A stretch of DNA of 64,000 nucleotides, taken from positions 251,084 to 315,083 of the forward strand of contig NZ_FNBG01000002.1 in assembly GCF_900102215.1 (NCBI RefSeq), in the 5' to 3' direction. The notes below the pieces were generated by a model. That model made no database searches, was not told where the DNA came from, and saw only the letters and a program-made list of their open reading frames with translations. Both the position numbers and the translations under genes were made by a program. This DNA is from Fontibacillus panacisegetis (GTDB taxonomy: Bacteria > Bacillota > Bacilli > Paenibacillales > Paenibacillaceae). Below, piece after piece: positions 1 to 64,000 of the stretch (the stretch's first letter is position 1; the number at the start of each line of letters is the position of its first letter).

Positions 1-1
1 A

Positions 2-205
2 TTTCAGAGTACGTTTGGACTGTCTCCCTACGCATATCTTGTCCATTTACGCATGAACAAAGCCAAAGAACGACTAGCCAGCAATCCTGAGCTTACCGTG
101 TCATCCATTGCCAGCGAAACGGGATTTCGCGATGCCAGTCATTTCGTGGCTACATTTCGTAGGCATACAGACATGACTCCACAGCAATTTCGCAGGCTGC
201 ATTAG
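2..205 (+). CDS. AraC-family regulator, C-terminal fragment cut by window edge
   Basis: An open frame runs in from the left edge and ends at TAG; 67 residues are visible. They form the second half of an AraC/XylS DNA-binding domain: after an FGLSPYAYL turn come RMNKAKERL, then the second helix-turn-helix SSIASETGFRDASHFVATFRRHTDMTP, which carries the family's G-F-x-D-x-S-x-F signature, and the protein stops soon after. The sensor part lies outside the window, so the signal is unknown. The gene converges on the alpha-xylosidase gene and its terminator. A role in controlling nearby sugar genes is only inferred from position. Confidence 0.8.
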   Translation, partial: FQSTFGLSPYAYLVHLRMNKAKERLASNPELTVSSIASETGFRDASHFVATFRRHTDMTPQQFRRLH

Positions 206-456
206 ATTATTACATCACGGTTTGGTTAGAAGTCGTACGTTACCCTCAGCGGTAATACATGTCACTTTCGGGAAACTGTTTGACTAGTTATCCAATGAAA
301 CGACATAAGTTGATCGGGTTAGCAGAGTGTTCACATAGCTGTAAGCTTTTTCTCCATCTCCCAATCGGGCATACATATTGATTAACCAGGCTCAGCCTCT
401 GCAAAATTCTCGTTCCATTCCAGCAGTCGTCCATCTAACTACCTTACAAAGCGAAA

Positions 457-490
457 ATCCCCTTTTGACTAGAAAACTAGAAAAGGGGAT
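457..490 (-). terminator. Rho-independent terminator after the alpha-xylosidase gene
   Basis: A 10-bp outer stem (457-466 with 481-490) encloses a second CTAG/CTAG stem with an AAAA loop. Reading on the minus strand, the hairpin is followed by TTTT. It lies about 70 bp past the yicI stop codon. I see nothing else in the 206-557 gap. Confidence 0.75.
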
Positions 491-557
491 CTCCGAACCT
501 GTTGAATAAACAACACTAGGTTAGCATTAAATTATTCGGTTGCTGTGAGCAATGAAG

Positions 558-2876
558 TTATTTCAAAGTGATTTGCAGTTCAACCTGGCCACTGAATGCA
601 GGAACCTCGATAATTCCGTTATTGTTCAAATTTCCTCCCTCAGCAGACTGAGTTTCCCCCATACCATGAAGGGATACTTTGAACGCTTTACCTGCTCCTT
701 CAGCATTAAGGGACACTTTGGAGCCTTCACGAACCGCTGTAACAGTCAGATCTGTTTCACCGTTAACGTTACGAACTGTACGTGTTACTTGAACGCCCTC
801 TTGTAAACTGTATAGACCAAGATCTACACCATCAGCAAAGTCATAGTCAGGACGAAGGTCATTTGCGCCAAGAGCCAGAATAGAGTTTTGACGAACGAAC
901 AATGGCAAGCTCATAAAATCATAGGTTTCTTTACGCCATTTACCACCTTCTACTGTTTCACCACTCAAGAGATGAGTCCATGTTCCTTCCGGCAAGTAGT
1001 AGGATACTTCGCCATCTTCACTAAATACAGGTGCAACAAGCAAGGAATCACCCAGCATATATTGACGATCAAGCATTTCACTAGCTGGATCGTTAGGGAA
1101 TTCGAGCAGCATCGAACGCATGCCTGGAACACCCGCTTCAGAGGCTTCAACCGCTGTATCAAACAAATACGGCATCAATTGGCATTTCAGCTTAGTGAAA
1201 TAGCGCGTAACATCAACAGCCTCATCATCATACAACCAAGGCACACGATAGGACGTACTGCCATGCAGACGGCTGTGACTGGACAGAAGACCAAATTGCA
1301 GCCAACGTTTGAATACATGGGCAGGAGCTGTGTTCTCGAAACCGCCGATATCATGACTCCAGAAGCCAAAGCCGGACATACCTAGTGACAAGCCTCCACG
1401 AAGGCTCTCCGACATGGACTCATAATCTGCGTAGCAATCTCCGCCCCAGTGTACAGGGAACTTCTGACCACCAACAGTAGCTGAACGTGCGAACAATGCA
1501 GCTTCGTTCTTGCCCAGTTTTTCTTCGAGCACCTCAAATACTACTTTGTTGTATAGATAAGTGTAGTAATTGTGCATTTTCACAGGGTCGGAACCGTCAT
1601 AATAGACAACATCTGTAGGAATACGTTCGCCGAAATCAGTCTTAAAGCTGTCAACACCCATATCTACCAATTCACGAAGATAACCTGCGAACCATTCGCA
1701 TGCTTCTGGATTAGTAAAGTCGACGAGCGCCATACCCGGCTGCCACAAATTCACTTGATATACATCACCATTTGGTTTTTTCATAAGGTAGCCATTTTGT
1801 TTACCTTCTTCAAACAGACGGGAGCGTTGACCAATATAAGGGTTGATCCATACGCAAATTTTCAGTCCTTTTTCTTTGAGACGTGTGAGCATACCTACTG
1901 GATCCGGGAATACTTCCTCATCCCATTTAAAGTCAGTCCAGTGGAATCCCTTCATCCAGAAGCAGTCAAAATGGAATACGTGCAGTGGTAAATCTCTTTC
2001 AGCCATTCCATCTACAAATGAATTTACAGTTGCTTCATCGTAGTTGGTTGTGAAAGAAGTTGTCAGCCACAGACCAAAAGTCCAAGCTGGTGGTAATGCT
2101 GGTTTACCTGTCAAATCAGTATATTTCTTTAATACATCCTTTGGCTCAGGTCCATCGATTACAAAATACTCGAGTGATTCGCCTGGTACGCTGAATTGTA
2201 CTTTTTTAACTTTTTCAGAAGCTACTTCGTAAGAAACAGCACCCGGATCGTTTACGAATACACCATAGCCTTTATTTGTAATGTAGAAAGGAATGTTTTT
2301 GTAAGCTTGCTCGGAGCTTGTGCCTCCGTCTTTATTCCAAATATCAACAACTTGTCCATTCTTCACGAAGGATGTGAAGCGTTCACCCAGACCATATACC
2401 CATTCACCTACGCCAAGATCAAGCTCTTCACGCATATAGGTGCTTCCACCGGCTTCAGATACATGAGCCATCGATTTAGCTGTACTTCCGGTAATCCGTT
2501 TTGAACCGCGGAAGAAATCTACTGACCATTTTTCGCCTTTGTTAATGCGAACGCTCAGATCACCGCTTTTCAGTTCAGCGTATTCATCGTTTTCTGTAAT
2601 GACCGCATGATCACCACTTGGTGCCAGTTCAAAAGAAGGACCATGATCTACAACACCATCAAAATGAATGAGCTTAACGCCAATAACTCCAGGCAATGGG
2701 GAATGAAATTTTACAGTCAACAAAGTCGTATTTATCATATCGCCACGACCACGAATTGGTGTAGTTGAAGCCGAAGCAATCAAAGCATTGTTGCTAGCTA
2801 CAAAATCATAAGCTTGAACGGCGCCGGAAATCGTAAATCCTTCACGAACCAGCCAGTTGCCATCAGTAAATTTCAT
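558..2876 (-). CDS. yicI: Alpha-xylosidase, GH31 (YicI type)
   Basis: A cytoplasmic glycoside hydrolase of family 31 that removes non-reducing-end alpha-D-xylose, typically from isoprimeverose-type xyloglucan fragments. The length of 772 residues equals that of E. coli YicI. An N-terminal beta-sandwich (about 1-250) precedes the (beta/alpha)8 barrel. The nucleophile is D414 in the KTDFGE motif typical of the alpha-xylosidase branch, and the acid/base is D480 in HWGGD; both are two residues off the numbering I recall for YicI (416 and 482). There is no signal peptide, so the substrate must be imported first. The start is supported by an AGGCGG site. It is divergent from an AraC-type regulator with a 133-bp shared control region and is the only gene before its terminator. 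Confidence 0.93.
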   Translation of the reverse strand: MKFTDGNWLVREGFTISGAVQAYDFVASNNALIASASTTPIRGRGDMINTTLLTVKFHSPLPGVIGVKLIHFDGVVDHGPSFELAPSGDHAVITENDEYAELKSGDLSVRINKGEKWSVDFFRGSKRITGSTAKSMAHVSEAGGSTYMREELDLGVGEWVYGLGERFTSFVKNGQVVDIWNKDGGTSSEQAYKNIPFYITNKGYGVFVNDPGAVSYEVASEKVKKVQFSVPGESLEYFVIDGPEPKDVLKKYTDLTGKPALPPAWTFGLWLTTSFTTNYDEATVNSFVDGMAERDLPLHVFHFDCFWMKGFHWTDFKWDEEVFPDPVGMLTRLKEKGLKICVWINPYIGQRSRLFEEGKQNGYLMKKPNGDVYQVNLWQPGMALVDFTNPEACEWFAGYLRELVDMGVDSFKTDFGERIPTDVVYYDGSDPVKMHNYYTYLYNKVVFEVLEEKLGKNEAALFARSATVGGQKFPVHWGGDCYADYESMSESLRGGLSLGMSGFGFWSHDIGGFENTAPAHVFKRWLQFGLLSSHSRLHGSTSYRVPWLYDDEAVDVTRYFTKLKCQLMPYLFDTAVEASEAGVPGMRSMLLEFPNDPASEMLDRQYMLGDSLLVAPVFSEDGEVSYYLPEGTWTHLLSGETVEGGKWRKETYDFMSLPLFVRQNSILALGANDLRPDYDFADGVDLGLYSLQEGVQVTRTVRNVNGETDLTVTAVREGSKVSLNAEGAGKAFKVSLHGMGETQSAEGGNLNNNGIIEVPAFSGQVELQITLK

Positions 2877-2910
2877 GGATTAATACCGCCTTTCGAAACC
2901 ATTGTTTTGT

Positions 2911-2929
2911 GATAGAAAACGTTCTATAC
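2911..2929. promoter_or_regulatory. Palindromic operator candidate between yicI and the AraC gene
   Basis: ATAGAA and TTCTAT half-sites flank AACG, giving an almost perfect palindrome about 40 bp upstream of the yicI start. The core AAAACGTTCT also resembles a CcpA/LacI-type cre site. It could be bound by CcpA, another LacI-type protein or the neighbouring AraC-type regulator; the sequence alone does not decide. Confidence 0.45.
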
Positions 2930-3009
2930 TTGCATTATACTGATATCAATAAAAACAAACTAACATAATTAAGCGATTTTATAACATAATTTTGATGAGG
3001 TGATGCCAT

Positions 3010-3912
3010 ATGGACCAGGCTCTTCGACGCTCTCTGAAAGAAATCAAAAATCATGGTGATGATCGTCTACCTTTTGGAACCTATTGGTACCGCTACGGAC
3101 CAGGTGAGCATGTCGTGGACGCCCACTGGCATGATGAAGCAGAAATCTTCTATTGTATAGAAGGGGAGACCTTGTTTCAGGTTGATACAGATTATTATCC
3201 GCTTGCTGCGGGCGAAGCAGTGTTTATAGATGGCGGCGATTTACATGCTGGTCATGCTTACGGTACTGAAGGCTGTTCATTTTTCTCCTTTGTTTTTGAT
3301 ACTAATTTGCTCGCAAGTGCGCACTATGATGCGGTTCAGGAAAATTTAATTCTACCGCTGCAAGAAAGGAAGGCAACCTTTCCTCGTATTATGAGACAGA
3401 ATGAAGATTATGAAATCGAACTTCTAAATCATATTACTTCTATTATGAAAAGCTGCAGCGACAAGCTTCCCGGATTTGAAGGAGCCGTAAAGGGTCATCT
3501 ATTTCTTATGCTGTCTGAAATCACCGCCGCACAAAAAACATGTAATCGAATTTCAAACAACCGAAATGAGAACTCCAAAATAGAACGTCTTAAAACAGTA
3601 ATTCAATACATTCAGCACAATTATCACAATCCGATCAGGCTATCTGAGCTTGCTGCACTAGTTCCAATGAGTGAAGGGCAGTTTTGCCGCTTCTTTAAAT
3701 CAATGACTAGGCAGACGCCGATGGATTATATTAATTCCTATCGAATTCGCCAGGCCATCGAATTGCTTAGAGAACCTGATCGCAAAATATCAGGCATTGC
3801 TTTAGAAGTTGGCTATGATAACATCAGTTATTTCATAAGGGTATTCCGTAAAATAATGAGCTGCTCTCCTTCAGAATTCCGCAAAAGATTAAATGAGCAG
3901 ATGAAAGCTTGA
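3010..3912 (+). CDS. AraC-family regulator with N-terminal cupin sensor
   Basis: A transcription regulator of 300 residues. Residues about 20-110 form a cupin-type beta-barrel (HWHDEAEIFY followed by a GEAVFIDGGDLHAG turn) that would bind a sugar. Residues about 195-297 hold the two helix-turn-helix AraC/XylS domain (LSELAALVPMSEGQFCRFFKSMT and ISGIALEVGYDNISYFIRVFRK). The ATG is preceded by GAGGTGAT. It is transcribed away from yicI across a short shared region, the usual layout for a local activator, so it probably controls the alpha-xylosidase gene. The true effector is not evident; a xylose-containing disaccharide is a guess from the neighbour. Confidence 0.88.
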   Translation: MDQALRRSLKEIKNHGDDRLPFGTYWYRYGPGEHVVDAHWHDEAEIFYCIEGETLFQVDTDYYPLAAGEAVFIDGGDLHAGHAYGTEGCSFFSFVFDTNLLASAHYDAVQENLILPLQERKATFPRIMRQNEDYEIELLNHITSIMKSCSDKLPGFEGAVKGHLFLMLSEITAAQKTCNRISNNRNENSKIERLKTVIQYIQHNYHNPIRLSELAALVPMSEGQFCRFFKSMTRQTPMDYINSYRIRQAIELLREPDRKISGIALEVGYDNISYFIRVFRKIMSCSPSEFRKRLNEQMKA

Positions 3913-4053
3913 CTCGTAACGACCAGACAACCCTGTAATCGTAGAAGATACCGTGTTAAAACTCTAATGAGCTTTCTCCACGCTATTATATCGCGCTATA
4001 AAAATATCGAATTCGACAAACCCGAGGTTCATGCCCGAGTTCTTCGAAAATTC

Positions 4054-4234
4054 ATGCAAAAGTGCATCTTCTCGCTACGCTATAAGCTGGTCTAGCAAAA
4101 TTCCAGCAAAAATGCAGGCTTTTATATCCCGATCAGATATTCCGTGGCTAGAACGATTAATTTCCTGCACTTTTGCAGTTTTTCGGCTGCACGGAGCAAA
4201 TTTCATACAAAAAGCCTGCATATTTGCAGGCTTT
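4054..4234. repeat. Cluster of TGCA-N-TGCA palindromes in intergenic DNA
   Basis: Four short palindromes built on TGCA halves separated by A/T-rich spacers lie within 180 bp: 4054-4067 (ATGCAAAAGTGCAT), 4104-4117, 4165-4178 and 4216-4231. The last sits in a longer perfect hairpin (4211-4220 with 4225-4234). The second and fourth copies are both followed by GGCTTT. This stretch (3913-4284) holds no convincing gene. It looks like decayed copies of a small palindromic intergenic repeat. Confidence 0.5.
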
Positions 4235-4284
4235 CCCTAATACACACACTAACATATTGTGTAAACGTCGACTATTTAGTTCCT

Positions 4285-4467
4285 CTAAGCGTTACTGACC
4301 TTTTTGCAGTGATCAGACATTATTTCCTCATTAATTTGATTTTTAACTTTATGCAAATATTCTATAAGTTCATCCCCGTCAACAGGCTTGAGTAAATAAC
4401 CGTCTGCCCGCTCAGTAATTGCTTTTTTGGCGTAATCAAAATTATTCTGTTCATTTATTGCACTATT
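4285..4467 (-). pseudogene. Remnant of a response-regulator receiver domain
   Basis: An open stretch without a good start encodes about 60 residues ending at TAG. It contains FDYAKKAITERADGYLLKP followed by VDGDELIEYLHKVKNQI. This is the last third of a CheY-like receiver domain: the conserved lysine of the KP motif and the beta5-alpha5 region as seen in YesN-type response regulators (typically FEYAK-AI--GA-GYLLKPVD). The phosphate-accepting aspartate, the start of the receiver and any output domain are missing. An in-frame stop lies just upstream. It is therefore a gene relic, perhaps of a two-component system that once served the sugar transporter next door. Confidence 0.6.
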
Positions 4468-4479
4468 TTAATGTTCAAG

Positions 4480-4507
4480 AAAAAATCGCCTGGCAACAAG
4501 CCAGACG
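4480..4507 (-). terminator. Terminator of the arabinofuranosidase/transport operon
   Basis: On the minus strand, stem CTGGC/GCCAG with two further pairs across one mismatch (4487-4494 with 4500-4507) is followed by six T. It lies 15 bp past the GH43 stop codon and closes the operon that begins near position 12061. Confidence 0.8.
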
Positions 4508-4522
4508 ACCCTTTTATAGAAT

Positions 4523-5497
4523 TTATTCCCAGGCAACAACTCCGTCCTTAACCGGTACGTCAAAATTCGGAGTGCCATCTTCGTTCCATCCAAAAACCTG
4601 TGCTCTAGTATGACGATTAGGATCATATAGCGGGTCTCCGACGATCTCCTTGTAATTTCGAGCATGATATATAAGCACATCGTCCTGCCCATCTTCAGAT
4701 ACCGTAAAGCTGTTATGACCCGGCCCATATTGACCTGTCTCTTCGTTAGTTCCAAATACGGGTTGTGCAGATTTTATCCACGAATTTGCGTCCAGAAGAT
4801 CCGCGTTCTCAGCAGCAGCCAGCAAGCCCATGCAATAGTTGAAGTCTGTAGCACTTGCCGAGAAGGTAATAAATATACGTCCATTACGTTTTAATACAGC
4901 AGGACCTTCATTTACTTTAAAACCGATAATCTCCCAATCATATTCCGGTGTAGTGATCATCACTTGCTCTCCTGTCAAAGTCCACGGATTGCTCATTTTG
5001 GAAATGTACAGGTTGGAATTGCCCGGAATGTCCGGATCTTTCTGTGCCCACACATAGTAAAGATCACCATTATGCTGAAACGTGGTTGCATCCAGTGCAA
5101 AAGATTCCCAGCGAGTTCGAACTTGTCCCTTCTCTACCCAAGTGCCCTCCAGTGGATTCTCTGACTCATTCTCAAGTACATACATCCGATGATCAAACAA
5201 TCCATCCTGTGTCTCTGTCGTTCTAGCAGCAGCAAAGTAAATGTACCACTTACCATCGATATAGTGAATTTCAGGAGCCCAGATGTTGGCGCTAAGTGGG
5301 CCTGCCTCATATTTTCTCCACGCCACTGCTGGAACAGCATCCTTCAAGCCTTGAATGGTGGTCGATCTGCGCACTTCGATCCGGTCATATTCCGGTACCG
5401 ATGCCGTGAAATAATAATAACCGTCATTATGCTTATATACCCATGGATCAGCTCTTTGCTCCACTACAGGATTGATATATCTTCTATTAACATCCAT
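4523..5497 (-). CDS. GH43 alpha-L-arabinofuranosidase / exo-arabinanase-like hydrolase
   Basis: A five-bladed beta-propeller hydrolase of family 43, 324 residues, with the three family carboxylates in order: catalytic base D17 (RADPWV), pKa-modulating D136 (ALDATTF) and acid E197 (VNEGPAV). The aromatic sequence NIWAPEIHYIDGKWY is typical of arabinofuranosidases of this family. It lacks a signal peptide, so it should act in the cytoplasm on imported arabino-oligosaccharides. AGGAGG precedes the ATG by nine bases. It is the last gene of the operon with two GH51 enzymes and an araNPQ-like importer, which supports arabinan or arabinoxylan fragments as substrate. Specificity within GH43 cannot be settled from sequence. 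Confidence 0.85.
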   Translation of the reverse strand: MDVNRRYINPVVEQRADPWVYKHNDGYYYFTASVPEYDRIEVRRSTTIQGLKDAVPAVAWRKYEAGPLSANIWAPEIHYIDGKWYIYFAAARTTETQDGLFDHRMYVLENESENPLEGTWVEKGQVRTRWESFALDATTFQHNGDLYYVWAQKDPDIPGNSNLYISKMSNPWTLTGEQVMITTPEYDWEIIGFKVNEGPAVLKRNGRIFITFSASATDFNYCMGLLAAAENADLLDANSWIKSAQPVFGTNEETGQYGPGHNSFTVSEDGQDDVLIYHARNYKEIVGDPLYDPNRHTRAQVFGWNEDGTPNFDVPVKDGVVAWE

Positions 5498-5512
5498 GTC
5501 AAAAATCCTCCT

Positions 5513-5779
5513 TCACTGCCTCCATTTTGAACCCGCCGGAAATGGACAAGTAGACTCTGCAAGCCTCGCTCTGACAGCGACAAAACAACCACAATGACGG
5601 CACGTTGTCTCATATTGCAAGGCATTGCAGCTTTGACACTGCTCCATCCGTGCCCTATAATCCTCATCCGAAGCAGTCTCTCTGCCTTGGATCGCAATTT
5701 CGATTAGACGTTCCAGCTTCTCTGGTGTCACTCTTACACTCTCCGTACAGCCTTTGCAACCGTCCAAACGTGTTAACAT
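5513..5779 (-). CDS. Small Cys-rich protein, DUF6171-like
   Basis: An 88-residue protein with paired cysteines (CKGC near the N terminus, CQSC, then CRHCGC and a final CP) arranged like a small zinc-ribbon protein of the DUF6171 kind. No function is known to me. The gene starts five bases after the stop of the upstream GH51 gene and ends 16 bases before GH43, so it is co-transcribed with the arabinan genes. The Shine-Dalgarno match is weak, suggesting translational coupling. A metal-binding accessory role is inference only. Confidence 0.7.
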   Translation of the reverse strand: MLTRLDGCKGCTESVRVTPEKLERLIEIAIQGRETASDEDYRARMEQCQSCNALQYETTCRHCGCFVAVRARLAESTCPFPAGSKWRQ

Positions 5780-5783
5780 ACTG

Positions 5784-7265
5784 TTATCCGAGCTTCAGTA
5801 CAACAACAGTTGCTGGCGGCAAAACAAAATTCAGTTTCCCGTCCCTCAGTGTCATATCTGTAAATTTCACCGGAGCAACCTCTTCAGGACGATCAAACGT
5901 GTTATGAGCATTTAAAGAAGAGTGCGTAAGAATCTGACCTGACACTTCCTTGCCTTCAAATGCATCGATATGACAGCTCACTGACGCACTTATTGCATGA
6001 TGCAGGTTACAAGCTGATATATGAATAATGCCGTCTACATTTTTGGATGCGGATACACTTAATTGCGGTATCGTCTGTGAACCATGCTTATACATCGGAC
6101 TTTCAAAAGAAAGATCAAGAAGCTCTGCATCCTGATGTACTTTATACATATCGAACACATGATACGTTGGCGTCAACAGCATACGATCGCCCTCAGTCAG
6201 CACCATTGCCTGTAGTACGTTAACAACTTGAGCGATGTTTGCCATCTTCACCCGTTTACTGTAATTGTGGAAAATGTTCAGGTTTATGCCAGCAATCAAT
6301 GCATCACGAAGCGTATTTTGCTGATAGAGGAATCCCGGGTTAGTTCCAGGCTCTACATCATACCAGCCGCCCCATTCATCTACAATGAGTCCAACTTTAC
6401 ATTCCGGATCGTATTTATCCATAATTTTAGAGTGCTTTACAATCAATTCTTCCATATACATAGTATTTTTCATCGTGGCGAACCACTCATCTGCTCCAAA
6501 CTCTGTTGAGGAGCCTTTACTGCCAAACCAATTTCCCGTAGGCAATGTATAGTAATGCAAGCTGAGACCATTCATCAATCCTGCAGCCTCGCGCATAAGA
6601 ACCTCTGTCCAGTGATAGTCATCTGTATTAGGTCCACACGCTATTTTGTATACCTTGTTGTCGCCGTAATTTCGAACATAAGTAGAGTAGTGACGATACA
6701 AATCAGCGTAATATTCAGGTCGCATGTTCCCGCCGCAGCCCCAGTTTTCGTTGCCCACTCCAAAAAATTGCAATTTCCAAGGATTTTCCTGCCCATTTTG
6801 CTTACGCAGGTTAGCCATCGGGGATTCCCCGTCAAATGTCATATATTCAACCCATTGCTGCATTTCTCGCACAGTCCCACTGCCCACGTTGCCACTAATA
6901 TAGGGTTCAGTATCAAGCAACTCACACAATCTTAGAAACTCATGAGTACCGAAATGATTGTTTTCCTCCACTCCGCCCCAGTTGTTGTTGATCATTCTTG
7001 CGCGTTCTGATTTCGGACCTATGCCATCCTCCCAGTGATATTCATCTGCAAAACAGCCGCCCGGCCAACGAAGCACGGGTATGTTCAATTGTCTGAGTGC
7101 TTCCAGCACATCTTTGCGATAACCTTCCACATTCTCGATCAGGGAATCCTCCCCAACCCAAATCCCTTCGTATATACATCTGCCCAAATGCTCAGCAAAT
7201 TGTCCGTACAAGTATCGACTGATCGTACCATTTGTTTTTGCTGCATTAAGAGTCATTTTTATCAT
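5784..7265 (-). CDS. abfA: Alpha-N-arabinofuranosidase, GH51
   Basis: A 493-residue family 51 enzyme that releases terminal alpha-L-arabinofuranose from arabino-oligosaccharides or arabinoxylan fragments with retention of configuration. The barrel carries the acid/base E173 ([11 protein letters not shown]) and nucleophile E297 (VDEWGGWYD); [19 protein letters not shown] near residue 67-84 is the family's substrate-site motif. No secretion signal is present. GAGGAT lies a short distance before the ATG. It differs strongly from the second GH51 enzyme upstream in the same operon, so the two probably act on different linkages or chain lengths. Confidence 0.93.
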
Positions 7266-7313
7266 ATTAAATCCTCACTCTCCACTTTTTATATCTATCA
7301 TTAAAATTACATA

Positions 7314-8147
7314 TCAGCCTTTAACCGCACCAGCCGTCATGCCGTCGATGAAGTACTTCTGGAACGCAACGAACAGGATAAAGATGGGCAAAATCGAGAA
7401 AAACGAACCAACAATAAGCAAATCGTAGTTGTTTCCGTAGGGAGTAAGCAAAGTTTTGAGTCCAATTGGCAGTGTGTATTTATTGGCATTGCTCAGAACC
7501 ATGAACGGCCAGAGGAAGTTGTTCCAGCTGTTCATCCCGTTCAAAATGGCCATGGCTGCAAAGGACGGCTTCATCACAGGCAAAATCAAACGAATGTAAA
7601 TACCGTATTCAGAAGCGCCATCTACACGACCTGCAGAAATAATTTCCTTTGGAATTCCGCTGAGATACTGTCTAAAGAAGAAAATGGTAGCCGCACTCGC
7701 GATCCCTGGCAAAATAATTGCTGAATAGGAGTTCATGAGTCCAATGTTATAAGTCAGCGTGTAAAGCGGAAGCAGCAAAATTTCAAAAGGAACCATCATA
7801 ATCAAGAGAACACATATAAAAAGGAAATTTTTTCCCTTAAATTCGTATGCAGAAAACCCATAGGCCACTGTAGCGCTTATAATCAAGGTCAGAGCGACCT
7901 GAACAACCGTAAGCAATACAGAGTTGAAGAACCATGAAAAGTAAGAGTGCTCGCCAGTAAACAAATAAGCAAAATTATCAAGACTCATTGCTGAAATGTC
8001 GAAGCGCAAATTCAGGCCATAACGGATGAGATCCTCACCAGGCTTAAACGAAGCAATTGTAACAGCGTAGAATGGAATGAGTACAAGAACACAGATGATC
8101 GCAAAAAATATGAAGAGGACTATTTTTATCGCTGTTTCTTTTTTCAT
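7314..8147 (-). CDS. araQ: ABC sugar importer permease, AraQ-like
   Basis: A 277-residue membrane protein with six predicted helices, of the MalG/AraQ class. The EAA motif, which docks on the ATPase, is seen as AGRVDGASEYGIYIRLILPVMKP near residue 175-197, and the C terminus FQKYFIDGMTAGAVKG is the usual end of this class. It starts two bases after the partner permease gene. No ATPase gene is present, as expected for carbohydrate importers that share a general MsmX-type ATPase. Arabino-oligosaccharide is the likely cargo from context. Confidence 0.88.
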   Translation of the reverse strand: MKKETAIKIVLFIFFAIICVLVLIPFYAVTIASFKPGEDLIRYGLNLRFDISAMSLDNFAYLFTGEHSYFSWFFNSVLLTVVQVALTLIISATVAYGFSAYEFKGKNFLFICVLLIMMVPFEILLLPLYTLTYNIGLMNSYSAIILPGIASAATIFFFRQYLSGIPKEIISAGRVDGASEYGIYIRLILPVMKPSFAAMAILNGMNSWNNFLWPFMVLSNANKYTLPIGLKTLLTPYGNNYDLLIVGSFFSILPIFILFVAFQKYFIDGMTAGAVKG

Positions 8148-8149
8148 GA

Positions 8150-9043
8150 TTAATCCTCCTTCTTAAACATTCCGGAGAATGCCAGCTGCGTCAAATTGAT
8201 AATCATCGTTATAGCAAGCAGCACAATACCGACAGCTGCCGCATAACCGAGATTGTTCTTCTCAATACCTTGGCGGTACAAGTAACCCACGATCGTAAGA
8301 CCGATATTTTTAGGGGAGTTGTTACCATTCCACAGCATCATACTCTCGATAAACATCGCGAGCCCGGCATAGATACTGATAGTTAGAACATAGATCGTTG
8401 TTGGCTTAAGCAATGGCATCGTAATTCTCGTAAATTGCTGGAATTTGGATGCACCGTCAATCGAAGCAGCTTCGTAGTAATCCTCTGAAATATTTTTAAG
8501 TCCGGATAGGAAATACAGCATGTTAACCCCGGTCCATCTCCATGTTGCCAGTGCTACCAAAGCGATATATCCAGTAATCTGACCTTTCAGAAATTTAACC
8601 GGATCAATCCCGAACATTCCAAGAATGCTATTAATCAAAGATCCTTCCATTTCACCGAACATGAGACGGAAAATCGTACCTGCAACTACAACCGACGTAA
8701 GCGCCGGGAAAAAGAAGGAGGATTTAAAAAACTCTCTGCCCCACATGAATTTACTGTTAATCAAAACAGCGAACAGCATCGGGAACGGGATCAAAATCGC
8801 CAACGTAAGCACCATATATATTGCACTGTTAATAACCGCTTTTAGGAAAACTGTATCCCCCATCAGCTTCGTATAGTTATCAAAGCCAATCCACTGTGCT
8901 TCCTGTCCTAACGTCATTTTCTGAAAACTCATCGTGAGAGAGCTGCCTAATGGATACGCCCAGAAAATAAGAAAAACCAATATGAATGGCAGCACAAACA
9001 CGTAAGGAGCGACCTTTTGTGAGTACAGAAATCTTTTTATCAT
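8150..9043 (-). CDS. araP: ABC sugar importer permease, AraP-like
   Basis: A 297-residue membrane protein of the MalF/AraP class with six predicted helices (first at about 13-33) and the EAA loop EAASIDGASKFQQFTRITMPLLKPT near residue 194-218. A GGGGTAGGAG site precedes the ATG. It forms the heterodimeric channel with the next gene. A 133-bp spacer with a strong hairpin separates it from the binding-protein gene. Confidence 0.88.
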   Translation of the reverse strand: MIKRFLYSQKVAPYVFVLPFILVFLIFWAYPLGSSLTMSFQKMTLGQEAQWIGFDNYTKLMGDTVFLKAVINSAIYMVLTLAILIPFPMLFAVLINSKFMWGREFFKSSFFFPALTSVVVAGTIFRLMFGEMEGSLINSILGMFGIDPVKFLKGQITGYIALVALATWRWTGVNMLYFLSGLKNISEDYYEAASIDGASKFQQFTRITMPLLKPTTIYVLTISIYAGLAMFIESMMLWNGNNSPKNIGLTIVGYLYRQGIEKNNLGYAAAVGIVLLAITMIINLTQLAFSGMFKKED

Positions 9044-9066
9044 TGTCTCCTACCCCTTTTTTAGAA

Positions 9067-9158
9067 AGGAGCTACCTTCTCTCCGAGGTTGTTTAAAAAG
9101 TCATCTTTTGATCATGAAACTGACTTTTTCAAACTAACATGTTAAAGAGTAGCCCCTT
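9067..9158 (-). other. Nested hairpins between binding-protein and permease genes
   Basis: An inner stem pairs 9091-9103 with 9121-9134 (one bulged base). An outer stem pairs 9067-9076 with 9149-9158 (one wobble on the minus strand). Such structures between araN-type and permease genes commonly stabilise the upstream mRNA or end part of the transcripts, giving more binding protein than permease. No clear T-run follows, so I prefer an RNA-stability role. Confidence 0.5.
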
Positions 9159-9177
9159 GGTTTTCGTACATGCGTAC

Positions 9178-10515
9178 TTATTTCAATTCCTGTTCAATTT
9201 GTGCCTGAGCAGCATCGAGTGCTTTCTTAATGTCTTTGCCATCCTCAAAAATTTCGTTCAAGGTCACAGTACAGAACACGTTATTGATTGTAGGAGACGC
9301 TGAGGTTGATTTGATCATTTGAATCTCACTCTTAACTTCGTTCAACACATCAAACGGGTTATTAACAAAGTACTTAACGAATTGGTTATCCGGATTATGA
9401 GTTACTTCTTCCATATTCCAAACGTCCATATTTAACGGGTCAAAACCAAGGGTATTCCAGATTTCGATGTTAGCATCAACAGTTAATTTCGAAAAAGCAA
9501 GGAAATCCTTAGCCAATTGAATGTCTTTAGCAGTCTTAGTTACTACAGTACCTGTACCGCCGCCACCAACGGATCTTGGCATTCCCTTTTCGAACACAGG
9601 AATTGGTGCAATTGCGATTTTACCAGAGAGGTCACCCATGTAGTTCGTGTATCTGGACATTTGCCAAAGCGGCATGAAAGCAGTTACATAGTTACCTGCG
9701 TTAAATTCACCGTAAGCTTCTTCTGTATCCGGTTGTCCGCCAGCGATCGTAGCCATTACGTTGTTATCTTGAAGATCTTTAAGCATAGTAAGAGCTTTAA
9801 CCATGGCTTCTGAGTTTACAATTGGGTTACCGTTATCATCTGTAAGGTCAGTACCTTGTTGTGCGAGCAATTGGGTAATTTGCCAAGTTGCACTTGTATC
9901 AGCTGTACCCATGTATTTGCCTGTTTTTTCATAGACCTTGATACCTGCTTGCTTGAAATCTTCCCAAGTTACAATGTCTTTATAGTCCACGCCAGCTTCT
10001 TCCAGGATTTCGGTATTGTAAAAAGCTACTGAAGCACCAACGTGATAATCAATTCCATACGTCGTACCATCTTTACTGTAAAGATTAACTCTTGATTGAA
10101 CTAGAGTGTCTCTATAAGGGTCAACTACATCGTTAAGCGATTCTAGTTGCGGTTCACCTTTCAAGAAGTCAGGGAATTTACCAAGCTCGATATCTGCAAT
10201 GTCAGGAGCCCCTACGCCGGTTTGAACAGCGATAGACAATTTGTTGTGCATATCGTCATATGGCATTACTGTAACGTTCAGCTTAATTTGACGATCGGGA
10301 TTAGCTTCATTCCATTTTTTCAGCATCTTTTCAAAGTGCTGACCATGCAATTCTACAAATGTCCAGTAAGACAATTCTGTTGCACTTTCACCTGCTCCGC
10401 CATCGAGAACTGAAGTTTCTCCGCCTGCATTACCTGAGGATGATTTACCTCCACCGCAGCCCCACAAAACTGTTGCCATTGTAAGTACCAGTAACATGCT
10501 TAACCATTTTTTCAT
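9178..10515 (-). CDS. araN: Sugar-binding lipoprotein of ABC importer, AraN-like
   Basis: An extracellular solute-binding protein of family 1, 445 residues from the ATG that follows a GGGAGGGT site (an upstream in-frame GTG lies within the ribosome site). The signal peptide ends in a lipobox, LWGCGGG, so the mature protein is anchored to the outer face of the membrane by a lipid-modified cysteine near residue 20. A Gly/Ser-rich linker follows, then the binding fold (WTFVELHGQHFEKMLKKWNEANP, GAPDIADIELGKF). Neighbouring permeases and arabinofuranosidases point to arabino-oligosaccharides as ligand. Confidence 0.88.
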   Translation of the reverse strand: MKKWLSMLLVLTMATVLWGCGGGKSSSGNAGGETSVLDGGAGESATELSYWTFVELHGQHFEKMLKKWNEANPDRQIKLNVTVMPYDDMHNKLSIAVQTGVGAPDIADIELGKFPDFLKGEPQLESLNDVVDPYRDTLVQSRVNLYSKDGTTYGIDYHVGASVAFYNTEILEEAGVDYKDIVTWEDFKQAGIKVYEKTGKYMGTADTSATWQITQLLAQQGTDLTDDNGNPIVNSEAMVKALTMLKDLQDNNVMATIAGGQPDTEEAYGEFNAGNYVTAFMPLWQMSRYTNYMGDLSGKIAIAPIPVFEKGMPRSVGGGGTGTVVTKTAKDIQLAKDFLAFSKLTVDANIEIWNTLGFDPLNMDVWNMEEVTHNPDNQFVKYFVNNPFDVLNEVKSEIQMIKSTSASPTINNVFCTVTLNEIFEDGKDIKKALDAAQAQIEQELK

Positions 10516-10534
10516 ACTTGACCCTCCCACGTTT

Positions 10535-12226
<1,692 letters not shown>

Positions 12227-12288
12227 TTAGATTATAACTATTATTAAAAATTTAAAGATGATTTAATTTCACATAATTTCAAAATAAT

Positions 12289-12318
12289 TTGACTATTTTT
12301 ACTTTCAACCTTTATAAA
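12289..12318 (+). promoter_or_regulatory. SigA-type promoter for the ArsR-type regulator
   Basis: TTGACT at 12289-12294, an 18-bp spacer, then TATAAA at 12313-12318, about 65 bp before the start codon. It lies in an A/T-rich 320-bp divergent control region whose other content is the inverted repeat near 12076. Confidence 0.6.
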
Positions 12319-12383
12319 ATGCATCATTTGGTTTATGATAATCTAAAATAAACATACGGAATAAAATGAAGGAGGTAAAATTC

Positions 12384-13307
12384 ATGATATACATAAAAGA
12401 TCTAATGAGCGGCATACACATCTTCAAAGCACTCAGCTCTGAAGTGAGAATTCGCATTATTGAATTGTTGGCTAAAAATCAGTCCCTGAACTTGAACGAT
12501 CTTGCCAGTGAACTGAATTTAAGCAACGGTGCAATAACCATGCATATCAAAAAGCTTGAGGAAAGTGGACTTATCGATATCAATACCACAGTAGGAAAAC
12601 ACGGTATTCAAAAAATTTGTTATCTAAATAAAGATAAGCTCATGGTTGATTTAAAAAGCAGTACTGTTGAAAATCTGTATGAAGTAGAAATTCAGGTAGG
12701 CCATTACAGCAATTACCAGGCTTCACCAACCTGCGGGCTTGCAACTAAACAAAGTATCATTGGTGATTTTGATGATCCTCGTTATTTTGCTGACCCACAG
12801 CGGATCGATTCTGAAATCATCTGGCTTGCTGAAGGTTTTCTGGAATACCGGGTTCCTAACTACCTTAAACCTAATCAGTCCTTCCGCGAAATCCAATTCT
12901 CTATGGAATTAGGATCTGAGGCGCCGGGATATTGCGAGGTATATCCATCTGACATTTACTTCTATCTCAATGGAGTTGAAATCGGATATTGGACCAGCCC
13001 GGGTGATTTTGGAGATATCCGCGGCACGTTCAACCCGGACTGGTGGCCGCCTCACCTGAATCAATACGGAATGCTGAAACTCATTCGTATTAATCAAGAA
13101 GGCAGTTTTATTGATGGATGCCGCATTTCTGACGTAACTCTGGATCAAATCCAGCTTGATTACAAAAGTGAAATGACGCTCCGCATCGCAGTAACTGACA
13201 AATCAGCCAACAAACGTGGACTAACGATCTACGGCAAAAATTTTGGCAACTACAGTCAGGACCTATTGGCCCGCGTCCTTTATGACGTACATGAGGTTAA
13301 GAGTTAA
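12384..13307 (+). CDS. ArsR-type winged-helix regulator with large C-terminal domain
   Basis: The ATG is fixed by AAGGAGG nine bases upstream; the protein has 307 residues. Residues about 5-75 form a winged helix (FKALSSEVRIRIIELLAKN, then LNLNDLASELNLSNGAITMHIKKLEESGL). The remaining 230 residues are not a usual ArsR metal domain: they have tryptophan-rich beta-sandwich character (FNPDWWPPHLNQYGMLKLIRIN) and may sense a sugar. It is divergent from the arabinofuranosidase/araNPQ operon and overlaps the 3' end of the convergent araM gene by four bases. Control of the hydrolase operon is inferred from position and from the inverted repeat between them. Confidence 0.8.
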   Translation: MIYIKDLMSGIHIFKALSSEVRIRIIELLAKNQSLNLNDLASELNLSNGAITMHIKKLEESGLIDINTTVGKHGIQKICYLNKDKLMVDLKSSTVENLYEVEIQVGHYSNYQASPTCGLATKQSIIGDFDDPRYFADPQRIDSEIIWLAEGFLEYRVPNYLKPNQSFREIQFSMELGSEAPGYCEVYPSDIYFYLNGVEIGYWTSPGDFGDIRGTFNPDWWPPHLNQYGMLKLIRINQEGSFIDGCRISDVTLDQIQLDYKSEMTLRIAVTDKSANKRGLTIYGKNFGNYSQDLLARVLYDVHEVKS

Positions 13308-14437
13308 GCTTCATTTAATAACCTGAGCAAAGTATGACGATTAAGTCTGACATTGTGAGCTTCTTTCAGACTTTGCTTAAATAAATTATCATCTATCCCG
13401 AGTTCCTCCAGACTGGAGGGTCCACCCGCTTGCTTCAGAAGCTCACGAATGTTCTCTTCAGAAGGCACGTTCGTGATCCAAGCCGATATCTGCTTATGAT
13501 ACTGATCCCATTGCTCTGGCTTAGCGTCCGGGAATTCTCGCCGATCTATCGCATCGTGATAGAGATGAGATATTTCTGCACACGCTACGCCTACTTTGGC
13601 TCCATGCAGCAACGCTCTGTGGCCACGCCGCAAATATTCCATTTCCCAATAATGGGATACATGATGTTCTGCTCCTGAAGCCGGATGTGATTGTCCGAAC
13701 ATCAGCATGGCTATGCCGGATTCAACCAGTGCCGTCATCAATACTCGTATGCCTTCTTCCGTGCGTTTGCCGATCACTTCTGCATGCTTCACACAGGATT
13801 GAAGCGCCTGTTCCGTAATAAGCGCGACCCGTTCGTTGTAAGGCTCTCCCGCTGCAAGATGCGAAAAATTCCAATCGAACAGGGAGGTATATTTGCCAAG
13901 CATATCTCCAAAACCTGCTGCTACGAGACGTTGTGGAGCCTTCTTCAAAATGTCCAGATCAGCGAAGATTGCTACAGGTGGAACAGCTGGTATCGTCTTC
14001 TTGATGCCGCGAATTATCAGAGGCGCTCCTGCTGAGGTAAAGCCATCCACTGAAGGAGCAGTTGGTACTGAGATAAAAGGAATGCCGCATTGATGACTTA
14101 CGAAACGCACGATATCGTGAATCGTACCCGAGCCGACAGCTACAAGTGCATCGCTTATCCCCGGCTCCAGCTCAAGCATTAATTGCACCAATGTTGCCTC
14201 ATCGGCTACGACATCACCCGTCTCATTCGGCGTCAGCTCACACAATGTAAACTCAATACCAGCTACCTTTAAAATAAATGCAAGTTCTTTTCCAGCTGCT
14301 TCATACGTGTTATCGTCAACAGCTACTACAAGTCTTTTAAATTGACGCTCCTGCACATAGGGCACTACTTGACGTATTGCACCGGGTTCTAATATAAGCC
14401 GCTCAAATAAAGATTCTGCCTCTAGACCAACACCCAT
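13304..14437 (-). CDS. araM: sn-Glycerol-1-phosphate dehydrogenase (AraM/EgsA type)
   Basis: A 377-residue iron-type polyol dehydrogenase that reduces dihydroxyacetone phosphate to sn-glycerol-1-phosphate with NAD(P)H. Visible family motifs are VGSGTIHDIVRF (nucleotide binding), SVPTAPSVDGFTSAGAPLI, the metal-ligand aspartate in AAGFGDMLGKYTSLFDW, and metal histidines in SGAEHHVSHYWE and RGHRALLHGAKVGV. AAGGAGG precedes the ATG. As in Bacillus subtilis, it rides in the arabinose operon after araB, though its reaction is not a step of arabinose catabolism. Confidence 0.88.
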   Translation of the reverse strand: MGVGLEAESLFERLILEPGAIRQVVPYVQERQFKRLVVAVDDNTYEAAGKELAFILKVAGIEFTLCELTPNETGDVVADEATLVQLMLELEPGISDALVAVGSGTIHDIVRFVSHQCGIPFISVPTAPSVDGFTSAGAPLIIRGIKKTIPAVPPVAIFADLDILKKAPQRLVAAGFGDMLGKYTSLFDWNFSHLAAGEPYNERVALITEQALQSCVKHAEVIGKRTEEGIRVLMTALVESGIAMLMFGQSHPASGAEHHVSHYWEMEYLRRGHRALLHGAKVGVACAEISHLYHDAIDRREFPDAKPEQWDQYHKQISAWITNVPSEENIRELLKQAGGPSSLEELGIDDNLFKQSLKEAHNVRLNRHTLLRLLNEA

Positions 14438-14485
14438 ACCGATCCCTCCTTTAGATTTTGACTGTGTGCTGCACCTAAAGTGAAG

Positions 14486-16156
14486 TTACTCGGTCGATTT
14501 TTTAATACTTTTAAGCCGTTTCATGACATCATTTTCGCCACGGCCGAAGTAATCGTGCAGCTTGCTGTATTCCTTATACAAGCGGTCATATAGCTCTACA
14601 TTTTCTGGAATCGGCTTGAATGTCTCTTCCTTCACACGAGCCATTTTCTCTGCCGCATCGATGATCGTATCGTAACCACCAGCTGCTTCCCCTGCTGCTA
14701 CCGCAGCAAACATTGCCGCACCAAGTGCAGGTGTCTGTTTGGAATCGGCAACAAAAATTTCGCGGTTGGTCACATCAGCGTAAATTTGCATCAATAGACG
14801 GTTCTTTTGCGGAAGGCCCCCACAAGCATAAAGCGCATCAACTGTCACTCCGTTGGAGTGGAGAGCATCTACGATTTTCCGTGTTCCGAATGCGGTAGCT
14901 TCAAGTAAAGTCCGATATACTTCCTGTGGTTTGGTCAACAATGTCATGCCAAGAATCATACCCGTCAAATCAGTATCAACCAGTACCGAGCGGTTGCCGT
15001 TCCACCAATCCAGCGCCAGAAGCCCAGTCTGACCCGGCTTAAATGCCGAAGCTTCTTTTTCCAGCCACTGGTGAACACCGATTCCTTCTTTTGCAGCCGC
15101 TTCTTTCACATAACCCGGAAGCGACTCCTCTACATACCATTCAAAAATATCACCTACTGCTGACTGACCTGCCTCATAACCATATAATCCTGGAATTATT
15201 CCGTCTTCCACGACACCGCACATACCTTCGACCTGCTTTTCCTCCGTGCCAAGCAGCATGTGACAAATCGAGGTTCCCATCGCCATAACCAGCTTGCCCG
15301 GAGTGACTACACCAACGGCCGGAACGGCAGCATGAGCGTCTACATTGCCGACAGCCACTGCAATGCCTGGCTTAAGTCCCATCATGTCGGCCATCTTATC
15401 GGTTAAACCGCCGGCATTGGAGCCCAGAGAAATAACATCTCCACGTAGCTTAGTCTCTGTCAAATCCTCCAACCTTGGATCTAACGCTTTAAAATATTCT
15501 TTGCTTGGATAACCTTCCTGCTTGTGCCAGATTGCTTTGTATCCCGCCGTACAGCTGTTGCGAACGATGGAGCCCGTCATTTGCGAGATCACCCAATCTG
15601 TTGCTTCCAGAAACATATCAGCCCGCTCATAGATTTCAGGAGCCTCGTCTAATATTTGCCATATTTTGGCTATCATCCACTCGGATGAAATCTTTCCCCC
15701 ATATCGCGGTAAAAAGGCTTCCCCACGTTCAGCAGCTATTTTATTAATTTTATCTGCCTCAGGTTGTGCTGCATGGTGCTTCCAAAGTTTCACCCAGCTA
15801 TGTGGATTGCGGATATACTCGCTGTTGAAGCATAGCGGCTCACCTTGCTCATCAATCGGCAGCATCGTGCAGGCCGTAAAATCGATCCCGATCCCAATCA
15901 CATCCGCCGCATCGATTCCTGATTCAGCAACAACAGCCGGAACAGATCTTCTCAGCACTTCCAAATAATCATCCGGATGCTGCAAAGCCCAGTCGTGCTC
16001 AAGCTTAATACCGGAGTCAGGCAAACGCTCATCAATTACGTGGTGCGGGTAAGGAGTCACATGATCTGCAACCTCACGCCCGTTCGACAAATCTACGAGT
16101 ACGGCTCGACCCGATTGTGTTCCATAGTCTACACCAATGGTATATTTTGTAGCCAA
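14486..16156 (-). CDS. araB: L-ribulokinase
   Basis: Phosphorylates L-ribulose to L-ribulose-5-phosphate with ATP. It has 556 residues, typical for AraB, with the FGGY-kinase phosphate motif [15 protein letters not shown] at residues 8-22, [13 protein letters not shown], the ribulokinase-specific [14 protein letters not shown], and the C-terminal ATPase motif [18 protein letters not shown]. Translation starts at TTG after an AAGGAGGGG site. An AraR box lies about 60 bp upstream, so the gene can be repressed separately from araA. Confidence 0.95.
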
Positions 16157-16214
16157 ATGAGTCCCCTCCTTGATAAATTTATGCTTTGTGATCTAAAAGA
16201 TATAGATGATTCAT

Positions 16215-16232
16215 ATATTGTACGTACAAGTT
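16215..16232. promoter_or_regulatory. AraR operator upstream of araB
   Basis: On the minus strand AACTTGTACGTACAATAT, a palindrome around TTGTACGTACAA that matches the AraR consensus known from Bacillus. It lies in the 91-bp gap between araD and araB. Confidence 0.88.
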
Positions 16233-16247
16233 AGTGCAAAAAAGTAC

Positions 16248-16937
16248 CTACTTTTGTCCGTAATATGCGTTAACCCCGTGCTTGCGTAAAAAGTGACGAT
16301 CCAATAACGTCTGATCCATGGATGGTGTATCTGAATTAATTTGGAGCATTCGTGCGCTGATCTTGGCTACCTCTTCAAGTACTACAGCGTTATGCACGGC
16401 TTCATGTGCATCCTTGCCCCATACGAACGGTGCATGGGAATGAACGAGAACGCCTGGAACCTGATCCGGGTCCAAATCTGCAAACCGCTCAACAATCACA
16501 TTCCCTGTCTCAAGCTCATAAGCGCCTTCAATTTCTTCTCTTGTCATCGCTCTAGTCACTGGTATTTCACCGTAAAAATAATCCGCATGTGTTGTTCCGT
16601 ATGCAGGAATTCCGCGTCCTGCCTGCGCCCAGCTCGTACCCCAAGGAGAATGGGTATGCACTACTCCACCAATGTTCGGGAACGAACGATACAGGACCAG
16701 ATGTGTTGGAGTGTCAGAGGATGGGCGCAAATCCCCTTCCATGACATTCCCTTCCAAATCTACAACGACCATGTGCTCCGCTCTCAATTCCTCATAAGGA
16801 ACGCCGCTAGGCTTAATAACAAAAAGTCCGCTCTCCCGGTCAATTCCACTCACATTGCCCCAAGTAAAAGTAACTAGTCCGTGCTTGGGCAACTCCAGAT
16901 TCGCTTCCAACACCTGCTGTTTAAGTGCTTCCAGCAT
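16248..16937 (-). CDS. araD: L-ribulose-5-phosphate 4-epimerase
   Basis: A class II aldolase-fold, zinc-dependent enzyme of 229 residues converting L-ribulose-5-phosphate to D-xylulose-5-phosphate. Visible are the phosphate-binding TWGNVSGID near 25-33, [15 protein letters not shown], the zinc histidines in [19 protein letters not shown], the family motif [16 protein letters not shown], a further zinc histidine in [11 protein letters not shown], and the C-terminal tyrosines of NAYYGQK. It is preceded by its own AraR box. Confidence 0.95.
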
Positions 16938-16965
16938 TTGCGGTCACTACCTTCCTTAATAAAAT

Positions 16966-16983
16966 ATATTGTACGTACAAGTT
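16966..16983. promoter_or_regulatory. AraR operator upstream of araD
   Basis: AACTTGTACGTACAATAT on the minus strand, identical over 18 bases to the site before araB and about 30 bp upstream of the araD start. A separate box in front of this gene implies an additional AraR-controlled promoter between araR and araD. Confidence 0.88.
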
Positions 16984-17033
16984 ACAATGTAGGAATCCAA
17001 CGATTTGTGATGGATTCCTCTGTTTTGTCTGTG

Positions 17034-18125
17034 CTATTCTCGGTTCATCACTGAACCTCGTTCAACGAGCTCCGGTTGAAACACGGTATCTTTGTACAAG
17101 TTACCTTCTTCAATCATCCCGATTAATTGTCCTGCTGCCATCTCACCCATCAGCGTCTTCGGATGGGTCAACGTCGTCAACTTGGTTCCCAGCGCTACTG
17201 CAAGATTGGAATCGTCGAAGCCCACGATAGACAGATCCTCAGGTATGGACATTCCGCATTGAATCGCTGCTTCCATCAGAACTATCGCTAACTGATCGTT
17301 GTAGCAAATGAATCCGGTAGGCCGATCTTCCTGATTGGAGCTCAACAATTTTACCGCTTCTCTATACGGAAGTTCTCTCTTTTGTTCCGTTGTATAAGTA
17401 ATGACACGATTCGAGGCAACGGCGATGCCATGATCACGATGTGCTGCTAAAAATCCTTTTAGTCGATTTACGCCCTGCATGTCATCCGTTTTAAAAAAAC
17501 CGGCTATCGACTGGTGTCCATTTTCAAATAAATGAGCCGCCGCTTTGTATCCACCCAGTTCGTCATCTACCTTAAGACAAGTACATTCAAGCTCACGGTA
17601 TCTCTCATTGATCATTAAATAAGGGATGCCCTTCTCCTGCAGCTCCAGGTAAAATCCAAGATTCGGATTGCCTTCTGCACTCTTGGTCGGTTCTATAATA
17701 AGTCCGCTAAGCGGTTGGCTCATCATGAGCTGAAGACTTTCCCTCTCTTTGTCTTTGTTGTTGTCTGTACTGGAAAGAAGGAGTCGATACCCGCGGCTTC
17801 TTAACTCCGCTTCTGCCCCGCGAACAATGTGAGGAAAAATGTAGTCCGATATATACGTTGTAATAATCCCGATCGTCTTGACTTGTTCACCTTCCCAGCG
17901 CTGCGGGTTTCTGGCGAATGTTCCTTTTCCTTGAATGCGTTCCAGCCAGCCTTCTTTCTCCAGTTCGCCAAAGGTTTGTCTTACTGTCTGCCGGCTTAAG
18001 CTGAATTGTTCTGCGATTTCATTCTCGGAAGGAAATTGTTTGCCGGGCGATAGCTTACCAGATTGGAGCCACGACAGTAGTTCATTTTTCAACTGTAAAT
18101 ATTTAGGTAATCTTTTTGTCTTCAT
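17034..18125 (-). CDS. araR: Arabinose repressor AraR (GntR/LacI chimera)
   Basis: A 363-residue repressor starting at the ATG after TGAGGTGG; upstream in-frame codons would run into the araA stop and are not needed. Residues about 1-70 are a GntR winged helix (KYLQLKNELLSWLQSGKLSPG, FPSENEIAEQFSLSRQTVRQTFGELEKEGWL), and the rest is a LacI/periplasmic-binding-like arabinose-sensing domain ending with SIVGFDDSNLA and the LTTLTHPK motif. In Bacillus, AraR leaves its operators when L-arabinose binds. Here it sits inside the operon between araA and araD, so it is probably autoregulated. Confidence 0.95.
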   Translation of the reverse strand: MKTKRLPKYLQLKNELLSWLQSGKLSPGKQFPSENEIAEQFSLSRQTVRQTFGELEKEGWLERIQGKGTFARNPQRWEGEQVKTIGIITTYISDYIFPHIVRGAEAELRSRGYRLLLSSTDNNKDKERESLQLMMSQPLSGLIIEPTKSAEGNPNLGFYLELQEKGIPYLMINERYRELECTCLKVDDELGGYKAAAHLFENGHQSIAGFFKTDDMQGVNRLKGFLAAHRDHGIAVASNRVITYTTEQKRELPYREAVKLLSSNQEDRPTGFICYNDQLAIVLMEAAIQCGMSIPEDLSIVGFDDSNLAVALGTKLTTLTHPKTLMGEMAAGQLIGMIEEGNLYKDTVFQPELVERGSVMNRE

Positions 18126-18216
18126 TGTCCACCTCAGCCACCGAACATTTATTATATCCGCTATTGTATCACAGGCCGGGCGAAAGCGGAGGATTCCCTC
18201 TTTCTCTGCTAATCTG

Positions 18217-19710
18217 TTATTTTCCCAAACGATATGCAGCTTCACTCCAGCGTAATTCGTTCTTGAACCGGGCTACTGAGGTATCCTTGTCGATGATTAC
18301 AGCTTCAATTCCAGCCATTTCAGCCCAATCCGTCAGGTTCTCTGCAGTAATTACATAAGAAAGAACTGTATGATGTGCGCCTCCTGCTAAAATCCATGCT
18401 TCTGCTGATTCCCGAAGGGAAGGCTGTGGTTTCCACAGTACACGCGCTACAGGCAGCTTCGGCATTGGCTTTTCAACCTTCACGCCGTCTACTACATTAA
18501 CAAGAAGACGGAAGCGGTTGCCCATATCTATAAGTGATGCGTTGACCGCCGGGCCATCCTGTCCGTCAAACACGATCCGTGCAGGGTCCTCTTTGCCGCC
18601 GATACCTAGCGGATGAACCTCGATGGAAGGACGTGTAGCTGCAATAGTAGGACATACCTCCAGCATATGCGCTCCAAGAATCATATGATTACCTGGCTCA
18701 AAGTGATATGTGTAATCTTCCATAAAGGACGTACTCTTGTTGTTAGCGAGAATTTTCAGTACACGGGTGAGCGCTGCAGTTTTCCAGTCACCTTCTCCAG
18801 CAAAGCCATAACCTGCTTCCATCAATCGTTGTACTGCAAGCCCTGGAAGCTGCTTCAAGCCATGCAAATCTTCAAAGGTTGTAGTAAAGGCTCCAAAGCC
18901 GCCTTCCTCCAAGAAACGCTTCAGGGCTATTTCGATTCGTGCTTGATAAGCAATGGAATCCCGGACTTTTCCTTCGCTCAGTCCAGCTTGAGTAATCGTA
19001 TATTTGTCTGCATATTCGTTAAGTAAAGCTTTTACTTCAGCATCGCTTACTTGATTGAGCAGGTGAACCAGATCGCCGATGCCGTATCCGTTCACCGACC
19101 ACCCAAATTTAATTTGCGCTTCAACCTTATCGCCTTCAGTAACAGCAACTTCGCGCATATTGTCTCCGAAACGTGCTACCTTGAGGCAACGACTTTCCGC
19201 AAATGCAACTGCGGTTCTCGTCCAGCCTGCAATATCGCTTCTTACCTCGCCATCTTCCCAGTGTCCAACCACGATTTTACGGGCGATACCAAGCCGGGCG
19301 CCAATATGACCATACTCACGATCACCATGAGCCGATTGGTTTGTATTCATGAAATCCATGTCAATTGATTCCCAAGGAATGTCACGATTGAATTGCGTGT
19401 GGAAATGCAAAAGCGGCTTCTGTAATTGCGACAGTCCTCTAATCCACATTTTCGCCGGTGAAAAGGTATGCATCCAGGTAATAACACCGGCGCAGGACTC
19501 ATCTCCGTTAGCTTCAAGCAACAGCTTATATATTTCATCCGTGGTCGTTACAATCGGTTTGAATACAATCGGATACGAGAAGACAGGATCTTTCGATAGC
19601 TGCTCTGCAATAATGCGTGAATGCCCTGCTACCTCATCCAATGTCTCCGGTCCATACAAATGTTGGCTACCGGTTACAAACCAAAATGAATACGGTTTCA
19701 ATTTCATCAC
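18217..19710 (-). CDS. araA: L-arabinose isomerase
   Basis: A 497-residue manganese-dependent isomerase of L-arabinose to L-ribulose. The N terminus YSFWFVTGSQHLYGPETL is diagnostic. Metal and catalytic ligands correspond to the glutamates in GFAGEGDWKTAALTR and MEDYTYHFEPGN, the histidine in NHMILGAHMLEVCP and the histidine in GGAHHTVLSYV. A GGGAGG site serves either a GTG or the ATG one codon later. Two AraR operators lie upstream, and it is the first gene of araA-araR-araD-araB-araM. Confidence 0.96.
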   Translation of the reverse strand: MMKLKPYSFWFVTGSQHLYGPETLDEVAGHSRIIAEQLSKDPVFSYPIVFKPIVTTTDEIYKLLLEANGDESCAGVITWMHTFSPAKMWIRGLSQLQKPLLHFHTQFNRDIPWESIDMDFMNTNQSAHGDREYGHIGARLGIARKIVVGHWEDGEVRSDIAGWTRTAVAFAESRCLKVARFGDNMREVAVTEGDKVEAQIKFGWSVNGYGIGDLVHLLNQVSDAEVKALLNEYADKYTITQAGLSEGKVRDSIAYQARIEIALKRFLEEGGFGAFTTTFEDLHGLKQLPGLAVQRLMEAGYGFAGEGDWKTAALTRVLKILANNKSTSFMEDYTYHFEPGNHMILGAHMLEVCPTIAATRPSIEVHPLGIGGKEDPARIVFDGQDGPAVNASLIDMGNRFRLLVNVVDGVKVEKPMPKLPVARVLWKPQPSLRESAEAWILAGGAHHTVLSYVITAENLTDWAEMAGIEAVIIDKDTSVARFKNELRWSEAAYRLGK

Positions 19711-19773
19711 TCAAACGCCTCCCATTAATAATTGCTGTAGATAAATTGCGATGAATATTAGTTATTTGATTTT

Positions 19774-19789
19774 ACTTGTATGTACATTC
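19774..19789. promoter_or_regulatory. AraR operator, promoter-proximal, before araA
   Basis: ACTTGTATGTACATTC, an AraR-like palindrome with one deviation from the strong sites, about 65 bp upstream of araA. Its centre is 40 bp from that of the next operator, close to four helical turns, as expected for cooperative binding on one face of the DNA. Confidence 0.8.
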
Positions 19790-19812
19790 AATGATATATT
19801 ACGTTATTTTTA

Positions 19813-19830
19813 AAAATGTACGTACAAGTT
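19813..19830. promoter_or_regulatory. AraR operator, distal, before araA
   Basis: AAAATGTACGTACAAGTT, carrying the same GTACGTACAAGTT core as the araB and araD boxes. Together with the site at 19774 it brackets the likely araA promoter, so looping or joint occupancy should give tight repression. Confidence 0.88.
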
Positions 19831-19898
19831 GAGATGACTTTATTGTATATCCAACATATTCAAATGACAATAGGAAAATGACCAAATATGCAAAAAAA

Positions 19899-19933
19899 CT
19901 CCGACTGCTTTCGAAATCCGAAAGCAGTCGGAG
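19899..19933 (-). terminator. Strong terminator upstream of araA, minus strand
   Basis: A perfect 15-bp stem (19899-19913 with 19919-19933) and five-base loop, followed on the minus strand by seven T after AG. It would end transcripts coming from the WYL/YolD genes or from a small RNA in 19934-20190, and insulates the araA control region. Confidence 0.88.
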
Positions 19934-20110
19934 GGAATTTTAGCTTCTAAAGGGCGGTATATTCTGGACTCAAGCTCCTACCTGTCACCCGTTAAGTTAA
20001 CGGTCTCCAGAGACCTTATGATCAGAAAAATGGGTAATTTGCCCAGTTCAACGGACACAGCAAGCCTTAATTGGCTATTTTGACACTGATTTGGTGTGAT
20101 ATTAGCTCAA
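19934..20110 (-). ncRNA. Candidate structured small RNA or long 3' UTR
   Basis: This gene-free stretch before the terminator at 19899 has three compact hairpins on the minus strand: 20031-20045 (TGGG/CCCA with inner A/T pairs), 20002-20015 (GGTCTC-TG-GAGACC) and 19987-20004 (ACCGTTAA paired with TTAACGGGT, one base mispaired). The second and third share bases and exclude each other. No family of riboswitch, T-box, 6S or SRP RNA was recognised. It may be an independent small RNA, or simply the 3' UTR of the yolD transcript; the 5' end is not defined. Confidence 0.35.
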
Positions 20111-20188
20111 TAGTGGCGCTTCTGTCCGTAAGATTGTTTTTCTATTCTATAGAAATGATACTTGTACGTGTCTCGCCATGTAACCTTA

Positions 20189-20521
20189 CTAGAAATCAGT
20201 CGATAAAATACGATCCAGCGGAATCCATCTATAGTCTCCGTCCGGGAGATGCACCTTAATCTCTCTGCGATAAGTTTGCACCGCTGTAACGATACCGCAA
20301 ACCTCTTCCTGCTCAAATTCGTCAAACAACTGCATTTTTACACTACGATGATCATGATAAGACTCCGCCAGCGTACGCTCAATCAGTTCAAGCTCCTGAC
20401 CATCCAACGCTGGCATCGAACGCATTAATGGCTCGCGATTTTTTCGAAGAATCGCTTCCTTATGCTCAGGGAGCATCATCCGGGATGCCCACAATCCGTC
20501 ACCATTTAATTTATCCCCCAC
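20189..20521 (-). CDS. YolD-like protein
   Basis: A 110-residue protein starting at GTG after AGAGGTG. DGLWASRMMLPEHKEAIL near the N terminus and the later IPLDRIL pattern are those of the YolD family, whose members often sit next to the Y-family polymerase UvrX and are thought to take part in UV-damage tolerance; the biochemical role is unknown. No polymerase gene is nearby here. It overlaps the preceding WYL-like gene by 11 bases, and the pair shares a LexA-controlled promoter, which fits an SOS role. Confidence 0.8.
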   Translation of the reverse strand: MGDKLNGDGLWASRMMLPEHKEAILRKNREPLMRSMPALDGQELELIERTLAESYHDHRSVKMQLFDEFEQEEVCGIVTAVQTYRREIKVHLPDGDYRWIPLDRILSTDF

Positions 20522-20738
20522 GAAGAACACCTCTATTATTGTGCTGTATCTTGCTGCAATTCCAAGCTAAAATGCGATCCAAACGAAAAGCTCTCGGCTC
20601 CCCAGTCACCATACAGGTTGCCCTGACCAAATCTCCCCGTATCCCATGAATTTTAATATGACGCTGCGTAATTTTCCCGGCACGATCCATATAAATAATC
20701 TCCACAATCTGACCTGTATATTTACTCACAAGCGTCAC
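20511..20738 (-). CDS. Small WYL-like domain protein, SOS-controlled
   Basis: A 75-residue protein starting at GTG after a GAGGTGAT site. It resembles a single WYL-type SH3-like fold: VEIIYMDRAGKITQRHIKI, then RGDLVRATCMVTGEPRAFRLDRILA. Such minimal WYL proteins are commonly paired with YolD genes in Bacillales. WYL domains bind single-stranded nucleic acid or nucleotides in larger regulators; what this short form does is not known. First gene of a two-gene unit under a LexA-box promoter. Confidence 0.65.
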   Translation of the reverse strand: MTLVSKYTGQIVEIIYMDRAGKITQRHIKIHGIRGDLVRATCMVTGEPRAFRLDRILAWNCSKIQHNNRGVLRGG

Positions 20739-20781
20739 CAGAATCACCTCTTCACAATTCAAAATAGGAACGGATGTTTCT

Positions 20782-20811
20782 ATTATATGCGAACATTTGT
20801 TCTTTATTCAA
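20782..20811 (-). promoter_or_regulatory. SigA promoter with embedded LexA/DinR box
   Basis: On the minus strand TTGAAT (20806-20811), an 18-bp spacer and TATAAT (20782-20787). The spacer holds AGAACAAATGTTCG at 20790-20803, which differs from the Bacillus LexA consensus CGAAC-N4-GTTCG at one outer base. Bound LexA would block RNA polymerase directly, so the WYL/YolD pair should be induced by DNA damage. Confidence 0.8.
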
Positions 20812-20850
20812 TGCAATCAATTTGGGCCATTTGAAAAATATAGGGAATTA

Positions 20851-21591
20851 TTAGTGCGGCGAGGCTCCTGACACTGTTGCAGTTTTCGTATGATGGTCCC
20901 AACTGACTTTTGCGCCAAGAGCATCGCAGATTGTGCGAAGAGGAACATAGGTAACCTGATCCATCTGCTTCACATTCTCGATTAGCTTGCCGTTTATGAT
21001 CACTTTAACCGTGGTTTCATTAATAGGAGCCAAGACGTCCTTTTTCCGCAATCCTAAATACTTGGCGATTCCAATGGCATGCCCGTTCACTAGTAGCTTG
21101 ATTATGTCTGTCTGCTTCAGCTTGTCGGCATCATTTTTTACATCGATAAACAGATTTTCAGTCAGCACGGCAGGCATTCGGGATTCCCGGCACATGTGCA
21201 AATTTGCCGCCTTTTGTCCGCGGTCGTTCACACCGTATGACTTCAAGGCAGACATGATTTCGGTATGCAGCGCATGTTGAAGATCGGCTGTGGCAATGGA
21301 AGCCGAGGTGTAGCGGAAGGATTCGAATCCCCCAGCTCCTCCTCCAGCATTGCAATGGATCGATACGAGAATATCCGCTCCTGCAGCATTTGCCTTATTG
21401 GAGCGTTCTTTCAGCTCCAGGAATACATCCGTGCTTCGTGAGAGCCCGACCTGCACATCTTCATATTCGCTTTCAAGCTTGTCCTTAATGGCTAAGGATA
21501 AGACAAGAGCAATATCTTTTTCCTGAAGACCGTGGCCTGTCGCCCCCGGGTCCTTCCCGCCGTGCCCGGCGTCGAGCCAAACTCTTTTCAT
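20851..21591 (-). CDS. N-acetylmuramoyl-L-alanine amidase (tailocin endolysin)
   Basis: A 246-residue Amidase_3 enzyme that cuts the MurNAc-L-Ala bond of peptidoglycan. Zinc and catalytic residues are visible: H10 (DAGHGG), E24, H79 (SIHCN) and E145 (VLTENLF). Residues about 190-243 form a stalk domain of the copper-amine-oxidase N-terminal type (VKVIINGKLI, YVPLRTICDALGAKVSWD) that may bind the wall. There is no signal peptide, so export depends on the overlapping holin gene (ATGA overlap). It is the last gene of the tail clusters and the only intact lysin, so both modules must rely on it. Confidence 0.92.
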   Translation of the reverse strand: MKRVWLDAGHGGKDPGATGHGLQEKDIALVLSLAIKDKLESEYEDVQVGLSRSTDVFLELKERSNKANAAGADILVSIHCNAGGGAGGFESFRYTSASIATADLQHALHTEIMSALKSYGVNDRGQKAANLHMCRESRMPAVLTENLFIDVKNDADKLKQTDIIKLLVNGHAIGIAKYLGLRKKDVLAPINETTVKVIINGKLIENVKQMDQVTYVPLRTICDALGAKVSWDHHTKTATVSGASPH

Positions 21592-21986
21592 GGTTGATCA
21601 GCCCCCTTCCCTTTCAGCACTTCAACAGCCTTCCGCAATACAGGCGGAATCGGCGCCCCCATCCGGCCCGCATTTTCCAGAAAAGACAGCAGTTCATTTG
21701 CCAGAAAAAAGAAAATGGCCGCATCCCTGAACAAATGCGAATTCCCAAGTGCAGAATCGACCATATGCGATACCGCAACGATCGCGAAGATCGACACCTT
21801 TTTAGCGATGCCCCATACACCTGCTGTACTGTTCAGTCTGCCCTCTTTTGCCGCCGCCCCCACACCCGTCACATAGTCAATAATCACAAAAGCCAGCAAA
21901 ATGTTCAGCAAGGAAGACCACCCCCCGAATAAAAATGATGCTGATGAGCCAATCACGGCTATAAATACCTTTGGTACACTATCCAC
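21588..21986 (-). CDS. Phage-type holin (TcdE/phi-holin family)
   Basis: A small membrane protein of about 132 residues with hydrophobic segments near 8-22, 25-42, 60-80 and 87-103 in the longer reading. The IDYVTGVGAAAKEGRLNSTAGVWGIAKK motif is typical of the holin family that includes TcdE. I prefer the GTG with AGGGG nine bases upstream; an ATG three codons earlier abuts that site. It makes membrane lesions that release the amidase encoded four bases overlapping downstream. Confidence 0.88.
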   Translation of the reverse strand: MDSVPKVFIAVIGSSASFLFGGWSSLLNILLAFVIIDYVTGVGAAAKEGRLNSTAGVWGIAKKVSIFAIVAVSHMVDSALGNSHLFRDAAIFFFLANELLSFLENAGRMGAPIPPVLRKAVEVLKGKGADQP

Positions 21987-22010
21987 GCTTATCATCCCCT
22001 AAATTTAATA

Positions 22011-22033
22011 GCCCTCGGACTAGCTCCGAGGGC
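22011..22033. repeat. GC-rich hairpin upstream of the holin gene
   Basis: GCCCTCGGA pairs with TCCGAGGGC around a five-base loop. The T-rich side precedes the stem on the minus strand, so it is not a standard terminator of the tail operon. A near-identical hairpin (34029-34050) lies at the same place relative to the decayed holin gene, which marks the two sites as copies of one ancestral cassette. Confidence 0.6.
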
Positions 22034-22068
22034 ATAAAAAAAAACGCCTTGCAGCGCGTTCTTGATTC

Positions 22069-22200
22069 TTATGCTTCTGTCAAAAACTCCATACCGCTGT
22101 CCGTCAAGATCTCTCTTACTCCTGCTTGAAGAGATGTAGGTACTTCAGCAAATTTAGTCTTACTTAGAATAACCCGCTGTGCAAAAAACATCGCCATCAT
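22069..22200 (-). CDS. CD1375-like small tail-module protein
   Basis: A 43-residue gene between fibre and holin, starting at an ATG after GGGGTGAG. The protein MMAMFFAQRVILSKTKF continues with a Pro-x-x-Leu-x-x-Gly-Val-x-x-Ile-Leu pattern and ends GMEFLTEA. Proteins of this size and pattern (CD1375 family) are found in the same place in many Firmicute phages and tail-like elements; function unknown. Confidence 0.7.
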   Translation of the reverse strand: MMAMFFAQRVILSKTKFAEVPTSLQAGVREILTDSGMEFLTEA

Positions 22201-22250
22201 AAGCTCACCCCCTCACACGCGAGACATAAACCAATAAAATATGCGAGTGA

Positions 22251-22676
22251 TTAACTGTAAACCTGTACGGCCATTTCAGCTATACAATCCTCAATAAAAT
22301 CCGCTCGGTCAGATAGGGCGGTATTCTGCGCTTTGAGCAAAGTGTTTTCTCGCTTAAGCTCGTCCACCTCTAAACTTAGCGGCTTCTGATATACTGGCTC
22401 CTGTGGCTCCGGATCGCTAGGATCGAGGTAGCTAAACTCTAATTCTAACGTGTCCGGATTTACACGGTATCCGTTACATTCTGCAAAGTCCTGAGCGTAC
22501 TGGCCGGATTCTAGTGTTAATACACCTAATGATTCTCGATCATAATTCCGCAAATCAATTAACATGGCAAAGTCCTCGTCTATCGTTGTTTCCCTGACGT
22601 CTCCCCTAGACTCGTTTCTAGCGACAATCACAGCGCCATTTGCTTTTTGATAATAAATTTTTCTACCCAAAAACAT
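22251..22676 (-). CDS. Fibre-associated tail protein of unknown function
   Basis: A 141-residue acidic protein behind a GGAGG site. It begins MFLGRKIYYQKANGAVIVARN, has a central DPSDPEPQEPVYQ proline-rich linker, and ends in a heptad-rich helix (about 100-135) likely to form a coiled coil. Its position directly after the tail fibre suggests a fibre cap or assembly chaperone, by analogy with genes in XkdW position of PBSX; there is no motif that proves this. Confidence 0.65.
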   Translation of the reverse strand: MFLGRKIYYQKANGAVIVARNESRGDVRETTIDEDFAMLIDLRNYDRESLGVLTLESGQYAQDFAECNGYRVNPDTLELEFSYLDPSDPEPQEPVYQKPLSLEVDELKRENTLLKAQNTALSDRADFIEDCIAEMAVQVYS

Positions 22677-22693
22677 GTATCCTGCCTCCTAAC

Positions 22694-23776
22694 TTAATCA
22701 TAAGCCCACCACGTAAAACTCGTACTTGTCATATTACTGGGTACTGGTAACCCGAACCCTGTAGCTGTAACGGCCAGTGGCCCATCCAGTTTATAATCGC
22801 CCAATGACCCACCTGAAAAAATCAAAATATCCGCTGCGGCGTTTCCCCCATAATTTAAATCCACTGAGTAAATGACGAGCGTGGTTCCACTGATCAAAAA
22901 AATAAATTTAGGCTTGAACGTTAGATTTGTATAGGTTACAACACTCACAGTGCTTTGAGTTGAATTTGGCCGTTGAACCGAAATAGTACCAGCGGAACTA
23001 ATTATAGTTCCCTGGGCCGAATGCCCAAGCCCAACGCTTGCTATTTGTCCGATTTTTGACGCTAATAAAGACCAAGTATCGTTTGCGGATGCTAAAACTC
23101 CCTTGGCGTTAATCGCATCCGCAATGCTGTTTTTAGCATTAACGCCAGATTGAAAAAGATCTAGGGACCAGGGATACCACTGTCCAGCATATCTCATTCT
23201 CATATACATAGTGGGGACTGTATTTTCAAGCATTGTAGCCCTTTGCATACAAAAGTCAGTATTTGCGAATTGGAATACTTCAATGTACCACCAATGGGCC
23301 ACTGAATTAGGAGTATTGAGTAGCGATGCTCCGAGATACTGTCCACTATTAAAAACTGTATCTAGGTCCGCGCCACTTATATCAATACCCACACCGCTAT
23401 CTTGTGTAAGTCTATGTTTCTGCCAAGGCTTTTCATTAACATAAGTCTTGGAAGCTTTATCCGCCAATTGTGTAGTAACAGTGTTTGAAAAGTTGGTCAA
23501 ATTAGTTTGTACTGTCGCTGCTGCATTGACCCCCTCAGTACCTCTGTCATATGCGGCTTTGACCGCCTTCTCCGAAGCCGCTACATCGCTTCTAGTTCCA
23601 TTCGTCGCATTGGAGAGCGGGATATCTATATCCTGAAGCTCCTCCCGAACCTGGCCTACGGCCTCATCGATTTTATCCCAGTTGTCATTCAGCATCGTTT
23701 GAATGTTAAACGTATCATTTCCATCAGTCGCCGGGTCCTTCTTTAATAATTCAAGATTAGGTGTATTACTGGCCAA
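22694..23776 (-). CDS. Tail fibre of the contractile module
   Basis: A TTG start is set by an almost perfect ribosome site, AGGAGGTGATCC, giving 360 residues. N-terminal residues (NTPNLELLKKDPATDGNDTFN, NWDKID) form the baseplate-attachment part seen in PBSX-like fibres. A repeat-like segment (SDVAASEKAVKAAYDRG) precedes a pyocin-knob-like region (about 130-215: RLTQDSGVGIDISGADLD, MYMRMRYAGQWYPW). The C-terminal 120 residues are the likely receptor-binding tip and should set target range. It overlaps the upstream xkdU-like gene by 11 bases. Confidence 0.82.
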   Translation of the reverse strand: MASNTPNLELLKKDPATDGNDTFNIQTMLNDNWDKIDEAVGQVREELQDIDIPLSNATNGTRSDVAASEKAVKAAYDRGTEGVNAAATVQTNLTNFSNTVTTQLADKASKTYVNEKPWQKHRLTQDSGVGIDISGADLDTVFNSGQYLGASLLNTPNSVAHWWYIEVFQFANTDFCMQRATMLENTVPTMYMRMRYAGQWYPWSLDLFQSGVNAKNSIADAINAKGVLASANDTWSLLASKIGQIASVGLGHSAQGTIISSAGTISVQRPNSTQSTVSVVTYTNLTFKPKFIFLISGTTLVIYSVDLNYGGNAAADILIFSGGSLGDYKLDGPLAVTATGFGLPVPSNMTSTSFTWWAYD

Positions 23777-24344
23777 CTGGATCACCTCCTGCAAAATTTA
23801 ATAAAGGTTCTTGTTCAAGCTGATCAAGCGTCATCACTCCATCAATATCTCGAATCAATAAATAACTGAATTCGTACTCCACTTTCATATGCGCAGGCTT
23901 AATTTCCTCAATAACTTCTTTCAAATCATCGAGATTTGGAGGAATACCTACCGTATCCACAAAATGAATCGTAAAGCTCCACGCTTGCGGTTCAAAGGTG
24001 ACATTTACAGTTCCGCCATCATAGGCCTCCGCTACATTTTTAACGAGTCGTCCGGAAAATTTCCCGCTGCCGCGCAGCTTCGATTCAACGACCGCACGGC
24101 GTTGCTCAATGGGCTTCAAATAGTCGCTTTTTATTCCCAACTCCTGCTCCCAACGCTCCAAGCCCCAGGTTGCTGTCTGAACAAAAAATTGCTTCAATAG
24201 CTCATCCAGTGTGTCAAACAACGAGTCCAGCTCACTCCCCTTGGCATTCATATCCGCATTCATAATACGGGAATTTTCATAATACGCCGGAAGAAAAGAG
24301 AACATTTCACGCCCTCGCTTGCTGGTCATCAGCGACTCATTCAT
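23766..24344 (-). CDS. xkdU: Baseplate protein XkdU/YmfQ-like (DUF2313)
   Basis: A 192-residue protein of the YmfQ/XkdU family. Diagnostic parts are FSFLPAYYENSRIMNAD, LDELLKQFFVQTATWGLERWEQELGI and the RRAVVESKLRGSGKFS motif. In contractile tails these proteins close the baseplate wedge and join the fibre. The start overlaps the xkdT stop by eight bases. Confidence 0.88.
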   Translation of the reverse strand: MNESLMTSKRGREMFSFLPAYYENSRIMNADMNAKGSELDSLFDTLDELLKQFFVQTATWGLERWEQELGIKSDYLKPIEQRRAVVESKLRGSGKFSGRLVKNVAEAYDGGTVNVTFEPQAWSFTIHFVDTVGIPPNLDDLKEVIEEIKPAHMKVEYEFSYLLIRDIDGVMTLDQLEQEPLLNFAGGDPVGQ

Positions 24345-25455
24345 TCACACTCACCGTCCCTAATACGGCGACCTGCCCCGTCCCAATTTCCAGATTTGTA
24401 TCCTGATTGCTGTTTACGGTTAATTCGGAGTAATCAATAATCGGCGGAATGTCCAATAGAATCGCCGCAATACGTGTGTACCTGACTAGAGGGTCCTCAA
24501 AAGCAAGCTGCTTGAGATACCCCTTTACCCCAGTAGAAATCAGATTCTGAACATCAGCCAGTGAAGCTCCGCTAGCGAGTGTCAGCTTGACGCTGATATT
24601 AACGGGTACTTCCTGCGCAGGCATTACCGAAACAACGGCTCCAGCCGGGGCCATGCCCTCACCTTGACCATCCTTAGTCGGATCGATGTATTGCTGGACC
24701 GCTTGTACAATTTCCGAGCTTGCAGCACGCTTTTCAGTATCCAATAAATAAATCCCTACCGTTCCCGGCCCACTCCAGAGCGGAATAACCTGCACTCCGC
24801 CTACACCAGCGACCTCTCCGCCCCATTTCAAGTACTGCGCTTTATTGCCGCTGGTCCCTTGATTTCGTACCTGCAAATAATAGCGTTCAAGTAAAGATTC
24901 ATCCGATTCAATGTCCGCTCCGCCAAGTATTTCGTGTTCATTGGTTACCGCCGAAATCCCCGATATCGGAGTCGACATAATCGTAACAACCCCTGCTGGC
25001 ACGTTTCCATTCTTTCCGGGGATAACCGCACGAATCGCAATAGAACCCTCACCGTTATCATCCAACGTTACAGATGACAATGTCTCATATTCCATTGACG
25101 CTTCCCCTGTCACTTCATCTGCAGGAGTTGCAACAATAGAGCCTGCTGGTACCGTTTTTCCCGGCGTTCCTCTGAACGCAGCTTGTCCTGTCGCAGCGAC
25201 CGCCGCTCGGCGCACAACCCCGTGCTCGGCTGTCCGAAGATCCAAATACGCCCCAAACGTTGTACTCGCAAACCCACGCTCCAAAACCTGCTGCGCCCAA
25301 GTCGCCGCTTCGGATAGCATAAAAGCCGCCGGAGCCTGGGAATCCCAAATAAAAGAGCCCTCGGCTTTATCGATATCCGCGGGCACCCGGTTCAGCATTC
25401 GCTGCATAATAAGTTCTTCCGTCTGCTCTTCCAAAAAGATCGGCAATTCCGACAT
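24337..25455 (-). CDS. xkdT: Baseplate J/gp47 wedge protein XkdT-like
   Basis: A 372-residue baseplate_J family protein, a structural piece of the wedge that holds the sheath to the hub. Recognised from RGFASTTFGAYLDLRTAEHGVVR, the GTPGKTVPAGSIVATP strand-turn near residue 95-110 and the PGKNGNVPAGVVTIM stretch, all standard for gp47-like proteins. It shares one base with the upstream gene. Confidence 0.93.
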   Translation of the reverse strand: MSELPIFLEEQTEELIMQRMLNRVPADIDKAEGSFIWDSQAPAAFMLSEAATWAQQVLERGFASTTFGAYLDLRTAEHGVVRRAAVAATGQAAFRGTPGKTVPAGSIVATPADEVTGEASMEYETLSSVTLDDNGEGSIAIRAVIPGKNGNVPAGVVTIMSTPISGISAVTNEHEILGGADIESDESLLERYYLQVRNQGTSGNKAQYLKWGGEVAGVGGVQVIPLWSGPGTVGIYLLDTEKRAASSEIVQAVQQYIDPTKDGQGEGMAPAGAVVSVMPAQEVPVNISVKLTLASGASLADVQNLISTGVKGYLKQLAFEDPLVRYTRIAAILLDIPPIIDYSELTVNSNQDTNLEIGTGQVAVLGTVSVNE

Positions 25456-25910
25456 TATACCGATACACCTCCTTCTAAAGTAATCGTTTCATCCCGTACA
25501 TTTTTTACGTTGCACGTAAACTGGCAGGCATCTGAAGACCATTCGAAGGTGAAGCTGTCTACGCCTGCCGTTCTGGGATCTACCGTGAGCGCTTCCGTCA
25601 TCATTCGTTCGATCTCTGATTCCAGGACAGCACGACTATAGCCCCTGCCAATCAAATCATCATATTCTTGACCGTAGTCCCGAGAATAGATCAAGTGACG
25701 ATATCGGGGTGTTCGTACCGCTTTTTCACACCACATGACCCATGCCGCCGTATCTACTGCTGTTGATATTTTCCGAGTAGGGCTAAAAATAAAATCTCCA
25801 GCTTCAAAATCAAACAGCCAGCTTCTGCCAAAGGTTATATCCGCGCTATCCGAATCAACACCGTTCTCCGGCATCCATACGGTATCTTCAGGAAATAAAC
25901 TAGCCACCAC
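25455..25910 (-). CDS. xkdS: Baseplate protein XkdS-like (DUF2634, gp25-like)
   Basis: A 151-residue protein with the DUF2634 pattern RSWLFDFEAGDFIFSPTRKIS and WVMWCEKAVRTPRYRHLIYSRDYG. It corresponds to the gp25-type wedge component that nucleates sheath assembly. Its start lies within the last codons of the xkdR-like gene. Confidence 0.88.
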   Translation of the reverse strand: MVASLFPEDTVWMPENGVDSDSADITFGRSWLFDFEAGDFIFSPTRKISTAVDTAAWVMWCEKAVRTPRYRHLIYSRDYGQEYDDLIGRGYSRAVLESEIERMMTEALTVDPRTAGVDSFTFEWSSDACQFTCNVKNVRDETITLEGGVSV

Positions 25911-26313
25911 TGCTCACCACCCTGCACATCACGATGACATCCTTGCCACCGTTACAATTTAAAACTACCACTCGATCGCCGGGCTTAAGCCCCGCAGCCA
26001 GATTGATATTTACGTCCTCTATCTCCGACTCCTCAAAATCAAATCGCATTCGTTGCGAGGATTCCCCCAGAGGATTACCTTCCGCATCTATTAAAGATGT
26101 CGTTGTTCCTAAGAGGTGAAACGCAGGAAATTTCAACGTCACAGGAAAATCTGCAACCAAATAATCCTGAATTTCATGCTTAAACTGATCAAGCTTTACT
26201 CCAGTCGCGGTTATCGTTCCAAGCTCGCTTGTAATCCCGCTTACCGCATTACGGGTATATCCGGCTATCTGCTCTCTGAGCGAGCCAGCCAGCTCTTTAT
26301 AAGGATCATCCAT
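25900..26313 (-). CDS. xkdR: Baseplate-hub protein XkdR-like (DUF2577)
   Basis: A 137-residue DUF2577 protein with a short OB-like core (LKPGDRVVVLNCNGGKDVIVMCRVV at its C terminus), as found in gp5/spike-like hub proteins of PBSX-type tails. It overlaps both neighbours by a few bases, as expected for a tightly coupled tail operon. Confidence 0.82.
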   Translation of the reverse strand: MDDPYKELAGSLREQIAGYTRNAVSGITSELGTITATGVKLDQFKHEIQDYLVADFPVTLKFPAFHLLGTTTSLIDAEGNPLGESSQRMRFDFEESEIEDVNINLAAGLKPGDRVVVLNCNGGKDVIVMCRVVSSGG

Positions 26314-27292
26314 AATTCAGAAAATACCTCCTTTTCACAAGCTCAATAGAGCCCAGCTCTAATGACATGTGACCAGGATCGCCGAGCTGGTGAGTCACAG
26401 ACATGACGATTAGCTTCAGCCCGCCCAGTTCAACCTTATCCCCTGCCCGAAGTGTATTGATATCCAGACCGCTCACCGAAAAAGTTTCCTGTATGCCGGT
26501 CAGCATGGCATTTCCTAATTTTTTTGCAGCAGCCTCTGTTTTAACATCCTCATCCTGAACCATCCGCTGAAGGGTACCGAGCTTAGGAATCAGGTCAGAG
26601 GAAACAACAGCTAGGACAGGAGAGGGGGCTTCATTTCCTGCTGTTTCCCTGCTGCCAAGGACCTTGACCTGCGTAACCGCACCTTCCAGCGTTCGACTCT
26701 GACTGACCTCCTCAATAGCCTGAAGCTTCCAAACCGTAGTGTTGCTACCGATTTTGAACAACTCCAGCCCTGCCGGAGTCATTCGGGGAATGTACATGTC
26801 CCCGCCGGATTTCACCGTTTCCTGTAAATCGGCAGTTATCATTTTGTACAGCGGCTGCGTACGATAGATGGCTTTGCTCAGCTTTTGCTTCGTATCGGGA
26901 ACATTAGCCAGTTGAATGCCCCAATCCTTTGCATATTTTTTTAATCGTTGGCTTGCTGTACCTCCTGCTGCAAAAAGATATTCGTCTTCCGATTTAGCCA
27001 AGTAAATGGTACGATCATACACGTTAAGCTGCAGATGCTTCGTGCTGTTATTGCTGCTGTTACATTCCCAAATGACACCGGGGTTCAGTAAATAAACTTT
27101 GTTACTCCCTGCCGGAAAAGGGGTTCCGCTAATTCGAATAACCTGGCCGGGAGCAAACGAAATTCCCTCTTCGGGAACCTTTAGCTGAATGTTTGCGTTA
27201 TAGGAAATTTGGTCCAGCGAATCCGTTAAAGAGATACTTTCAATCAATTCTCGCAAATAATATTTGTCCTGCAGTACCACCTCATAGCTCAT
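26306..27292 (-). CDS. xkdQ: Baseplate hub protein XkdQ/YqbQ-like (gpD/gp27 fold)
   Basis: A 328-residue hub protein of the XkdQ/late-control-D type. The N-terminal LQDKYYLRELIESISLTDSLDQISYNA and the C-terminal GDKVELGGLKLIVMSVTHQLGDPGHMSLELG are typical. It forms the trimeric ring at the end of the tube. The four-base overlap with xkdP supports co-translation. Confidence 0.88.
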   Translation of the reverse strand: MSYEVVLQDKYYLRELIESISLTDSLDQISYNANIQLKVPEEGISFAPGQVIRISGTPFPAGSNKVYLLNPGVIWECNSSNNSTKHLQLNVYDRTIYLAKSEDEYLFAAGGTASQRLKKYAKDWGIQLANVPDTKQKLSKAIYRTQPLYKMITADLQETVKSGGDMYIPRMTPAGLELFKIGSNTTVWKLQAIEEVSQSRTLEGAVTQVKVLGSRETAGNEAPSPVLAVVSSDLIPKLGTLQRMVQDEDVKTEAAAKKLGNAMLTGIQETFSVSGLDINTLRAGDKVELGGLKLIVMSVTHQLGDPGHMSLELGSIELVKRRYFLNYG

Positions 27293-27933
27293 GACGGAAG
27301 CACCAGCCTTTGTCCTGCTCTTATCAGATTAGGATCAGAGCCGATTGCGGCTTTGTTCAGATTGTAAATGTCCTTCCATTTGGTGCTGCTTCCCAGCTCC
27401 AGCTTGGCGATTTTGGATAAGGTATCACCCGACTTGACCGTATAAGTTTTGGATTTACTTTTCATATCAGATCGACTGGTAGAGGCTTTGCCCGCATTTT
27501 TTCCGGCCTGCGTGTGTATTTTCGGCTTTCGCCAAGTGCGCGCTGTAAAATCAAAATTAATATCCCCAAGCTCGCCACCTCGAAACGTGCTGTTATGTGC
27601 TGAAATCAAAACATAAGCATTGATGACTTTTCCAGTTGGTCCCGCAATAATTAAATGAACGGGTGTCTTGCTATTCATCATTTCTGTTAAACGATGCATC
27701 GCGTCCCTAGGATCGGGGATTTCAGTATAATTACAATACGAATCGTTATATACCGCAGGAAAAAAAGAAGAGAAGGTGATCTCCTTCACCTTCTCTCCAT
27801 TGGAGAAATCGAATTCTCCTAGATTTACAATATTGACCGTCTCTATTCCCTTTCCTCGAGATATTGATATCTCTTCAGGATCAACGGGGAAGAAAAAATC
27901 ATTGCCAACTGCATCAGTTAGTTGAATAGTCAA
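27289..27933 (-). CDS. xkdP: LysM-containing tail hub protein XkdP-like
   Basis: A 214-residue protein with an XkdP/gp53-like N-terminal part (FFPVDPEEISISRGKG, NVERG-like strand pattern, GELGDINFDFTARTWR) and a C-terminal LysM domain, about 165-212 (YTVKSGDTLSKIAKLELG, WKDIYNLNKAAIGSDPNLI, AGQRLVLP). It fastens the tape measure to the hub and may touch peptidoglycan. Confidence 0.9.
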   Translation of the reverse strand: MTIQLTDAVGNDFFFPVDPEEISISRGKGIETVNIVNLGEFDFSNGEKVKEITFSSFFPAVYNDSYCNYTEIPDPRDAMHRLTEMMNSKTPVHLIIAGPTGKVINAYVLISAHNSTFRGGELGDINFDFTARTWRKPKIHTQAGKNAGKASTSRSDMKSKSKTYTVKSGDTLSKIAKLELGSSTKWKDIYNLNKAAIGSDPNLIRAGQRLVLPS

Positions 27934-27945
27934 TGCAACACCTCC

Positions 27946-29715
27946 TTATTTCACATTTTGCATAGCGAATCGAACCTGACTAGCAATTTTCTGACCCGCA
28001 AGCTCAGCTAAAAAATCATAATTAATTTCGTCTTTGTTGACTGTTAAATTGATGGAATCCTTATCAACAGACACATTAATTTGCTGAGGAGGTATATTTG
28101 TTCCCTGACCATAGGACTGACTTAAATTCAGATTACTAGGCTGAAATTCTTGATATCCCTCTGCTTTTCTTGAAAAAGTTGGACCTGATAATCCTGCTGC
28201 TGATGCACCAACCATAGAAAGGCTGCCAGTACTAGAAGGAATACCCTTCCTCTTATTCTTTTTCGATTTTTTAGAAAATTTATCATAAAAGAAGCCACCT
28301 AATTTATCACCAATAAAATCTCCAGCAATCGAACCAAGCGTAGCCCCTATTACCGTACCCGCTCCTGGAATAATCGAGCCAATAGCTCCTCCTATCGCTC
28401 CTCCAGCAATCGAAAGAGCTGCGGATCCTGCTGCTCTTGACTTGTCTCGTTTCGAATCAGCAGCAGCAATATTACCTACATCCATAAGTAATCCAGCCGG
28501 GCCGGGAAGAAGTTTACCAGCCTTACCCAACCATTTTGCTCCTTTTCCAAGCCATTTACCACTTTTCTTTAATACCTTCGATCCATTCTCTTTAAGCCAT
28601 GAGCTGCCTTTTCCAAGTTGTTCTTTTCCTTTTTCGAGCAATTCAGGAGCATTGTTCATAAGTACCCCTGCGCCCATGCCAAGCAATGATCCTAATCCTG
28701 ATTTTCCTTTAAAACCAAGAGCTGAGCCAGATCTAAAAGAAGCCCCTCCCATCCTTGAAGATCTACCTCTTCCTGCTCCTGCAGAATTGAATGTATCTGT
28801 GGATCTAGTTCTCCGTTCTGCTTTTTTTCGATTTGATGATTTACTAAAATCTTCATCATTCGAATCTAACTGACCACCAAATGATCTTATACCTCGTCTA
28901 TTTCTTCTGTTTTTTTTCTTCTTTCCATCATTTTCCGACCCGGAACCATAACCATCTCCCATAAGTCCACCGCCAGAGCGACCTCGACCACAATTGCACT
29001 TACATATACATACACATTTGCCTTTTTCGTCGTCTTTCCCAGTAGCTTTACCAATTAAACTTTTGACCCCATCTTTTAAATAATCCTTAACTAAATCCCC
29101 ACCAGCTTCTTCTACTAATTTGATTGATTTATCGAATAAACTCTGAAAAAAACCTTTATCCTTACCTGGATCGCCTTGATTGGTATCTGAACCTGAACTA
29201 CTCGCTCCTCCTGCTCCACCTTGCGACCCTCCGGAAAGAATAAAGGCAATGTTCTGCGAATTAATTTTTGCAAGAAATGCATTAAAATAAGCTTGACCAG
29301 CTATTTTTCCAGCTTCTGTGTAGGTTTGCTCATTCTTCAACAATTCCAATAGTGGCTTGCCAACTACTGTATTCCAATCCACACCCTCGACTGAAATTCG
29401 CCAGGGAGTTTGAGTCAAGGACACTAGGGATGAACGAATCACTCCAACATCCGCGGACACATGATCAATGAGCGAAGCTATCGGTTTCACGATCGTTCGA
29501 TCTAATCTGAACAGATTATCCCGTATTCTAGTGACTGCCGGAGTTAGCCGATCATCCAGCGTGATTTTTGGATTTATTCTGGTCTTACCCAATGCATCAA
29601 AACGTTTCTGTGTCTGCTGTAGCATTTTATCGAGACGACTTAGCTTTTTCTCAGTTTCATCGATATCCCGGCTATTAATCTCAATATCCAGTTCAAAATT
29701 TTCTTGACCTGACAA
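27946..29715 (-). CDS. Short tape-measure-position protein with Cys cluster (contractile module)
   Basis: A 589-residue protein at the XkdO place, between chaperone and LysM protein, starting at TTG after AAAGGAGG. The N terminus is helical (RDIDETEKKLSRLDKMLQQTQKRFDALG). Near residue 230-245 lies CVCICKCNCGRGRSGGG, six half-spaced cysteines, followed by a basic KKKKNRRNRRG stretch and an Arg/Ser/Gly-rich region. A glycine/alanine-rich hydrophobic segment (about 430-480, IGSIIPGAGTVIGATLG) could enter the membrane. The C terminus QIASQ-type helix resembles ends of other tape measures. It is less than half the length of XkdO, predicting a shorter tail. The cysteine cluster is unusual for this role. 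Confidence 0.72.
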   Translation of the reverse strand: MSGQENFELDIEINSRDIDETEKKLSRLDKMLQQTQKRFDALGKTRINPKITLDDRLTPAVTRIRDNLFRLDRTIVKPIASLIDHVSADVGVIRSSLVSLTQTPWRISVEGVDWNTVVGKPLLELLKNEQTYTEAGKIAGQAYFNAFLAKINSQNIAFILSGGSQGGAGGASSSGSDTNQGDPGKDKGFFQSLFDKSIKLVEEAGGDLVKDYLKDGVKSLIGKATGKDDEKGKCVCICKCNCGRGRSGGGLMGDGYGSGSENDGKKKKNRRNRRGIRSFGGQLDSNDEDFSKSSNRKKAERRTRSTDTFNSAGAGRGRSSRMGGASFRSGSALGFKGKSGLGSLLGMGAGVLMNNAPELLEKGKEQLGKGSSWLKENGSKVLKKSGKWLGKGAKWLGKAGKLLPGPAGLLMDVGNIAAADSKRDKSRAAGSAALSIAGGAIGGAIGSIIPGAGTVIGATLGSIAGDFIGDKLGGFFYDKFSKKSKKNKRKGIPSSTGSLSMVGASAAGLSGPTFSRKAEGYQEFQPSNLNLSQSYGQGTNIPPQQINVSVDKDSINLTVNKDEINYDFLAELAGQKIASQVRFAMQNVK

Positions 29716-29720
29716 TATCT

Positions 29721-29897
29721 TTACCTCCTTTCTCCACGAGGTACTCTACCAGAGCTAGAAGAAGCCGAAGATGCATTCATCTCCAGCTCCTTCTCCGCAA
29801 AAGCTCTCAATAACAGACGCTCTCCTTTGGGAAGAGACCAGAACACCCCGGGGCGAAGACTATGCCTTGTCCACAAATGAAACAACAGCGTTGTCAT
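29721..29897 (-). CDS. Tail assembly chaperone extension, -1 reading frame
   Basis: A 58-codon frame (MTTLLFHLWTRHSLRPGVFW, then LPKGERLLLRAFAEKELE) that ends two codons before the tape-measure ribosome site. The pattern LLFHLW...PGVFW-LPKGER-LLRAFA-EME is that of the second part of gpG/gpGT-type chaperones. The frame stays open upstream to the end of the xkdN-like gene in the -1 register, so it is probably made mainly as a fusion with that protein by ribosomal frameshifting. Expression from its own ATG cannot be excluded, but no ribosome site precedes it. Confidence 0.75.
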   Translation of the reverse strand: MTTLLFHLWTRHSLRPGVFWSLPKGERLLLRAFAEKELEMNASSASSSSGRVPRGERR

Positions 29898-29911
29898 GCC
29901 ACCGGAGTCGA

Positions 29912-30373
29912 TTAGTTTTTTACGTCATCGATGTCCACTCCAAAGCCGGAAATTTCGAGCACTTTGTCACCTACGGCATCCAGTTCTCCAGCAAGAAGCA
30001 TACGACGAACGGCCTCTTCACCGCCGGACAGCTTCAGTCTGCTAACAAGTCGATCATCTCCCCAGCCGCTTAGCTTCACACTTTGCTCGCTACCATCACC
30101 CAGCTTTTTAACAACCTCCAAAGCCGCAGTCGCTTCTTTAATCAACGCCGCATTAAACAGCTCACTGTCGATTTTTTCGCTGACCTGACCTTTTAGCGTC
30201 TTGCGAACCGTACAACGTTCACGAATCGAATCAACCTTACTAGAGGTTAAGCCCCGCAATGTAATGCGCAGGCTTAAGCGTCCAATAAAAACGGCCTCTT
30301 CCGGCAGGTTGGCTGCCGTCTCGAAGAGACCGTCCAAAATATCTTGCTCATTCAATGGTTCATGCTGATTCAT
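29912..30373 (-). CDS. xkdN: Tail assembly chaperone XkdN-like
   Basis: A 153-residue acidic protein from the ATG ten bases after AGGAGG (a TTG two codons earlier is possible). It has the XkdN features EQDILDGLFETAANLPEEAVFIGRLSLRI, RCTVRKTLKGQVSEKIDSELFNAALIKEAT and a C-terminal VGDKVLEISGFGVDIDDV. This class coats the tape measure during tail assembly and is not in the final particle. It ends on a slippery sequence that should yield a longer minor product. Confidence 0.9.
   Translation of the reverse strand: MNQHEPLNEQDILDGLFETAANLPEEAVFIGRLSLRITLRGLTSSKVDSIRERCTVRKTLKGQVSEKIDSELFNAALIKEATAALEVVKKLGDGSEQSVKLSGWGDDRLVSRLKLSGGEEAVRRMLLAGELDAVGDKVLEISGFGVDIDDVKN
29915..29921 (-). promoter_or_regulatory. 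A AAA AAC slippery heptamer for -1 frameshift
   Basis: In the last codons of the xkdN-like gene the minus strand reads GTA AAA AAC TAA. The heptamer A-AAA-AAC is in the phase required for tandem -1 slippage, directly before the stop. After slipping, the ribosome would read CTA ATC GAC TCC and pass straight into the downstream frame without a stop. Confidence 0.8.
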
Positions 30374-30394
30374 ACTCAAAAATCCTCCTCTTAA

Positions 30395-30811
30395 TTAAGA
30401 TGCCACAATAGGATCAAGTAAATTATAGGACTCAAAAGTAAATGCCGTTTCCTCTTGCACTTCTTCTCCTGCTGTCCAGTTAGCCAGTTGAATCTTATCT
30501 ACCATGCAGTTAACTAATTCGACCCGTTCAAAGCCGTAAGCTTCAGGATCATCCAGCTTGTGAATAATGTTGAATTTCCCAAAACCTCGTAGAATCATTT
30601 CCGAAGTCACTTTGTAACCACTCATTGTGCCTGTGCCCTTTTTACGACCAAGCTTAAACACTGTATATTCCGTGCCGACAAGATTAAGCTCACGTTTATC
30701 AGCTTCTACGTTTGCCTCCAAATGATTCAAGTTCGATTGCCAGACTCCATCAATAAAAATCTGACCGAACGTTCCCATAATTACGCGACCTGGATCTAAG
30801 TATTGTGCCAT
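30395..30811 (-). CDS. xkdM: Tail tube protein XkdM-like
   Basis: A 138-residue tube protein of the DUF2001/XkdM family: GTFGQIFIDGVWQSNLNHLEANVEADKRE, then GTEYTVFKLGRKKGTGTMSGYKVTSEMI. Hexameric rings of it form the inner tube driven into the target cell. It lies just after the sheath gene, the usual order for contractile tails. Confidence 0.94.
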   Translation of the reverse strand: MAQYLDPGRVIMGTFGQIFIDGVWQSNLNHLEANVEADKRELNLVGTEYTVFKLGRKKGTGTMSGYKVTSEMILRGFGKFNIIHKLDDPEAYGFERVELVNCMVDKIQLANWTAGEEVQEETAFTFESYNLLDPIVAS

Positions 30812-30827
30812 TGACTATTCCCCCTAT

Positions 30828-32291
30828 TTATTGCACATAAAATGTGCCGAAAATTTGTTCCATAACATCGCTCGAATCCGCCGTCCACGACAGGAATACC
30901 TGGTCATCTTCAGGTGTAAACTGCGCAGTACCACCATAGAATCGCGGATCCAATAGCACATCAAAGCCTGTTGCTTCAATGACACTTTCAGAAGCCAGTG
31001 TCTGCAAATATTGCTTTCCTGCAGCAATAAGCGCAAGACGACCTTCCGCAGTGTTATTCACTTTGCCGATGTAATGATCCTCAGCCAGCTTTTGCAGATC
31101 CGAATTAATTTGATCGATCACCCGAATTTTGCGAATTTTCTTCCAGCCCTTATTCAGACCATCCCGAACAGTAGTCAAAGTATTTACGCCACGAAGCACC
31201 TTCACTTTACGCCCATCATGAACGAGCAAAAACACACCATTTCGAACCCCTTCTTCTTGTTCTGAACGCGTCCAACGACGTGTAACGTCATCAAATGGCG
31301 TTGGTGCATAGGTAGTTGATTCCTTAAGGGCTTGCCCAGCAATCAGACCTGCAACCCAAGCAGCTACTTGAGCGGAAGAATACTCTTTATCATTCATTTT
31401 CACGCCTGTACCCACATTGACGATGCCTTCAAAATCAGCAGCAACACTGCGAGCAATGCTTTTGCTTACTGCATCGCTGCTTGTGTCATCAGCTTTGGCA
31501 CCACCAAACACAGCCATAATCCCTCTGCCTTCTTCACGCACTCGCTTCACCCAAGCTACCACACTGGTACGAAGAGCAGCATCGCTAACACCATCAAGCG
31601 TAAGAACATGGAAATCCTGTGTTTCAAAAACTTCTGTAGCCGCAATATAATCCGCATTGGTGATACCTGAAATACCACTATTGCCTCCAGTGAAAGCTGC
31701 ACCCGCAACATCTGCCAATGCACCATCACCGACTTTTTCTGCAACAATCCACTTATTAGCGGAGTCCTCATTAATAGCTGCAACAGCATCTTCAGCAGTT
31801 CCGGCTCCTATTGAAATAGTACGCAGCAGCTTGTTGGCCTCATACAATTTCAATTCCTTTTGGCCCGCCAGAGCAAGGCTAGATTGAATCGTAACCTTGA
31901 AATCATTACCGCGTTGACCAGTATATTTTGCTTGGAGTACTACAGCATCTTCAGGTACAGATAAGCTGTTTTTCAGTGTTACTTTCGCTTCTGCAGCCGA
32001 GCTATCCGCCAAACGATATGCAAGCAGCTTCTTAGGCCCGCCCAGCAGAGAAAGGTACAGCGTTGAAAATGCTGTCGCGCCGTCTGCTTCACTACTGGAG
32101 AAAAGCTCGTGAATAGCCGATTCACTTGATACTTCTACAAATTTCCCAATAGGACCCCAATGAGCTTTTACCGGAGCAATGACTACGCCACGCGCCCCTG
32201 ATTCGATTGCCTTTTCAGCCGCACCTACAAAGTTCATGTACAGACCCGGAAGTACCGGTTGATTCGTTAAGCTCCAATTTCCTCCTGCCAT
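30828..32291 (-). CDS. xkdK: Contractile tail sheath protein XkdK-like
   Basis: A 487-residue sheath protein. The N terminus WSLTNQPVLPGLYMNFVGAAEKAI, the variable outer domain, and the conserved C-terminal core (WVAGLIAGQALKESTTYAPTPFDDV, LRGVNTLTT, KIRVIDQINSDLQKLAEDHYIGKVNNTAEGR) are those of PBSX XkdK and phage sheaths. Its presence defines the downstream module as an R-type, contractile tail. GAAGGTGA precedes the ATG. Confidence 0.96.
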   Translation of the reverse strand: MAGGNWSLTNQPVLPGLYMNFVGAAEKAIESGARGVVIAPVKAHWGPIGKFVEVSSESAIHELFSSSEADGATAFSTLYLSLLGGPKKLLAYRLADSSAAEAKVTLKNSLSVPEDAVVLQAKYTGQRGNDFKVTIQSSLALAGQKELKLYEANKLLRTISIGAGTAEDAVAAINEDSANKWIVAEKVGDGALADVAGAAFTGGNSGISGITNADYIAATEVFETQDFHVLTLDGVSDAALRTSVVAWVKRVREEGRGIMAVFGGAKADDTSSDAVSKSIARSVAADFEGIVNVGTGVKMNDKEYSSAQVAAWVAGLIAGQALKESTTYAPTPFDDVTRRWTRSEQEEGVRNGVFLLVHDGRKVKVLRGVNTLTTVRDGLNKGWKKIRKIRVIDQINSDLQKLAEDHYIGKVNNTAEGRLALIAAGKQYLQTLASESVIEATGFDVLLDPRFYGGTAQFTPEDDQVFLSWTADSSDVMEQIFGTFYVQ

Positions 32292-32292
32292 G

Positions 32293-32508
32293 CTACTTCA
32301 CCTTCTTCTTCATAAATTGTTGTACTAAATCCTGTGCTTCCTTTACTGTTAGCACTTCTTTATCCGTGCTATAGAAAGCGCCAGCCATCACTTCAGGCTT
32401 CACACCTGCTACAGCTTCTGAGTTATTAATTATCTCTGCAACCGAATAGGTTGGAGACGAAGTGACCGATCCTTTGGAAACTCCTTTTCGTTCTGCCAAA
32501 TTTCTCAC
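32293..32508 (-). CDS. YqzN/YkzM-like small protein
   Basis: A 71-residue protein with the pattern YSVAEIINNSEAVAGVKPEVMAGAFYSTDKEVLTVKEAQDLVQQFMKKKV. A protein of this kind sits before the sheath gene in PBSX and skin-type elements. The helical C terminus and acidic core suggest a chaperone-like partner of the tail; function unknown. Confidence 0.75.
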   Translation of the reverse strand: MRNLAERKGVSKGSVTSSPTYSVAEIINNSEAVAGVKPEVMAGAFYSTDKEVLTVKEAQDLVQQFMKKKVK

Positions 32509-32984
32509 CTCATATTTGATTTGTAATGAACAGATTGCATTAAAGAAACCTCTTGAGCGGGATAACTTCCCGTTCGTCGGGTTAGAGTGACGGTTAACTG
32601 ACCGTCCGTTGTTTCAGTAGTAGCGGCATTTTTTAAGCTAACCTTCGGATTACTGATACTCAGATACCGCCGATCTTCAGTGCTTAGCGGGATCTTGACC
32701 GCTGCTCCCAAGGCTTCAGCAAGCTTAAGCACCGCAGCAGCTTCTTGATTGCGGGTACTACCGACAGCAGTTGCTGACAGCTGCTTTTCCAGTTCATAAG
32801 AGGATAATCCAAGCTGCCGCAAATCCATCCCTGATACCCGCCACATGATTGCAGGAGTCGAATAACTGCCCGGCCATTCACTGAGGTATACAGACCATTC
32901 ATTGCCTAAAATTTCTTGCGTCCATGCTCCGACTACAGCAAGCCATGAGTCATCGACGCTTGTCGGTTCGTTCAAGCTACTCAT
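32505..32984 (-). CDS. Putative tail terminator/completion protein
   Basis: A 159-residue protein starting at the ATG behind AGAGGTGG. No strong motif is seen, but WRVSGMDLRQLGLSSYELEKQLSATAVGSTRNQEAAAVLKLAEALGAAVKIPL and the C-terminal beta strands resemble tail terminator/completion proteins that lie just before the sheath gene in PBSX-like clusters. In a headless particle such a cap would seal the proximal tail end. Four-base overlap with the next gene. Confidence 0.6.
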   Translation of the reverse strand: MSSLNEPTSVDDSWLAVVGAWTQEILGNEWSVYLSEWPGSYSTPAIMWRVSGMDLRQLGLSSYELEKQLSATAVGSTRNQEAAAVLKLAEALGAAVKIPLSTEDRRYLSISNPKVSLKNAATTETTDGQLTVTLTRRTGSYPAQEVSLMQSVHYKSNMR

Positions 32985-33186
32985 CGTATGGGCCACCTCT
33001 GCCTTTCCTAATATTCTCTGTTGTCAACAATGGTTTCACCTCCTCTCCAGCACTTCCAGCCCGAGTGCAACATGGACGACTGCAAAACTGCTTCGTACCT
33101 TCCCAGCGCCCCCAAATACATCCTTTACACAACTCGGACTGTTTCCATTCGAAAGTGGGTAAACGAATCACATTCTTTCTTTTCAA
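32977..33186 (-). CDS. Small CxxCIWGR protein leading the contractile module
   Basis: A roughly 69-residue protein from a TTG behind GGGGGG, with the core CKGCIWGRWEGTKQFCSRPCC followed by a polar tail. Four or five cysteines in C-x2-C...C-x3-C spacing suggest a zinc knuckle. A clear relative stands first in the other tail module (51750-51905), sharing CIWGR-EGT-QFCS-P-C. Function unknown; a metal-binding tail-initiation or regulatory role is a guess. Confidence 0.6.
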   Translation of the reverse strand: MKRKNVIRLPTFEWKQSELCKGCIWGRWEGTKQFCSRPCCTRAGSAGEEVKPLLTTENIRKGRGGPYDE

Positions 33187-33201
33187 AAGAATCCCCCCAA
33201 C

Positions 33202-33227
33202 AAAAAAAGCCACTGTACAATTCAGCG
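33202..33227 (-). terminator. Leader hairpin with T-run before the contractile module
   Basis: On the minus strand CGCTG pairs with CAGTG, followed by GC and seven T. It lies between the 98-bp promoter repeat and the first gene, so it would act as an attenuator rather than an operon end. A like hairpin occurs at the same place before the other module. Confidence 0.45.
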
Positions 33228-33280
33228 ACTCGAAACAATATGTATAATGTTTTTCCCTCTATGAGTTAGGAAGCTCTCAC

Positions 33281-33378
33281 CCTGTCCCCCATTTCCCACA
33301 CTACAAATTTAACACGTAAAAAGTCTAATAGAGGGTCATGCCTTGGACAAAAAGCGGACATATGTTCGTATTTTTCAA
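33281..33378 (-). repeat. 98-bp direct repeat, copy 1 (promoter of contractile module)
   Basis: All 98 bases agree with copy 2 at 51994-52091, 18.7 kb away and in the same orientation. It stands in the same position relative to the first gene of each module. Flanking DNA on both sides is unrelated. It contains a near-LexA palindrome and, on the minus strand, TTGTCC (33345-33350), a 17-bp spacer and TAGACT (33322-33327), a moderate SigA-like promoter directed into the tail genes. Confidence 0.9.
33355..33368. promoter_or_regulatory. Near-LexA/DinR box in repeat copy 1
   Basis: CGGACATATGTTCG: the Bacillus LexA consensus CGAAC-N4-GTTCG with one mismatch, on an almost perfect palindrome. It sits four bases upstream of the proposed -35. 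This fits induction of the tail genes by DNA damage, as for PBSX and pyocins, although the position would need LexA to act by occlusion. Confidence 0.6.
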
Positions 33379-33436
33379 TACTACGTTGCCAGGTATATCA
33401 TTTAGATCAGCGATAACCACTTGAGTATGTATTGCT

Positions 33437-33468
33437 GCAAAATAAAGGAATTTATTCCTTTATTTTGC
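33437..33468. terminator. A/T-rich bidirectional hairpin between modules
   Basis: GCAAAATAAAGGAAT (33437-33451) pairs exactly with 33454-33468. With T-rich arms on both strands it may act as a terminator for the upstream, F-type operon just past the decayed lysis genes. Confidence 0.6.
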
Positions 33469-33555
33469 GATAGTGAGGTGGAAATTTTGGTAGCGTAAAG
33501 AAGTTTGTGTAAGCTCGTAGAGTTCTTTCAAGGTGAATCAGTGTTCACCAGCGCC

Positions 33556-33788
33556 TTAATTATGTCTTTCTAATTCAGCTTGTCCGCATCATTTCTTACA
33601 TCGATAAACAGCTTTTCAGTCAGCACGGTAGGGATTTTGGATCCCAGCGCATGTGCAAATTCGTAGCCTTTTGTCCGCGGTTGTCCACACCGTATGGTTT
33701 CAAGGCAGACTTGGTTTCGGTATGCAGATGTTAAAGGTCGGCTGTAGCGAAGGAAGCCGAGGTGTAGCGGAAGGATTCGAATCCCCCA
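33556..33788 (-). pseudogene. Decayed fragment of an amidase gene
   Basis: Minus-strand DNA closely matches the middle of the intact amidase gene (about 21097-21333) with scattered substitutions and small deletions; VLTEKLFIDVRNDADKL corresponds to VLTENLFIDVKNDADKL. Catalytic N terminus and stalk domain are missing and the frame is broken. It joins directly to a holin fragment, so a deletion has removed the end of holin and the start of amidase. Confidence 0.85.
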
Positions 33789-34000
33789 GTGCATAATCGA
33801 CCATATGCGATACCGCAACGATCACGAAGATCGTTACACCTGCCGTCTGTTCAGTCTGCTCTCTTTTGCCGCCGCCCCCATACCAATCACATAGTCATTA
33901 ATCATAAAAACCAGCAAAATGTTCAGCAAGGAAGACCACCCACTAATAGAAATGATGCGGATGAGCTGGCGAGGGAACAATTACTCGTAATGCGTTGTCC
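33787..34000 (-). pseudogene. Decayed fragment of a holin gene
   Basis: This stretch matches the 5' half of the intact holin gene (about 21753-21990), including the part coding for IDYVTGVGAAAKEG, but has deletions and no open frame. Together with the amidase remnant and the GC-rich hairpin beyond it, it is the ruined lysis cassette of the upstream tail module. Confidence 0.85.
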
Positions 34001-34028
34001 ATAGATTTCCCTCCTATAAATATGAATA

Positions 34029-34050
34029 GCCCTCGGAATGTCCCGAGGGC
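34029..34050. repeat. Second copy of the GC-rich hairpin beside the decayed holin
   Basis: GCCCTCGG/CCGAGGGC with a six-base loop, in the same place relative to the holin remnant as the hairpin at 22011 is to the intact holin gene. Confidence 0.6.
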
Positions 34051-34117
34051 GGTACTAAAAATATAGACTTACTTCATTTTAAAGCTCTATTCTTCAGCAA
34101 TCATATCTCCGTCACTA

Positions 34118-37100
34118 TCATAAATTAACGTAACGTTCTACATTATATATAATATTTCCCTCCTGATTGTAATAAGTATCAGTTCTGGTTGTATATCTTG
34201 GAGAAGTTCCTCCACTTAACAAAGAACTTTTTAATAAAGTACCACCCTCTCTGAAATACTGTACTGATGTGAAGATTCCATGTTCATCTTTAAGTGATCT
34301 AACAATTCTAGCATAACGGGCTACAAGATCCATTAACATGCTGATCTGTGTCTCAAGTTCTTGCTGTTGACCAGCGAACCCACTAATTTCCTGCAATAAA
34401 GGTTCTATCTCTTTTTGTAACACATGCTTTGTATTGTAAGGCGTCATTAATTTGTGTAAAGCTTCTCCTTGTTCAGCCTCCAGGCTAGTGGCTATTGAAT
34501 CATTAAAAAGATAACTTCTAAATCTAGCTGATGAAGTAGGGGTTAGTTGAATTACATTTCCGGATGCATTAGTTATCAACGTTCCCAATACGGCATCTCC
34601 TAAAAAATCAACATTGCTGTATGAAATATCCGTAATAACCTGTCCACTATACATTTGACCATCAGTAGTATCGCGTATAAATTGGATAACTCCTTTACTT
34701 CCATCGGCCTTAAAATAATGTATATCTTGCAAATAACTAAAATCGTTTAACTCGATTTTATGAATATTAATTGAGCTATTAGTGGACCCCGAAAAATTGT
34801 AAATAAGGAATTTTGAATCTGATGCCATATTATTTCTAATTTCCATATTCTTAACTGTTAGATTAGGCAGTTTCAACTTCGCTCTAGGAACATTATCACC
34901 TGCTACATAATTAAGCTTAATTAACGAAATGTCAGTATCTTCTTTAATAACATTAATATTCTCAAAATGCAGAGTACCTGAATAGATAAGTCCATACGTA
35001 TTATTAAGATTAACCAGCGTCCTACCACCCAAATTTGGGTTCATATAATGAATAAAGGTCGTATCCTTCACTGAAACTTTGCCTGTTCCATACCCTAAAT
35101 TGATTCCCCAATCATAAATAACACAGTTTTCAATATTAATATCTCTGAAATAATTATGGACATCAATTCGATTCAATGTGCTATTTTTTATACTCCATTC
35201 CTTAACAGAATTTGATCCAGTAGCTCCCCAGTACCCCTGAAGATTACAGTTAGCCATCCCAACCTTAAAGCTCTCCATAATCCGAATCGCATATCCGGAT
35301 GAATTTTTTCCATCTGTTGTTGTTTTACCTGCAATATTATTTCCTGAGATATTATTAACCTGAACATTATAACTATCTTTCACCGTTATGACAGAGCCTT
35401 TAAAAGAGACATTTGTTAAGCTGTTCATTTTAGGATCGAGAACAAAATCCGTAATCAATGTATTATGTCGTCTGTTCCTTAAAAATCCCATCGTAATATT
35501 CGGAGTCGTTTCAATACTTAGCCGACAGCCTTTAAATGTCAGCTTTCGGCTATTATATTTTGTATACTTAAAATAATTCAGATTAGTATCCGCACCATCA
35601 TATCCACTAATTAAAGGACCAAAGCACATCCCCATCATTGTATGGAACATCAGTTCACCACGAAACTCATCTGTAACCAAGGTGTCATCATATCTGATAC
35701 ACCACTTGTTTCCATCTTTTATATGAATTACTGAATTTGTAGGCAAGCTATTATCCTCCATAGGAAAATAACTTGTATCTTTCCGCAAATCCGATTTGTT
35801 AATTAGAGATTCATAGGAATACACATTTATATCATCATTTAAAATATCATACCATCCAATACAATTATCATTAGTAATCCGAATTGTAGATCCACTTAAG
35901 TCAACATCACTCTGAACCTCTAAAAAGATTGAATTGGTTTTAAAAATCGTGCCAAATGAATTTTTAAGCGTTACCTTATTTGAGTTACAATAAGAATGCG
36001 CTTTAAGCATATATGGATAATCATCCGATACACCGTCTAATTTAGCGCCAAGCATCCGATAATTAATACAGGATTCTTCCCTGATGTTTGCATATAACCC
36101 ATCACCAAGGCTGATAGACCAAGGTTCTTCAGTATCTGAGACTACATAATGCGCCTCTCCCCTATCATTTACTTCGTAAAAACCTAATGTTTTTACAAAC
36201 ATGCCTGAAAATACCTGATTACTGGTCAAACTATTAAGCGAAGGAAAAACGAAATCAATCGGTGGTAATTGATAACTCGGCACTTTACCTTTGCTATCTA
36301 ATGCAGCATATCCACTAGGAACACCTTTATTATGCGAGTCCTCTTTCAATTTAAATTCGTTAAAGTCTGCTGCAGACAAAATCCCGTCTTCTTGTGCCGA
36401 AGCATTCGGGATCGTATTAAACTTCGTGTCTATCTCTTGCTTCGTATACTTGTCGTTCCACAGAGTTTTTAGTTCATCTCTTATTGACAGGTCCGGTGCC
36501 GATGCCTCTCCTTGAATTAAAACATCCTGACTACTAGATATAACCTGAACAACTCTACCATCTTGCCCTTTTTGTGATAATACCTTCCAATTACTATAAC
36601 TAGTGTCAGGAGCTTGGTTAATTGATTCGTTTATGCACATATAACTTGAACCATTATAGATGACTATATTATTAGGATAATAAGTCTTCGTATCACTGTA
36701 CTCTCCTTGATGGGACGTGCGGGACATTACCTCTGAGACCTGCTGACTGGCATCTGTCGCCAAGGATAGAGCGCCATTTGCTGAAGCAAGAGCTGTTCTA
36801 ACATCATCAATAGCAGCTTGAGCATGAGTAACGGATTCTTCTGCTGCCTGAGCAGATTCATTTGCCCGATCTCTGGCTAAATTTGTCTCCGTTGTTGCTG
36901 TATGGGCAGATGTAGCCGATTCATTCGCTAAACGACTTGAATTGTTGGCCTGTTCAATAGCTGATTCTGCTTCCTCTAATACTTCAGCCACGATTTGAGC
37001 CTGTTCTTTAGCATAATTACCTTGTGACTGGGCAAACTCACCCTGTTGTTCAGCATATTGTGCTTGAATCTTGGCAAAATCACCATGTGACTGGGCGTAA

Positions 37101-37768
37101 TCTGCCGCATCATTTGCTCTCTGTTTAGCAGTATCTGCTGCAGCTATCGACTGATTAGTAGCCTGAATCACCTCGTCAGTTCGCGATATTGCTTGCAAAC
37201 CTTGCTCTTTAGCATAGTCCCCTTGATTTTGAGCCCAGTTTCCTTGTTCGGTAACTGCTTGATGTGTAGTTTCAATGAGCTCAAGCTTAAGGTTAACATC
37301 ATCAACCATACCAGAAACGGTATGCTCAACCTCTTCAATTTCATCCTTCAATTCAGCCAAAAACTTTAGATTGTCTATAGCATCACGTCCACTATCATAG
37401 AGATCTTTTAGCGTCTCTACAACTTCACCATCCTGCTCCTGAGTCCAAATGCGAGCCACGCTGATATAATGATTTCCTCTTCCCTTATATATAAGAGTTA
37501 ATTCTTCACCTTCCGCATCGGAATGAAAATAAACAATACCTTCTATATAATCAACCCGATATTGATTCCGTTCCAATTCATCTAACGATGTACTTGGAAC
37601 CTCTACGTAATTATCAATTTGTACCTTATTTAAGAAGACCGGGATTTCATTAAGCTGAATCGTATTGTTGATCACTTTTTTGGATTCCGTAATGTCAATG
37701 TAAGGATCATCAATTATACCTGATCTATATTTGGAAATTGTGCTTTTTTGATATTCAAAGGATGACAT
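34118..37768 (-). CDS. Large beta-helix tail fibre/spike (F-type module)
   Basis: A 1216-residue protein; the ATG follows GAGGAA and an upstream in-frame start lacks a ribosome site. Residues about 1-150 are the attachment domain. About 150-350 is a long Ala/Gln-rich stalk with repeats such as GDYAKEQG and GNYAKEQAQ, probably a trimeric coiled coil. A chitin-binding-like module follows (GEYSDTKTYYPNNIVIYNGSSYMC). Then comes a pectate-lyase-like right-handed beta helix opened by YRMLGAKLDGVSDDYPY. It should bind and perhaps cleave surface glycans. The 3' end seems frameshifted: another frame continues as NVTLIYDSDGDMIAEE before TAG. Confidence 0.82.
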   Translation of the reverse strand: MSSFEYQKSTISKYRSGIIDDPYIDITESKKVINNTIQLNEIPVFLNKVQIDNYVEVPSTSLDELERNQYRVDYIEGIVYFHSDAEGEELTLIYKGRGNHYISVARIWTQEQDGEVVETLKDLYDSGRDAIDNLKFLAELKDEIEEVEHTVSGMVDDVNLKLELIETTHQAVTEQGNWAQNQGDYAKEQGLQAISRTDEVIQATNQSIAAADTAKQRANDAADYAQSHGDFAKIQAQYAEQQGEFAQSQGNYAKEQAQIVAEVLEEAESAIEQANNSSRLANESATSAHTATTETNLARDRANESAQAAEESVTHAQAAIDDVRTALASANGALSLATDASQQVSEVMSRTSHQGEYSDTKTYYPNNIVIYNGSSYMCINESINQAPDTSYSNWKVLSQKGQDGRVVQVISSSQDVLIQGEASAPDLSIRDELKTLWNDKYTKQEIDTKFNTIPNASAQEDGILSAADFNEFKLKEDSHNKGVPSGYAALDSKGKVPSYQLPPIDFVFPSLNSLTSNQVFSGMFVKTLGFYEVNDRGEAHYVVSDTEEPWSISLGDGLYANIREESCINYRMLGAKLDGVSDDYPYMLKAHSYCNSNKVTLKNSFGTIFKTNSIFLEVQSDVDLSGSTIRITNDNCIGWYDILNDDINVYSYESLINKSDLRKDTSYFPMEDNSLPTNSVIHIKDGNKWCIRYDDTLVTDEFRGELMFHTMMGMCFGPLISGYDGADTNLNYFKYTKYNSRKLTFKGCRLSIETTPNITMGFLRNRRHNTLITDFVLDPKMNSLTNVSFKGSVITVKDSYNVQVNNISGNNIAGKTTTDGKNSSGYAIRIMESFKVGMANCNLQGYWGATGSNSVKEWSIKNSTLNRIDVHNYFRDINIENCVIYDWGINLGYGTGKVSVKDTTFIHYMNPNLGGRTLVNLNNTYGLIYSGTLHFENINVIKEDTDISLIKLNYVAGDNVPRAKLKLPNLTVKNMEIRNNMASDSKFLIYNFSGSTNSSINIHKIELNDFSYLQDIHYFKADGSKGVIQFIRDTTDGQMYSGQVITDISYSNVDFLGDAVLGTLITNASGNVIQLTPTSSARFRSYLFNDSIATSLEAEQGEALHKLMTPYNTKHVLQKEIEPLLQEISGFAGQQQELETQISMLMDLVARYARIVRSLKDEHGIFTSVQYFREGGTLLKSSLLSGGTSPRYTTRTDTYYNQEGNIIYNVERYVNL

Positions 37769-37846
37769 ACATTTCCTCCTCACCACTATCATTTTATTTT
37801 CCAAAGCAAAAACACTCCCTAAGCATAGAGAGTGCCTGCTTCAAAG

Positions 37847-38983
37847 CTAAAGTATTGAATTTAATGACTCCTTCAATCTGTTAATGTCACTGGCATAAAT
37901 AAAGTCACCTGCAACTCTATTATTAGGCACAGAGGTTGGCGGCGACATACCTTTAATCGCGTTTACCAGTTCATTATAGTAAGCAGCTTTAAACTCCATT
38001 CCCTTGCTCACCGTAGTAAAAGTTGAATTTAACAGCCCTTTATATGACCTGAATTCATTAATCCTTCCGCATAATCTGCTCCATTCATTAGCAGTAATAT
38101 TAAAAGCATACCCGGAATACTTGCCATTGTCCCATTCGAAATTAGCCGGTCTATTTTTTTTGGTAGTTACGCTGTAGGAGGACATACTGGACTGCGCACC
38201 ATCTCCATCGTATGCTTTTACACCTAATGAATAGCTCGTATTTGGCAGCAAGTTGTTAAAGGTATATCTTCCGTTACCTTCAGAAGTTGGGGAAACACTA
38301 CTCCCATTTAAATAAAACCAATAACCAGATACATATTCATCATCCGATGAGGCCACATACATCGTCACAGAATTTACTCCGATTTGTGTGGGGTACCAGG
38401 AACTAATTGTCGGTGCTGAATTTGGTATGGTTGTATCCCTGTAAGTCTCCATACCACTAGTATTATAATAAATATCAAAAGCCTTTACACCAAAGGAATA
38501 TGCCGTTCCTGGGTTTAGTCCTGAGTAAACATAGCTCCCGCTTGAACCATACATATTGCCAACAGAAGTACCGTTTAGATAAAAGTAAAAGCCGCTTACA
38601 CCTGAATTATCGCTTGCTGAAACATACATTTCCGCCGATCTTTTCTTAATTGAAATAGGCCTCCATGTATTTATAGATGGAGGTGTACGATCCGGTTCGC
38701 TCGGTGTTCGAATCGTAATAGAATCTGATCCCAGAGTATTCATGCTGGAATTATAAAAATGTACAGTCAATGAATAGGATGTATTTCCTTGCAAACCAGT
38801 ATAGGTATAATATTTAGTAGCAGAAGAAACCGGACTCGAAAAAGATTCAAGAGAACCAGCCCCCACACCATTTCTAAAAAAACGATAGTAAGCAGCCAAT
38901 CCTCCACCGCTTGTAAAGCTTGCTGATACAGGAATTCTGTTATACTCTACTGCCCCTGATACCTGAATAGATACTATGGCCAA
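37847..38983 (-). CDS. Fibronectin-III repeat tail adhesin
   Basis: A 378-residue protein starting at TTG behind GGAGGGG. Three Fn3-like domains are visible (about 1-95, 100-190, 195-280), with repeated SGFYFYLNGTSVG / SGYWFYLNGSSVS and YSFGVKAFD / YSLGVKAYD units. The last 95 residues (WDNGKYSGYAFNITANEWSRLCGRINEFR) form a separate helical domain often found in Firmicute phage appendages. Lying between Tal and the large fibre, it is likely a tail-tip adhesin or fibre adaptor. Confidence 0.75.
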   Translation of the reverse strand: MAIVSIQVSGAVEYNRIPVSASFTSGGGLAAYYRFFRNGVGAGSLESFSSPVSSATKYYTYTGLQGNTSYSLTVHFYNSSMNTLGSDSITIRTPSEPDRTPPSINTWRPISIKKRSAEMYVSASDNSGVSGFYFYLNGTSVGNMYGSSGSYVYSGLNPGTAYSFGVKAFDIYYNTSGMETYRDTTIPNSAPTISSWYPTQIGVNSVTMYVASSDDEYVSGYWFYLNGSSVSPTSEGNGRYTFNNLLPNTSYSLGVKAYDGDGAQSSMSSYSVTTKKNRPANFEWDNGKYSGYAFNITANEWSRLCGRINEFRSYKGLLNSTFTTVSKGMEFKAAYYNELVNAIKGMSPPTSVPNNRVAGDFIYASDINRLKESLNSIL

Positions 38984-39083
38984 TACGTCCCCTCCAATCA
39001 AATGATTTATGGTAAATCGTAGGAAAAATCACTATAATAAACTCTATATAGAAAAGACACCCTTTATAGAAAGAAGTGACCTT

Positions 39084-39704
39084 ATGAAAAAAATAGGCTA
39101 TTTATTTATTGGTTTGATTCTAGGACTAGCCCTATCTGTAGCGAGTCCCGTGTTTGCACAAACTGTAAAGTCCATTACCGCCAAGATTAATAGTTCAGTC
39201 AGTGTTGTTGTGAACGGAGAAAAAGTCAAGCTTAATGCTCAACCTATCAATTATAATAATCTGAATTATTTACCTGTTGGAGAGATCAGTCGGGCACTGG
39301 GTATGAATGTTAGTTACGACAAGGCTAGTGATTCCATTAATATTGTTGATTCAGGTAGTGAAAATATTGATAGCAACCCTAACAAACAAACAACAACTGA
39401 CGAATCTATTAAAAATGAACAGTCTCAAACTCAACAAAGTGAGATTTATTATTTAATTTCTGAAGTTGAAAACGAAATTAGTACTTACTTTGTTAGGTTT
39501 GAAAATAGTAAGGTAGTTATTAGGGTTGGTGGAAGCAGTGGAGAAGAACTAACAATAAATCGGATGAAAAGTGTACATGATAAAGAAGGTAATTCTTACT
39601 TCCCAGAGTCATTTTACCTACAATACCTTACCAAAGAGCAACTAAATAAATTCCAAAAATACACATATGACTCTAATACAAGTATAACAACACCTGTAAA
39701 CTAA
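39084..39704 (+). CDS. Secreted stalk-domain protein 1, opposite strand inside tail operon
   Basis: A 206-residue exported protein: signal peptide MKKIGYLFIGLILGLALSVA ending at a VFAQ cleavage site, then a stalk domain of the copper-amine-oxidase type (about 30-85: VVVNGEKVKLNAQPINYNNLNYLPVGEISRALGM), a polar linker rich in Gln/Thr, and a novel 90-residue C-terminal domain. The start is set by AGAAGTGA. It faces against the tail genes and ends in a perfect bidirectional terminator. Its near twin follows 700 bp on. Function unknown; a wall-bound moron or self-protection factor is possible. Confidence 0.75.
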   Translation: MKKIGYLFIGLILGLALSVASPVFAQTVKSITAKINSSVSVVVNGEKVKLNAQPINYNNLNYLPVGEISRALGMNVSYDKASDSINIVDSGSENIDSNPNKQTTTDESIKNEQSQTQQSEIYYLISEVENEISTYFVRFENSKVVIRVGGSSGEELTINRMKSVHDKEGNSYFPESFYLQYLTKEQLNKFQKYTYDSNTSITTPVN

Positions 39705-39720
39705 ATACAGGTGTTGTTAT
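39684..39720. terminator. Bidirectional terminator after stalk gene 1
   Basis: A perfect 15-bp stem (39684-39698 with 39706-39720) with a seven-base loop that includes the stop codon. It also contains the stop of the decayed Tal copy on the other strand. Confidence 0.85.
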
Positions 39721-40291
39721 TTAAACTTCGCAGAGCCTGCATTAGCTAAAACCCACGGTTGGGTTGCTATTTCTTCATATCCTATACCAGAATTGATTCC
39801 CACAGAACTAGAAACTATTTCTATCCCAGAAAATCCAGATATAACCAAACCATTGGTTTTAAACGTAATGCTCCCTCTCCCAGGAAATACGATAGTTTGT
39901 GGAGCACTACTTTGAGCATCCATAAAAATTATATTATTCCCAACCTTTAAATCAGTCGTCACATCAATAGTTGTGTTAGAGGTTATGCTGCCGCAATTTT
40001 CGTCTGCTGAATGTAACTGGGTAATACAGGAATATAAGGTTGATTTGATATCTGACCCCAGCTTATCGTCGCATTAGGCCCCATTCTCACATTTCCGCAG
40101 CTAATCTCCACCGATTCATTTACCCCGGCTACGATATCTCTTTTAACGGCATTCCAGGTATTATCAATAACCGAAGCAACTTCGTTCGCTGTCGTTGTGG
40201 CGTCATCCCATTTTGTTCTGCTCATATCGACTACATTGGATGAATGCACTGATTTATATAGATTCTGTAAAAAGCGATCCTCGTCAGTCAA
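39717..40291 (-). pseudogene. Decayed copy of the Tal 3' end
   Basis: Translating the minus strand gives pieces of the tail-tip protein encoded at 41067-43820: residues from TDEDRFLQNLYKSVHSSN through NESVEIS, then a deletion to GNVRMGPNATISWGQ, then a second deletion with frameshift, and finally the last 80 residues (TTDLKVGNNIIFMD to the end ANAGSAKFK). The first part is almost identical to Tal, but the final 40 residues have diverged. No start region is present, so it is a relic of a tandem duplication. Confidence 0.88.
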
Positions 40292-40426
40292 ACAAAATCA
40301 TCTACGATGAATATATCGGAATATGAGAGCATAAAAAAATGGAAAATAAACGTATTATTGTGTAAGATATACTTGCAGGTAAAAATACCTAAATAAAACA
40401 ATTGAAAGTGAGTGAATCTAATAAAT

Positions 40427-41044
40427 ATGAAGAAACTAGGCTATGTGTCTTTTGGTCTGATTCTAGGACTAGCCCTATCTGTAGCGAGTCCCGTGTTTGC
40501 ACAAACTGTAAAGTCCATTACCGCCAAGATTAATAGTTCAGTCAATGTTGTTGTGAATGGAGAAAAAGTCAAACTTAATGCTCAACCTATCAATTATAAT
40601 AATCTGAATTATTTACCTGTTGGAGAGATAGGTCGGGCACTAGGTATGAATGTTAGTTATGACAAGGCTAGTGATTCCATTAATATTGTTGATTCAGGTA
40701 GTGAAAATGTTGATAGCAACCCTAACAAACAAACAACAACTGGCGAAGCTGTTAAAAATGAACAGTCTCAAACTCAACAAAGTGAGATTTATTATCTGAG
40801 TACTGAAGTTGAAAAAGTGTTTAAAATACAATATGTCAGATTTGAAAATAATAAAATTGTTATTAGGGTTGGTGAAAGTGAAAAAGAACTTATAATAAAT
40901 CAAAAGCCAAGTAACACTGATAACGATGGGAATTTCTATCGTCCAGAATCGTTTTATTTACAATATCTTACTAAAGAGCAATTAAGCCAATTCCAAAGAT
41001 ACATATTTGATCTCAGTGGAAGTAAAGCAACACCTGTAAATTAA
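40427..41044 (+). CDS. Secreted stalk-domain protein 2, near twin of protein 1
   Basis: A 205-residue exported protein with the same signal peptide region (FGLILGLALSVASPVFAQ) and a stalk domain almost identical to its twin, also at DNA level over about 300 bases. The C-terminal half has diverged (VRFENNKIVIRVGESEKELIINQ versus VRFENSKVVIRVGGSSGEELTIN), so selection or drift differs between the two ends. The ribosome site is weak. Another in-frame GTG lies five codons upstream. It converges on the intact Tal gene. Confidence 0.75.
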   Translation: MKKLGYVSFGLILGLALSVASPVFAQTVKSITAKINSSVNVVVNGEKVKLNAQPINYNNLNYLPVGEIGRALGMNVSYDKASDSINIVDSGSENVDSNPNKQTTTGEAVKNEQSQTQQSEIYYLSTEVEKVFKIQYVRFENNKIVIRVGESEKELIINQKPSNTDNDGNFYRPESFYLQYLTKEQLSQFQRYIFDLSGSKATPVN

Positions 41045-41065
41045 AAAAACAGGTGTTGCTTTACT
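41021..41065. terminator. Bidirectional terminator between stalk gene 2 and Tal
   Basis: A perfect 17-bp stem (41021-41037 with 41049-41065) and an A-rich loop containing the stop codon. It closes the stalk gene from the left and the Tal gene from the right, so read-through to the fibre genes downstream must be partial or regulated. Confidence 0.88.
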
Positions 41066-41066
41066 T

Positions 41067-43820
41067 CTATTTAAATTTAGCATATTCTACGTTGGCCAAA
41101 ACCCAAGGTTGTGTTGCAACTTTTTGAGATCCTTCTCCTGAATCAATTACTACGGAACCCGCCACCAACTTAAGCTCTTGAAATCCAGATATCACCATTC
41201 CATTTGTATTAAACGTAATACTCCCTCTCCCCGGAAATACGATAGTTTGTGGAATGGTACTTTGACCGTCCATAAAAATTATATTATTCCCAATCTTCAA
41301 ATCAGTCGTCACATCAATAGTTGTGTTAGAGGTTATGCTACCGCCTCTGATCTCTGCACCATTTATTTTTGTTGCGTTCATCGTCCCGGCGCTTATTGTC
41401 GGCGATTCAATATATGTGGAACCAATTTTTGTGTGCTGAATGTAACTGGGTAATACAGGGATATATGGTTGATTTGATACCTGCCCCCAGCTTATCGTCG
41501 CATTAGGCCCCATTCTCACATTTCCGCCTACTACCAGATCTTCAATGGCGGATACCTTTATTTTGTCATCGGTCGTGAGAACATCCTTGCCTTTGACTTT
41601 CAAGCCTTGGGCATCGATTTCTCCGCGTATGACAAGGTTTCCCTTGGATACATCATAGAATAACTCTTTAACCCATTGTCCTGATGTATATTTTTCAAAG
41701 GAAAAGCCTTCTGTAGCGTTTAATTTTGTTCGCACCAAATTGTTATTTGTAGTGATGACCAGGCCATTGGCTGTGTCAATGACTACCCCATTATACGCCC
41801 GTCCCATCTGAACCAAGCCATCTTTAAACTGTGGATCTAGCTGATTGGCTGGCAGCCCCCCTTCAATCGTAAGCGCAAGCCCCATGATTTTGACACCGGT
41901 CTGATTTACACTAAAGGTCTTGTTACCGGCCGCATCCGTTGCATCGATCTGCAGATTAACCCCGGCTAAAAGCTTTCCCATTACTCGCTCAGCTACGATC
42001 CGATCCGGTAAAATAGCTGTCTTCCAGCTGTTACCGCCATCCTGTGTAAGAGCAATTTGCCCGTGCTGCATCACAATGTATTTGTCAGGATCGTTAGGAT
42101 CTTTAATCAGAATCCCTTTACGGCTGATCTCCACCGATTCATTTACCCCGGCTACGATATCCCTTTCAACAGCATTCCAGGTATTATCAATAACCGAAGC
42201 AACTTCGTTAGCTGTCGTTGTGGCGTCATCCCATTTTGTTCTGCTCATATCGACTACATTGGATGAATGCACTGATTTATATAGATTTTGTAAAAAGCGA
42301 TCCTCGTCAGTCAATAGTTCCTTGGCATTGGATACCGTAACATCAATCGATGATTCCTCATAATCAAACTCTATTTCTGTGACATTTGCCCTCATGCTGA
42401 TCCCGAGCTTCTCGTGCTCAACTGTAATCATATCGCCGACCACAAGCTTGTTCCACTGATGCTGTTCAGTCAATATTTCAAAAAAATTAATGAGCGATAC
42501 CTTGGCTACAAGCTTGGGCTCTCTAAGCTTCTCAAATTCTCTTTTCCCATCCTCAAGGAGATCCATCGGATCATCATAGATGTCGCTGGAAAATTCCTTT
42601 TCAATAATAAATGCATTTAGCTCTTTTAATTCATCGGCCGTAAAATTGTTTTCCATGTTCAGTTGATCCTTCAAGGCCTTAATGGACTGTTCTGTAACAC
42701 TGATTTCCTGACTTAATGAGTCTATTTGAGCCTGCTTTTGGGTCAGTTCACTTGACTTGTTCTTTTTCTGTTGAATAAGATCACTAGTTGATTGACCTGT
42801 TCCGTTAGCCGTATCCAGATTGTCTTCAATGACCAGAAGCTGTGTATACAACACTGCATACTCATTTTCTTTTACACTAAGATCTGCTTCCATATTACTC
42901 TTTTGAGTTAACAAAGCCTGGAATGAACTGGATTTAGAGTTCACTAACGTTTCGTATTGAATCAGCTTAATGCATAGATTATCGCTTAAATAATCACTAT
43001 GTGAAATAATATGGCCTTGACTGTCCTGCTGAAAAGGATACATAAAATACGAAAAATCCTGAATAAAATTCGTTCCCAACGGGTTCACCGATTGTATGGA
43101 AAGTCCGTCTTTGCCAAATAGCTTCAAACGAGTACAAAACTCATCGAAATTTGCTTCTTGCGTCACATCCTCCATCAGCCTGCCAAATGAAGTGCGGAAG
43201 CCTTTATTTTGACCAAAATGCTCAGGATCATAGAAGCTGATTTGCCTGTTGTTCGTATCCCACACAATAAGAGAATGAAAGGTCGTCGCCAGCTTTTGAA
43301 CACCTTCAAGAACGGAGCCGCTATGCTCAAAGGATCGATATTTTAAATCAAATTGCACATCAATGTAGCCAATGTTCCAAATACTTTGTTTCAATAGATC
43401 CCTGAGTATCGCAGTAATATTATATGATTCGACACTGTAATCCTTGATTAATTTTGAATTGAGCTCATAGCCTAAGCTAAAGCATTGCACAAATACGGAG
43501 TCTCTATCATTAGAAGACTTTTCAATTTTATCGATAATATAATATTCCTTGTAGCTCCCCTTCTCAAAACGAAGTAAAAAACGGGGCCTCACAGAATCAA
43601 GATGAGTATTTTTCTTCAAAATACCGCCCAAGCCTGTAATATATAAAGGAAGCTCAAAGGATAGTTCATTTATATTTCCTAAACTGACTGTTTGCTTGAT
43701 ATGAAATGCCTCCGCAAGCTTGTGGTACGTTGATCTTCGTAAATCCGGTTTACATAAAAACAGCTTTGGTTTAATTAATTCTGTATCCATAATAAGCTCT
43801 GTATTCATTAAGTCGATCAC
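41067..43820 (-). CDS. Tail-tip/tail-associated protein (Tal, prophage endopeptidase tail family)
   Basis: A 917-residue protein starting at GTG behind AGAGGTGA. About 1-300 and 400-510 correspond to the gp27-like hub of siphophage Tal proteins (RPRFLLRFEKGSYKEYYIIDKIEKSS; LVVGDMITVEHEKLGISMRANVTEIEFDYEESSIDVTVSN). A coiled coil (about 310-400) is inserted. The C-terminal 400 residues hold beta-rich repeats (GGNVRMGPNATISWGQ, GNNIIFMDGQS) like those of receptor-binding tail tips. It lies directly after Dit, the order used in siphophage tails. Its 3' end has a decayed duplicate downstream. Confidence 0.85.
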   Translation of the reverse strand: MIDLMNTELIMDTELIKPKLFLCKPDLRRSTYHKLAEAFHIKQTVSLGNINELSFELPLYITGLGGILKKNTHLDSVRPRFLLRFEKGSYKEYYIIDKIEKSSNDRDSVFVQCFSLGYELNSKLIKDYSVESYNITAILRDLLKQSIWNIGYIDVQFDLKYRSFEHSGSVLEGVQKLATTFHSLIVWDTNNRQISFYDPEHFGQNKGFRTSFGRLMEDVTQEANFDEFCTRLKLFGKDGLSIQSVNPLGTNFIQDFSYFMYPFQQDSQGHIISHSDYLSDNLCIKLIQYETLVNSKSSSFQALLTQKSNMEADLSVKENEYAVLYTQLLVIEDNLDTANGTGQSTSDLIQQKKNKSSELTQKQAQIDSLSQEISVTEQSIKALKDQLNMENNFTADELKELNAFIIEKEFSSDIYDDPMDLLEDGKREFEKLREPKLVAKVSLINFFEILTEQHQWNKLVVGDMITVEHEKLGISMRANVTEIEFDYEESSIDVTVSNAKELLTDEDRFLQNLYKSVHSSNVVDMSRTKWDDATTTANEVASVIDNTWNAVERDIVAGVNESVEISRKGILIKDPNDPDKYIVMQHGQIALTQDGGNSWKTAILPDRIVAERVMGKLLAGVNLQIDATDAAGNKTFSVNQTGVKIMGLALTIEGGLPANQLDPQFKDGLVQMGRAYNGVVIDTANGLVITTNNNLVRTKLNATEGFSFEKYTSGQWVKELFYDVSKGNLVIRGEIDAQGLKVKGKDVLTTDDKIKVSAIEDLVVGGNVRMGPNATISWGQVSNQPYIPVLPSYIQHTKIGSTYIESPTISAGTMNATKINGAEIRGGSITSNTTIDVTTDLKIGNNIIFMDGQSTIPQTIVFPGRGSITFNTNGMVISGFQELKLVAGSVVIDSGEGSQKVATQPWVLANVEYAKFK

Positions 43821-43830
43821 ATTCTCACCT

Positions 43831-44610
43831 CTATCCTACATATCTAAACTGGTATTTCCATTTCAATTGGCAATCTCCATAGACTTTAAAATAATTAGCG
43901 CCCTCGACTAAACATGGAAAATCACCATATGCATCGTCAAAATGATAAGTAAGCGGAATATTGGAAACAATCTCCTCTTGCTCTGAATAAATGATAAGCT
44001 CCTCATCCGCCCGTAAATTTACTATTCGAAAGGTTTTTCCTTGATTCGACAAATTTACAATGGATAGCTCACCATCTCCGATCTTGCGAATCGACAAAAC
44101 GGGCTTACATGTCATGTTCCCTTTATTTTCAATCATTAATTTGCTTCCCGAAGAAGAGTTTCTTGAAAAATCGTACAGATCGGACTCATAAACAGGAGAG
44201 TAAGTATATGGGCTCATGCTTCTCATTTGAATTTGTACAGTGCCTTGCTTCAAACAATTATGCAGCAGTTTGGCCTCCCCAGTATAAAGAGTGTAATACC
44301 ACTTATCCAAATGATCTGAAAAATAAAGCGGTTTATAGTAAGGTTGATTACCTAACCAGTTAGCTACTTTGTTCAACTGTTCATTGTCAAAATGCTCTGT
44401 AAAAGCAAAATTCAGTGACAGAGTGAACGGTTTTCGTTCTGTTTCAATAAAATAAGGGGTGTCTCTGCCGCGAACAGTAATTTCTTTAAGATTCTGCTCA
44501 GGAAGAAAAGGTTGCTCCTGCATTCCTGTGCTCATATTGACATTAATTAAGCCCATTTCATCACTTCGAATTCCGTCATATACAAAATGTAAGCTTTCAG
44601 CAATTGTCAT
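43831..44610 (-). CDS. Distal tail protein (Dit)
   Basis: A 259-residue phage_tail family protein from the ATG following GAGGTGA. The N terminus FVYDGIRSDEMGLINVNMSTG, the middle GRDTPYFIETERKPFTLSLNFAF and a galectin-like C-terminal half match Dit proteins, which form the hexameric ring joining the tube to the tip in siphophages. Placement between tape measure and Tal confirms it. No baseplate wedge genes occur in this module. Confidence 0.88.
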   Translation of the reverse strand: MTIAESLHFVYDGIRSDEMGLINVNMSTGMQEQPFLPEQNLKEITVRGRDTPYFIETERKPFTLSLNFAFTEHFDNEQLNKVANWLGNQPYYKPLYFSDHLDKWYYTLYTGEAKLLHNCLKQGTVQIQMRSMSPYTYSPVYESDLYDFSRNSSSGSKLMIENKGNMTCKPVLSIRKIGDGELSIVNLSNQGKTFRIVNLRADEELIIYSEQEEIVSNIPLTYHFDDAYGDFPCLVEGANYFKVYGDCQLKWKYQFRYVG

Positions 44611-44639
44611 TGATTTCACCTCAAATAAAAGAGATAATT

Positions 44640-47600
44640 TTAAATCCCTGATTTTTTAAAATTTTTCTGAATAATGCTAAAGAATGTATTAGCTCCTTCT
44701 TCATTGCCCTGCAGCTTGTCTATCGTGATATACATATTCACATCTCCACCAGGCACAGCAGCTGCGGGAGCAGAAATATTCATGAATGAAGAAGTAATAT
44801 TCTTGATTCCTTTGAATATGCTTCGTGTAACGTCCACAGCAGTAAGCAAATTTGCTGTATCTGTCTTGTTAAGTATTAATTCTTTCTCATGAGCAAGTAG
44901 GAACTTACCCTCTGTGTAAGCCGGCGTCATTCCACCAGACTCAGCCGAAAATGGTTTCATTTTTTGTAACTCATCAAAGCTACCATCAGGAAAATGATAA
45001 GTTTTACGATAAGCATCGTTTTCAGCCTGTAATTTTTTAAAACTCTTCTCCATCTGTTTGTACTCTGCTGAATTTTTATTATCCATAGTAGACATTTTCT
45101 TTCTAATCTTTTCAGCTTCATCTTTATTTTCCAAATAGGATTTCCATGCCGATTGTGCTGATGCACCAGTAGTTCCAGCATTCAAAGCTGGACTCTGATC
45201 TAATTTTAAGCTATCCTGCTGATATTCAAATTCCAAATTCTCTAACAGCCTCGTACCAAGAATTTCAGCAGATGTTCCTACATTTAGCATTTGATCTTGT
45301 AAAAACTGAAAAAACACTCCGTACTCACCTTTAATCTCATTAATACGACTTGCAACAATGATAGCATCATTACTAAGCAAGTCTTGCTTCATCTGATAAA
45401 ACACCTTCTCATCTTCAAGCATACCTTTGTAGAGTTGTTCTTTTTCTTCCTTTTCTTTCTCCCATTTATCAATTAAACCATTATGATACTCGTCTTCAAG
45501 ATCCTTCTGAACTCCTATTTGCTCTTTTTTATCTTCTAATTGGTCAGAGAGGTTTTCTTTTCTTAGCTCCCTTTCCCTATCCTGTCTAAAATTACTGATC
45601 TCTTCATCCTTATTAATCAACTGCTCATCCAGTGACTTTCTTTTTGCTTTGGCTTCATATGAATCGTCCAATGCTAAAGTATTGATTTGATTGACAATAT
45701 CCTGCCGCTCTTTCAATTTCTTATTAAGATCTTTATCATAATCAACAGATGAAAATTCACGATCCATTTGTTTAAGCTGCGCATTGATGACTTTCTCGAA
45801 CAACTCCAGCTCATCATCCAAGTTTTTCATTGACTCTTTATGCCGTTCATCTTCCAATTGTTTGCTCTTTTCGATTTCTGCAAGCTCAAGCTCCCGCTTC
45901 TTCTCAAGCATCTTCTTATAATTAGAAATAACCGAATCAGCATAAGATTCGTTAATATCACGAATGGATTGTGAATATTCGTAGTTATCCAGAGTCAATT
46001 GCTCCAGCTTATCTTGCAAATCAGCCTTAACTTTAACAGAAAGCTGTTCATCTTCTAATTGTTGTGAAATGTAAGCAATGGCTTCTTTATTTACTGCAAT
46101 TTGATCTTTGGTAAGGGCCACCTGATTATAAAGCTCTTTAGAATATTCAGATGAGCCTTCACTGTACTCCAGCATTTTGTTACGTGATAACTGAAGCTGA
46201 TATTCTCCATCTAATATTTTATTGGAAAATTTCTCAAGATCACTATTAACTAATTTGATTCGTTTAGACTGTATTTCTTGTGTAATCTCATCGGCACTTT
46301 GACCAAGTTCAAAAAGCATTGCATCCAAATCGTCGGATTCAATGTTAAATTCCTTCATGGATGCTTCGATTGCATCAGCCTTAGCACTAAGAAGTTCACG
46401 TTTATTTAATAAAATGTCGATTTGCTTACTCTCTTCAAATCGATACTTATCAGAATCTTCTGTGAATTTCATTTGCGTTGCCTTAGACTTTTCCAGCAAT
46501 CCGTCCTGAGTTCGAATTTTCTTATCAAAGGTAGCATTATTACTGTTAATAGTATCCAAATTATTAAGATAAATTTGGTTATCGGTAGCAAGCCACTCTT
46601 GTGATTTATCTTTATAATTATTATCATTACTTCCAGTTTTCCCGGAAGATCCTTTATAATTCGGGGATACCGCCCCAACAATCCGTTTTGCGCTTAAGTA
46701 TCTTGAAGACCAATAATTGCTGGTTAAGTCCGCCTCTTTAAGCCCATTATTAGTTCCCATCTGAATAAACTTATTATTTCCCATAGAAATTCCTACGTGT
46801 GAAACGTTTTTTTTCCCAGATCCATCGTTAAAAAACACCAAATCTCCAGGCTGTAAATCCTTTTTATCAATGGATTGGCCTACCTTAGCTTGCTGTGCTG
46901 AAGTTCGAGGAAGCTTGATATTCAGAAACTCCTTGAACATTTCCTGAACAAATTGAGAGCAATCAGAAATCGCACCATTAACAAACTGTTCATATGTTCC
47001 TTTATATTCACCAGAGACTTTCGCATATGCGAATTTACCTTGAAGACCAACCGCCTCATTAAGCATGGCTGAAACCCCAGAATTTGATACTGAAGCAGTT
47101 CCATTATTGACGGCATGAACTTGATCCGGGATATAAGTTGAATTACTATTATTTTTTGTATCTTGCTCAATCAGCTTCTTCTTTTGCTCGAGGAGCCTAT
47201 TCTCCTCCAATAATGAATCCCGATACTTTTGTGATGATTTAGCATATCGTTCCCTCTTATGGGCATTCCTATTAATAGCATCATCAACGGCTAATAGCTT
47301 CTTTTGAAGTTCAGACAATTGCTCACTAACTGATTCCGCACTAGATCCTAAATCCTCTTCTAAGCTTTTCCCAACTGTTTTCAAGGATTCTTCTAATATT
47401 GCTGAATTTTTAAAGAGCTCAATAAAACTATCAATAAGCTCTTGCCCTTCCTTTTTATTAAATTGATTTATTTTGTAAAGCCATATGCTTCCTGGATCCG
47501 TACCCTCTAAACCTATATTAGTATCATCTAATTTTTCTCTGGCTTCTATTGCATCTTCAAGAGAATCTATCGCATTTAATTCAATTCCATAGGCCAGAAG

Positions 47601-49559
47601 CTTTTGAGTTAAAACTTGATTGGCTGCTATCAGATCATCTTTTCTTGCTCTTGTTAAATCTTTTAAAGCTTGTATTTGCTCTGTACGCTGCTTCTCAGCC
47701 AAATCAGTGTTTAGCTTGATAATTCCATTTTCAACGTAAAATAGATCAATCAATGATTGATCTTCTTTGATTAGTTTAGCTACTTTCTCTGCATTCAATC
47801 CTTTTTCAGAGGAATTCTCATTCAACAGGTGGTTATATATAGAAATTTTTTCTGCAGCCTTTTCATAGGAAGATTGGATGTCTTCAATCGCATCCTGCAT
47901 AGAAAATGCTTTTTGATCTACATCAGGGAATTGGGCAAGAATCTTACCCATAAAATCATTAGAAACTGTCTTCCCATTTGTAACAGATTCAATTAACTCT
48001 TCTACCTGTAAACGGATGGCCTGAATTTTGGTATTATCTGTAGTCGATGGGTTTTGATCGAATTGATTAACTAAATCATGATATGAAGTAATCAATTCCT
48101 CTAGGTTACCTGAGACCATACCGTTAATTATTTCTTCAAGCTGATCCTCCTGTTCCATTACAGTGGATCCATTTCCTGAGATAGAGTTCACAATTTCCTG
48201 AATAAACGAACGCTGAGTGTCCGAAATTTGCGTTCCATTTTCTATCAAACTATTTACGTAGTTATTGGTGCTTGCGTTTAAGGTTTCTTTTCGATCAAAT
48301 AAGCTTGTATTTAACTGAGTAGTGGACTCGTCCAATTTGACTTTCAGTTCAGCTAATTCTTGATTATAAGCCTCTAACAATTTTTGGGGAGTATAAGAAT
48401 GCTCTGACAATAATTTTTGATCCCAGAATTTATCTGATCTTGATAAATTCCCATATTCAGATACTATTTCACCTGTGTACATAAGCTGGTCAGAGGATAC
48501 TTTCCCTGATTTAATATCTTCTTCCAGCTTTTCAATTTGTTTTTTGGTGTTTCCAACACGTTCTGTATATTCACTAACATCTTCTTGTGCATTTTTGATT
48601 TCTTTGGTGTTCTTTGAATCTTTTGCAATTAATTTTGAACGATTGAGCTGTTCCTCCATTTGAATCTGTTTCTCTAAAGCTGCTGTCCTCTCATTTATGG
48701 AAGAAATGGAATCCGAATACGCTCTTCCTTCCGCATCTATTTTGTTGGCAGCAACCCCGTATTGTTCAACTAATTGTGTCTGAATATCCAGTAAACGCTG
48801 TTTTCCCTCAGTATTTAAATCCCCTCTATCATCCATTTGCAGAAGAGATTCCATTTCCGTTTTTAATTCAATAATGGATTGCTTTTGTTCCCGAAGAGAT
48901 TCTATCTGACTATAGTTAATTTTAACTGCTTCAGCTGATTCTCTTCGAGATTTTGCAATAGCCTCAACCATTGCAGAAAGAGCCCAGGTGACTCCACTAA
49001 TAGCAAGGGATAGTCCCATAGACATCGCACCTTGCAGAGCAATCGTAGCTAATCTTGCAGATGCAGCGGAACCTGTATATAAATTAGTAAACCATGATAA
49101 TGATTCAAATCGCAATCCGGCTTGGGCGACCTTTAAGGATAATGATTGTATTATGTCCTCGTTCTTAACAATGCTGTCTGCTGTACCTCGAAACCCACCC
49201 TCGATATCTTTTCCTGCCTGATCAGCCAGACTCTTCAGAGATGAAGAATCCGTCTTGGTTGAGCTACTCGCTTTTGAGCCTGCAGCAGGCAAATCTTCTA
49301 TACTTTTCTTTAAGGATTGAACAGATTTGATTTGCCTGTTGAGTTCAACCGTTCCTTCTGCTATAGCTTCATTCATTGACTTAATCACGTTAAGAAAATG
49401 GTTAGCGGAGCGAGTATAGCTATCATTCATCTTGATTTCAATTAGCAGCTTTTGCAGTGCAGGGTGCTTGGCGAGAGCTTTAAGATTTGAATTTATAGTC
49501 TTGATTGAATTTTCTGTATCTAGCCCTGCTGTAATCAACATTTTCAAATTATTAGACAT
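44640..49559 (-). CDS. Tape measure protein with internal NlpC/P60 peptidase
   Basis: A 1639-residue protein from the ATG nine bases after AAGGAG (an ATG two codons earlier is closer). Long coiled-coil regions flank a membrane-like stretch (about 145-200). Near residue 825-945 lies an NlpC/P60 cysteine peptidase: catalytic Cys about 865 in DCSQFVQEMF, then LQPGDLVFFND and His about 921 in SHVGISMG. This would open peptidoglycan during injection. Tail length follows the length of the tape measure, so the particle should have a much longer tail than the contractile one. Confidence 0.9.
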   Translation of the reverse strand: MSNNLKMLITAGLDTENSIKTINSNLKALAKHPALQKLLIEIKMNDSYTRSANHFLNVIKSMNEAIAEGTVELNRQIKSVQSLKKSIEDLPAAGSKASSSTKTDSSSLKSLADQAGKDIEGGFRGTADSIVKNEDIIQSLSLKVAQAGLRFESLSWFTNLYTGSAASARLATIALQGAMSMGLSLAISGVTWALSAMVEAIAKSRRESAEAVKINYSQIESLREQKQSIIELKTEMESLLQMDDRGDLNTEGKQRLLDIQTQLVEQYGVAANKIDAEGRAYSDSISSINERTAALEKQIQMEEQLNRSKLIAKDSKNTKEIKNAQEDVSEYTERVGNTKKQIEKLEEDIKSGKVSSDQLMYTGEIVSEYGNLSRSDKFWDQKLLSEHSYTPQKLLEAYNQELAELKVKLDESTTQLNTSLFDRKETLNASTNNYVNSLIENGTQISDTQRSFIQEIVNSISGNGSTVMEQEDQLEEIINGMVSGNLEELITSYHDLVNQFDQNPSTTDNTKIQAIRLQVEELIESVTNGKTVSNDFMGKILAQFPDVDQKAFSMQDAIEDIQSSYEKAAEKISIYNHLLNENSSEKGLNAEKVAKLIKEDQSLIDLFYVENGIIKLNTDLAEKQRTEQIQALKDLTRARKDDLIAANQVLTQKLLAYGIELNAIDSLEDAIEAREKLDDTNIGLEGTDPGSIWLYKINQFNKKEGQELIDSFIELFKNSAILEESLKTVGKSLEEDLGSSAESVSEQLSELQKKLLAVDDAINRNAHKRERYAKSSQKYRDSLLEENRLLEQKKKLIEQDTKNNSNSTYIPDQVHAVNNGTASVSNSGVSAMLNEAVGLQGKFAYAKVSGEYKGTYEQFVNGAISDCSQFVQEMFKEFLNIKLPRTSAQQAKVGQSIDKKDLQPGDLVFFNDGSGKKNVSHVGISMGNNKFIQMGTNNGLKEADLTSNYWSSRYLSAKRIVGAVSPNYKGSSGKTGSNDNNYKDKSQEWLATDNQIYLNNLDTINSNNATFDKKIRTQDGLLEKSKATQMKFTEDSDKYRFEESKQIDILLNKRELLSAKADAIEASMKEFNIESDDLDAMLFELGQSADEITQEIQSKRIKLVNSDLEKFSNKILDGEYQLQLSRNKMLEYSEGSSEYSKELYNQVALTKDQIAVNKEAIAYISQQLEDEQLSVKVKADLQDKLEQLTLDNYEYSQSIRDINESYADSVISNYKKMLEKKRELELAEIEKSKQLEDERHKESMKNLDDELELFEKVINAQLKQMDREFSSVDYDKDLNKKLKERQDIVNQINTLALDDSYEAKAKRKSLDEQLINKDEEISNFRQDRERELRKENLSDQLEDKKEQIGVQKDLEDEYHNGLIDKWEKEKEEKEQLYKGMLEDEKVFYQMKQDLLSNDAIIVASRINEIKGEYGVFFQFLQDQMLNVGTSAEILGTRLLENLEFEYQQDSLKLDQSPALNAGTTGASAQSAWKSYLENKDEAEKIRKKMSTMDNKNSAEYKQMEKSFKKLQAENDAYRKTYHFPDGSFDELQKMKPFSAESGGMTPAYTEGKFLLAHEKELILNKTDTANLLTAVDVTRSIFKGIKNITSSFMNISAPAAAVPGGDVNMYITIDKLQGNEEGANTFFSIIQKNFKKSGI

Positions 49560-49600
49560 CAGCATTCACTCCTTTTCATGAAATTTACAACAATAAAATG

Positions 49601-50047
49601 CTACTCTATTGTTTTCACAACCTGATCAAAATTACTTTGAACAGACTTCAACTTTTCTTCAATCTTAAGTAACTGCTGAGGAGAAATTGCATCATATACC
49701 TCTTTCATAATTCCTGTATCAAGCAAAGTGTTTGTAACGGTAATTAAGCGATTCAGATCATTCGATTTAGGAATAGGGAGATCTGTAAACTCTCTCAATA
49801 CCAGAGTATTAAATATCCCCAATGATCCTCTAATTAAATCCTCATCGCCTTCTCCATGCTCTTGCAGCTCATTTAAAATTGACAAATAAGCTTTAAGTAC
49901 ATTTTCGATCATTGATTCACGAAAAACGACACTTATCGTTACAGCAAACTGACCGCCATAAACAAAAATCGTTTTACGTTCATTTAAATTGGATTCCAAA
50001 CTTTTCAAGCCCGATGCAGTAAGTTTTTTATTCTGATTCTTTGTCAT
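49601..50047 (-). CDS. Probable tail assembly chaperone (F-type module)
   Basis: A 148-residue helical protein between tube and tape measure, the usual chaperone position. YGGQFAVTISVVFRESMIENVLKAYLSIL suggests an N-terminal sheet followed by helices. The start is placed at the ATG nine bases after AGGAG; one two codons earlier is also possible. I searched the end for a slippery heptamer and saw none, unlike the counterpart in the other module. Confidence 0.6.
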   Translation of the reverse strand: MTKNQNKKLTASGLKSLESNLNERKTIFVYGGQFAVTISVVFRESMIENVLKAYLSILNELQEHGEGDEDLIRGSLGIFNTLVLREFTDLPIPKSNDLNRLITVTNTLLDTGIMKEVYDAISPQQLLKIEEKLKSVQSNFDQVVKTIE

Positions 50048-50142
50048 TTTCATTCACTCCTAAAAGGTTATTAGTATCTACAAATAGGCCACTCAGTACA
50101 GCATTCTTGAAAAAAGAAAGCTCTATAAAATGACCTATAAAA

Positions 50143-50174
50143 AAACGGGAATCAAGCAAGCTTAATTCCCGTTT
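50143..50174 (-). terminator. Terminator after the F-type tube gene
   Basis: AAACGGGAAT pairs with ATTCCCGTTT, with an inner AAGC/GCTT stem; on the minus strand seven T follow. Placed right after the most highly needed structural gene, it would lower expression of the assembly genes downstream. Confidence 0.85.
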
Positions 50175-50185
50175 CCAAATATTAT

Positions 50186-50980
50186 TTAGGCAAGAAGCGA
50201 TTCGTCATATACCGTCATCGTGTAAAGCTCTGTTCCATTAACCGGCTTTAGAATTTCCATAGGAATATCAAACACGGAAGGGTCACCTGTGGCAGCCATT
50301 GTAATGGACCAATTGTCTTCCATCTTCGCTTTATTGATTACAATTTGAGCGGCGTAATCCTTCTCATCGACAATGTTGCGGACAAGACAATCCAGAACTA
50401 CCTTGTAAGTACCTGCAAATTTATCTGACGAAACTGTGATGGTTTTTGCAGAGGTATCTGTTGCGACTTGATAGTAAGCAACAATTTCAGTACCATTAGC
50501 CAGATCTCCAGATTTAAAGCTAATCTCCTTATTAGTCAGGGTATATTTATTTGAGGCTAAATCAGAAGCAAAACCGATTTCCTCATCATGTGTACCATCA
50601 GCATGTAGAGTGTACACACTGATCAATCCGTTAACTGCATTTACAGGAGTAAACTTAAGTGTAGCCTTGTCACCTTCCACCTTAAGAATTTCCTTCTGGT
50701 AAATGCTCTTGGCACCTGGTTTAATGTCATTTCCCGTCATCATCGCAATGACTTCGTTCGTGAACACCGCATCCTGAAGCGTTACACGTCCTCCTCGGTT
50801 ACCAGAGAAACCAACAATTTTCGCATTGCCGCGCCCGCCGAGAGAATAAATCGTCTCTGCGGTATTTTCCAAACCGGAGGTTTTTAAGTTATTAAGTTGA
50901 ATGCGTGCTTTATTGGTAGTCAAATCATAAAAAGTTGCAAGTGCTACTTCGCGTACTGCCCATACATTTGGTGTTGTCAT
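50186..50980 (-). CDS. Major tail tube protein (F-type module)
   Basis: A 264-residue protein with the siphophage tube pattern: VREVALATFYDL, QLNNLKTSGLENTAETIYSLGGRGNAKIVGFSGNRGGRVTLQDAVFTNEVIAMMTG, and a C-terminal ITMAATGDPSVFDIPMEILKP. An inserted beta domain (about 95-165, TLHADGTHDEEIG) may be surface-exposed. It is unrelated in sequence to the XkdM-type tube of the other module. Confidence 0.82.
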   Translation of the reverse strand: MTTPNVWAVREVALATFYDLTTNKARIQLNNLKTSGLENTAETIYSLGGRGNAKIVGFSGNRGGRVTLQDAVFTNEVIAMMTGNDIKPGAKSIYQKEILKVEGDKATLKFTPVNAVNGLISVYTLHADGTHDEEIGFASDLASNKYTLTNKEISFKSGDLANGTEIVAYYQVATDTSAKTITVSSDKFAGTYKVVLDCLVRNIVDEKDYAAQIVINKAKMEDNWSITMAATGDPSVFDIPMEILKPVNGTELYTMTVYDESLLA

Positions 50981-51004
50981 AAAAAAATCACTCCTATAAA
51001 TTAA

Positions 51005-51718
51005 TTAGATTTTATTTGCCCAATGAATATCAGACATTTTTACACTTTTTCCATCCACTGTTCCGGCGTATATGCCAGTTAACGTATGATGGTAATGATC
51101 GATGCTGTTAGTAAAAAAGAAACCATTATATATCTGATAAATATTTAGTTCAAAAACTTCCTGCATGCTGATTCCATTCTGTTTCCACGCAAGTCCCGAT
51201 ACAATGCTCAACAGATCCATTTTCTCTCTAGGCTTATGCTGCTTCTTCCTGGCCTTTAGAATAAGGTTAATCATTTCCTGAGCCTTTGAATTCACCGGAT
51301 TAAATTCCGGTTCATTCTCACTCTTTAAGTGATTAGCTAGATACAATACTCTCTGGAAGAAATTAAAATTGGTTGAGTCGAGAATACCGTCCTTCCCGAG
51401 TCGAATAAAATAGCGTTCCTTTTCCTCCACGATTTCCGGATCTGTGCAAAAAAAGAGACTTAATGCTTGAAATGCTAACTCCCTAAACGATTTATTATGC
51501 AAGCAATTTGCATACAGGATGTCGAATTCAGTAACATTTTCATCGATAGAATGAGCGATGCTTTTCCTATCAATAAGAAGAATGGAGAGCAATTGATTGT
51601 AGGTACTGAACCCTGTCTGAGCAATTTTTTTTAGACTTGGAAGATAGATTAAGCCTGCCCCTTCAAGCTCAATTGGAATATTAACCAGCATTTTAAGCTC
51701 AAGATCGATATCGCTCAC
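51005..51718 (-). CDS. Unknown tail-module protein, F-type module
   Basis: A 237-residue protein without a motif I can name. The N-terminal half is beta/alpha mixed; the C-terminal half has GLAWKQNGISMQEVFELNIYQIYNGFFFTNSIDHYHHTLTGIYAG, which looks like the tail assembly chaperone type found in some Firmicute siphophages and phage-tail bacteriocins. Its place before the tube gene could also fit a tail terminator. The GTG start has a poor ribosome site. Confidence 0.55.
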   Translation of the reverse strand: MSDIDLELKMLVNIPIELEGAGLIYLPSLKKIAQTGFSTYNQLLSILLIDRKSIAHSIDENVTEFDILYANCLHNKSFRELAFQALSLFFCTDPEIVEEKERYFIRLGKDGILDSTNFNFFQRVLYLANHLKSENEPEFNPVNSKAQEMINLILKARKKQHKPREKMDLLSIVSGLAWKQNGISMQEVFELNIYQIYNGFFFTNSIDHYHHTLTGIYAGTVDGKSVKMSDIHWANKI

Positions 51719-51749
51719 CTAAATCACAACCTTTTCAGCATCCATCGAT

Positions 51750-51905
51750 TCATCTCCACCTCCCCTGTAGCTCCAGGACACATCGCGGAAGACTACAAAA
51801 TTGTCTGGTTCCCTCCAAACGCCCCCAAATGCAATCCCTGCAATGTTCAGGCTGAATCCATTCAATCTCCTCGAACGCAGGCGGATTTTTATTGTTATTT
51901 TTCAA
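51750..51905 (-). CDS. Small CxxCIWGR protein leading the F-type module
   Basis: A 51-residue protein from a TTG behind GGGGAGGGAG. Core CRDCIWGRLEGTRQFCSLPRC with four cysteines spaced as a likely zinc knuckle. It is the clear relative of the 69-residue protein that begins the contractile module (CKGCIWGRWEGTKQFCS). Same gene position, same leader hairpin and same promoter repeat, so it belongs to the shared control or initiation part of both modules. Confidence 0.6.
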   Translation of the reverse strand: MKNNNKNPPAFEEIEWIQPEHCRDCIWGRLEGTRQFCSLPRCVLELQGRWR

Positions 51906-51925
51906 ACGATCTCCCTCCCCAAAAA

Positions 51926-51948
51926 GAAAAGCCACTGATCATTCAGCG
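51926..51948 (-). terminator. Leader hairpin before the F-type module
   Basis: CGCTG/CAGTG stem followed by GGCTTTTC on the minus strand, between the promoter repeat and the first gene. Matches the hairpin before the contractile module in stem sequence and place; the T-run is shorter. Confidence 0.4.
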
Positions 51949-51993
51949 ACCTTAACTTGAATTATTTTTTTGGTATTCTGGCAGCCAGCTCAT

Positions 51994-52091
51994 CCTGTCC
52001 CCCATTTCCCACACTACAAATTTAACACGTAAAAAGTCTAATAGAGGGTCATGCCTTGGACAAAAAGCGGACATATGTTCGTATTTTTCAA
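51994..52091 (-). repeat. 98-bp direct repeat, copy 2 (promoter of F-type module)
   Basis: Identical over 98 bases to the copy at 33281-33378. Its upstream end touches the terminator of the islA-islB operon, so the promoter for the F-type module must lie inside the repeat; this argues that the repeat itself is the control unit. Confidence 0.9.
52068..52081. promoter_or_regulatory. Near-LexA/DinR box in repeat copy 2
   Basis: CGGACATATGTTCG, the same one-mismatch LexA-like palindrome as in copy 1, placing both tail modules under one presumed SOS switch. Confidence 0.6.
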
Positions 52092-52093
52092 GC

Positions 52094-52116
52094 AAAAAAG
52101 CCGACTAGCAGCCGGC
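52094..52116 (-). terminator. Terminator of the islA-islB operon
   Basis: GCCGGCT pairs with AGTCGGC (one wobble) around a three-base loop, followed by six T on the minus strand, just after the activase stop codon. Confidence 0.88.
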
Positions 52117-52118
52117 GT

Positions 52119-53033
52119 TTAGTGATATTGGGCAACAATCCCGGTTAGTACGGCAAAAAATTCCTCGGTTAATTCCTTCTGTCCGAGTCCATAGGTTCTG
52201 CCCAGGAAGTCATATTTTACCGAGCCGTATCTGTGATACTTCAGCAGCTCATGGCGGATGCCTCCCAGGCTGGCGACGAATTCGGCGAGCTCAGTAATCG
52301 CCTCCGCGGAGTCATTAAATCCGGGAATCACGGGTGTGCGCACGACCATTTTGCTTCGCTCGAACGATTGGCTGAGCCGTTTCAGATTTTCTTTGATGAG
52401 GTATGGAGTTACTCCTGTAAACCGGAGATGAGCCTGCTCGTTCAGTGATTTCAGATCGTAATGAATCATGTCCAGATGCGGGAGCAATCGGGCCAATTGG
52501 TTCCATGAAGTGTACCCGCAGGTTTCAATCGCGGTGTGGATTCTGCGACGCTTCGCCCTGGCTAGTAGCTCTTCAGCAAACTCGATTTGGGCAGTGACTT
52601 CGCCGCCACTCAGCGTTAACCCGCCTCCCGATCTTTGGTAGAATATGCTGTCCTGATCGGCAATCTTCAGCACTTCTTCCACAGACATAACCTTTCCGTA
52701 TACATCGATGGCTCTGGACGGGCAGACAGCAGCGCAATCCAGACATCCGCGAGCACAATTCCTGCGGTCAATCTTTACCTTCCCGCTGTCATAATCCTTC
52801 GCTATGGCTCTGCTTTGACATGCCGAAAGGCAGAATCCGCAAGCTTCTGTACTGATACATTTGCTTGCATCATAGTACATTTCACTAGCGGTCACCCAGG
52901 ATTCGGGATTACTGCACCATTTGCAGCGCAAGGGACATCCTTTCAAGAACACAACGGTACGGATGCCCGGTCCGTCATGCAGGGAATATCGCTGAATATT
53001 GAAGACATTACCTTGAACCTGTCGATGTTCCAT
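52119..53033 (-). CDS. islB: Glycyl radical enzyme activase (IslB type, radical SAM)
   Basis: A 304-residue radical-SAM protein that makes the glycyl radical on its partner. The SAM-cluster motif CPLRCKWC gives C33, C37 and C40, following the activase signature SLHDGPGIRTVVFLKGC. A ferredoxin-like insert (about 58-110) has two further sets of four cysteines (CISTEACGFCLSAC; CARGCLDCAAVC). LTLSGGEVTAQ and an IETCGYTSW strand complete the barrel. It follows the lyase gene at 42 bp in one operon; assignment to isethionate lyase rests on that neighbour. Confidence 0.9.
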   Translation of the reverse strand: MEHRQVQGNVFNIQRYSLHDGPGIRTVVFLKGCPLRCKWCSNPESWVTASEMYYDASKCISTEACGFCLSACQSRAIAKDYDSGKVKIDRRNCARGCLDCAAVCPSRAIDVYGKVMSVEEVLKIADQDSIFYQRSGGGLTLSGGEVTAQIEFAEELLARAKRRRIHTAIETCGYTSWNQLARLLPHLDMIHYDLKSLNEQAHLRFTGVTPYLIKENLKRLSQSFERSKMVVRTPVIPGFNDSAEAITELAEFVASLGGIRHELLKYHRYGSVKYDFLGRTYGLGQKELTEEFFAVLTGIVAQYH

Positions 53034-53075
53034 TTCTATTCTCCATTTCCGTTCCCGCCTGTCCGCATTGCAACA

Positions 53076-55559
53076 TTAAATTGCTGTATGCTCGGTTCTC
53101 CTGATTAAATCGTTCTGCAAATCTTCGGAAAGATCCGTGAAGTAAGCGCTGTAACCGGCGATTCGCACAAGCAAATTACGGTATTGCTCCGGCTCCCGCT
53201 GCGCATCCAGAAGCGTCTGTCGATTAATAATGTTGAACTGGAGATGCCATAAGCGTAAATCGCTCCATGTCCGGATAAAGGAGACCAGTTTCAGGGTTCC
53301 TTCTTCTCCGTCGACACAGGATGGCGTAAGTTTTATGTTGAGCAGTCTCGCCGCTCTTTCCCGATAGTTGTAGTTCTTGGAGTAGAAATTGGAGAGCAGG
53401 ACCGCTGTCGGTCCGTTCTTATCTGCGCCGTGCGAAGCGGAGGAACCGTCTGCGAGCGGGGTGTAGGCCTTTCTGCCATTGGGCGTCGCTGCGACGACCT
53501 TGCCGAAAGGAACATGTGAAGTAAAAGGAACATACCGCAAATCCAGATTAACCCCAAGCTGCTTGGAATAATTCCGTGTAAATTTCAAGGCTTCTTCATC
53601 CAGCTCCTTGGCGATAGAATCAGCGTAATCATCGTTATTGCCGTAGCTTGGCGCATGTGCGAGCAGCTGGCGGATGGCTTCATATCCTTCAAAATCGCGG
53701 TCGAGCGCTTCAATCAGCTGCCCCATCGTAATCCGCTTATCCTCGTATACGACCTTTTTTATTGCAGCCAGAGAGTCAATAACTGTGCCATAACCGATAA
53801 ATTCAAAATAGCCAAGGTCGATGCCGCCTTCGATATGTGGTTCATGTATGTCCTTAAAATTCTGTAGGCATAGTTTATGCATGGAGGAGCTTAACGGAGC
53901 AGCAAAATGCCTGCTGCGCAGCCGGATAATCGCATGCTGCTGGATAAAGGCATGCTTCAGGAAATGTTTCTGCTGGGCTTTATAGGCATCAAAGAACAGC
54001 TCCCAGGACCCGAAGCTCTGCGGATCGCCGGTCTCAAGACCAAGGATCTCTCCGGGATAGCGCTGCATCTGCCCGTTCCGCAGCGTCATCTCTATGGCAG
54101 CGGCAAAATTGATATAAGCGCAGGGGCTTGTGTACGTATCACGGTTAGGCATCCGGCATTCTGCACAGCCGGATACCGCATAGTCGTATGCTTCCTCGAA
54201 GGTTGCCCCCTTGGCCAGCAGCAAGGGCACCACTTCTTCATCATTGATCAGCTTGGGAAAGCCTGAACCTTCCTTGATCGTTTCCGCGACCTCATACAGG
54301 TAGCGTTCGGGCGATCTGGTGTGAATCCGGGCAGCCAGATCGGGATAATTCAAAGGAAATTCGCGCTTGGACTGAAGCATCAAATAAGTCAGTTCATTGG
54401 TTGCGTCCAGTCCGCCCGGGGTCTGTCCGCCGACCGTTACCGCCTCCCAGTGGGCATAACCTTCGTTAAATGCGCCGCCGGTTGGAGAAATGTACAGATC
54501 CAGGAACTGAGCCATCGCATTCCACACACACTCCAGCAGTTCGATCACTTCCTGATCGGTAATATGTCCAAGCTTGATATCCTGTTGGTAATATGGGTAT
54601 AGATATTGGTCCATTCTTCCATTTGAAATAACAGTGCCCGTTTTCTGCTCCAGCCTGGAGAACATCTGCACGAACCACTGGGATTGCACGGCTTCATGGA
54701 AGCTGCGGGGCGGGTATTCCGGCACGCGCGCGCTGATCTCGGCAATTTTGCGCAGCTCGGCCTGACGCACGGGATTGCTTTCTTCATCGGCCTGCCTTGA
54801 AGCCAGTTCGGAATGGCGGTTGGCCCACAGGACAATGGCATCGGACACATTTACGATGGCCTGCAGGAAGGGTAGCTTCTCCATGTTATCAACCGGACTG
54901 TACGGATCAAGCTGATCTATCTCCCGCAGTGCTTCTTCTTTAATGCCTTTATAGCCGATGCGCAGCACCTTCTCATAATCGTGCACCCACTGGATGGAGG
55001 AACGGAAGGATGCGGTTTCATTGATGATGAATCTGGATTTCAACGGGTCTTCCGGATCATAGGTTACTTTCAGGGTATCGGCAGGAAGCGCGTCGGCAAG
55101 CGCTTCATGAAATGTTTTACCCTTCCAGTAAGGTGAAATCTCATTCACAATAACACGGGCATCCTCGTCGGTAAGATCGAAGGGCGATTGGCCGCGGCTG
55201 GGCAGCTCCCTGATCGCCGTGTCCAGGTAATCCCCGTCCAGTTCCGGATACAAAATGCCATAACGTCCTGTATATCCGCCCCTTCCCACAATCAGCTGAT
55301 CCTCGTCTATATAGACGGTGATATGCTTGGCAATATGGAGCAGCGCCTTGGACCATCTGAGAATCAGAGCTTCGCCTTCCGACTGTCTGAAGGATTCGGT
55401 AAATAGCCGCGCACGTTCGACATCAATTTTGGGTCGTTGATTCTGAAATGAACGAAGAATGCGGCCCGCTCTTTCATGCCCAGGAATAGTAACGGTCTGC
55501 TCCCCGAGCGGAAGAAGAAGCCTTTGTTCTTGCACCGACAATACGGATTGAACTGTCAT
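53076..55559 (-). CDS. islA: Isethionate sulfite-lyase (glycyl radical enzyme)
   Basis: An 827-residue glycyl radical enzyme, radical glycine G802 in [10 protein letters not shown] and catalytic C465 in [12 protein letters not shown]. Substrate-site residues R186, Q190, C465, E467, R675 and F679 correspond, each at a constant shift of three, to R189, Q193, C468, E470, R678 and F682 that I recall for Bilophila IslA. The enzyme splits isethionate to acetaldehyde and sulfite and is destroyed by oxygen. Taurine-type aminotransferase and TauABC-like genes nearby support this over choline or glycerol lyases. The related dihydroxypropanesulfonate lyase cannot be fully excluded. Confidence 0.85.
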
Positions 55560-55576
55560 AATATCTCCCCTTACTA

Positions 55577-55600
55577 AATCCTAACTAATCCGGTAGGATT
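55577..55600. promoter_or_regulatory. Inverted repeat upstream of islA
   Basis: AATCCTA and TAGGATT arms, seven bases each and exact, spaced by ten, about 20-40 bp before the islA start and just outside its GGGGAG ribosome site. It may be an operator of the GntR-type regulator encoded next door. The rest of the 166-bp gap shows no other clear signal. Confidence 0.4.
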
Positions 55601-55725
55601 TATCGAATGATGTGCTTCATCGTAAGGCGGTCATGTTCATTTTGTCAATGATTTTGTTCAAATGTCTGGAAAAATTCACAAATTGCCCCTCGCTCTTTTG
55701 GACTTGATCTACTAACAGGATCATT

Positions 55726-56451
55726 TTACTGCTTTCTTCTCCGGGTCAAATGGATTCGAAATGCATAGTTATCTGCGCGGTAAATGCTTTTTTCATATTC
55801 CAGCGGATTTCCATCATGATCCAGCACCAGACGCTTGGACAGCAGTGCGCAGCTGGGATCGGCGGTCATGCCCAGCAATTTTTTTTCTTCCGCCGCCGGT
55901 ATAATCGCCCCGATCGTTTGCCTCGCTTCCCACAGATTTAGTCCAAGCTCTGTTTCCAGCACATCGTAGGTCGACACATTGCTTAGGTCCAGCAGAGCCA
56001 GCTTCTCTCCAATTTCCAGCGGGTAATATTGGGTTTCCAGCACAACAGGTGTATCGTTCGCAAGGCGCAGCCGGATGGTTTCGTACAGATGGGTCACTCC
56101 GAAAATTTTGGCCGCATCCTGTGGTGCTTCCACGATTCCCTGTTTCAACACCTTGATATCAGGCGTAAGCCCACGTTCGCCAATGATATCGAAAAACGTG
56201 CTTAGATTGCCGAGCCACTCCTCAATGGGCCGTACCGCTACAAAAGTGCCCAAGCCTTGCCGTGATTCAAGCATTCCATCATCAATCAGTGTACGAATTG
56301 CACGGCGGATCGTCGCCCGGCTCACTGAATACTTGTCCATAAGCTCATGCTCCGGCGGGATTTTCTCGGTGTATGTGCCCTTAAAAATATCGTTACGCAG
56401 GATATTCCTTACTTGTAAATGCAAAGGGATCGAATTGCCTCTGTCGAGCAC
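55726..56451 (-). CDS. GntR/HutC-family regulator with UTRA sensor
   Basis: A 241-residue repressor-type protein. I choose the GTG seven bases after AAAGGATGAT; upstream in-frame ATGs lie in or before that site. Residues about 1-70 are the winged helix (PLHLQVRNILRNDIFKGTY, PPEHELMDKYSVSRATIRRAIRTLIDDGML). Residues about 85-235 are a UTRA ligand domain (LTPDIKVLKQGIVEAP, ETQYYPLEIGEKL, CALLSKRLVLDHDGNPLEYEKSIYRADNY). It is divergent from tpa and upstream of islA, so it probably controls both in response to taurine, isethionate or a related sulfonate. Confidence 0.88.
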   Translation of the reverse strand: MLDRGNSIPLHLQVRNILRNDIFKGTYTEKIPPEHELMDKYSVSRATIRRAIRTLIDDGMLESRQGLGTFVAVRPIEEWLGNLSTFFDIIGERGLTPDIKVLKQGIVEAPQDAAKIFGVTHLYETIRLRLANDTPVVLETQYYPLEIGEKLALLDLSNVSTYDVLETELGLNLWEARQTIGAIIPAAEEKKLLGMTADPSCALLSKRLVLDHDGNPLEYEKSIYRADNYAFRIHLTRRRKQ

Positions 56452-56523
56452 TATACATATCATCCTTTCTGTTATATGATAATTCCCAGTAAACATATGC
56501 GATTATAAATTATATCATCATCA

Positions 56524-56539
56524 GGATGTCCGGACAACC
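56524..56539. promoter_or_regulatory. Palindrome abutting the tpa promoter
   Basis: TGTCCGGACA (56527-56536) is a perfect 10-bp palindrome extended by GG/CC pairs beyond one mismatch. It ends three bases before the -35 box, a fitting place for a GntR-type operator in the shared gntR/tpa control region. Confidence 0.5.
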
Positions 56540-56541
56540 TG

Positions 56542-56571
56542 TTGACAGGCTCAATTTTTATGTGGTAATTT
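56542..56571 (+). promoter_or_regulatory. SigA-type promoter of the tpa-tau operon
   Basis: A perfect TTGACA (56542-56547), an 18-bp spacer and TAATTT (56566-56571). It faces the aminotransferase gene and leaves a leader of roughly 95 bases before the start codon. Confidence 0.7.
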
Positions 56572-56609
56572 ATGTAGCAACCAATCTTATACAGCTGATC
56601 AGATCACTG

Positions 56610-56657
56610 AAGGCTAAGCTGCGTCCTCCTATGGAGACGTATCTTAGCCTTTATTTT
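56610..56657 (+). terminator. Leader hairpin and T-run between promoter and tpa
   Basis: AAGGCTAAG (56610-56618) pairs with CTTAGCCTT (56643-56651), with an inner CGTC/GACG stem, and TATTTTTTATTT follows. It is a complete terminator-like element placed before the GGAGG site of tpa, so most transcripts could stop here unless it is countered. Confidence 0.65.
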
Positions 56658-56674
56658 TTATTTGGAGGCCAATT

Positions 56675-58060
56675 ATGAAACATACGTTAACCAGCACACC
56701 AAGTGCTGCTGAACTGGTGAAGCTCCACCGGGATCACCTGTGGCTGCACCTTACCAATCACAAAACTTTTGAGACACAGGAGCCTCCGATTATAGCCGAG
56801 GGAAAAGGATATCTGCTGAAGGATGTGAAGGGAAAAGAGTTTGTGGATGGTCTGTCCGGCGGCGTTTGGGTAGTCAACGTGGGACACGGCAGAGAAAGCA
56901 TCGCGAATGCCGTAAGCGAGCAGATGAAAAAATTGCCCTATTACGCCGGTTCAATGGCCACTCCGCCTTATATCATGCTAGCAGCTAAACTTACCTCCCT
57001 GTTGCCGGAAATGCCGAAAGTATACCTCTCGAACAGCGGCTCCGAAGCCAATGAGAAATCGTTCAAGATGGTCAGACAGTACTTTTCCGCAAAGTTCCCC
57101 GGCAAGAAGAAATACAAAATTATATACAGGAACAGAGACTACCATGGCACTACGCTCGCAGCATTGGCCAGCAGCGGACAACAGGAGCGCAAGACGGATT
57201 TTGGTCCGCTGCCGGAAGGGTTCGCTGAAATCCCTCACGCCCTGTGTTACCGCTGTCCATTCGGCAAAAGCTATCCCGGCTGCAGCATCGATTGCGCCCG
57301 CGCACTTGAACAAGTGATTCAGCAAGAGGGTGAAGATACTGTTGCAGCAGTGATCGTCGAGCCCATTACCGCAGGAGGCGGCATCATTCCTCCGGTTCCA
57401 GAGTATTATCCGGTGCTGCAGGAAATCTGCCGCCGCTATGAGGTGCTGCTGATTATGGACGAGGTCGTTACAGGCTTCGGCAGAACGGGAATGCTGTTCG
57501 GACACCAGCATTACGATGTGAAGCCGGATATCATTACCTTGGCTAAAGGTCTGGCTAGTGGCTATATGCCAATTTCGGCTACGGTTACGAGGGAAGAAAT
57601 ATTCAACGGGTTTCTAGCCGGGCCAGACGATCCGAACGGATTTTTCCGGGACATCAGCACTTTCGGGGGCTGTGCAGGCAGTTCAGTAGCGGCACTGGAG
57701 AACATCCGGATTATTGAGGAAGAGCGGCTTGCGGACAACAGCGCTGCAATGGGTGTCTATTTGATGGAGCGTTTGAAGGAGCTTGAGGAATTACCCATTG
57801 TCGGTAATGTCCGGGGGCAGGGTCTGTTGGTCGGTGTGGAACTCGTGGAGGATAAAAAATCCAAGATGCCGCTCCAGGAGAACCGATTAGCCCAGGTTGT
57901 AGCCTTCGTCCGGGATGAGGGTGTAATTATCGGCAGGATGATGCGTAGTGTACCGGGCTATAACAATGTGCTGTATATGGCTCCTCCTCTCATCATTGAT
58001 ACGCAGGGAATCGACAGGATCGTCGATGCGCTGCGGAAAGCGCTCATTAGACAGCTATAG
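56675..58060 (+). CDS. tpa: Taurine:pyruvate-type aminotransferase
   Basis: A 461-residue class III PLP aminotransferase; PLP lysine K291 in LAKGLASGYMPIS, cofactor aspartate in IMDEVVTGFGRTG. The N-terminal half follows the Tpa pattern closely (LWLHLTNHKTFETQEPPIIAEGKGYLLKD, DGLSGGVWVVNVGHGRESIANAVSEQM, LPYY), and FRDISTFGGCAGS is also shared. It should move the amino group of taurine to pyruvate, giving sulfoacetaldehyde and alanine. Divergent to gntR and first in a run with TauABC-like genes. A beta-alanine or other omega-amino acid substrate is a less likely alternative. Confidence 0.82.
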   Translation: MKHTLTSTPSAAELVKLHRDHLWLHLTNHKTFETQEPPIIAEGKGYLLKDVKGKEFVDGLSGGVWVVNVGHGRESIANAVSEQMKKLPYYAGSMATPPYIMLAAKLTSLLPEMPKVYLSNSGSEANEKSFKMVRQYFSAKFPGKKKYKIIYRNRDYHGTTLAALASSGQQERKTDFGPLPEGFAEIPHALCYRCPFGKSYPGCSIDCARALEQVIQQEGEDTVAAVIVEPITAGGGIIPPVPEYYPVLQEICRRYEVLLIMDEVVTGFGRTGMLFGHQHYDVKPDIITLAKGLASGYMPISATVTREEIFNGFLAGPDDPNGFFRDISTFGGCAGSSVAALENIRIIEEERLADNSAAMGVYLMERLKELEELPIVGNVRGQGLLVGVELVEDKKSKMPLQENRLAQVVAFVRDEGVIIGRMMRSVPGYNNVLYMAPPLIIDTQGIDRIVDALRKALIRQL

Positions 58061-58119
58061 GACTGGATGGAGATTAGAGTGATCATTCCTTCCATGCTGG
58101 CCGTGAAAGGAGTCATGAG

Positions 58120-58926
58120 GTGACCAAACTCGCAAGATTCATACATTTGATTCGTAAGAAAATAACTTTAGAGCGGCTATTAGCAATAGGCACTATTCTT
58201 ATTCTATTTCTATTCTGGTTCGCCGTAACAGAGTTGAAGCTCCTGTCCGACATTCTGGTCCCATCCCCCGGAAGGGTATTTGCAGCATTCATTCAAATCC
58301 TGCAGGAGGGCTACAAGGACAACAGCCTGCCGACACATCTCAAAGACAGCATGATACGTCTGTTAAGCTCATTTACACTTGTCATCCTTACTGCCGTCCC
58401 ACTCGGATTGCTAAGCGGCTACAATTCTAAAATTCGCGCCATCCTGTATCCGTTAGTCGAATTTTACCGTCCCCTCCCCCCGCTTGCCTACTATACGCTG
58501 CTTGTGCTGTGGATGGGAATCGAGGATTCCTCGAAAACTGCTCTGCTATATTTAGCGGGCTTCGCCCCTGTCTTCATCGCCTGTGAATCAGGAGTGCGCA
58601 AGCTGAAGCAGGATTATATTGACGGAGCTTATACCCTTGGAGCTGATAGCCGGCAAATTTTCTTTCACGTCGTTTTCCCTGCCTGTCTGCCCGATATTTT
58701 CATGGGTCTGAGAACTGCGATAGGAGTCTCCTATACGACGTTAGTAGCGGCCGAAATGGTAGCTGCAGTAACGGGGATTGGCTGGATGGTTCTGGATGCC
58801 AGCAAATTTTTGCGCAGCGACATTATTTTTGTTGGCATCATTATTATGGGCATTACCGGTATGCTGATTGACGCCATACTGCGGTTGATTGAACGGAAAG
58901 TCGTACCGTGGAAGGGCAAAGAATAA
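58120..58926 (+). CDS. tauC: Taurine-type ABC importer permease
   Basis: A 268-residue membrane protein of the SsuC/TauC class with six predicted helices. LKLLSDILVPSPGRVFAAF opens the periplasmic part and the EAA loop is DGAYTLGADSRQIFFHVVFPACLPDIFMGLRTAIGVS near 167-204. GTG start behind GGAG. It follows tpa at 59 bp and precedes the binding protein and ATPase genes. Confidence 0.87.
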   Translation: MTKLARFIHLIRKKITLERLLAIGTILILFLFWFAVTELKLLSDILVPSPGRVFAAFIQILQEGYKDNSLPTHLKDSMIRLLSSFTLVILTAVPLGLLSGYNSKIRAILYPLVEFYRPLPPLAYYTLLVLWMGIEDSSKTALLYLAGFAPVFIACESGVRKLKQDYIDGAYTLGADSRQIFFHVVFPACLPDIFMGLRTAIGVSYTTLVAAEMVAAVTGIGWMVLDASKFLRSDIIFVGIIIMGITGMLIDAILRLIERKVVPWKGKE

Positions 58927-58944
58927 ATCGTAGGAGGAATCATA

Positions 58945-59976
58945 ATGAAGAAAAAACTTAAGCTTTTGCTCGCTGGAGGTCTAGCTCTTGTACTCTCGGC
59001 GCAGCTTGCCGGATGTGGAGAAAGCAAGGAAGCTGGTGAGACATCCAAACCGGAATCAGTTACGATCGGATTTCAGGACATTCCCAACGACGAAATTGTC
59101 GCTAAAGCCAAAGATTGGTATGAGGATGAGCTGGGTGTACCGGTGAATTTCAAGAAATTCGATTCCGGACGGGATGTAAACAACGCCTTCGTATCAAAGA
59201 GCATTGATATCGGACTGATGGGCAGCACGCCGGCTTCCGTTGGCATTGCAACCGGTCTGGATTATGAAGTGTTCTGGATTCATGATGTCATTGGCGCCGC
59301 AGAATCTCTTGCGGTCAAGAACAGTGCTCAAGTGAATTCAATTCAGGAACTCGCAGGTAAAAAAGTTGCTGTTCCCTTCAGCTCCACGGCCCATTACAGT
59401 TTGCTGAACGCGCTGGAGCTTGCTGGTGTCAAACTTGCAGATGTACAAATTCTGGATATGCAGCCGAATGATATTTTTGCCGCCTGGCAAAGAGGTGATA
59501 TTGATGCCGCTTATGTATGGAATCCTGTGCTGGGCGAGCTGCTGAAGGACGGAAAGGTTCTAACCGACAGCGGTGAATTAGCCAAGCAAGGCATTGTGAC
59601 AGCGGATGTCGGTGTGGTCAGTAAAGAATTCGCCGGAAAATATCCGGACATTGTGGCGAAATACATCAAGATCCAGCAAAAGGCCTATGATCTGTATACA
59701 ACCAAGCCTGACGAGGCGGCTGAAGCGCTCGCAAAAGGCCTGAACATTGATAAAGCCGAGGCGCTGAAGCAAACCAATGACCTCATTTGGCTCCCCGCCA
59801 GTGAACAAATATCCGTACAATACTTTGGAACCGGTGACAGCAAGGGAGATTTGGCAAACATTCTGAAATCAACGGCAGACTTTCTGGTGGAGCAAAAAGC
59901 ACTGGAAAAAGCTCCGGAACTGGAGGCCTTTCAAAAGGGAATCAACTCCAGGTACATTGAGCTCTCAATTAAATAA
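58945..59976 (+). CDS. tauA: Taurine-binding lipoprotein
   Basis: A 343-residue solute-binding protein with lipobox LAGCGES (acylated Cys near residue 24). It matches TauA-type sequences through KKFDSGRDV, LMGSTPASVGIATGLDYEVF, VPFSSTAHYSLLNALELAGV, AAWQRGDIDAAYVWNPVLGELLKDGKVLTDS. These surround the sulfonate/amine pocket in E. coli TauA. Taurine is the best guess for the ligand and agrees with the aminotransferase upstream. Confidence 0.88.
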   Translation: MKKKLKLLLAGGLALVLSAQLAGCGESKEAGETSKPESVTIGFQDIPNDEIVAKAKDWYEDELGVPVNFKKFDSGRDVNNAFVSKSIDIGLMGSTPASVGIATGLDYEVFWIHDVIGAAESLAVKNSAQVNSIQELAGKKVAVPFSSTAHYSLLNALELAGVKLADVQILDMQPNDIFAAWQRGDIDAAYVWNPVLGELLKDGKVLTDSGELAKQGIVTADVGVVSKEFAGKYPDIVAKYIKIQQKAYDLYTTKPDEAAEALAKGLNIDKAEALKQTNDLIWLPASEQISVQYFGTGDSKGDLANILKSTADFLVEQKALEKAPELEAFQKGINSRYIELSIK

Positions 59977-59995
59977 GGAATGGAGGATTTGCGGC

Positions 59996-60841
59996 ATGTC
60001 TATAGCGGAGAAGAAGGCTGCGGAGGAAAAAGCTACGAAGGATAATCCTGAGGTAATTATATCCGTGGAGAATGTATCCCTGGCTTATAGTGCTGGCAAT
60101 AGTTCAAACGTGCTTGAGGATATTGGACTAAAGCTGCATCAAGGTGAATTTGTATGTCTTCTGGGTCCCTCGGGCTGCGGAAAAAGCACACTGCTTAAAA
60201 TCATCGCCGGCTTAATCCCCCCGACAAAGGGCAACGCTGCAATGGATGGAGAAGTGATCAAGGGACCCGATTGGCATCGCGGAGTTGTTTTTCAACAGCC
60301 TCCTCTCTACTCATGGCTGAGCACCAGGGAGAATGTCCGATTTGGACTGAAGATGCGCAAAATTCCGAAGCAGGAAGGGTTGAAGCTTGCCGATGAGTAT
60401 TTGCACAAGGTAGGTCTGCTGGAATATGCCGCACATAAACCGTATGAGCTGTCTGGAGGAATGAAGCAGCGCGTAGCGATTGCCCGGGCGCTCGTCAACA
60501 GTCCGCGCGTTCTGTTGATGGATGAGCCGTTTGGCGCACTGGATGCGTTGACCCGCGAAGAGATGGTGATGCTGCTGCGCAACATATGGCGGGAAACCGG
60601 ATGCACCATTTTATTCATTACCCATGATGTTGATGAAGCCTTGTCACTGGGAACCCGTGTGCTTGTGATGTCGAGAAACCCCGGTCAAATTATCCGGGAA
60701 TTCAAGACCTCATTTACTTGGGAATTTAGCGGGGAAAATCCCAGCCGAACCCGTTATTCTCAGAACTTTGTGGAGATGAGGGAGAAAATTCTTGATCTGA
60801 TTCACAAGCAGAAGCTGTATTCCACCAGCAGCTTGGAGTGA
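59996..60841 (+). CDS. tauB: ABC importer ATPase, TauB/SsuB type
   Basis: A 281-residue ATPase starting at the ATG nine bases after GGAGG (an earlier in-frame ATG lies within the tauA 3' end). Walker A GPSGCGKST, Q-loop VVFQQPPLYSWLS, signature LSGGMKQRVAIARAL, Walker B VLLMDEPFGALDALT and switch ITHDVDEAL are all intact. The extra N-terminal 20 residues are charged. As the only ATPase seen, it may serve both the TauA and the second binding-protein systems. Confidence 0.9.
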   Translation: MSIAEKKAAEEKATKDNPEVIISVENVSLAYSAGNSSNVLEDIGLKLHQGEFVCLLGPSGCGKSTLLKIIAGLIPPTKGNAAMDGEVIKGPDWHRGVVFQQPPLYSWLSTRENVRFGLKMRKIPKQEGLKLADEYLHKVGLLEYAAHKPYELSGGMKQRVAIARALVNSPRVLLMDEPFGALDALTREEMVMLLRNIWRETGCTILFITHDVDEALSLGTRVLVMSRNPGQIIREFKTSFTWEFSGENPSRTRYSQNFVEMREKILDLIHKQKLYSTSSLE

Positions 60842-60918
60842 CAGCAAGGATCAAATCATTCAGACACACCTAAATACCTAGTATTCCAATGTGTACTAAA
60901 TATAAGGAGGATTCAAAA

Positions 60919-61986
60919 ATGAAATTAATCAAAAAAAGCACAGCGTGGATGATATTAACCGTTCTGATGCTTCTGGCGGCAGGCTGCGGCAGCAATGGAA
61001 CAACCGCGCCAAACTCTGAGAATTCAACATCTGCTCCCAATGCAGCTCCCTCTCCGGCCGTTAAAGATTACGGCGGACTGACTTTAACGATTGGCATTCA
61101 GCCCGGACCGGGTTCCTACTCATTGGCCCGGAGCAAGGGATGGTTTGAGGAAGAATTCGATAAGGTCGGCGTTAAAGTGGAATGGGCTGAATTCCAGAGC
61201 GGGCCTCCAATGACAGAAGCCATTGCCGCTGGCCGACTGGATTTCGCAGGGCTTGGTAATCTGCCGGTTGTAACCGCGCAGGCTGCAGATATCGGCTTTA
61301 CAGAGATCGCGCAAATTATTGACGGGAAAAGCAATGTGGCCATCATCGTACCCAAGGACAGCACGCTTACTACCATAGAAGAGCTTAAAGGCAAGAAAAT
61401 AGCGGTTGCCAAGGGCAGCAACGCTTTTAACTTCCTGTATCGCGGTCTGGACAAAGCTGGACTCAAACCCTCCGATCTTGAAATTATCCAGCTGCAGCCG
61501 AATGAAGCGCAGCCCGCTTTTGAAACCGGCGGTGTCGATGCTTGGGCAACCTGGGACCCTTACATTACTACGAATGTTCTCACCGGCAAAGCAAAGGTTT
61601 TGACTGATGGTGAAGCGCTGGGCGTTCTGTCCCCGTCCTTCCTGATCGCCCGTACGAAGCTTGCTGAGGAGCATCCGGAATTAATAACCTCCTTCTTAAA
61701 AGTGTATGAACAAGCCCGTATCTGGGAGGAACAGCATCTGGATGAAGCTACCCAGACATATACCAAGCAATTTCAGGTGGACGCGGCAGTCATTAAAGCG
61801 CTGCGTGAGCGCGTTACACCTATAAACTTGCCCATCAGCAGCGAGGTTATTGCGCAGCAGCAGGAAACGGCAGATTTCCAGCTGAAGCAGAAAACTATCC
61901 GTAAATCCATTGATGTATCCAAAGTAGTGGACAACCAGTTTATTGAGCAGGCCATTAAGGATGCTGCCAACGAACCGAAGTCCTGA
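60919..61986 (+). CDS. Second sulfonate-type binding lipoprotein (SsuA-like)
   Basis: A 355-residue binding protein from the ATG behind AAGGAGG, lipobox LAAGCGS, then a Ser/Asn/Pro linker. The fold matches SsuA-type proteins (TIGIQPGPGSYSLARSKGWFEEEF, VKVEWAEFQSGPPMTEAIAAGRLDFAGLGNLPVV, KKIAVAKGSNAFNFLYRGLDKAGL, GGVDAWATWDPYI). It is clearly different from the TauA-like protein, so the operon imports two kinds of ligand, perhaps taurine and an alkanesulfonate or a conjugate. Confidence 0.82.
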   Translation: MKLIKKSTAWMILTVLMLLAAGCGSNGTTAPNSENSTSAPNAAPSPAVKDYGGLTLTIGIQPGPGSYSLARSKGWFEEEFDKVGVKVEWAEFQSGPPMTEAIAAGRLDFAGLGNLPVVTAQAADIGFTEIAQIIDGKSNVAIIVPKDSTLTTIEELKGKKIAVAKGSNAFNFLYRGLDKAGLKPSDLEIIQLQPNEAQPAFETGGVDAWATWDPYITTNVLTGKAKVLTDGEALGVLSPSFLIARTKLAEEHPELITSFLKVYEQARIWEEQHLDEATQTYTKQFQVDAAVIKALRERVTPINLPISSEVIAQQQETADFQLKQKTIRKSIDVSKVVDNQFIEQAIKDAANEPKS

Positions 61987-61994
61987 GGTGGATG

Positions 61995-62843
61995 ATGCAG
62001 AACGTCCGATTGAAAGAATATGCGGCTGCCTCATCCGCTACACCTCGAAAAGGGTTGTTCAGCCTCCGGAAAGGCAAATGGAAGAGCTCTGCCAAAGGGA
62101 TTATATTGCCAGTGCTGACGCTTGTGGTATGGGAGATTGTCGGAACGGCGGGACAGATCAGTCCCACCGTTCTGCCTACTCCCCACGTGATTGCCCAAGA
62201 ATTTTATCATCTTGCCAGATCGGGAGAGCTTTTCTTTCATCTGCGAGTCTCTTTATGGCGCTCCTTCCTTGGGTTTCTTCTGGGGAGCTCGGTCGGACTA
62301 GCGATCGGTCTTTGGTCTGGCTTCTCGCGGCTTGCGGAGAAACAGCTTGATCCTTCCATCCAGATGTTGCGGACGGTTCCCCATTTGGCCATTACGCCGC
62401 TTTTTATTCTCTGGTTCGGATTTGGAGAATGGTCGAAGATCCTGTTGATTGCGCTTGGCGCCTTCTTTCCGGTATATGTAAACACTTTTCTGGGAATCCG
62501 CTCGGTGGACTCCCAGCTGTTCGAGGTAGCGAAAGTACTCGAATATAACCGCAGGAGCCAAATTACCAAGCTGATCCTGCCAGCCTCTCTTCCAAATATT
62601 CTGCTCGGCATCCGTTTGTCGCTGGGGGCGGCTTGGCTTGGTCTGGTGGTGGCCGAAATGATGGGATCAAGCGAAGGGGTCGGCTTTCTGATCATGGATG
62701 CGCGGTACTTCTCCATCACTTCTCTCGTCTTCGTTGGCATCCTCATCTTCGCCATTGTCGGGAAATTGACCGATTCATTGGTCAAGCTGCTGGAGAAGCG
62801 GCTACTCCGCTGGCGTGACAGCTATCTGGGGGAACACTTATGA
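61995..62843 (+). CDS. Sulfonate-type ABC permease 1 (SsuC-like)
   Basis: A membrane protein of about 282 residues with six predicted helices; ATG 61995 suits the GAGG site better than the ATG one codon earlier. SPTVLPTPHVIAQEFYHLARSGELFFHLRVSLWRSFLGFLLG and an EAA loop FEVAKVLEYNRRSQITKLILPASLPNILLGIRLSLGAAWLGLV are standard for SsuC. Its stop overlaps the next permease start by four bases. Confidence 0.87.
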   Translation: MQNVRLKEYAAASSATPRKGLFSLRKGKWKSSAKGIILPVLTLVVWEIVGTAGQISPTVLPTPHVIAQEFYHLARSGELFFHLRVSLWRSFLGFLLGSSVGLAIGLWSGFSRLAEKQLDPSIQMLRTVPHLAITPLFILWFGFGEWSKILLIALGAFFPVYVNTFLGIRSVDSQLFEVAKVLEYNRRSQITKLILPASLPNILLGIRLSLGAAWLGLVVAEMMGSSEGVGFLIMDARYFSITSLVFVGILIFAIVGKLTDSLVKLLEKRLLRWRDSYLGEHL

Positions 62844-63625
62844 ATCTGAATCGAAATACCAAGGAAAAAGCATCGCAGCGCAGCAGACTGCCGGATTCCC
62901 TGCAAGCTTGGTTCTTTCCTTTAACCGTTCTACTTCTGTGGCAGGTTGCCGGGTCATTACTTCTTCCGACTCCATGGGAGATCGGGAGACAATTCATAAT
63001 ACTTGTTGCAAACGGAACGCTATTCTCCCATCTGGAAGCCAGCGTGATCCGGGCCGCTGCCGGTTTTGTCCTCGGCAGCTCAATCGCGCTGATCATCGGG
63101 CTGGCTGCCGGACTTTCCAAACTACTGGAAGAGCTGCTGGACCCTTCCTTGCAGATGATGCGCACGGTTCCGCTGTTGTCCCTCATTCCGCTGTTTATTC
63201 TCTGGTTCGGAGTGGGACAGCTTTCGCAGGTGCTTCTGATCGCGTTGGGCTCCTTTTTCCCCTTATATGTCAATACATTCGCAGGTGTACGAGGGGTGGA
63301 CCGCAAGCTATATGAGGTCGCGCAGATCCTTGAGTACTCTAAGATGCAGCGGATCTTTCAGCTAATCATACCAGCTGCACTGCCCAATATTCTGCTCGGA
63401 TTCCGCCTGTCTCTCGGTATTGCCTGGCTCTGTCTGGTGGTAGCCGAGTTAATGGGCGCAAGCTCCGGAGTCGGCTACATGATTGGTGAAGCCCGCCAAT
63501 ATTCCCAGACCGCCGCAGTATTTGTAGGCATCGGTGTATTTGCGGCGGTCGGCAAGCTGTCCGACTCCCTCGTACGGATGCTCGAATCCAGGCTGCTCCG
63601 CTGGAGAGATGCTTATAAAGGTTGA
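62840..63625 (+). CDS. Sulfonate-type ABC permease 2 (SsuC-like)
   Basis: A 261-residue relative of the preceding permease; the two share LDPS-QMMRTVP, IPLFILWFG, VNTF-GVR-VD-KL-EVA-ILEY and IPAALPNILLGFRLSLGIAWL. Two coupled, similar permeases after one binding protein suggest a heterodimeric channel formed by a tandem duplication, unlike the usual SsuC homodimer. No second ATPase is found in between. Confidence 0.87.
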   Translation: MNLNRNTKEKASQRSRLPDSLQAWFFPLTVLLLWQVAGSLLLPTPWEIGRQFIILVANGTLFSHLEASVIRAAAGFVLGSSIALIIGLAAGLSKLLEELLDPSLQMMRTVPLLSLIPLFILWFGVGQLSQVLLIALGSFFPLYVNTFAGVRGVDRKLYEVAQILEYSKMQRIFQLIIPAALPNILLGFRLSLGIAWLCLVVAELMGASSGVGYMIGEARQYSQTAAVFVGIGVFAAVGKLSDSLVRMLESRLLRWRDAYKG

Positions 63626-63669
63626 TTCTGCTAACACACAATATTAATAGAAGAAAGGCGGGTGCCCCA

Positions 63670-64000
63670 ATGGCATATCCGGAACAAATTTATATCAACG
63701 GTACAGTACTTACCTTTGATTTCGAAGGAACAACTGCGGAAGCAGTAGCAGTGCAAGGAGAACGCATCGCTGCAGTAGGCAGTACTGAGCAGCTGCTGAA
63801 GCTGGCAGGACCGCAAACTGCTGTAATTGATCTTCAGGGAAAGACGATACTTCCCGGCTTTTATGAGGCTCACGGTCATTTTCCGTTAAGCGGAATATTG
63901 GAGGTGCAATCCGCTTCGCTATGGAGTCCTCCTCGCGGCTCTATCCGCAGCATATCCGGGCTGCTCGACGCCTTGAAGGACAAGGCAGCAAATCTTCCCG
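63670..64000 (+). CDS. Amidohydrolase, YtcJ-like, 5' part
   Basis: The first 110 codons of a metal-dependent amidohydrolase running off the right edge: IYINGTVLTFDFEGTTAEAVAVQGERIAAVG and LQGKTILPGFYEAHGHF, where the H-x-H pair is the first metal site of the TIM-barrel superfamily, in the YtcJ branch. GGCGGGTG lies upstream. Following two sulfonate importers, it could free taurine or another sulfonate from an amide, but the substrate cannot be read from this part. Confidence 0.75.
   Translation, partial: MAYPEQIYINGTVLTFDFEGTTAEAVAVQGERIAAVGSTEQLLKLAGPQTAVIDLQGKTILPGFYEAHGHFPLSGILEVQSASLWSPPRGSIRSISGLLDALKDKAANLP

Follow-up and report, generated by a model that had tools for sequence, protein, structure and literature searches.

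Organisation of the locus

The window analysed here, a stretch of 64,000 nucleotides from the genome of Fontibacillus panacisegetis (a draft of 76 contigs), carries two complete sets of phage tail genes, a contractile module A (20851-33186) and a non-contractile module B (34118-51905), which in the list of open reading frames run in the same direction, as a first-pass annotation describing two complete tail gene sets had it. The features are, with the evidence for each in brackets:

20851-21995 (-): module A lysis cassette, made up of a holin and an N-acetylmuramoyl-L-alanine amidase that carries a CuAO domain at its C-terminus (PF01520 1.8e-40, PF07833 4.4e-08, PF05105 6.9e-41)
22251-23794 (-): R-type tail fibre and 141-aa downstream protein (PF03406, phrog_3321)
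23766-27933 (-): R-type baseplate set XkdU, XkdT, XkdS, XkdR, XkdQ and XkdP-like (PF10076, PF04865, PF10934, PF24032, PF01476, phrog_2403)
27946-32996 (-): R-type tape measure (589 aa), XkdN-like chaperone, tube, sheath (487 aa), 71-aa and 163-aa proteins (PF08890, PF09393, PF04984/17482/17481, phrog_279, phrog_2146, phrog_1939)
32977-33186 (-): Cys-rich leader gene A, TTG start (likeness to leader B by eye)
33209-33229 (-): terminator-like leader hairpin A followed by a T run (sequence)
33276-33378 (-): promoter block A, in which TGTCC repeats recur every 11 bp beside a -10-like motif (sequence motif)
33543-33974 (-): remnant holin and amidase genes, a second, broken lysis cassette (DNA identity to the intact pair)
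34118-37804 (-): F-type tail fibre, 1228 aa (phrog_11315, phrog_23059, phrog_16586; N-terminus similar to Sundance gp041)
37847-39001 (-): FN3/Ig-domain protein, 384 aa (PF00041 9.4e-10; phrog_37329)
39009-39704 (+): a second CuAO-domain gene, antiparallel and secreted-looking, next to orphan pieces of Tal tip (PF07833 9.7e-09; duplication; signal peptide by eye)
39717-40291 (-): orphan broken Tal C-terminal fragments (parts at 94-97% DNA identity to Tal, tip end lower)
40412-41044 (+): secreted-looking CuAO-domain gene converging on Tal, candidate immunity gene (PF07833 1.1e-08)
41067-43820 (-): Tal tail-tip protein, 917 aa, C-terminal tip variable (PF24049 3.6e-28, PF06605 8.3e-18, phrog_6211 3e-208)
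43831-44619 (-): Dit (phrog_33 9.5e-30; matches Sundance gp036 and gp038)
44640-49565 (-): F-type tape measure with NlpC/P60 (phrog_4211 6.1e-118; PF00877 1.3e-23)
49601-50053 (-): putative tail chaperone, 150 aa (position, Sundance gp031 match, phrog_7383)
50186-50980 (-): F-type tail tube, 264 aa (phrog_2729 1.7e-53; 35% to Sundance gp030)
51005-51718 (-): 237-aa protein, first tail-side gene of module B, putative terminator by position only (phrog_4051; Sundance gp029)
51750-51905 (-): Cys-rich leader gene B, TTG start (sequence reading; resembles leader A)
51931-51950 (-): terminator-like leader hairpin B (sequence)
51989-52091 (-): promoter block B (99% identical to block A)

Module A holds the sheath, tube, baseplate and fibre of an R-type tailocin. 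Its Pfam-type families (Amidase_3, Phage_holin_4_1, Phage_fiber_2, Phage_Mu_Gp48, Baseplate_J, Sheath_initiator, YQBQ and LysM), together with the XkdN-like chaperone, DUF2001 tube and sheath domains, bear out the earlier attribution of a sheath, an XkdM tube and an XkdP-U baseplate. The 163-aa protein is a putative terminator from its position, and the start of leader A was re-read from the sequence, a GTG at 33213 falling inside the hairpin.

Module B has the tube (phrog_2729), tape measure, Dit (phrog_33), Tal (YOMG_N and Prophage_tail, phrog_6211) and fibre of an F-type tail, and no sheath or wedge family was matched among its proteins, in line with the first reading. The tape measure, reported at 1639 residues, is present with its NlpC/P60 domain and phrog_4211 match, but measures 1641 aa from the first ATG. 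The fibre has no Pfam match, and in NCBIfam nine of ten unknown tail proteins remained without a match, the tape measure giving only partial NlpC/P60-type matches. Sundance gp029-gp041 are matched in order, with one Dit gene here against two in that phage, and nothing at module B matches gp017-gp028; a homologue of the F-type tube is annotated as tail tube in phage PJN02. By this homology the core of module B is a phage tail of the SPbeta/Sundance type, beginning at the first tail-side gene.

A single lysis cassette is intact. A second exists as the remnant at 33543-33974, whose holin and amidase parts are 81% and 86% identical in DNA to stretches of the intact genes (21735-21949 and 21085-21335). 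On this comparison module B's own lysis genes are remnants, and the intact cassette would serve the whole locus.

Control regions

Full copies of the promoter block number two in the genome. Of 28 R-type loci, 24 have the motif ahead of their first tail gene, and in the window it stands ahead of both modules. Distances between TGTCC-type repeats, up to 45 bp, are 11, 22, 33 or 44 only, where both the promoter pattern and TG[TA]CC had been derived by eye on the same loci and the repeat-spacing shuffles preserve base composition only. Extra matches to the motif, placed other than ahead of a first or second tail module, occur in G008, G011 and G031. Cys-leader matches precede tail genes in many relatives; of 30 F-tube loci read, a set to which the second strain described below did not belong, the window's own alone has the leader. 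Since promoter, hairpin and Cys leader lie ahead of it and holin and amidase remnants behind, module B has the look of an R-type operon that was copied and kept as a shell, with an F-type core set into it.

The locus had been described as lacking integrase and repressor. This holds for the proteins searched between 20851 and 51935, but a cassette of Xre repressor, ImmA-type protease and ArpU activator (59.9 bits with TIGR01637, whose cut-off is 43.1) lies beyond the end of the window, at about 68122-70267 if its numbering is carried on. YolD-like, ImmA, Xre and ArpU genes occur in 26 of 28 R-type loci, as they do in this genome, and ArpU may also have a role in the control of module B, from which it is 16 kb distant. 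LexA control was considered and set aside: LexA-like sites with one mismatch occur in both blocks, overlapping the first TGTCC repeat, but a site with at most one mismatch is found in the same stretch in only 3 of 19 relatives (G011, G031, G016), and when the window was shuffled 100 times its number of matches was equalled in 4. SOS induction of the locus is only suggested.

F-type tails that stand alone in the Paenibacillaceae are accompanied by a YonO-like polymerase, in seven of seven cases within the genus; the genome of the window has no YonO-type polymerase, and a solved-structure search with a YonO-like protein gave one match, at chance level. Fisher values (4e-7 for YonO with the F tube, 2e-5 for promoter class and 2e-14 for CuAO adjoining Tal, on rounded background counts) overstate independence, as close-kin loci are among those counted (G004/G036/G008/G010; G049/L099; G170/L210). 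For promoter class, an in-gene match in G033 was scored as none.

The tail tip and the CuAO gene

A duplication of Tal tip and CuAO gene, absent from the first-pass annotation, lies inside module B, between 39083 and 42314. Between this strain and a second one the 3' halves of Tal and the adjoining CuAO gene are swapped as one block. The CuAO gene is linked to the gene for receptor binding, and their joint exchange is seen in this pair of strains and inside two loci. Phages with heads and further headless loci also have the Tal/CuAO pair, and G064 keeps five CuAO genes open amid Tal C-terminal fragments. Among 1519 ORFs, all from tail loci, 13 of 16 matches of a CuAO HMM fall in the Tal-CuAO region, 11 of the 16 being its seeds.

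We propose that the CuAO protein may be a cognate self-immunity protein, shielding the producer from its own F-type tail; according to two papers, no self-immunity protein is known for such tail weapons. The convergent genes would set both variable 3' ends face to face between conserved arms, such that one recombination would exchange both; open CuAO genes that have orphan tip fragments next to them would form a stock of orphan immunities, and in ancestral phages the gene would serve superinfection exclusion.

There is about an even chance, in our estimate, that the CuAO gene instead encodes a cell-surface protein hitchhiking with the exchange of Tal tips and unrelated to protection. Whatever 3' end lies next to Tal could travel with an exchanged block, proteins of this bacterial family often have CuAO domains, the second copy in the other strain has only 147 aa, and 10 of 18 informative F-type loci lack a CuAO gene beside Tal; promoters around CuAO genes (7 found, 10.0 expected) are in no case above chance. 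Against it stand the concentration of HMM matches, within the limits just given, the recurrence of the pair across phages and headless loci, and the open genes of G064. The window protein had no match in the phage collection, a viral-contig scan with a G064 CuAO protein found no relative, and the AlphaFold model of the CuAO protein is poor (pLDDT 42.5). That the Tal tip and the antiparallel, secreted, wall-bound CuAO protein form a cognate specificity/immunity pair dedicated to the F-type tail is put forward tentatively, at somewhat less than even weight.

Conservation of the two modules

Comparing related strains for linked modules, as had been recommended, yielded a second strain with the same pair in the same gene order (sheath 98%, F tube 94%), the R/F linkage being seen in these two strains only. 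Between them dN/dS is 0-0.25 for 23 of 25 genes compared and 0.171 over nine genes of module B, while the fibre and tape measure of module A (0.36 and 0.44, with dS saturated) raise that module's total to 0.335. These ratios show purifying selection on the majority of genes in each module. The R-type fibres share 53% amino-acid identity over 288 aligned residues, and the 141-aa gene downstream has no DNA match in the second strain. There the frame of the F-type tape measure is interrupted and ends early after a deletion, and the F tail of that strain may therefore be dispensable or decaying.

This interruption, together with the wide occurrence of the R module and the rarity of an F module under an R-type switch, would suit a locus in which the R-type tail alone works, the F module being carried along as a passenger or serving to store tips. 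We consider this unlikely, given that the F genes are open in the window, that module B shows the low dN/dS just cited, and that it has its own promoter, leader and exchanged tip. Still less probable are two decaying prophage remnants in tandem, no longer useful: the lysis-gene remnants, orphan Tal fragments and the broken tape measure of the second strain point that way, but the tail genes of the window are open, the ratios for 23 of the 25 genes speak of constraint, the two promoter blocks are near-identical, and the R module adjoins araA also in G001, G037, G008 and G009.

Head genes and the reading of the locus

The absence of portal, capsid and terminase genes, asserted for the locus on first reading, was upheld across the window by 31 head proteins of related phages, none of which matched; at least 14 of these queries, which two of the relatives and Sundance supplied, match in each of eight head-bearing relatives. 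Of 25 F-type loci examined, 17 give 0-2 of the 31 and eight at least 14. Elsewhere in the genome, where such genes were also to be sought, four portal/terminase families, each matched in 2 to 4 of 14 control genomes, gave no match, and neither did the TerL of Sundance, the closest phage, in a run without control. Ten head-side proteins, all from the R-type prophage G011b, matched neither in the window nor in 27 of 28 R-type loci. A Sundance-type head query matches within the stretch of the G004 R locus. The contractile tail is resident in the genus, and by these head-side queries 27 of the 28 loci read have no head. A PBSX-like gene-transfer particle with its head encoded elsewhere, which the XkdK/M/N/P-U-like genes of module A might bring to mind, is made very improbable by these genome-wide and head-side negatives.

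An R/F double tailocin, as first suggested, is with considerable confidence the best reading of the locus; neither module has a head here or in the majority of the relatives read, the pair is linked in the second strain, and a common promoter block on both modules goes with one intact lysis cassette. Gene order, headlessness for the families tested, promoter identity, selection and linkage can all be read from the sequence; induction, expression, particles and killing are inferred. The double locus would combine a genus-resident R-type headless tail with an F-type headless tail of SPbeta/Sundance-type phage origin, side by side and probably used against rival bacteria. To judge by the named families, the Xre-type repressor would be taken off via the ImmA-type protease, the ArpU-type activator would bind the TGTCC repeats phased at 11 bp, and RNA polymerase would get past the leader terminator and read each tail operon. 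The single holin/amidase cassette would then lyse the cell and let out both particle types, whose fibres and Tal tip would attach to the walls of related bacteria, causing death by membrane depolarisation.

Comparison with known systems

The R- and F-pyocins of Pseudomonas aeruginosa are likewise headless R and F tails, and their clusters are adjacent, with common lysis genes. One study found both clusters in 45 of 109 isolates (PMC13295577), and pyocin tails are described as related to P2 and lambda (PMC12090994), whereas here the tails are PBSX-like and SPbeta/Sundance-type and are accompanied by Xre/ImmA/ArpU genes and, at the tip, by a CuAO gene. PBSX and PBSX-like killer particles of Bacillus and Brevibacillus laterosporus, from regions for which bacteriocin activity is described (PMC9406221; PMC8347963), have Xkd-type tail genes as module A does, but such systems carry capsid or terminase genes or package host DNA, of which nothing was found among the families and head-side queries above. 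Listeria monocins, described as headless non-contractile tails in a Gram-positive (PMC12090994), resemble module B by description. With Brevibacillus phage Sundance and the SPbeta group module B has tail gene order and homology in common; their head genes are absent from the locus, and TerL and YonO-type polymerase were not found in the genome. The stand-alone YonO-linked tails of the Paenibacillaceae are headless and of the same family as module B, which in place of their polymerase has an R-type promoter and leader. The gene for the superinfection-exclusion lipoprotein Llp of phage T5 is downstream of, and adjacent to, the receptor-binding gene (PMC9586334), as the CuAO gene adjoins Tal; Llp works on FhuA from the periplasm, and the likeness is one of gene position.

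For the genus, the promoter signature provides a means of finding further multi-tail loci. Module B suggests that a tail can be transferred between control systems, from an RNA polymerase of phage type to ArpU acting on phased repeats, and the locus supplies a specific, deletable candidate for an immunity gene.

Two headless tails at one locus

The window (G000:C44:251084-315083; the draft genome comprises 5.26 Mb in 76 contigs) carries two tail modules, which ORF reading together with family searches places on the minus strand:

20851-33186, minus strand: module A, an XkdK-type contractile (R-type) tail with lysis pair, 141-aa protein, fibre, baseplate genes, 589-aa tape measure, XkdN-type chaperone, tube, sheath, two small proteins and Cys-rich leader
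34118-51905, minus strand: module B, a non-contractile (F-type) tail with 1228-aa fibre, FN3 protein, Tal (the tail-tip protein), Dit, 1641-aa tape measure with an NlpC/P60 domain, chaperone, tube, 237-aa protein and Cys-rich leader

Since the G+C content of module B is about 0.375 versus 0.45-0.47 in module A, the two have different histories. The leaders (32977-33186 and 51750-51905), which share a CxxC ... C pattern and open the tail operons as first genes, match no family. The protein at 32505-32996 has about 160 aa here and in the relatives G001 and G024, and about 280 aa in several others. A sheath match elsewhere in this genome reveals a third contractile tail locus (L083:9319-20116 = G000:C71:49319-60116), in which ORF reading noticed no head, lysis or phage-type regulator genes. 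Among the best-ranked matches in the open-access literature, most subscription papers lying outside it, we found no description of a linked R/F locus in Paenibacillus.

The R-type module is resident in the genus

A sheath match of some kind occurs in 33 of 40 genomes of the genus, and the 28 R loci read, all with close sheaths and drawn from 27 genomes, indicate that the R module is resident there. As in the window, araA adjoins the locus in four of the 28 (G001, G037, G008 and G009), and a YolD-like/ImmA/Xre/ArpU cassette lies upstream in 26, the exceptions being G008, in the stretch read, and G011b. The latter is taken as the R-type locus of a prophage because terminase and portal matches above cut-off, with a capsid match below it, stand in front; ten of its head-side proteins have no match in the other 27 R loci or the window, an eleventh query being a tail-side terminator-like gene. 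In three genomes (G011, G031 and G016) the R module is preceded by another, different contractile module, so that a two-tail arrangement is recurrent at the R-type locus and the F-type partner is not.

Searches for head genes

Four portal/terminase families, each of which matches between 2 and 4 of the 14 genomes used as controls, have no match anywhere in the G000 genome, nor, in a search run without control, has the TerL of Brevibacillus phage Sundance. Module B matches Sundance gp029-gp041 in the same order and none of gp017-gp028, and thus starts at the first tail-side gene. Of 25 F-type loci queried with 31 head proteins that came from three phages, 17, the window among them, gave 0-2 matches and eight gave 14 or more. 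The 25 include L095 and L097, which supplied head queries, and some stretches extending only 7-10 kb upstream; where a low-scoring locus gave two matches, these are versions of the last connector.

Near-identical promoter blocks and a distant regulator cassette

Each leader is preceded by a 103-bp block, the two being 99% identical and the only full copies in the genome (a third match spans 21 bases). In 24 of 28 R loci its -10-like motif stands ahead of the first tail gene; G011, G031 and G016 show it again ahead of their second module, with one further match elsewhere in each of G008, G011 and G031; across five F loci plus G034, G015 and L099, the sole match lies inside the G033 chaperone region. 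Upstream of the motif stand TG[TA]CC repeats, of which all pairs within 45 bp in 32 promoter sequences are spaced 11, 22, 33 or 44 bp, an 11-bp pair being present in 27 (shuffle mean 0.01). These repeats would be the sites of an activator. Between promoter and leader lies a terminator-like hairpin with a T run (33209-33229 and 51931-51950), kept in 19 sequences with nine predicted pairs, three of them showing compensatory changes, which could be a point of antitermination.

In G000 the YolD-like/ImmA/Xre/ArpU regulator cassette (L082 4122-6267, or 68122-70267 on the window scale) lies away from module B; its activator matches TIGR01637 (59.9 bits against a cut-off of 43.1) and phrog_248, and its protease phrog_87. 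It is some 16 kb away from the tails, the interval (52119-68100, window scale) being filled by other genes, most of them metabolic-looking, and the gap at this place is also widened in G004, G007, G034 and G009.

Origin of module B

The stretch from the module B fibre to promoter A contains holin and amidase remnants that share 81% and 86% DNA identity, respectively, with the intact pair, and R-type ends (in front promoter, hairpin and leader, at the back lysis remnants) thus enclose an F-type core. The F tube occurs in 51 of 394 genomes family-wide, and of 30 tube loci read together with flanks of 1.5 kb the window alone has the Cys leader. In other members of the genus the F tails stand apart from the R sheath with a gene for a YonO-like, phage-type RNA polymerase upstream; this gene is found in seven of 40 genomes, exactly the seven others with an F tube, and is absent from G000, where the tube is present. 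A DxDGD motif is invariant in four of these polymerases that were aligned. One type matches Pfam RdRP, and another is 52% identical to an SPbeta-group phage gene at the position of annotated yonO; SPbeta late genes are described as transcribed by YonO (PMC5467207). Among the best-ranked open-access papers on YonO, none has a title on tailocins. Headless SPbeta/Sundance-type tails with the upstream YonO-like gene were seen in G004, G008, G010, G015, G033, G034 and G036 (for example L012:12550-15381), and further in L099, G049, G050, G072 and G277, several of them near riboflavin genes.

A second strain with the linked pair

IMG/VR contains the window locus (100%) and one locus of another strain, here strain 2, with the same gene order and both promoters. 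In 23 of the 25 genes compared, a count outside which the CuAO genes fall, dN/dS is 0-0.25; the exceptions, with dS saturated, are fibre A (0.36; 53% aa identity) and tape measure A (0.44; 42%). The figure for tape measure A (27946-29715) covers 400 aligned residues and contrasts with 98% identity of the sheath in the same strain pair. The 141-aa gene of module A has no match in strain 2, and the F tape-measure frame of that strain ends early after a deletion, which counts against function.

A gene paired with the tail tip

Near Tal stand two secreted-looking genes with a copper amine oxidase N-terminal-type domain (CuAO, PF07833):

40412-41044, antiparallel to Tal: CuAO-domain gene (ORF reading)
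39009-39704, antiparallel: second CuAO-domain gene, beside broken Tal-tip copies

A CuAO gene adjoins Tal in eight of 19 F loci with Tal, antiparallel in six (window, G049, G050, G064, G170 and L099) and on the same strand in two (G209 and G272); ten have none, and G172 is uninformative as its stretch ends at Tal. Among single-Dit loci found via the tube, it is present in 7/7 where the Tal end is covered, the L098 stretch ending earlier. The F loci of G170, G209 and G272 bear heads, so the gene is also phage-borne; viral contigs L163, L210 and L211, found through the CuAO protein itself, show the same arrangement. A CuAO HMM, for which 11 of its 16 matches were seeds, placed 13 of these by Tal and three near R leaders among 1519 tail-locus ORFs.

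In G064 (L154:9943-15661) five CuAO genes, with N-terminal identity of 89-99% and C-terminal of 25-43%, are interleaved with four ORFs matching parts of the Tal C-terminal region; the two window copies are 89% and 67% identical in the respective halves. DNA identity between window and strain 2 is 90-100% over 40381-40680 (CuAO N-half) and 41205-42285, and is 30-73% across 40680-41205, which holds the CuAO C-half together with the Tal tip, so that the 3' halves of both genes lie in one exchanged block. The main rival explanation is that the CuAO gene merely hitchhikes with this exchange of Tal tips. Wall binding by the CuAO protein fits the occurrence of the same domain in the lysis amidase of module A. 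The open-access literature, by best-ranked matches and with most subscription papers outside, yielded no tailocin immunity gene, and nothing linking the CuAO domain to phage. The nearest precedent for the pair is Llp of phage T5, described as an exclusion protein whose gene directly follows the one for receptor binding (PMC9586334). We propose the CuAO protein as a candidate self-immunity factor of the F-type tail.
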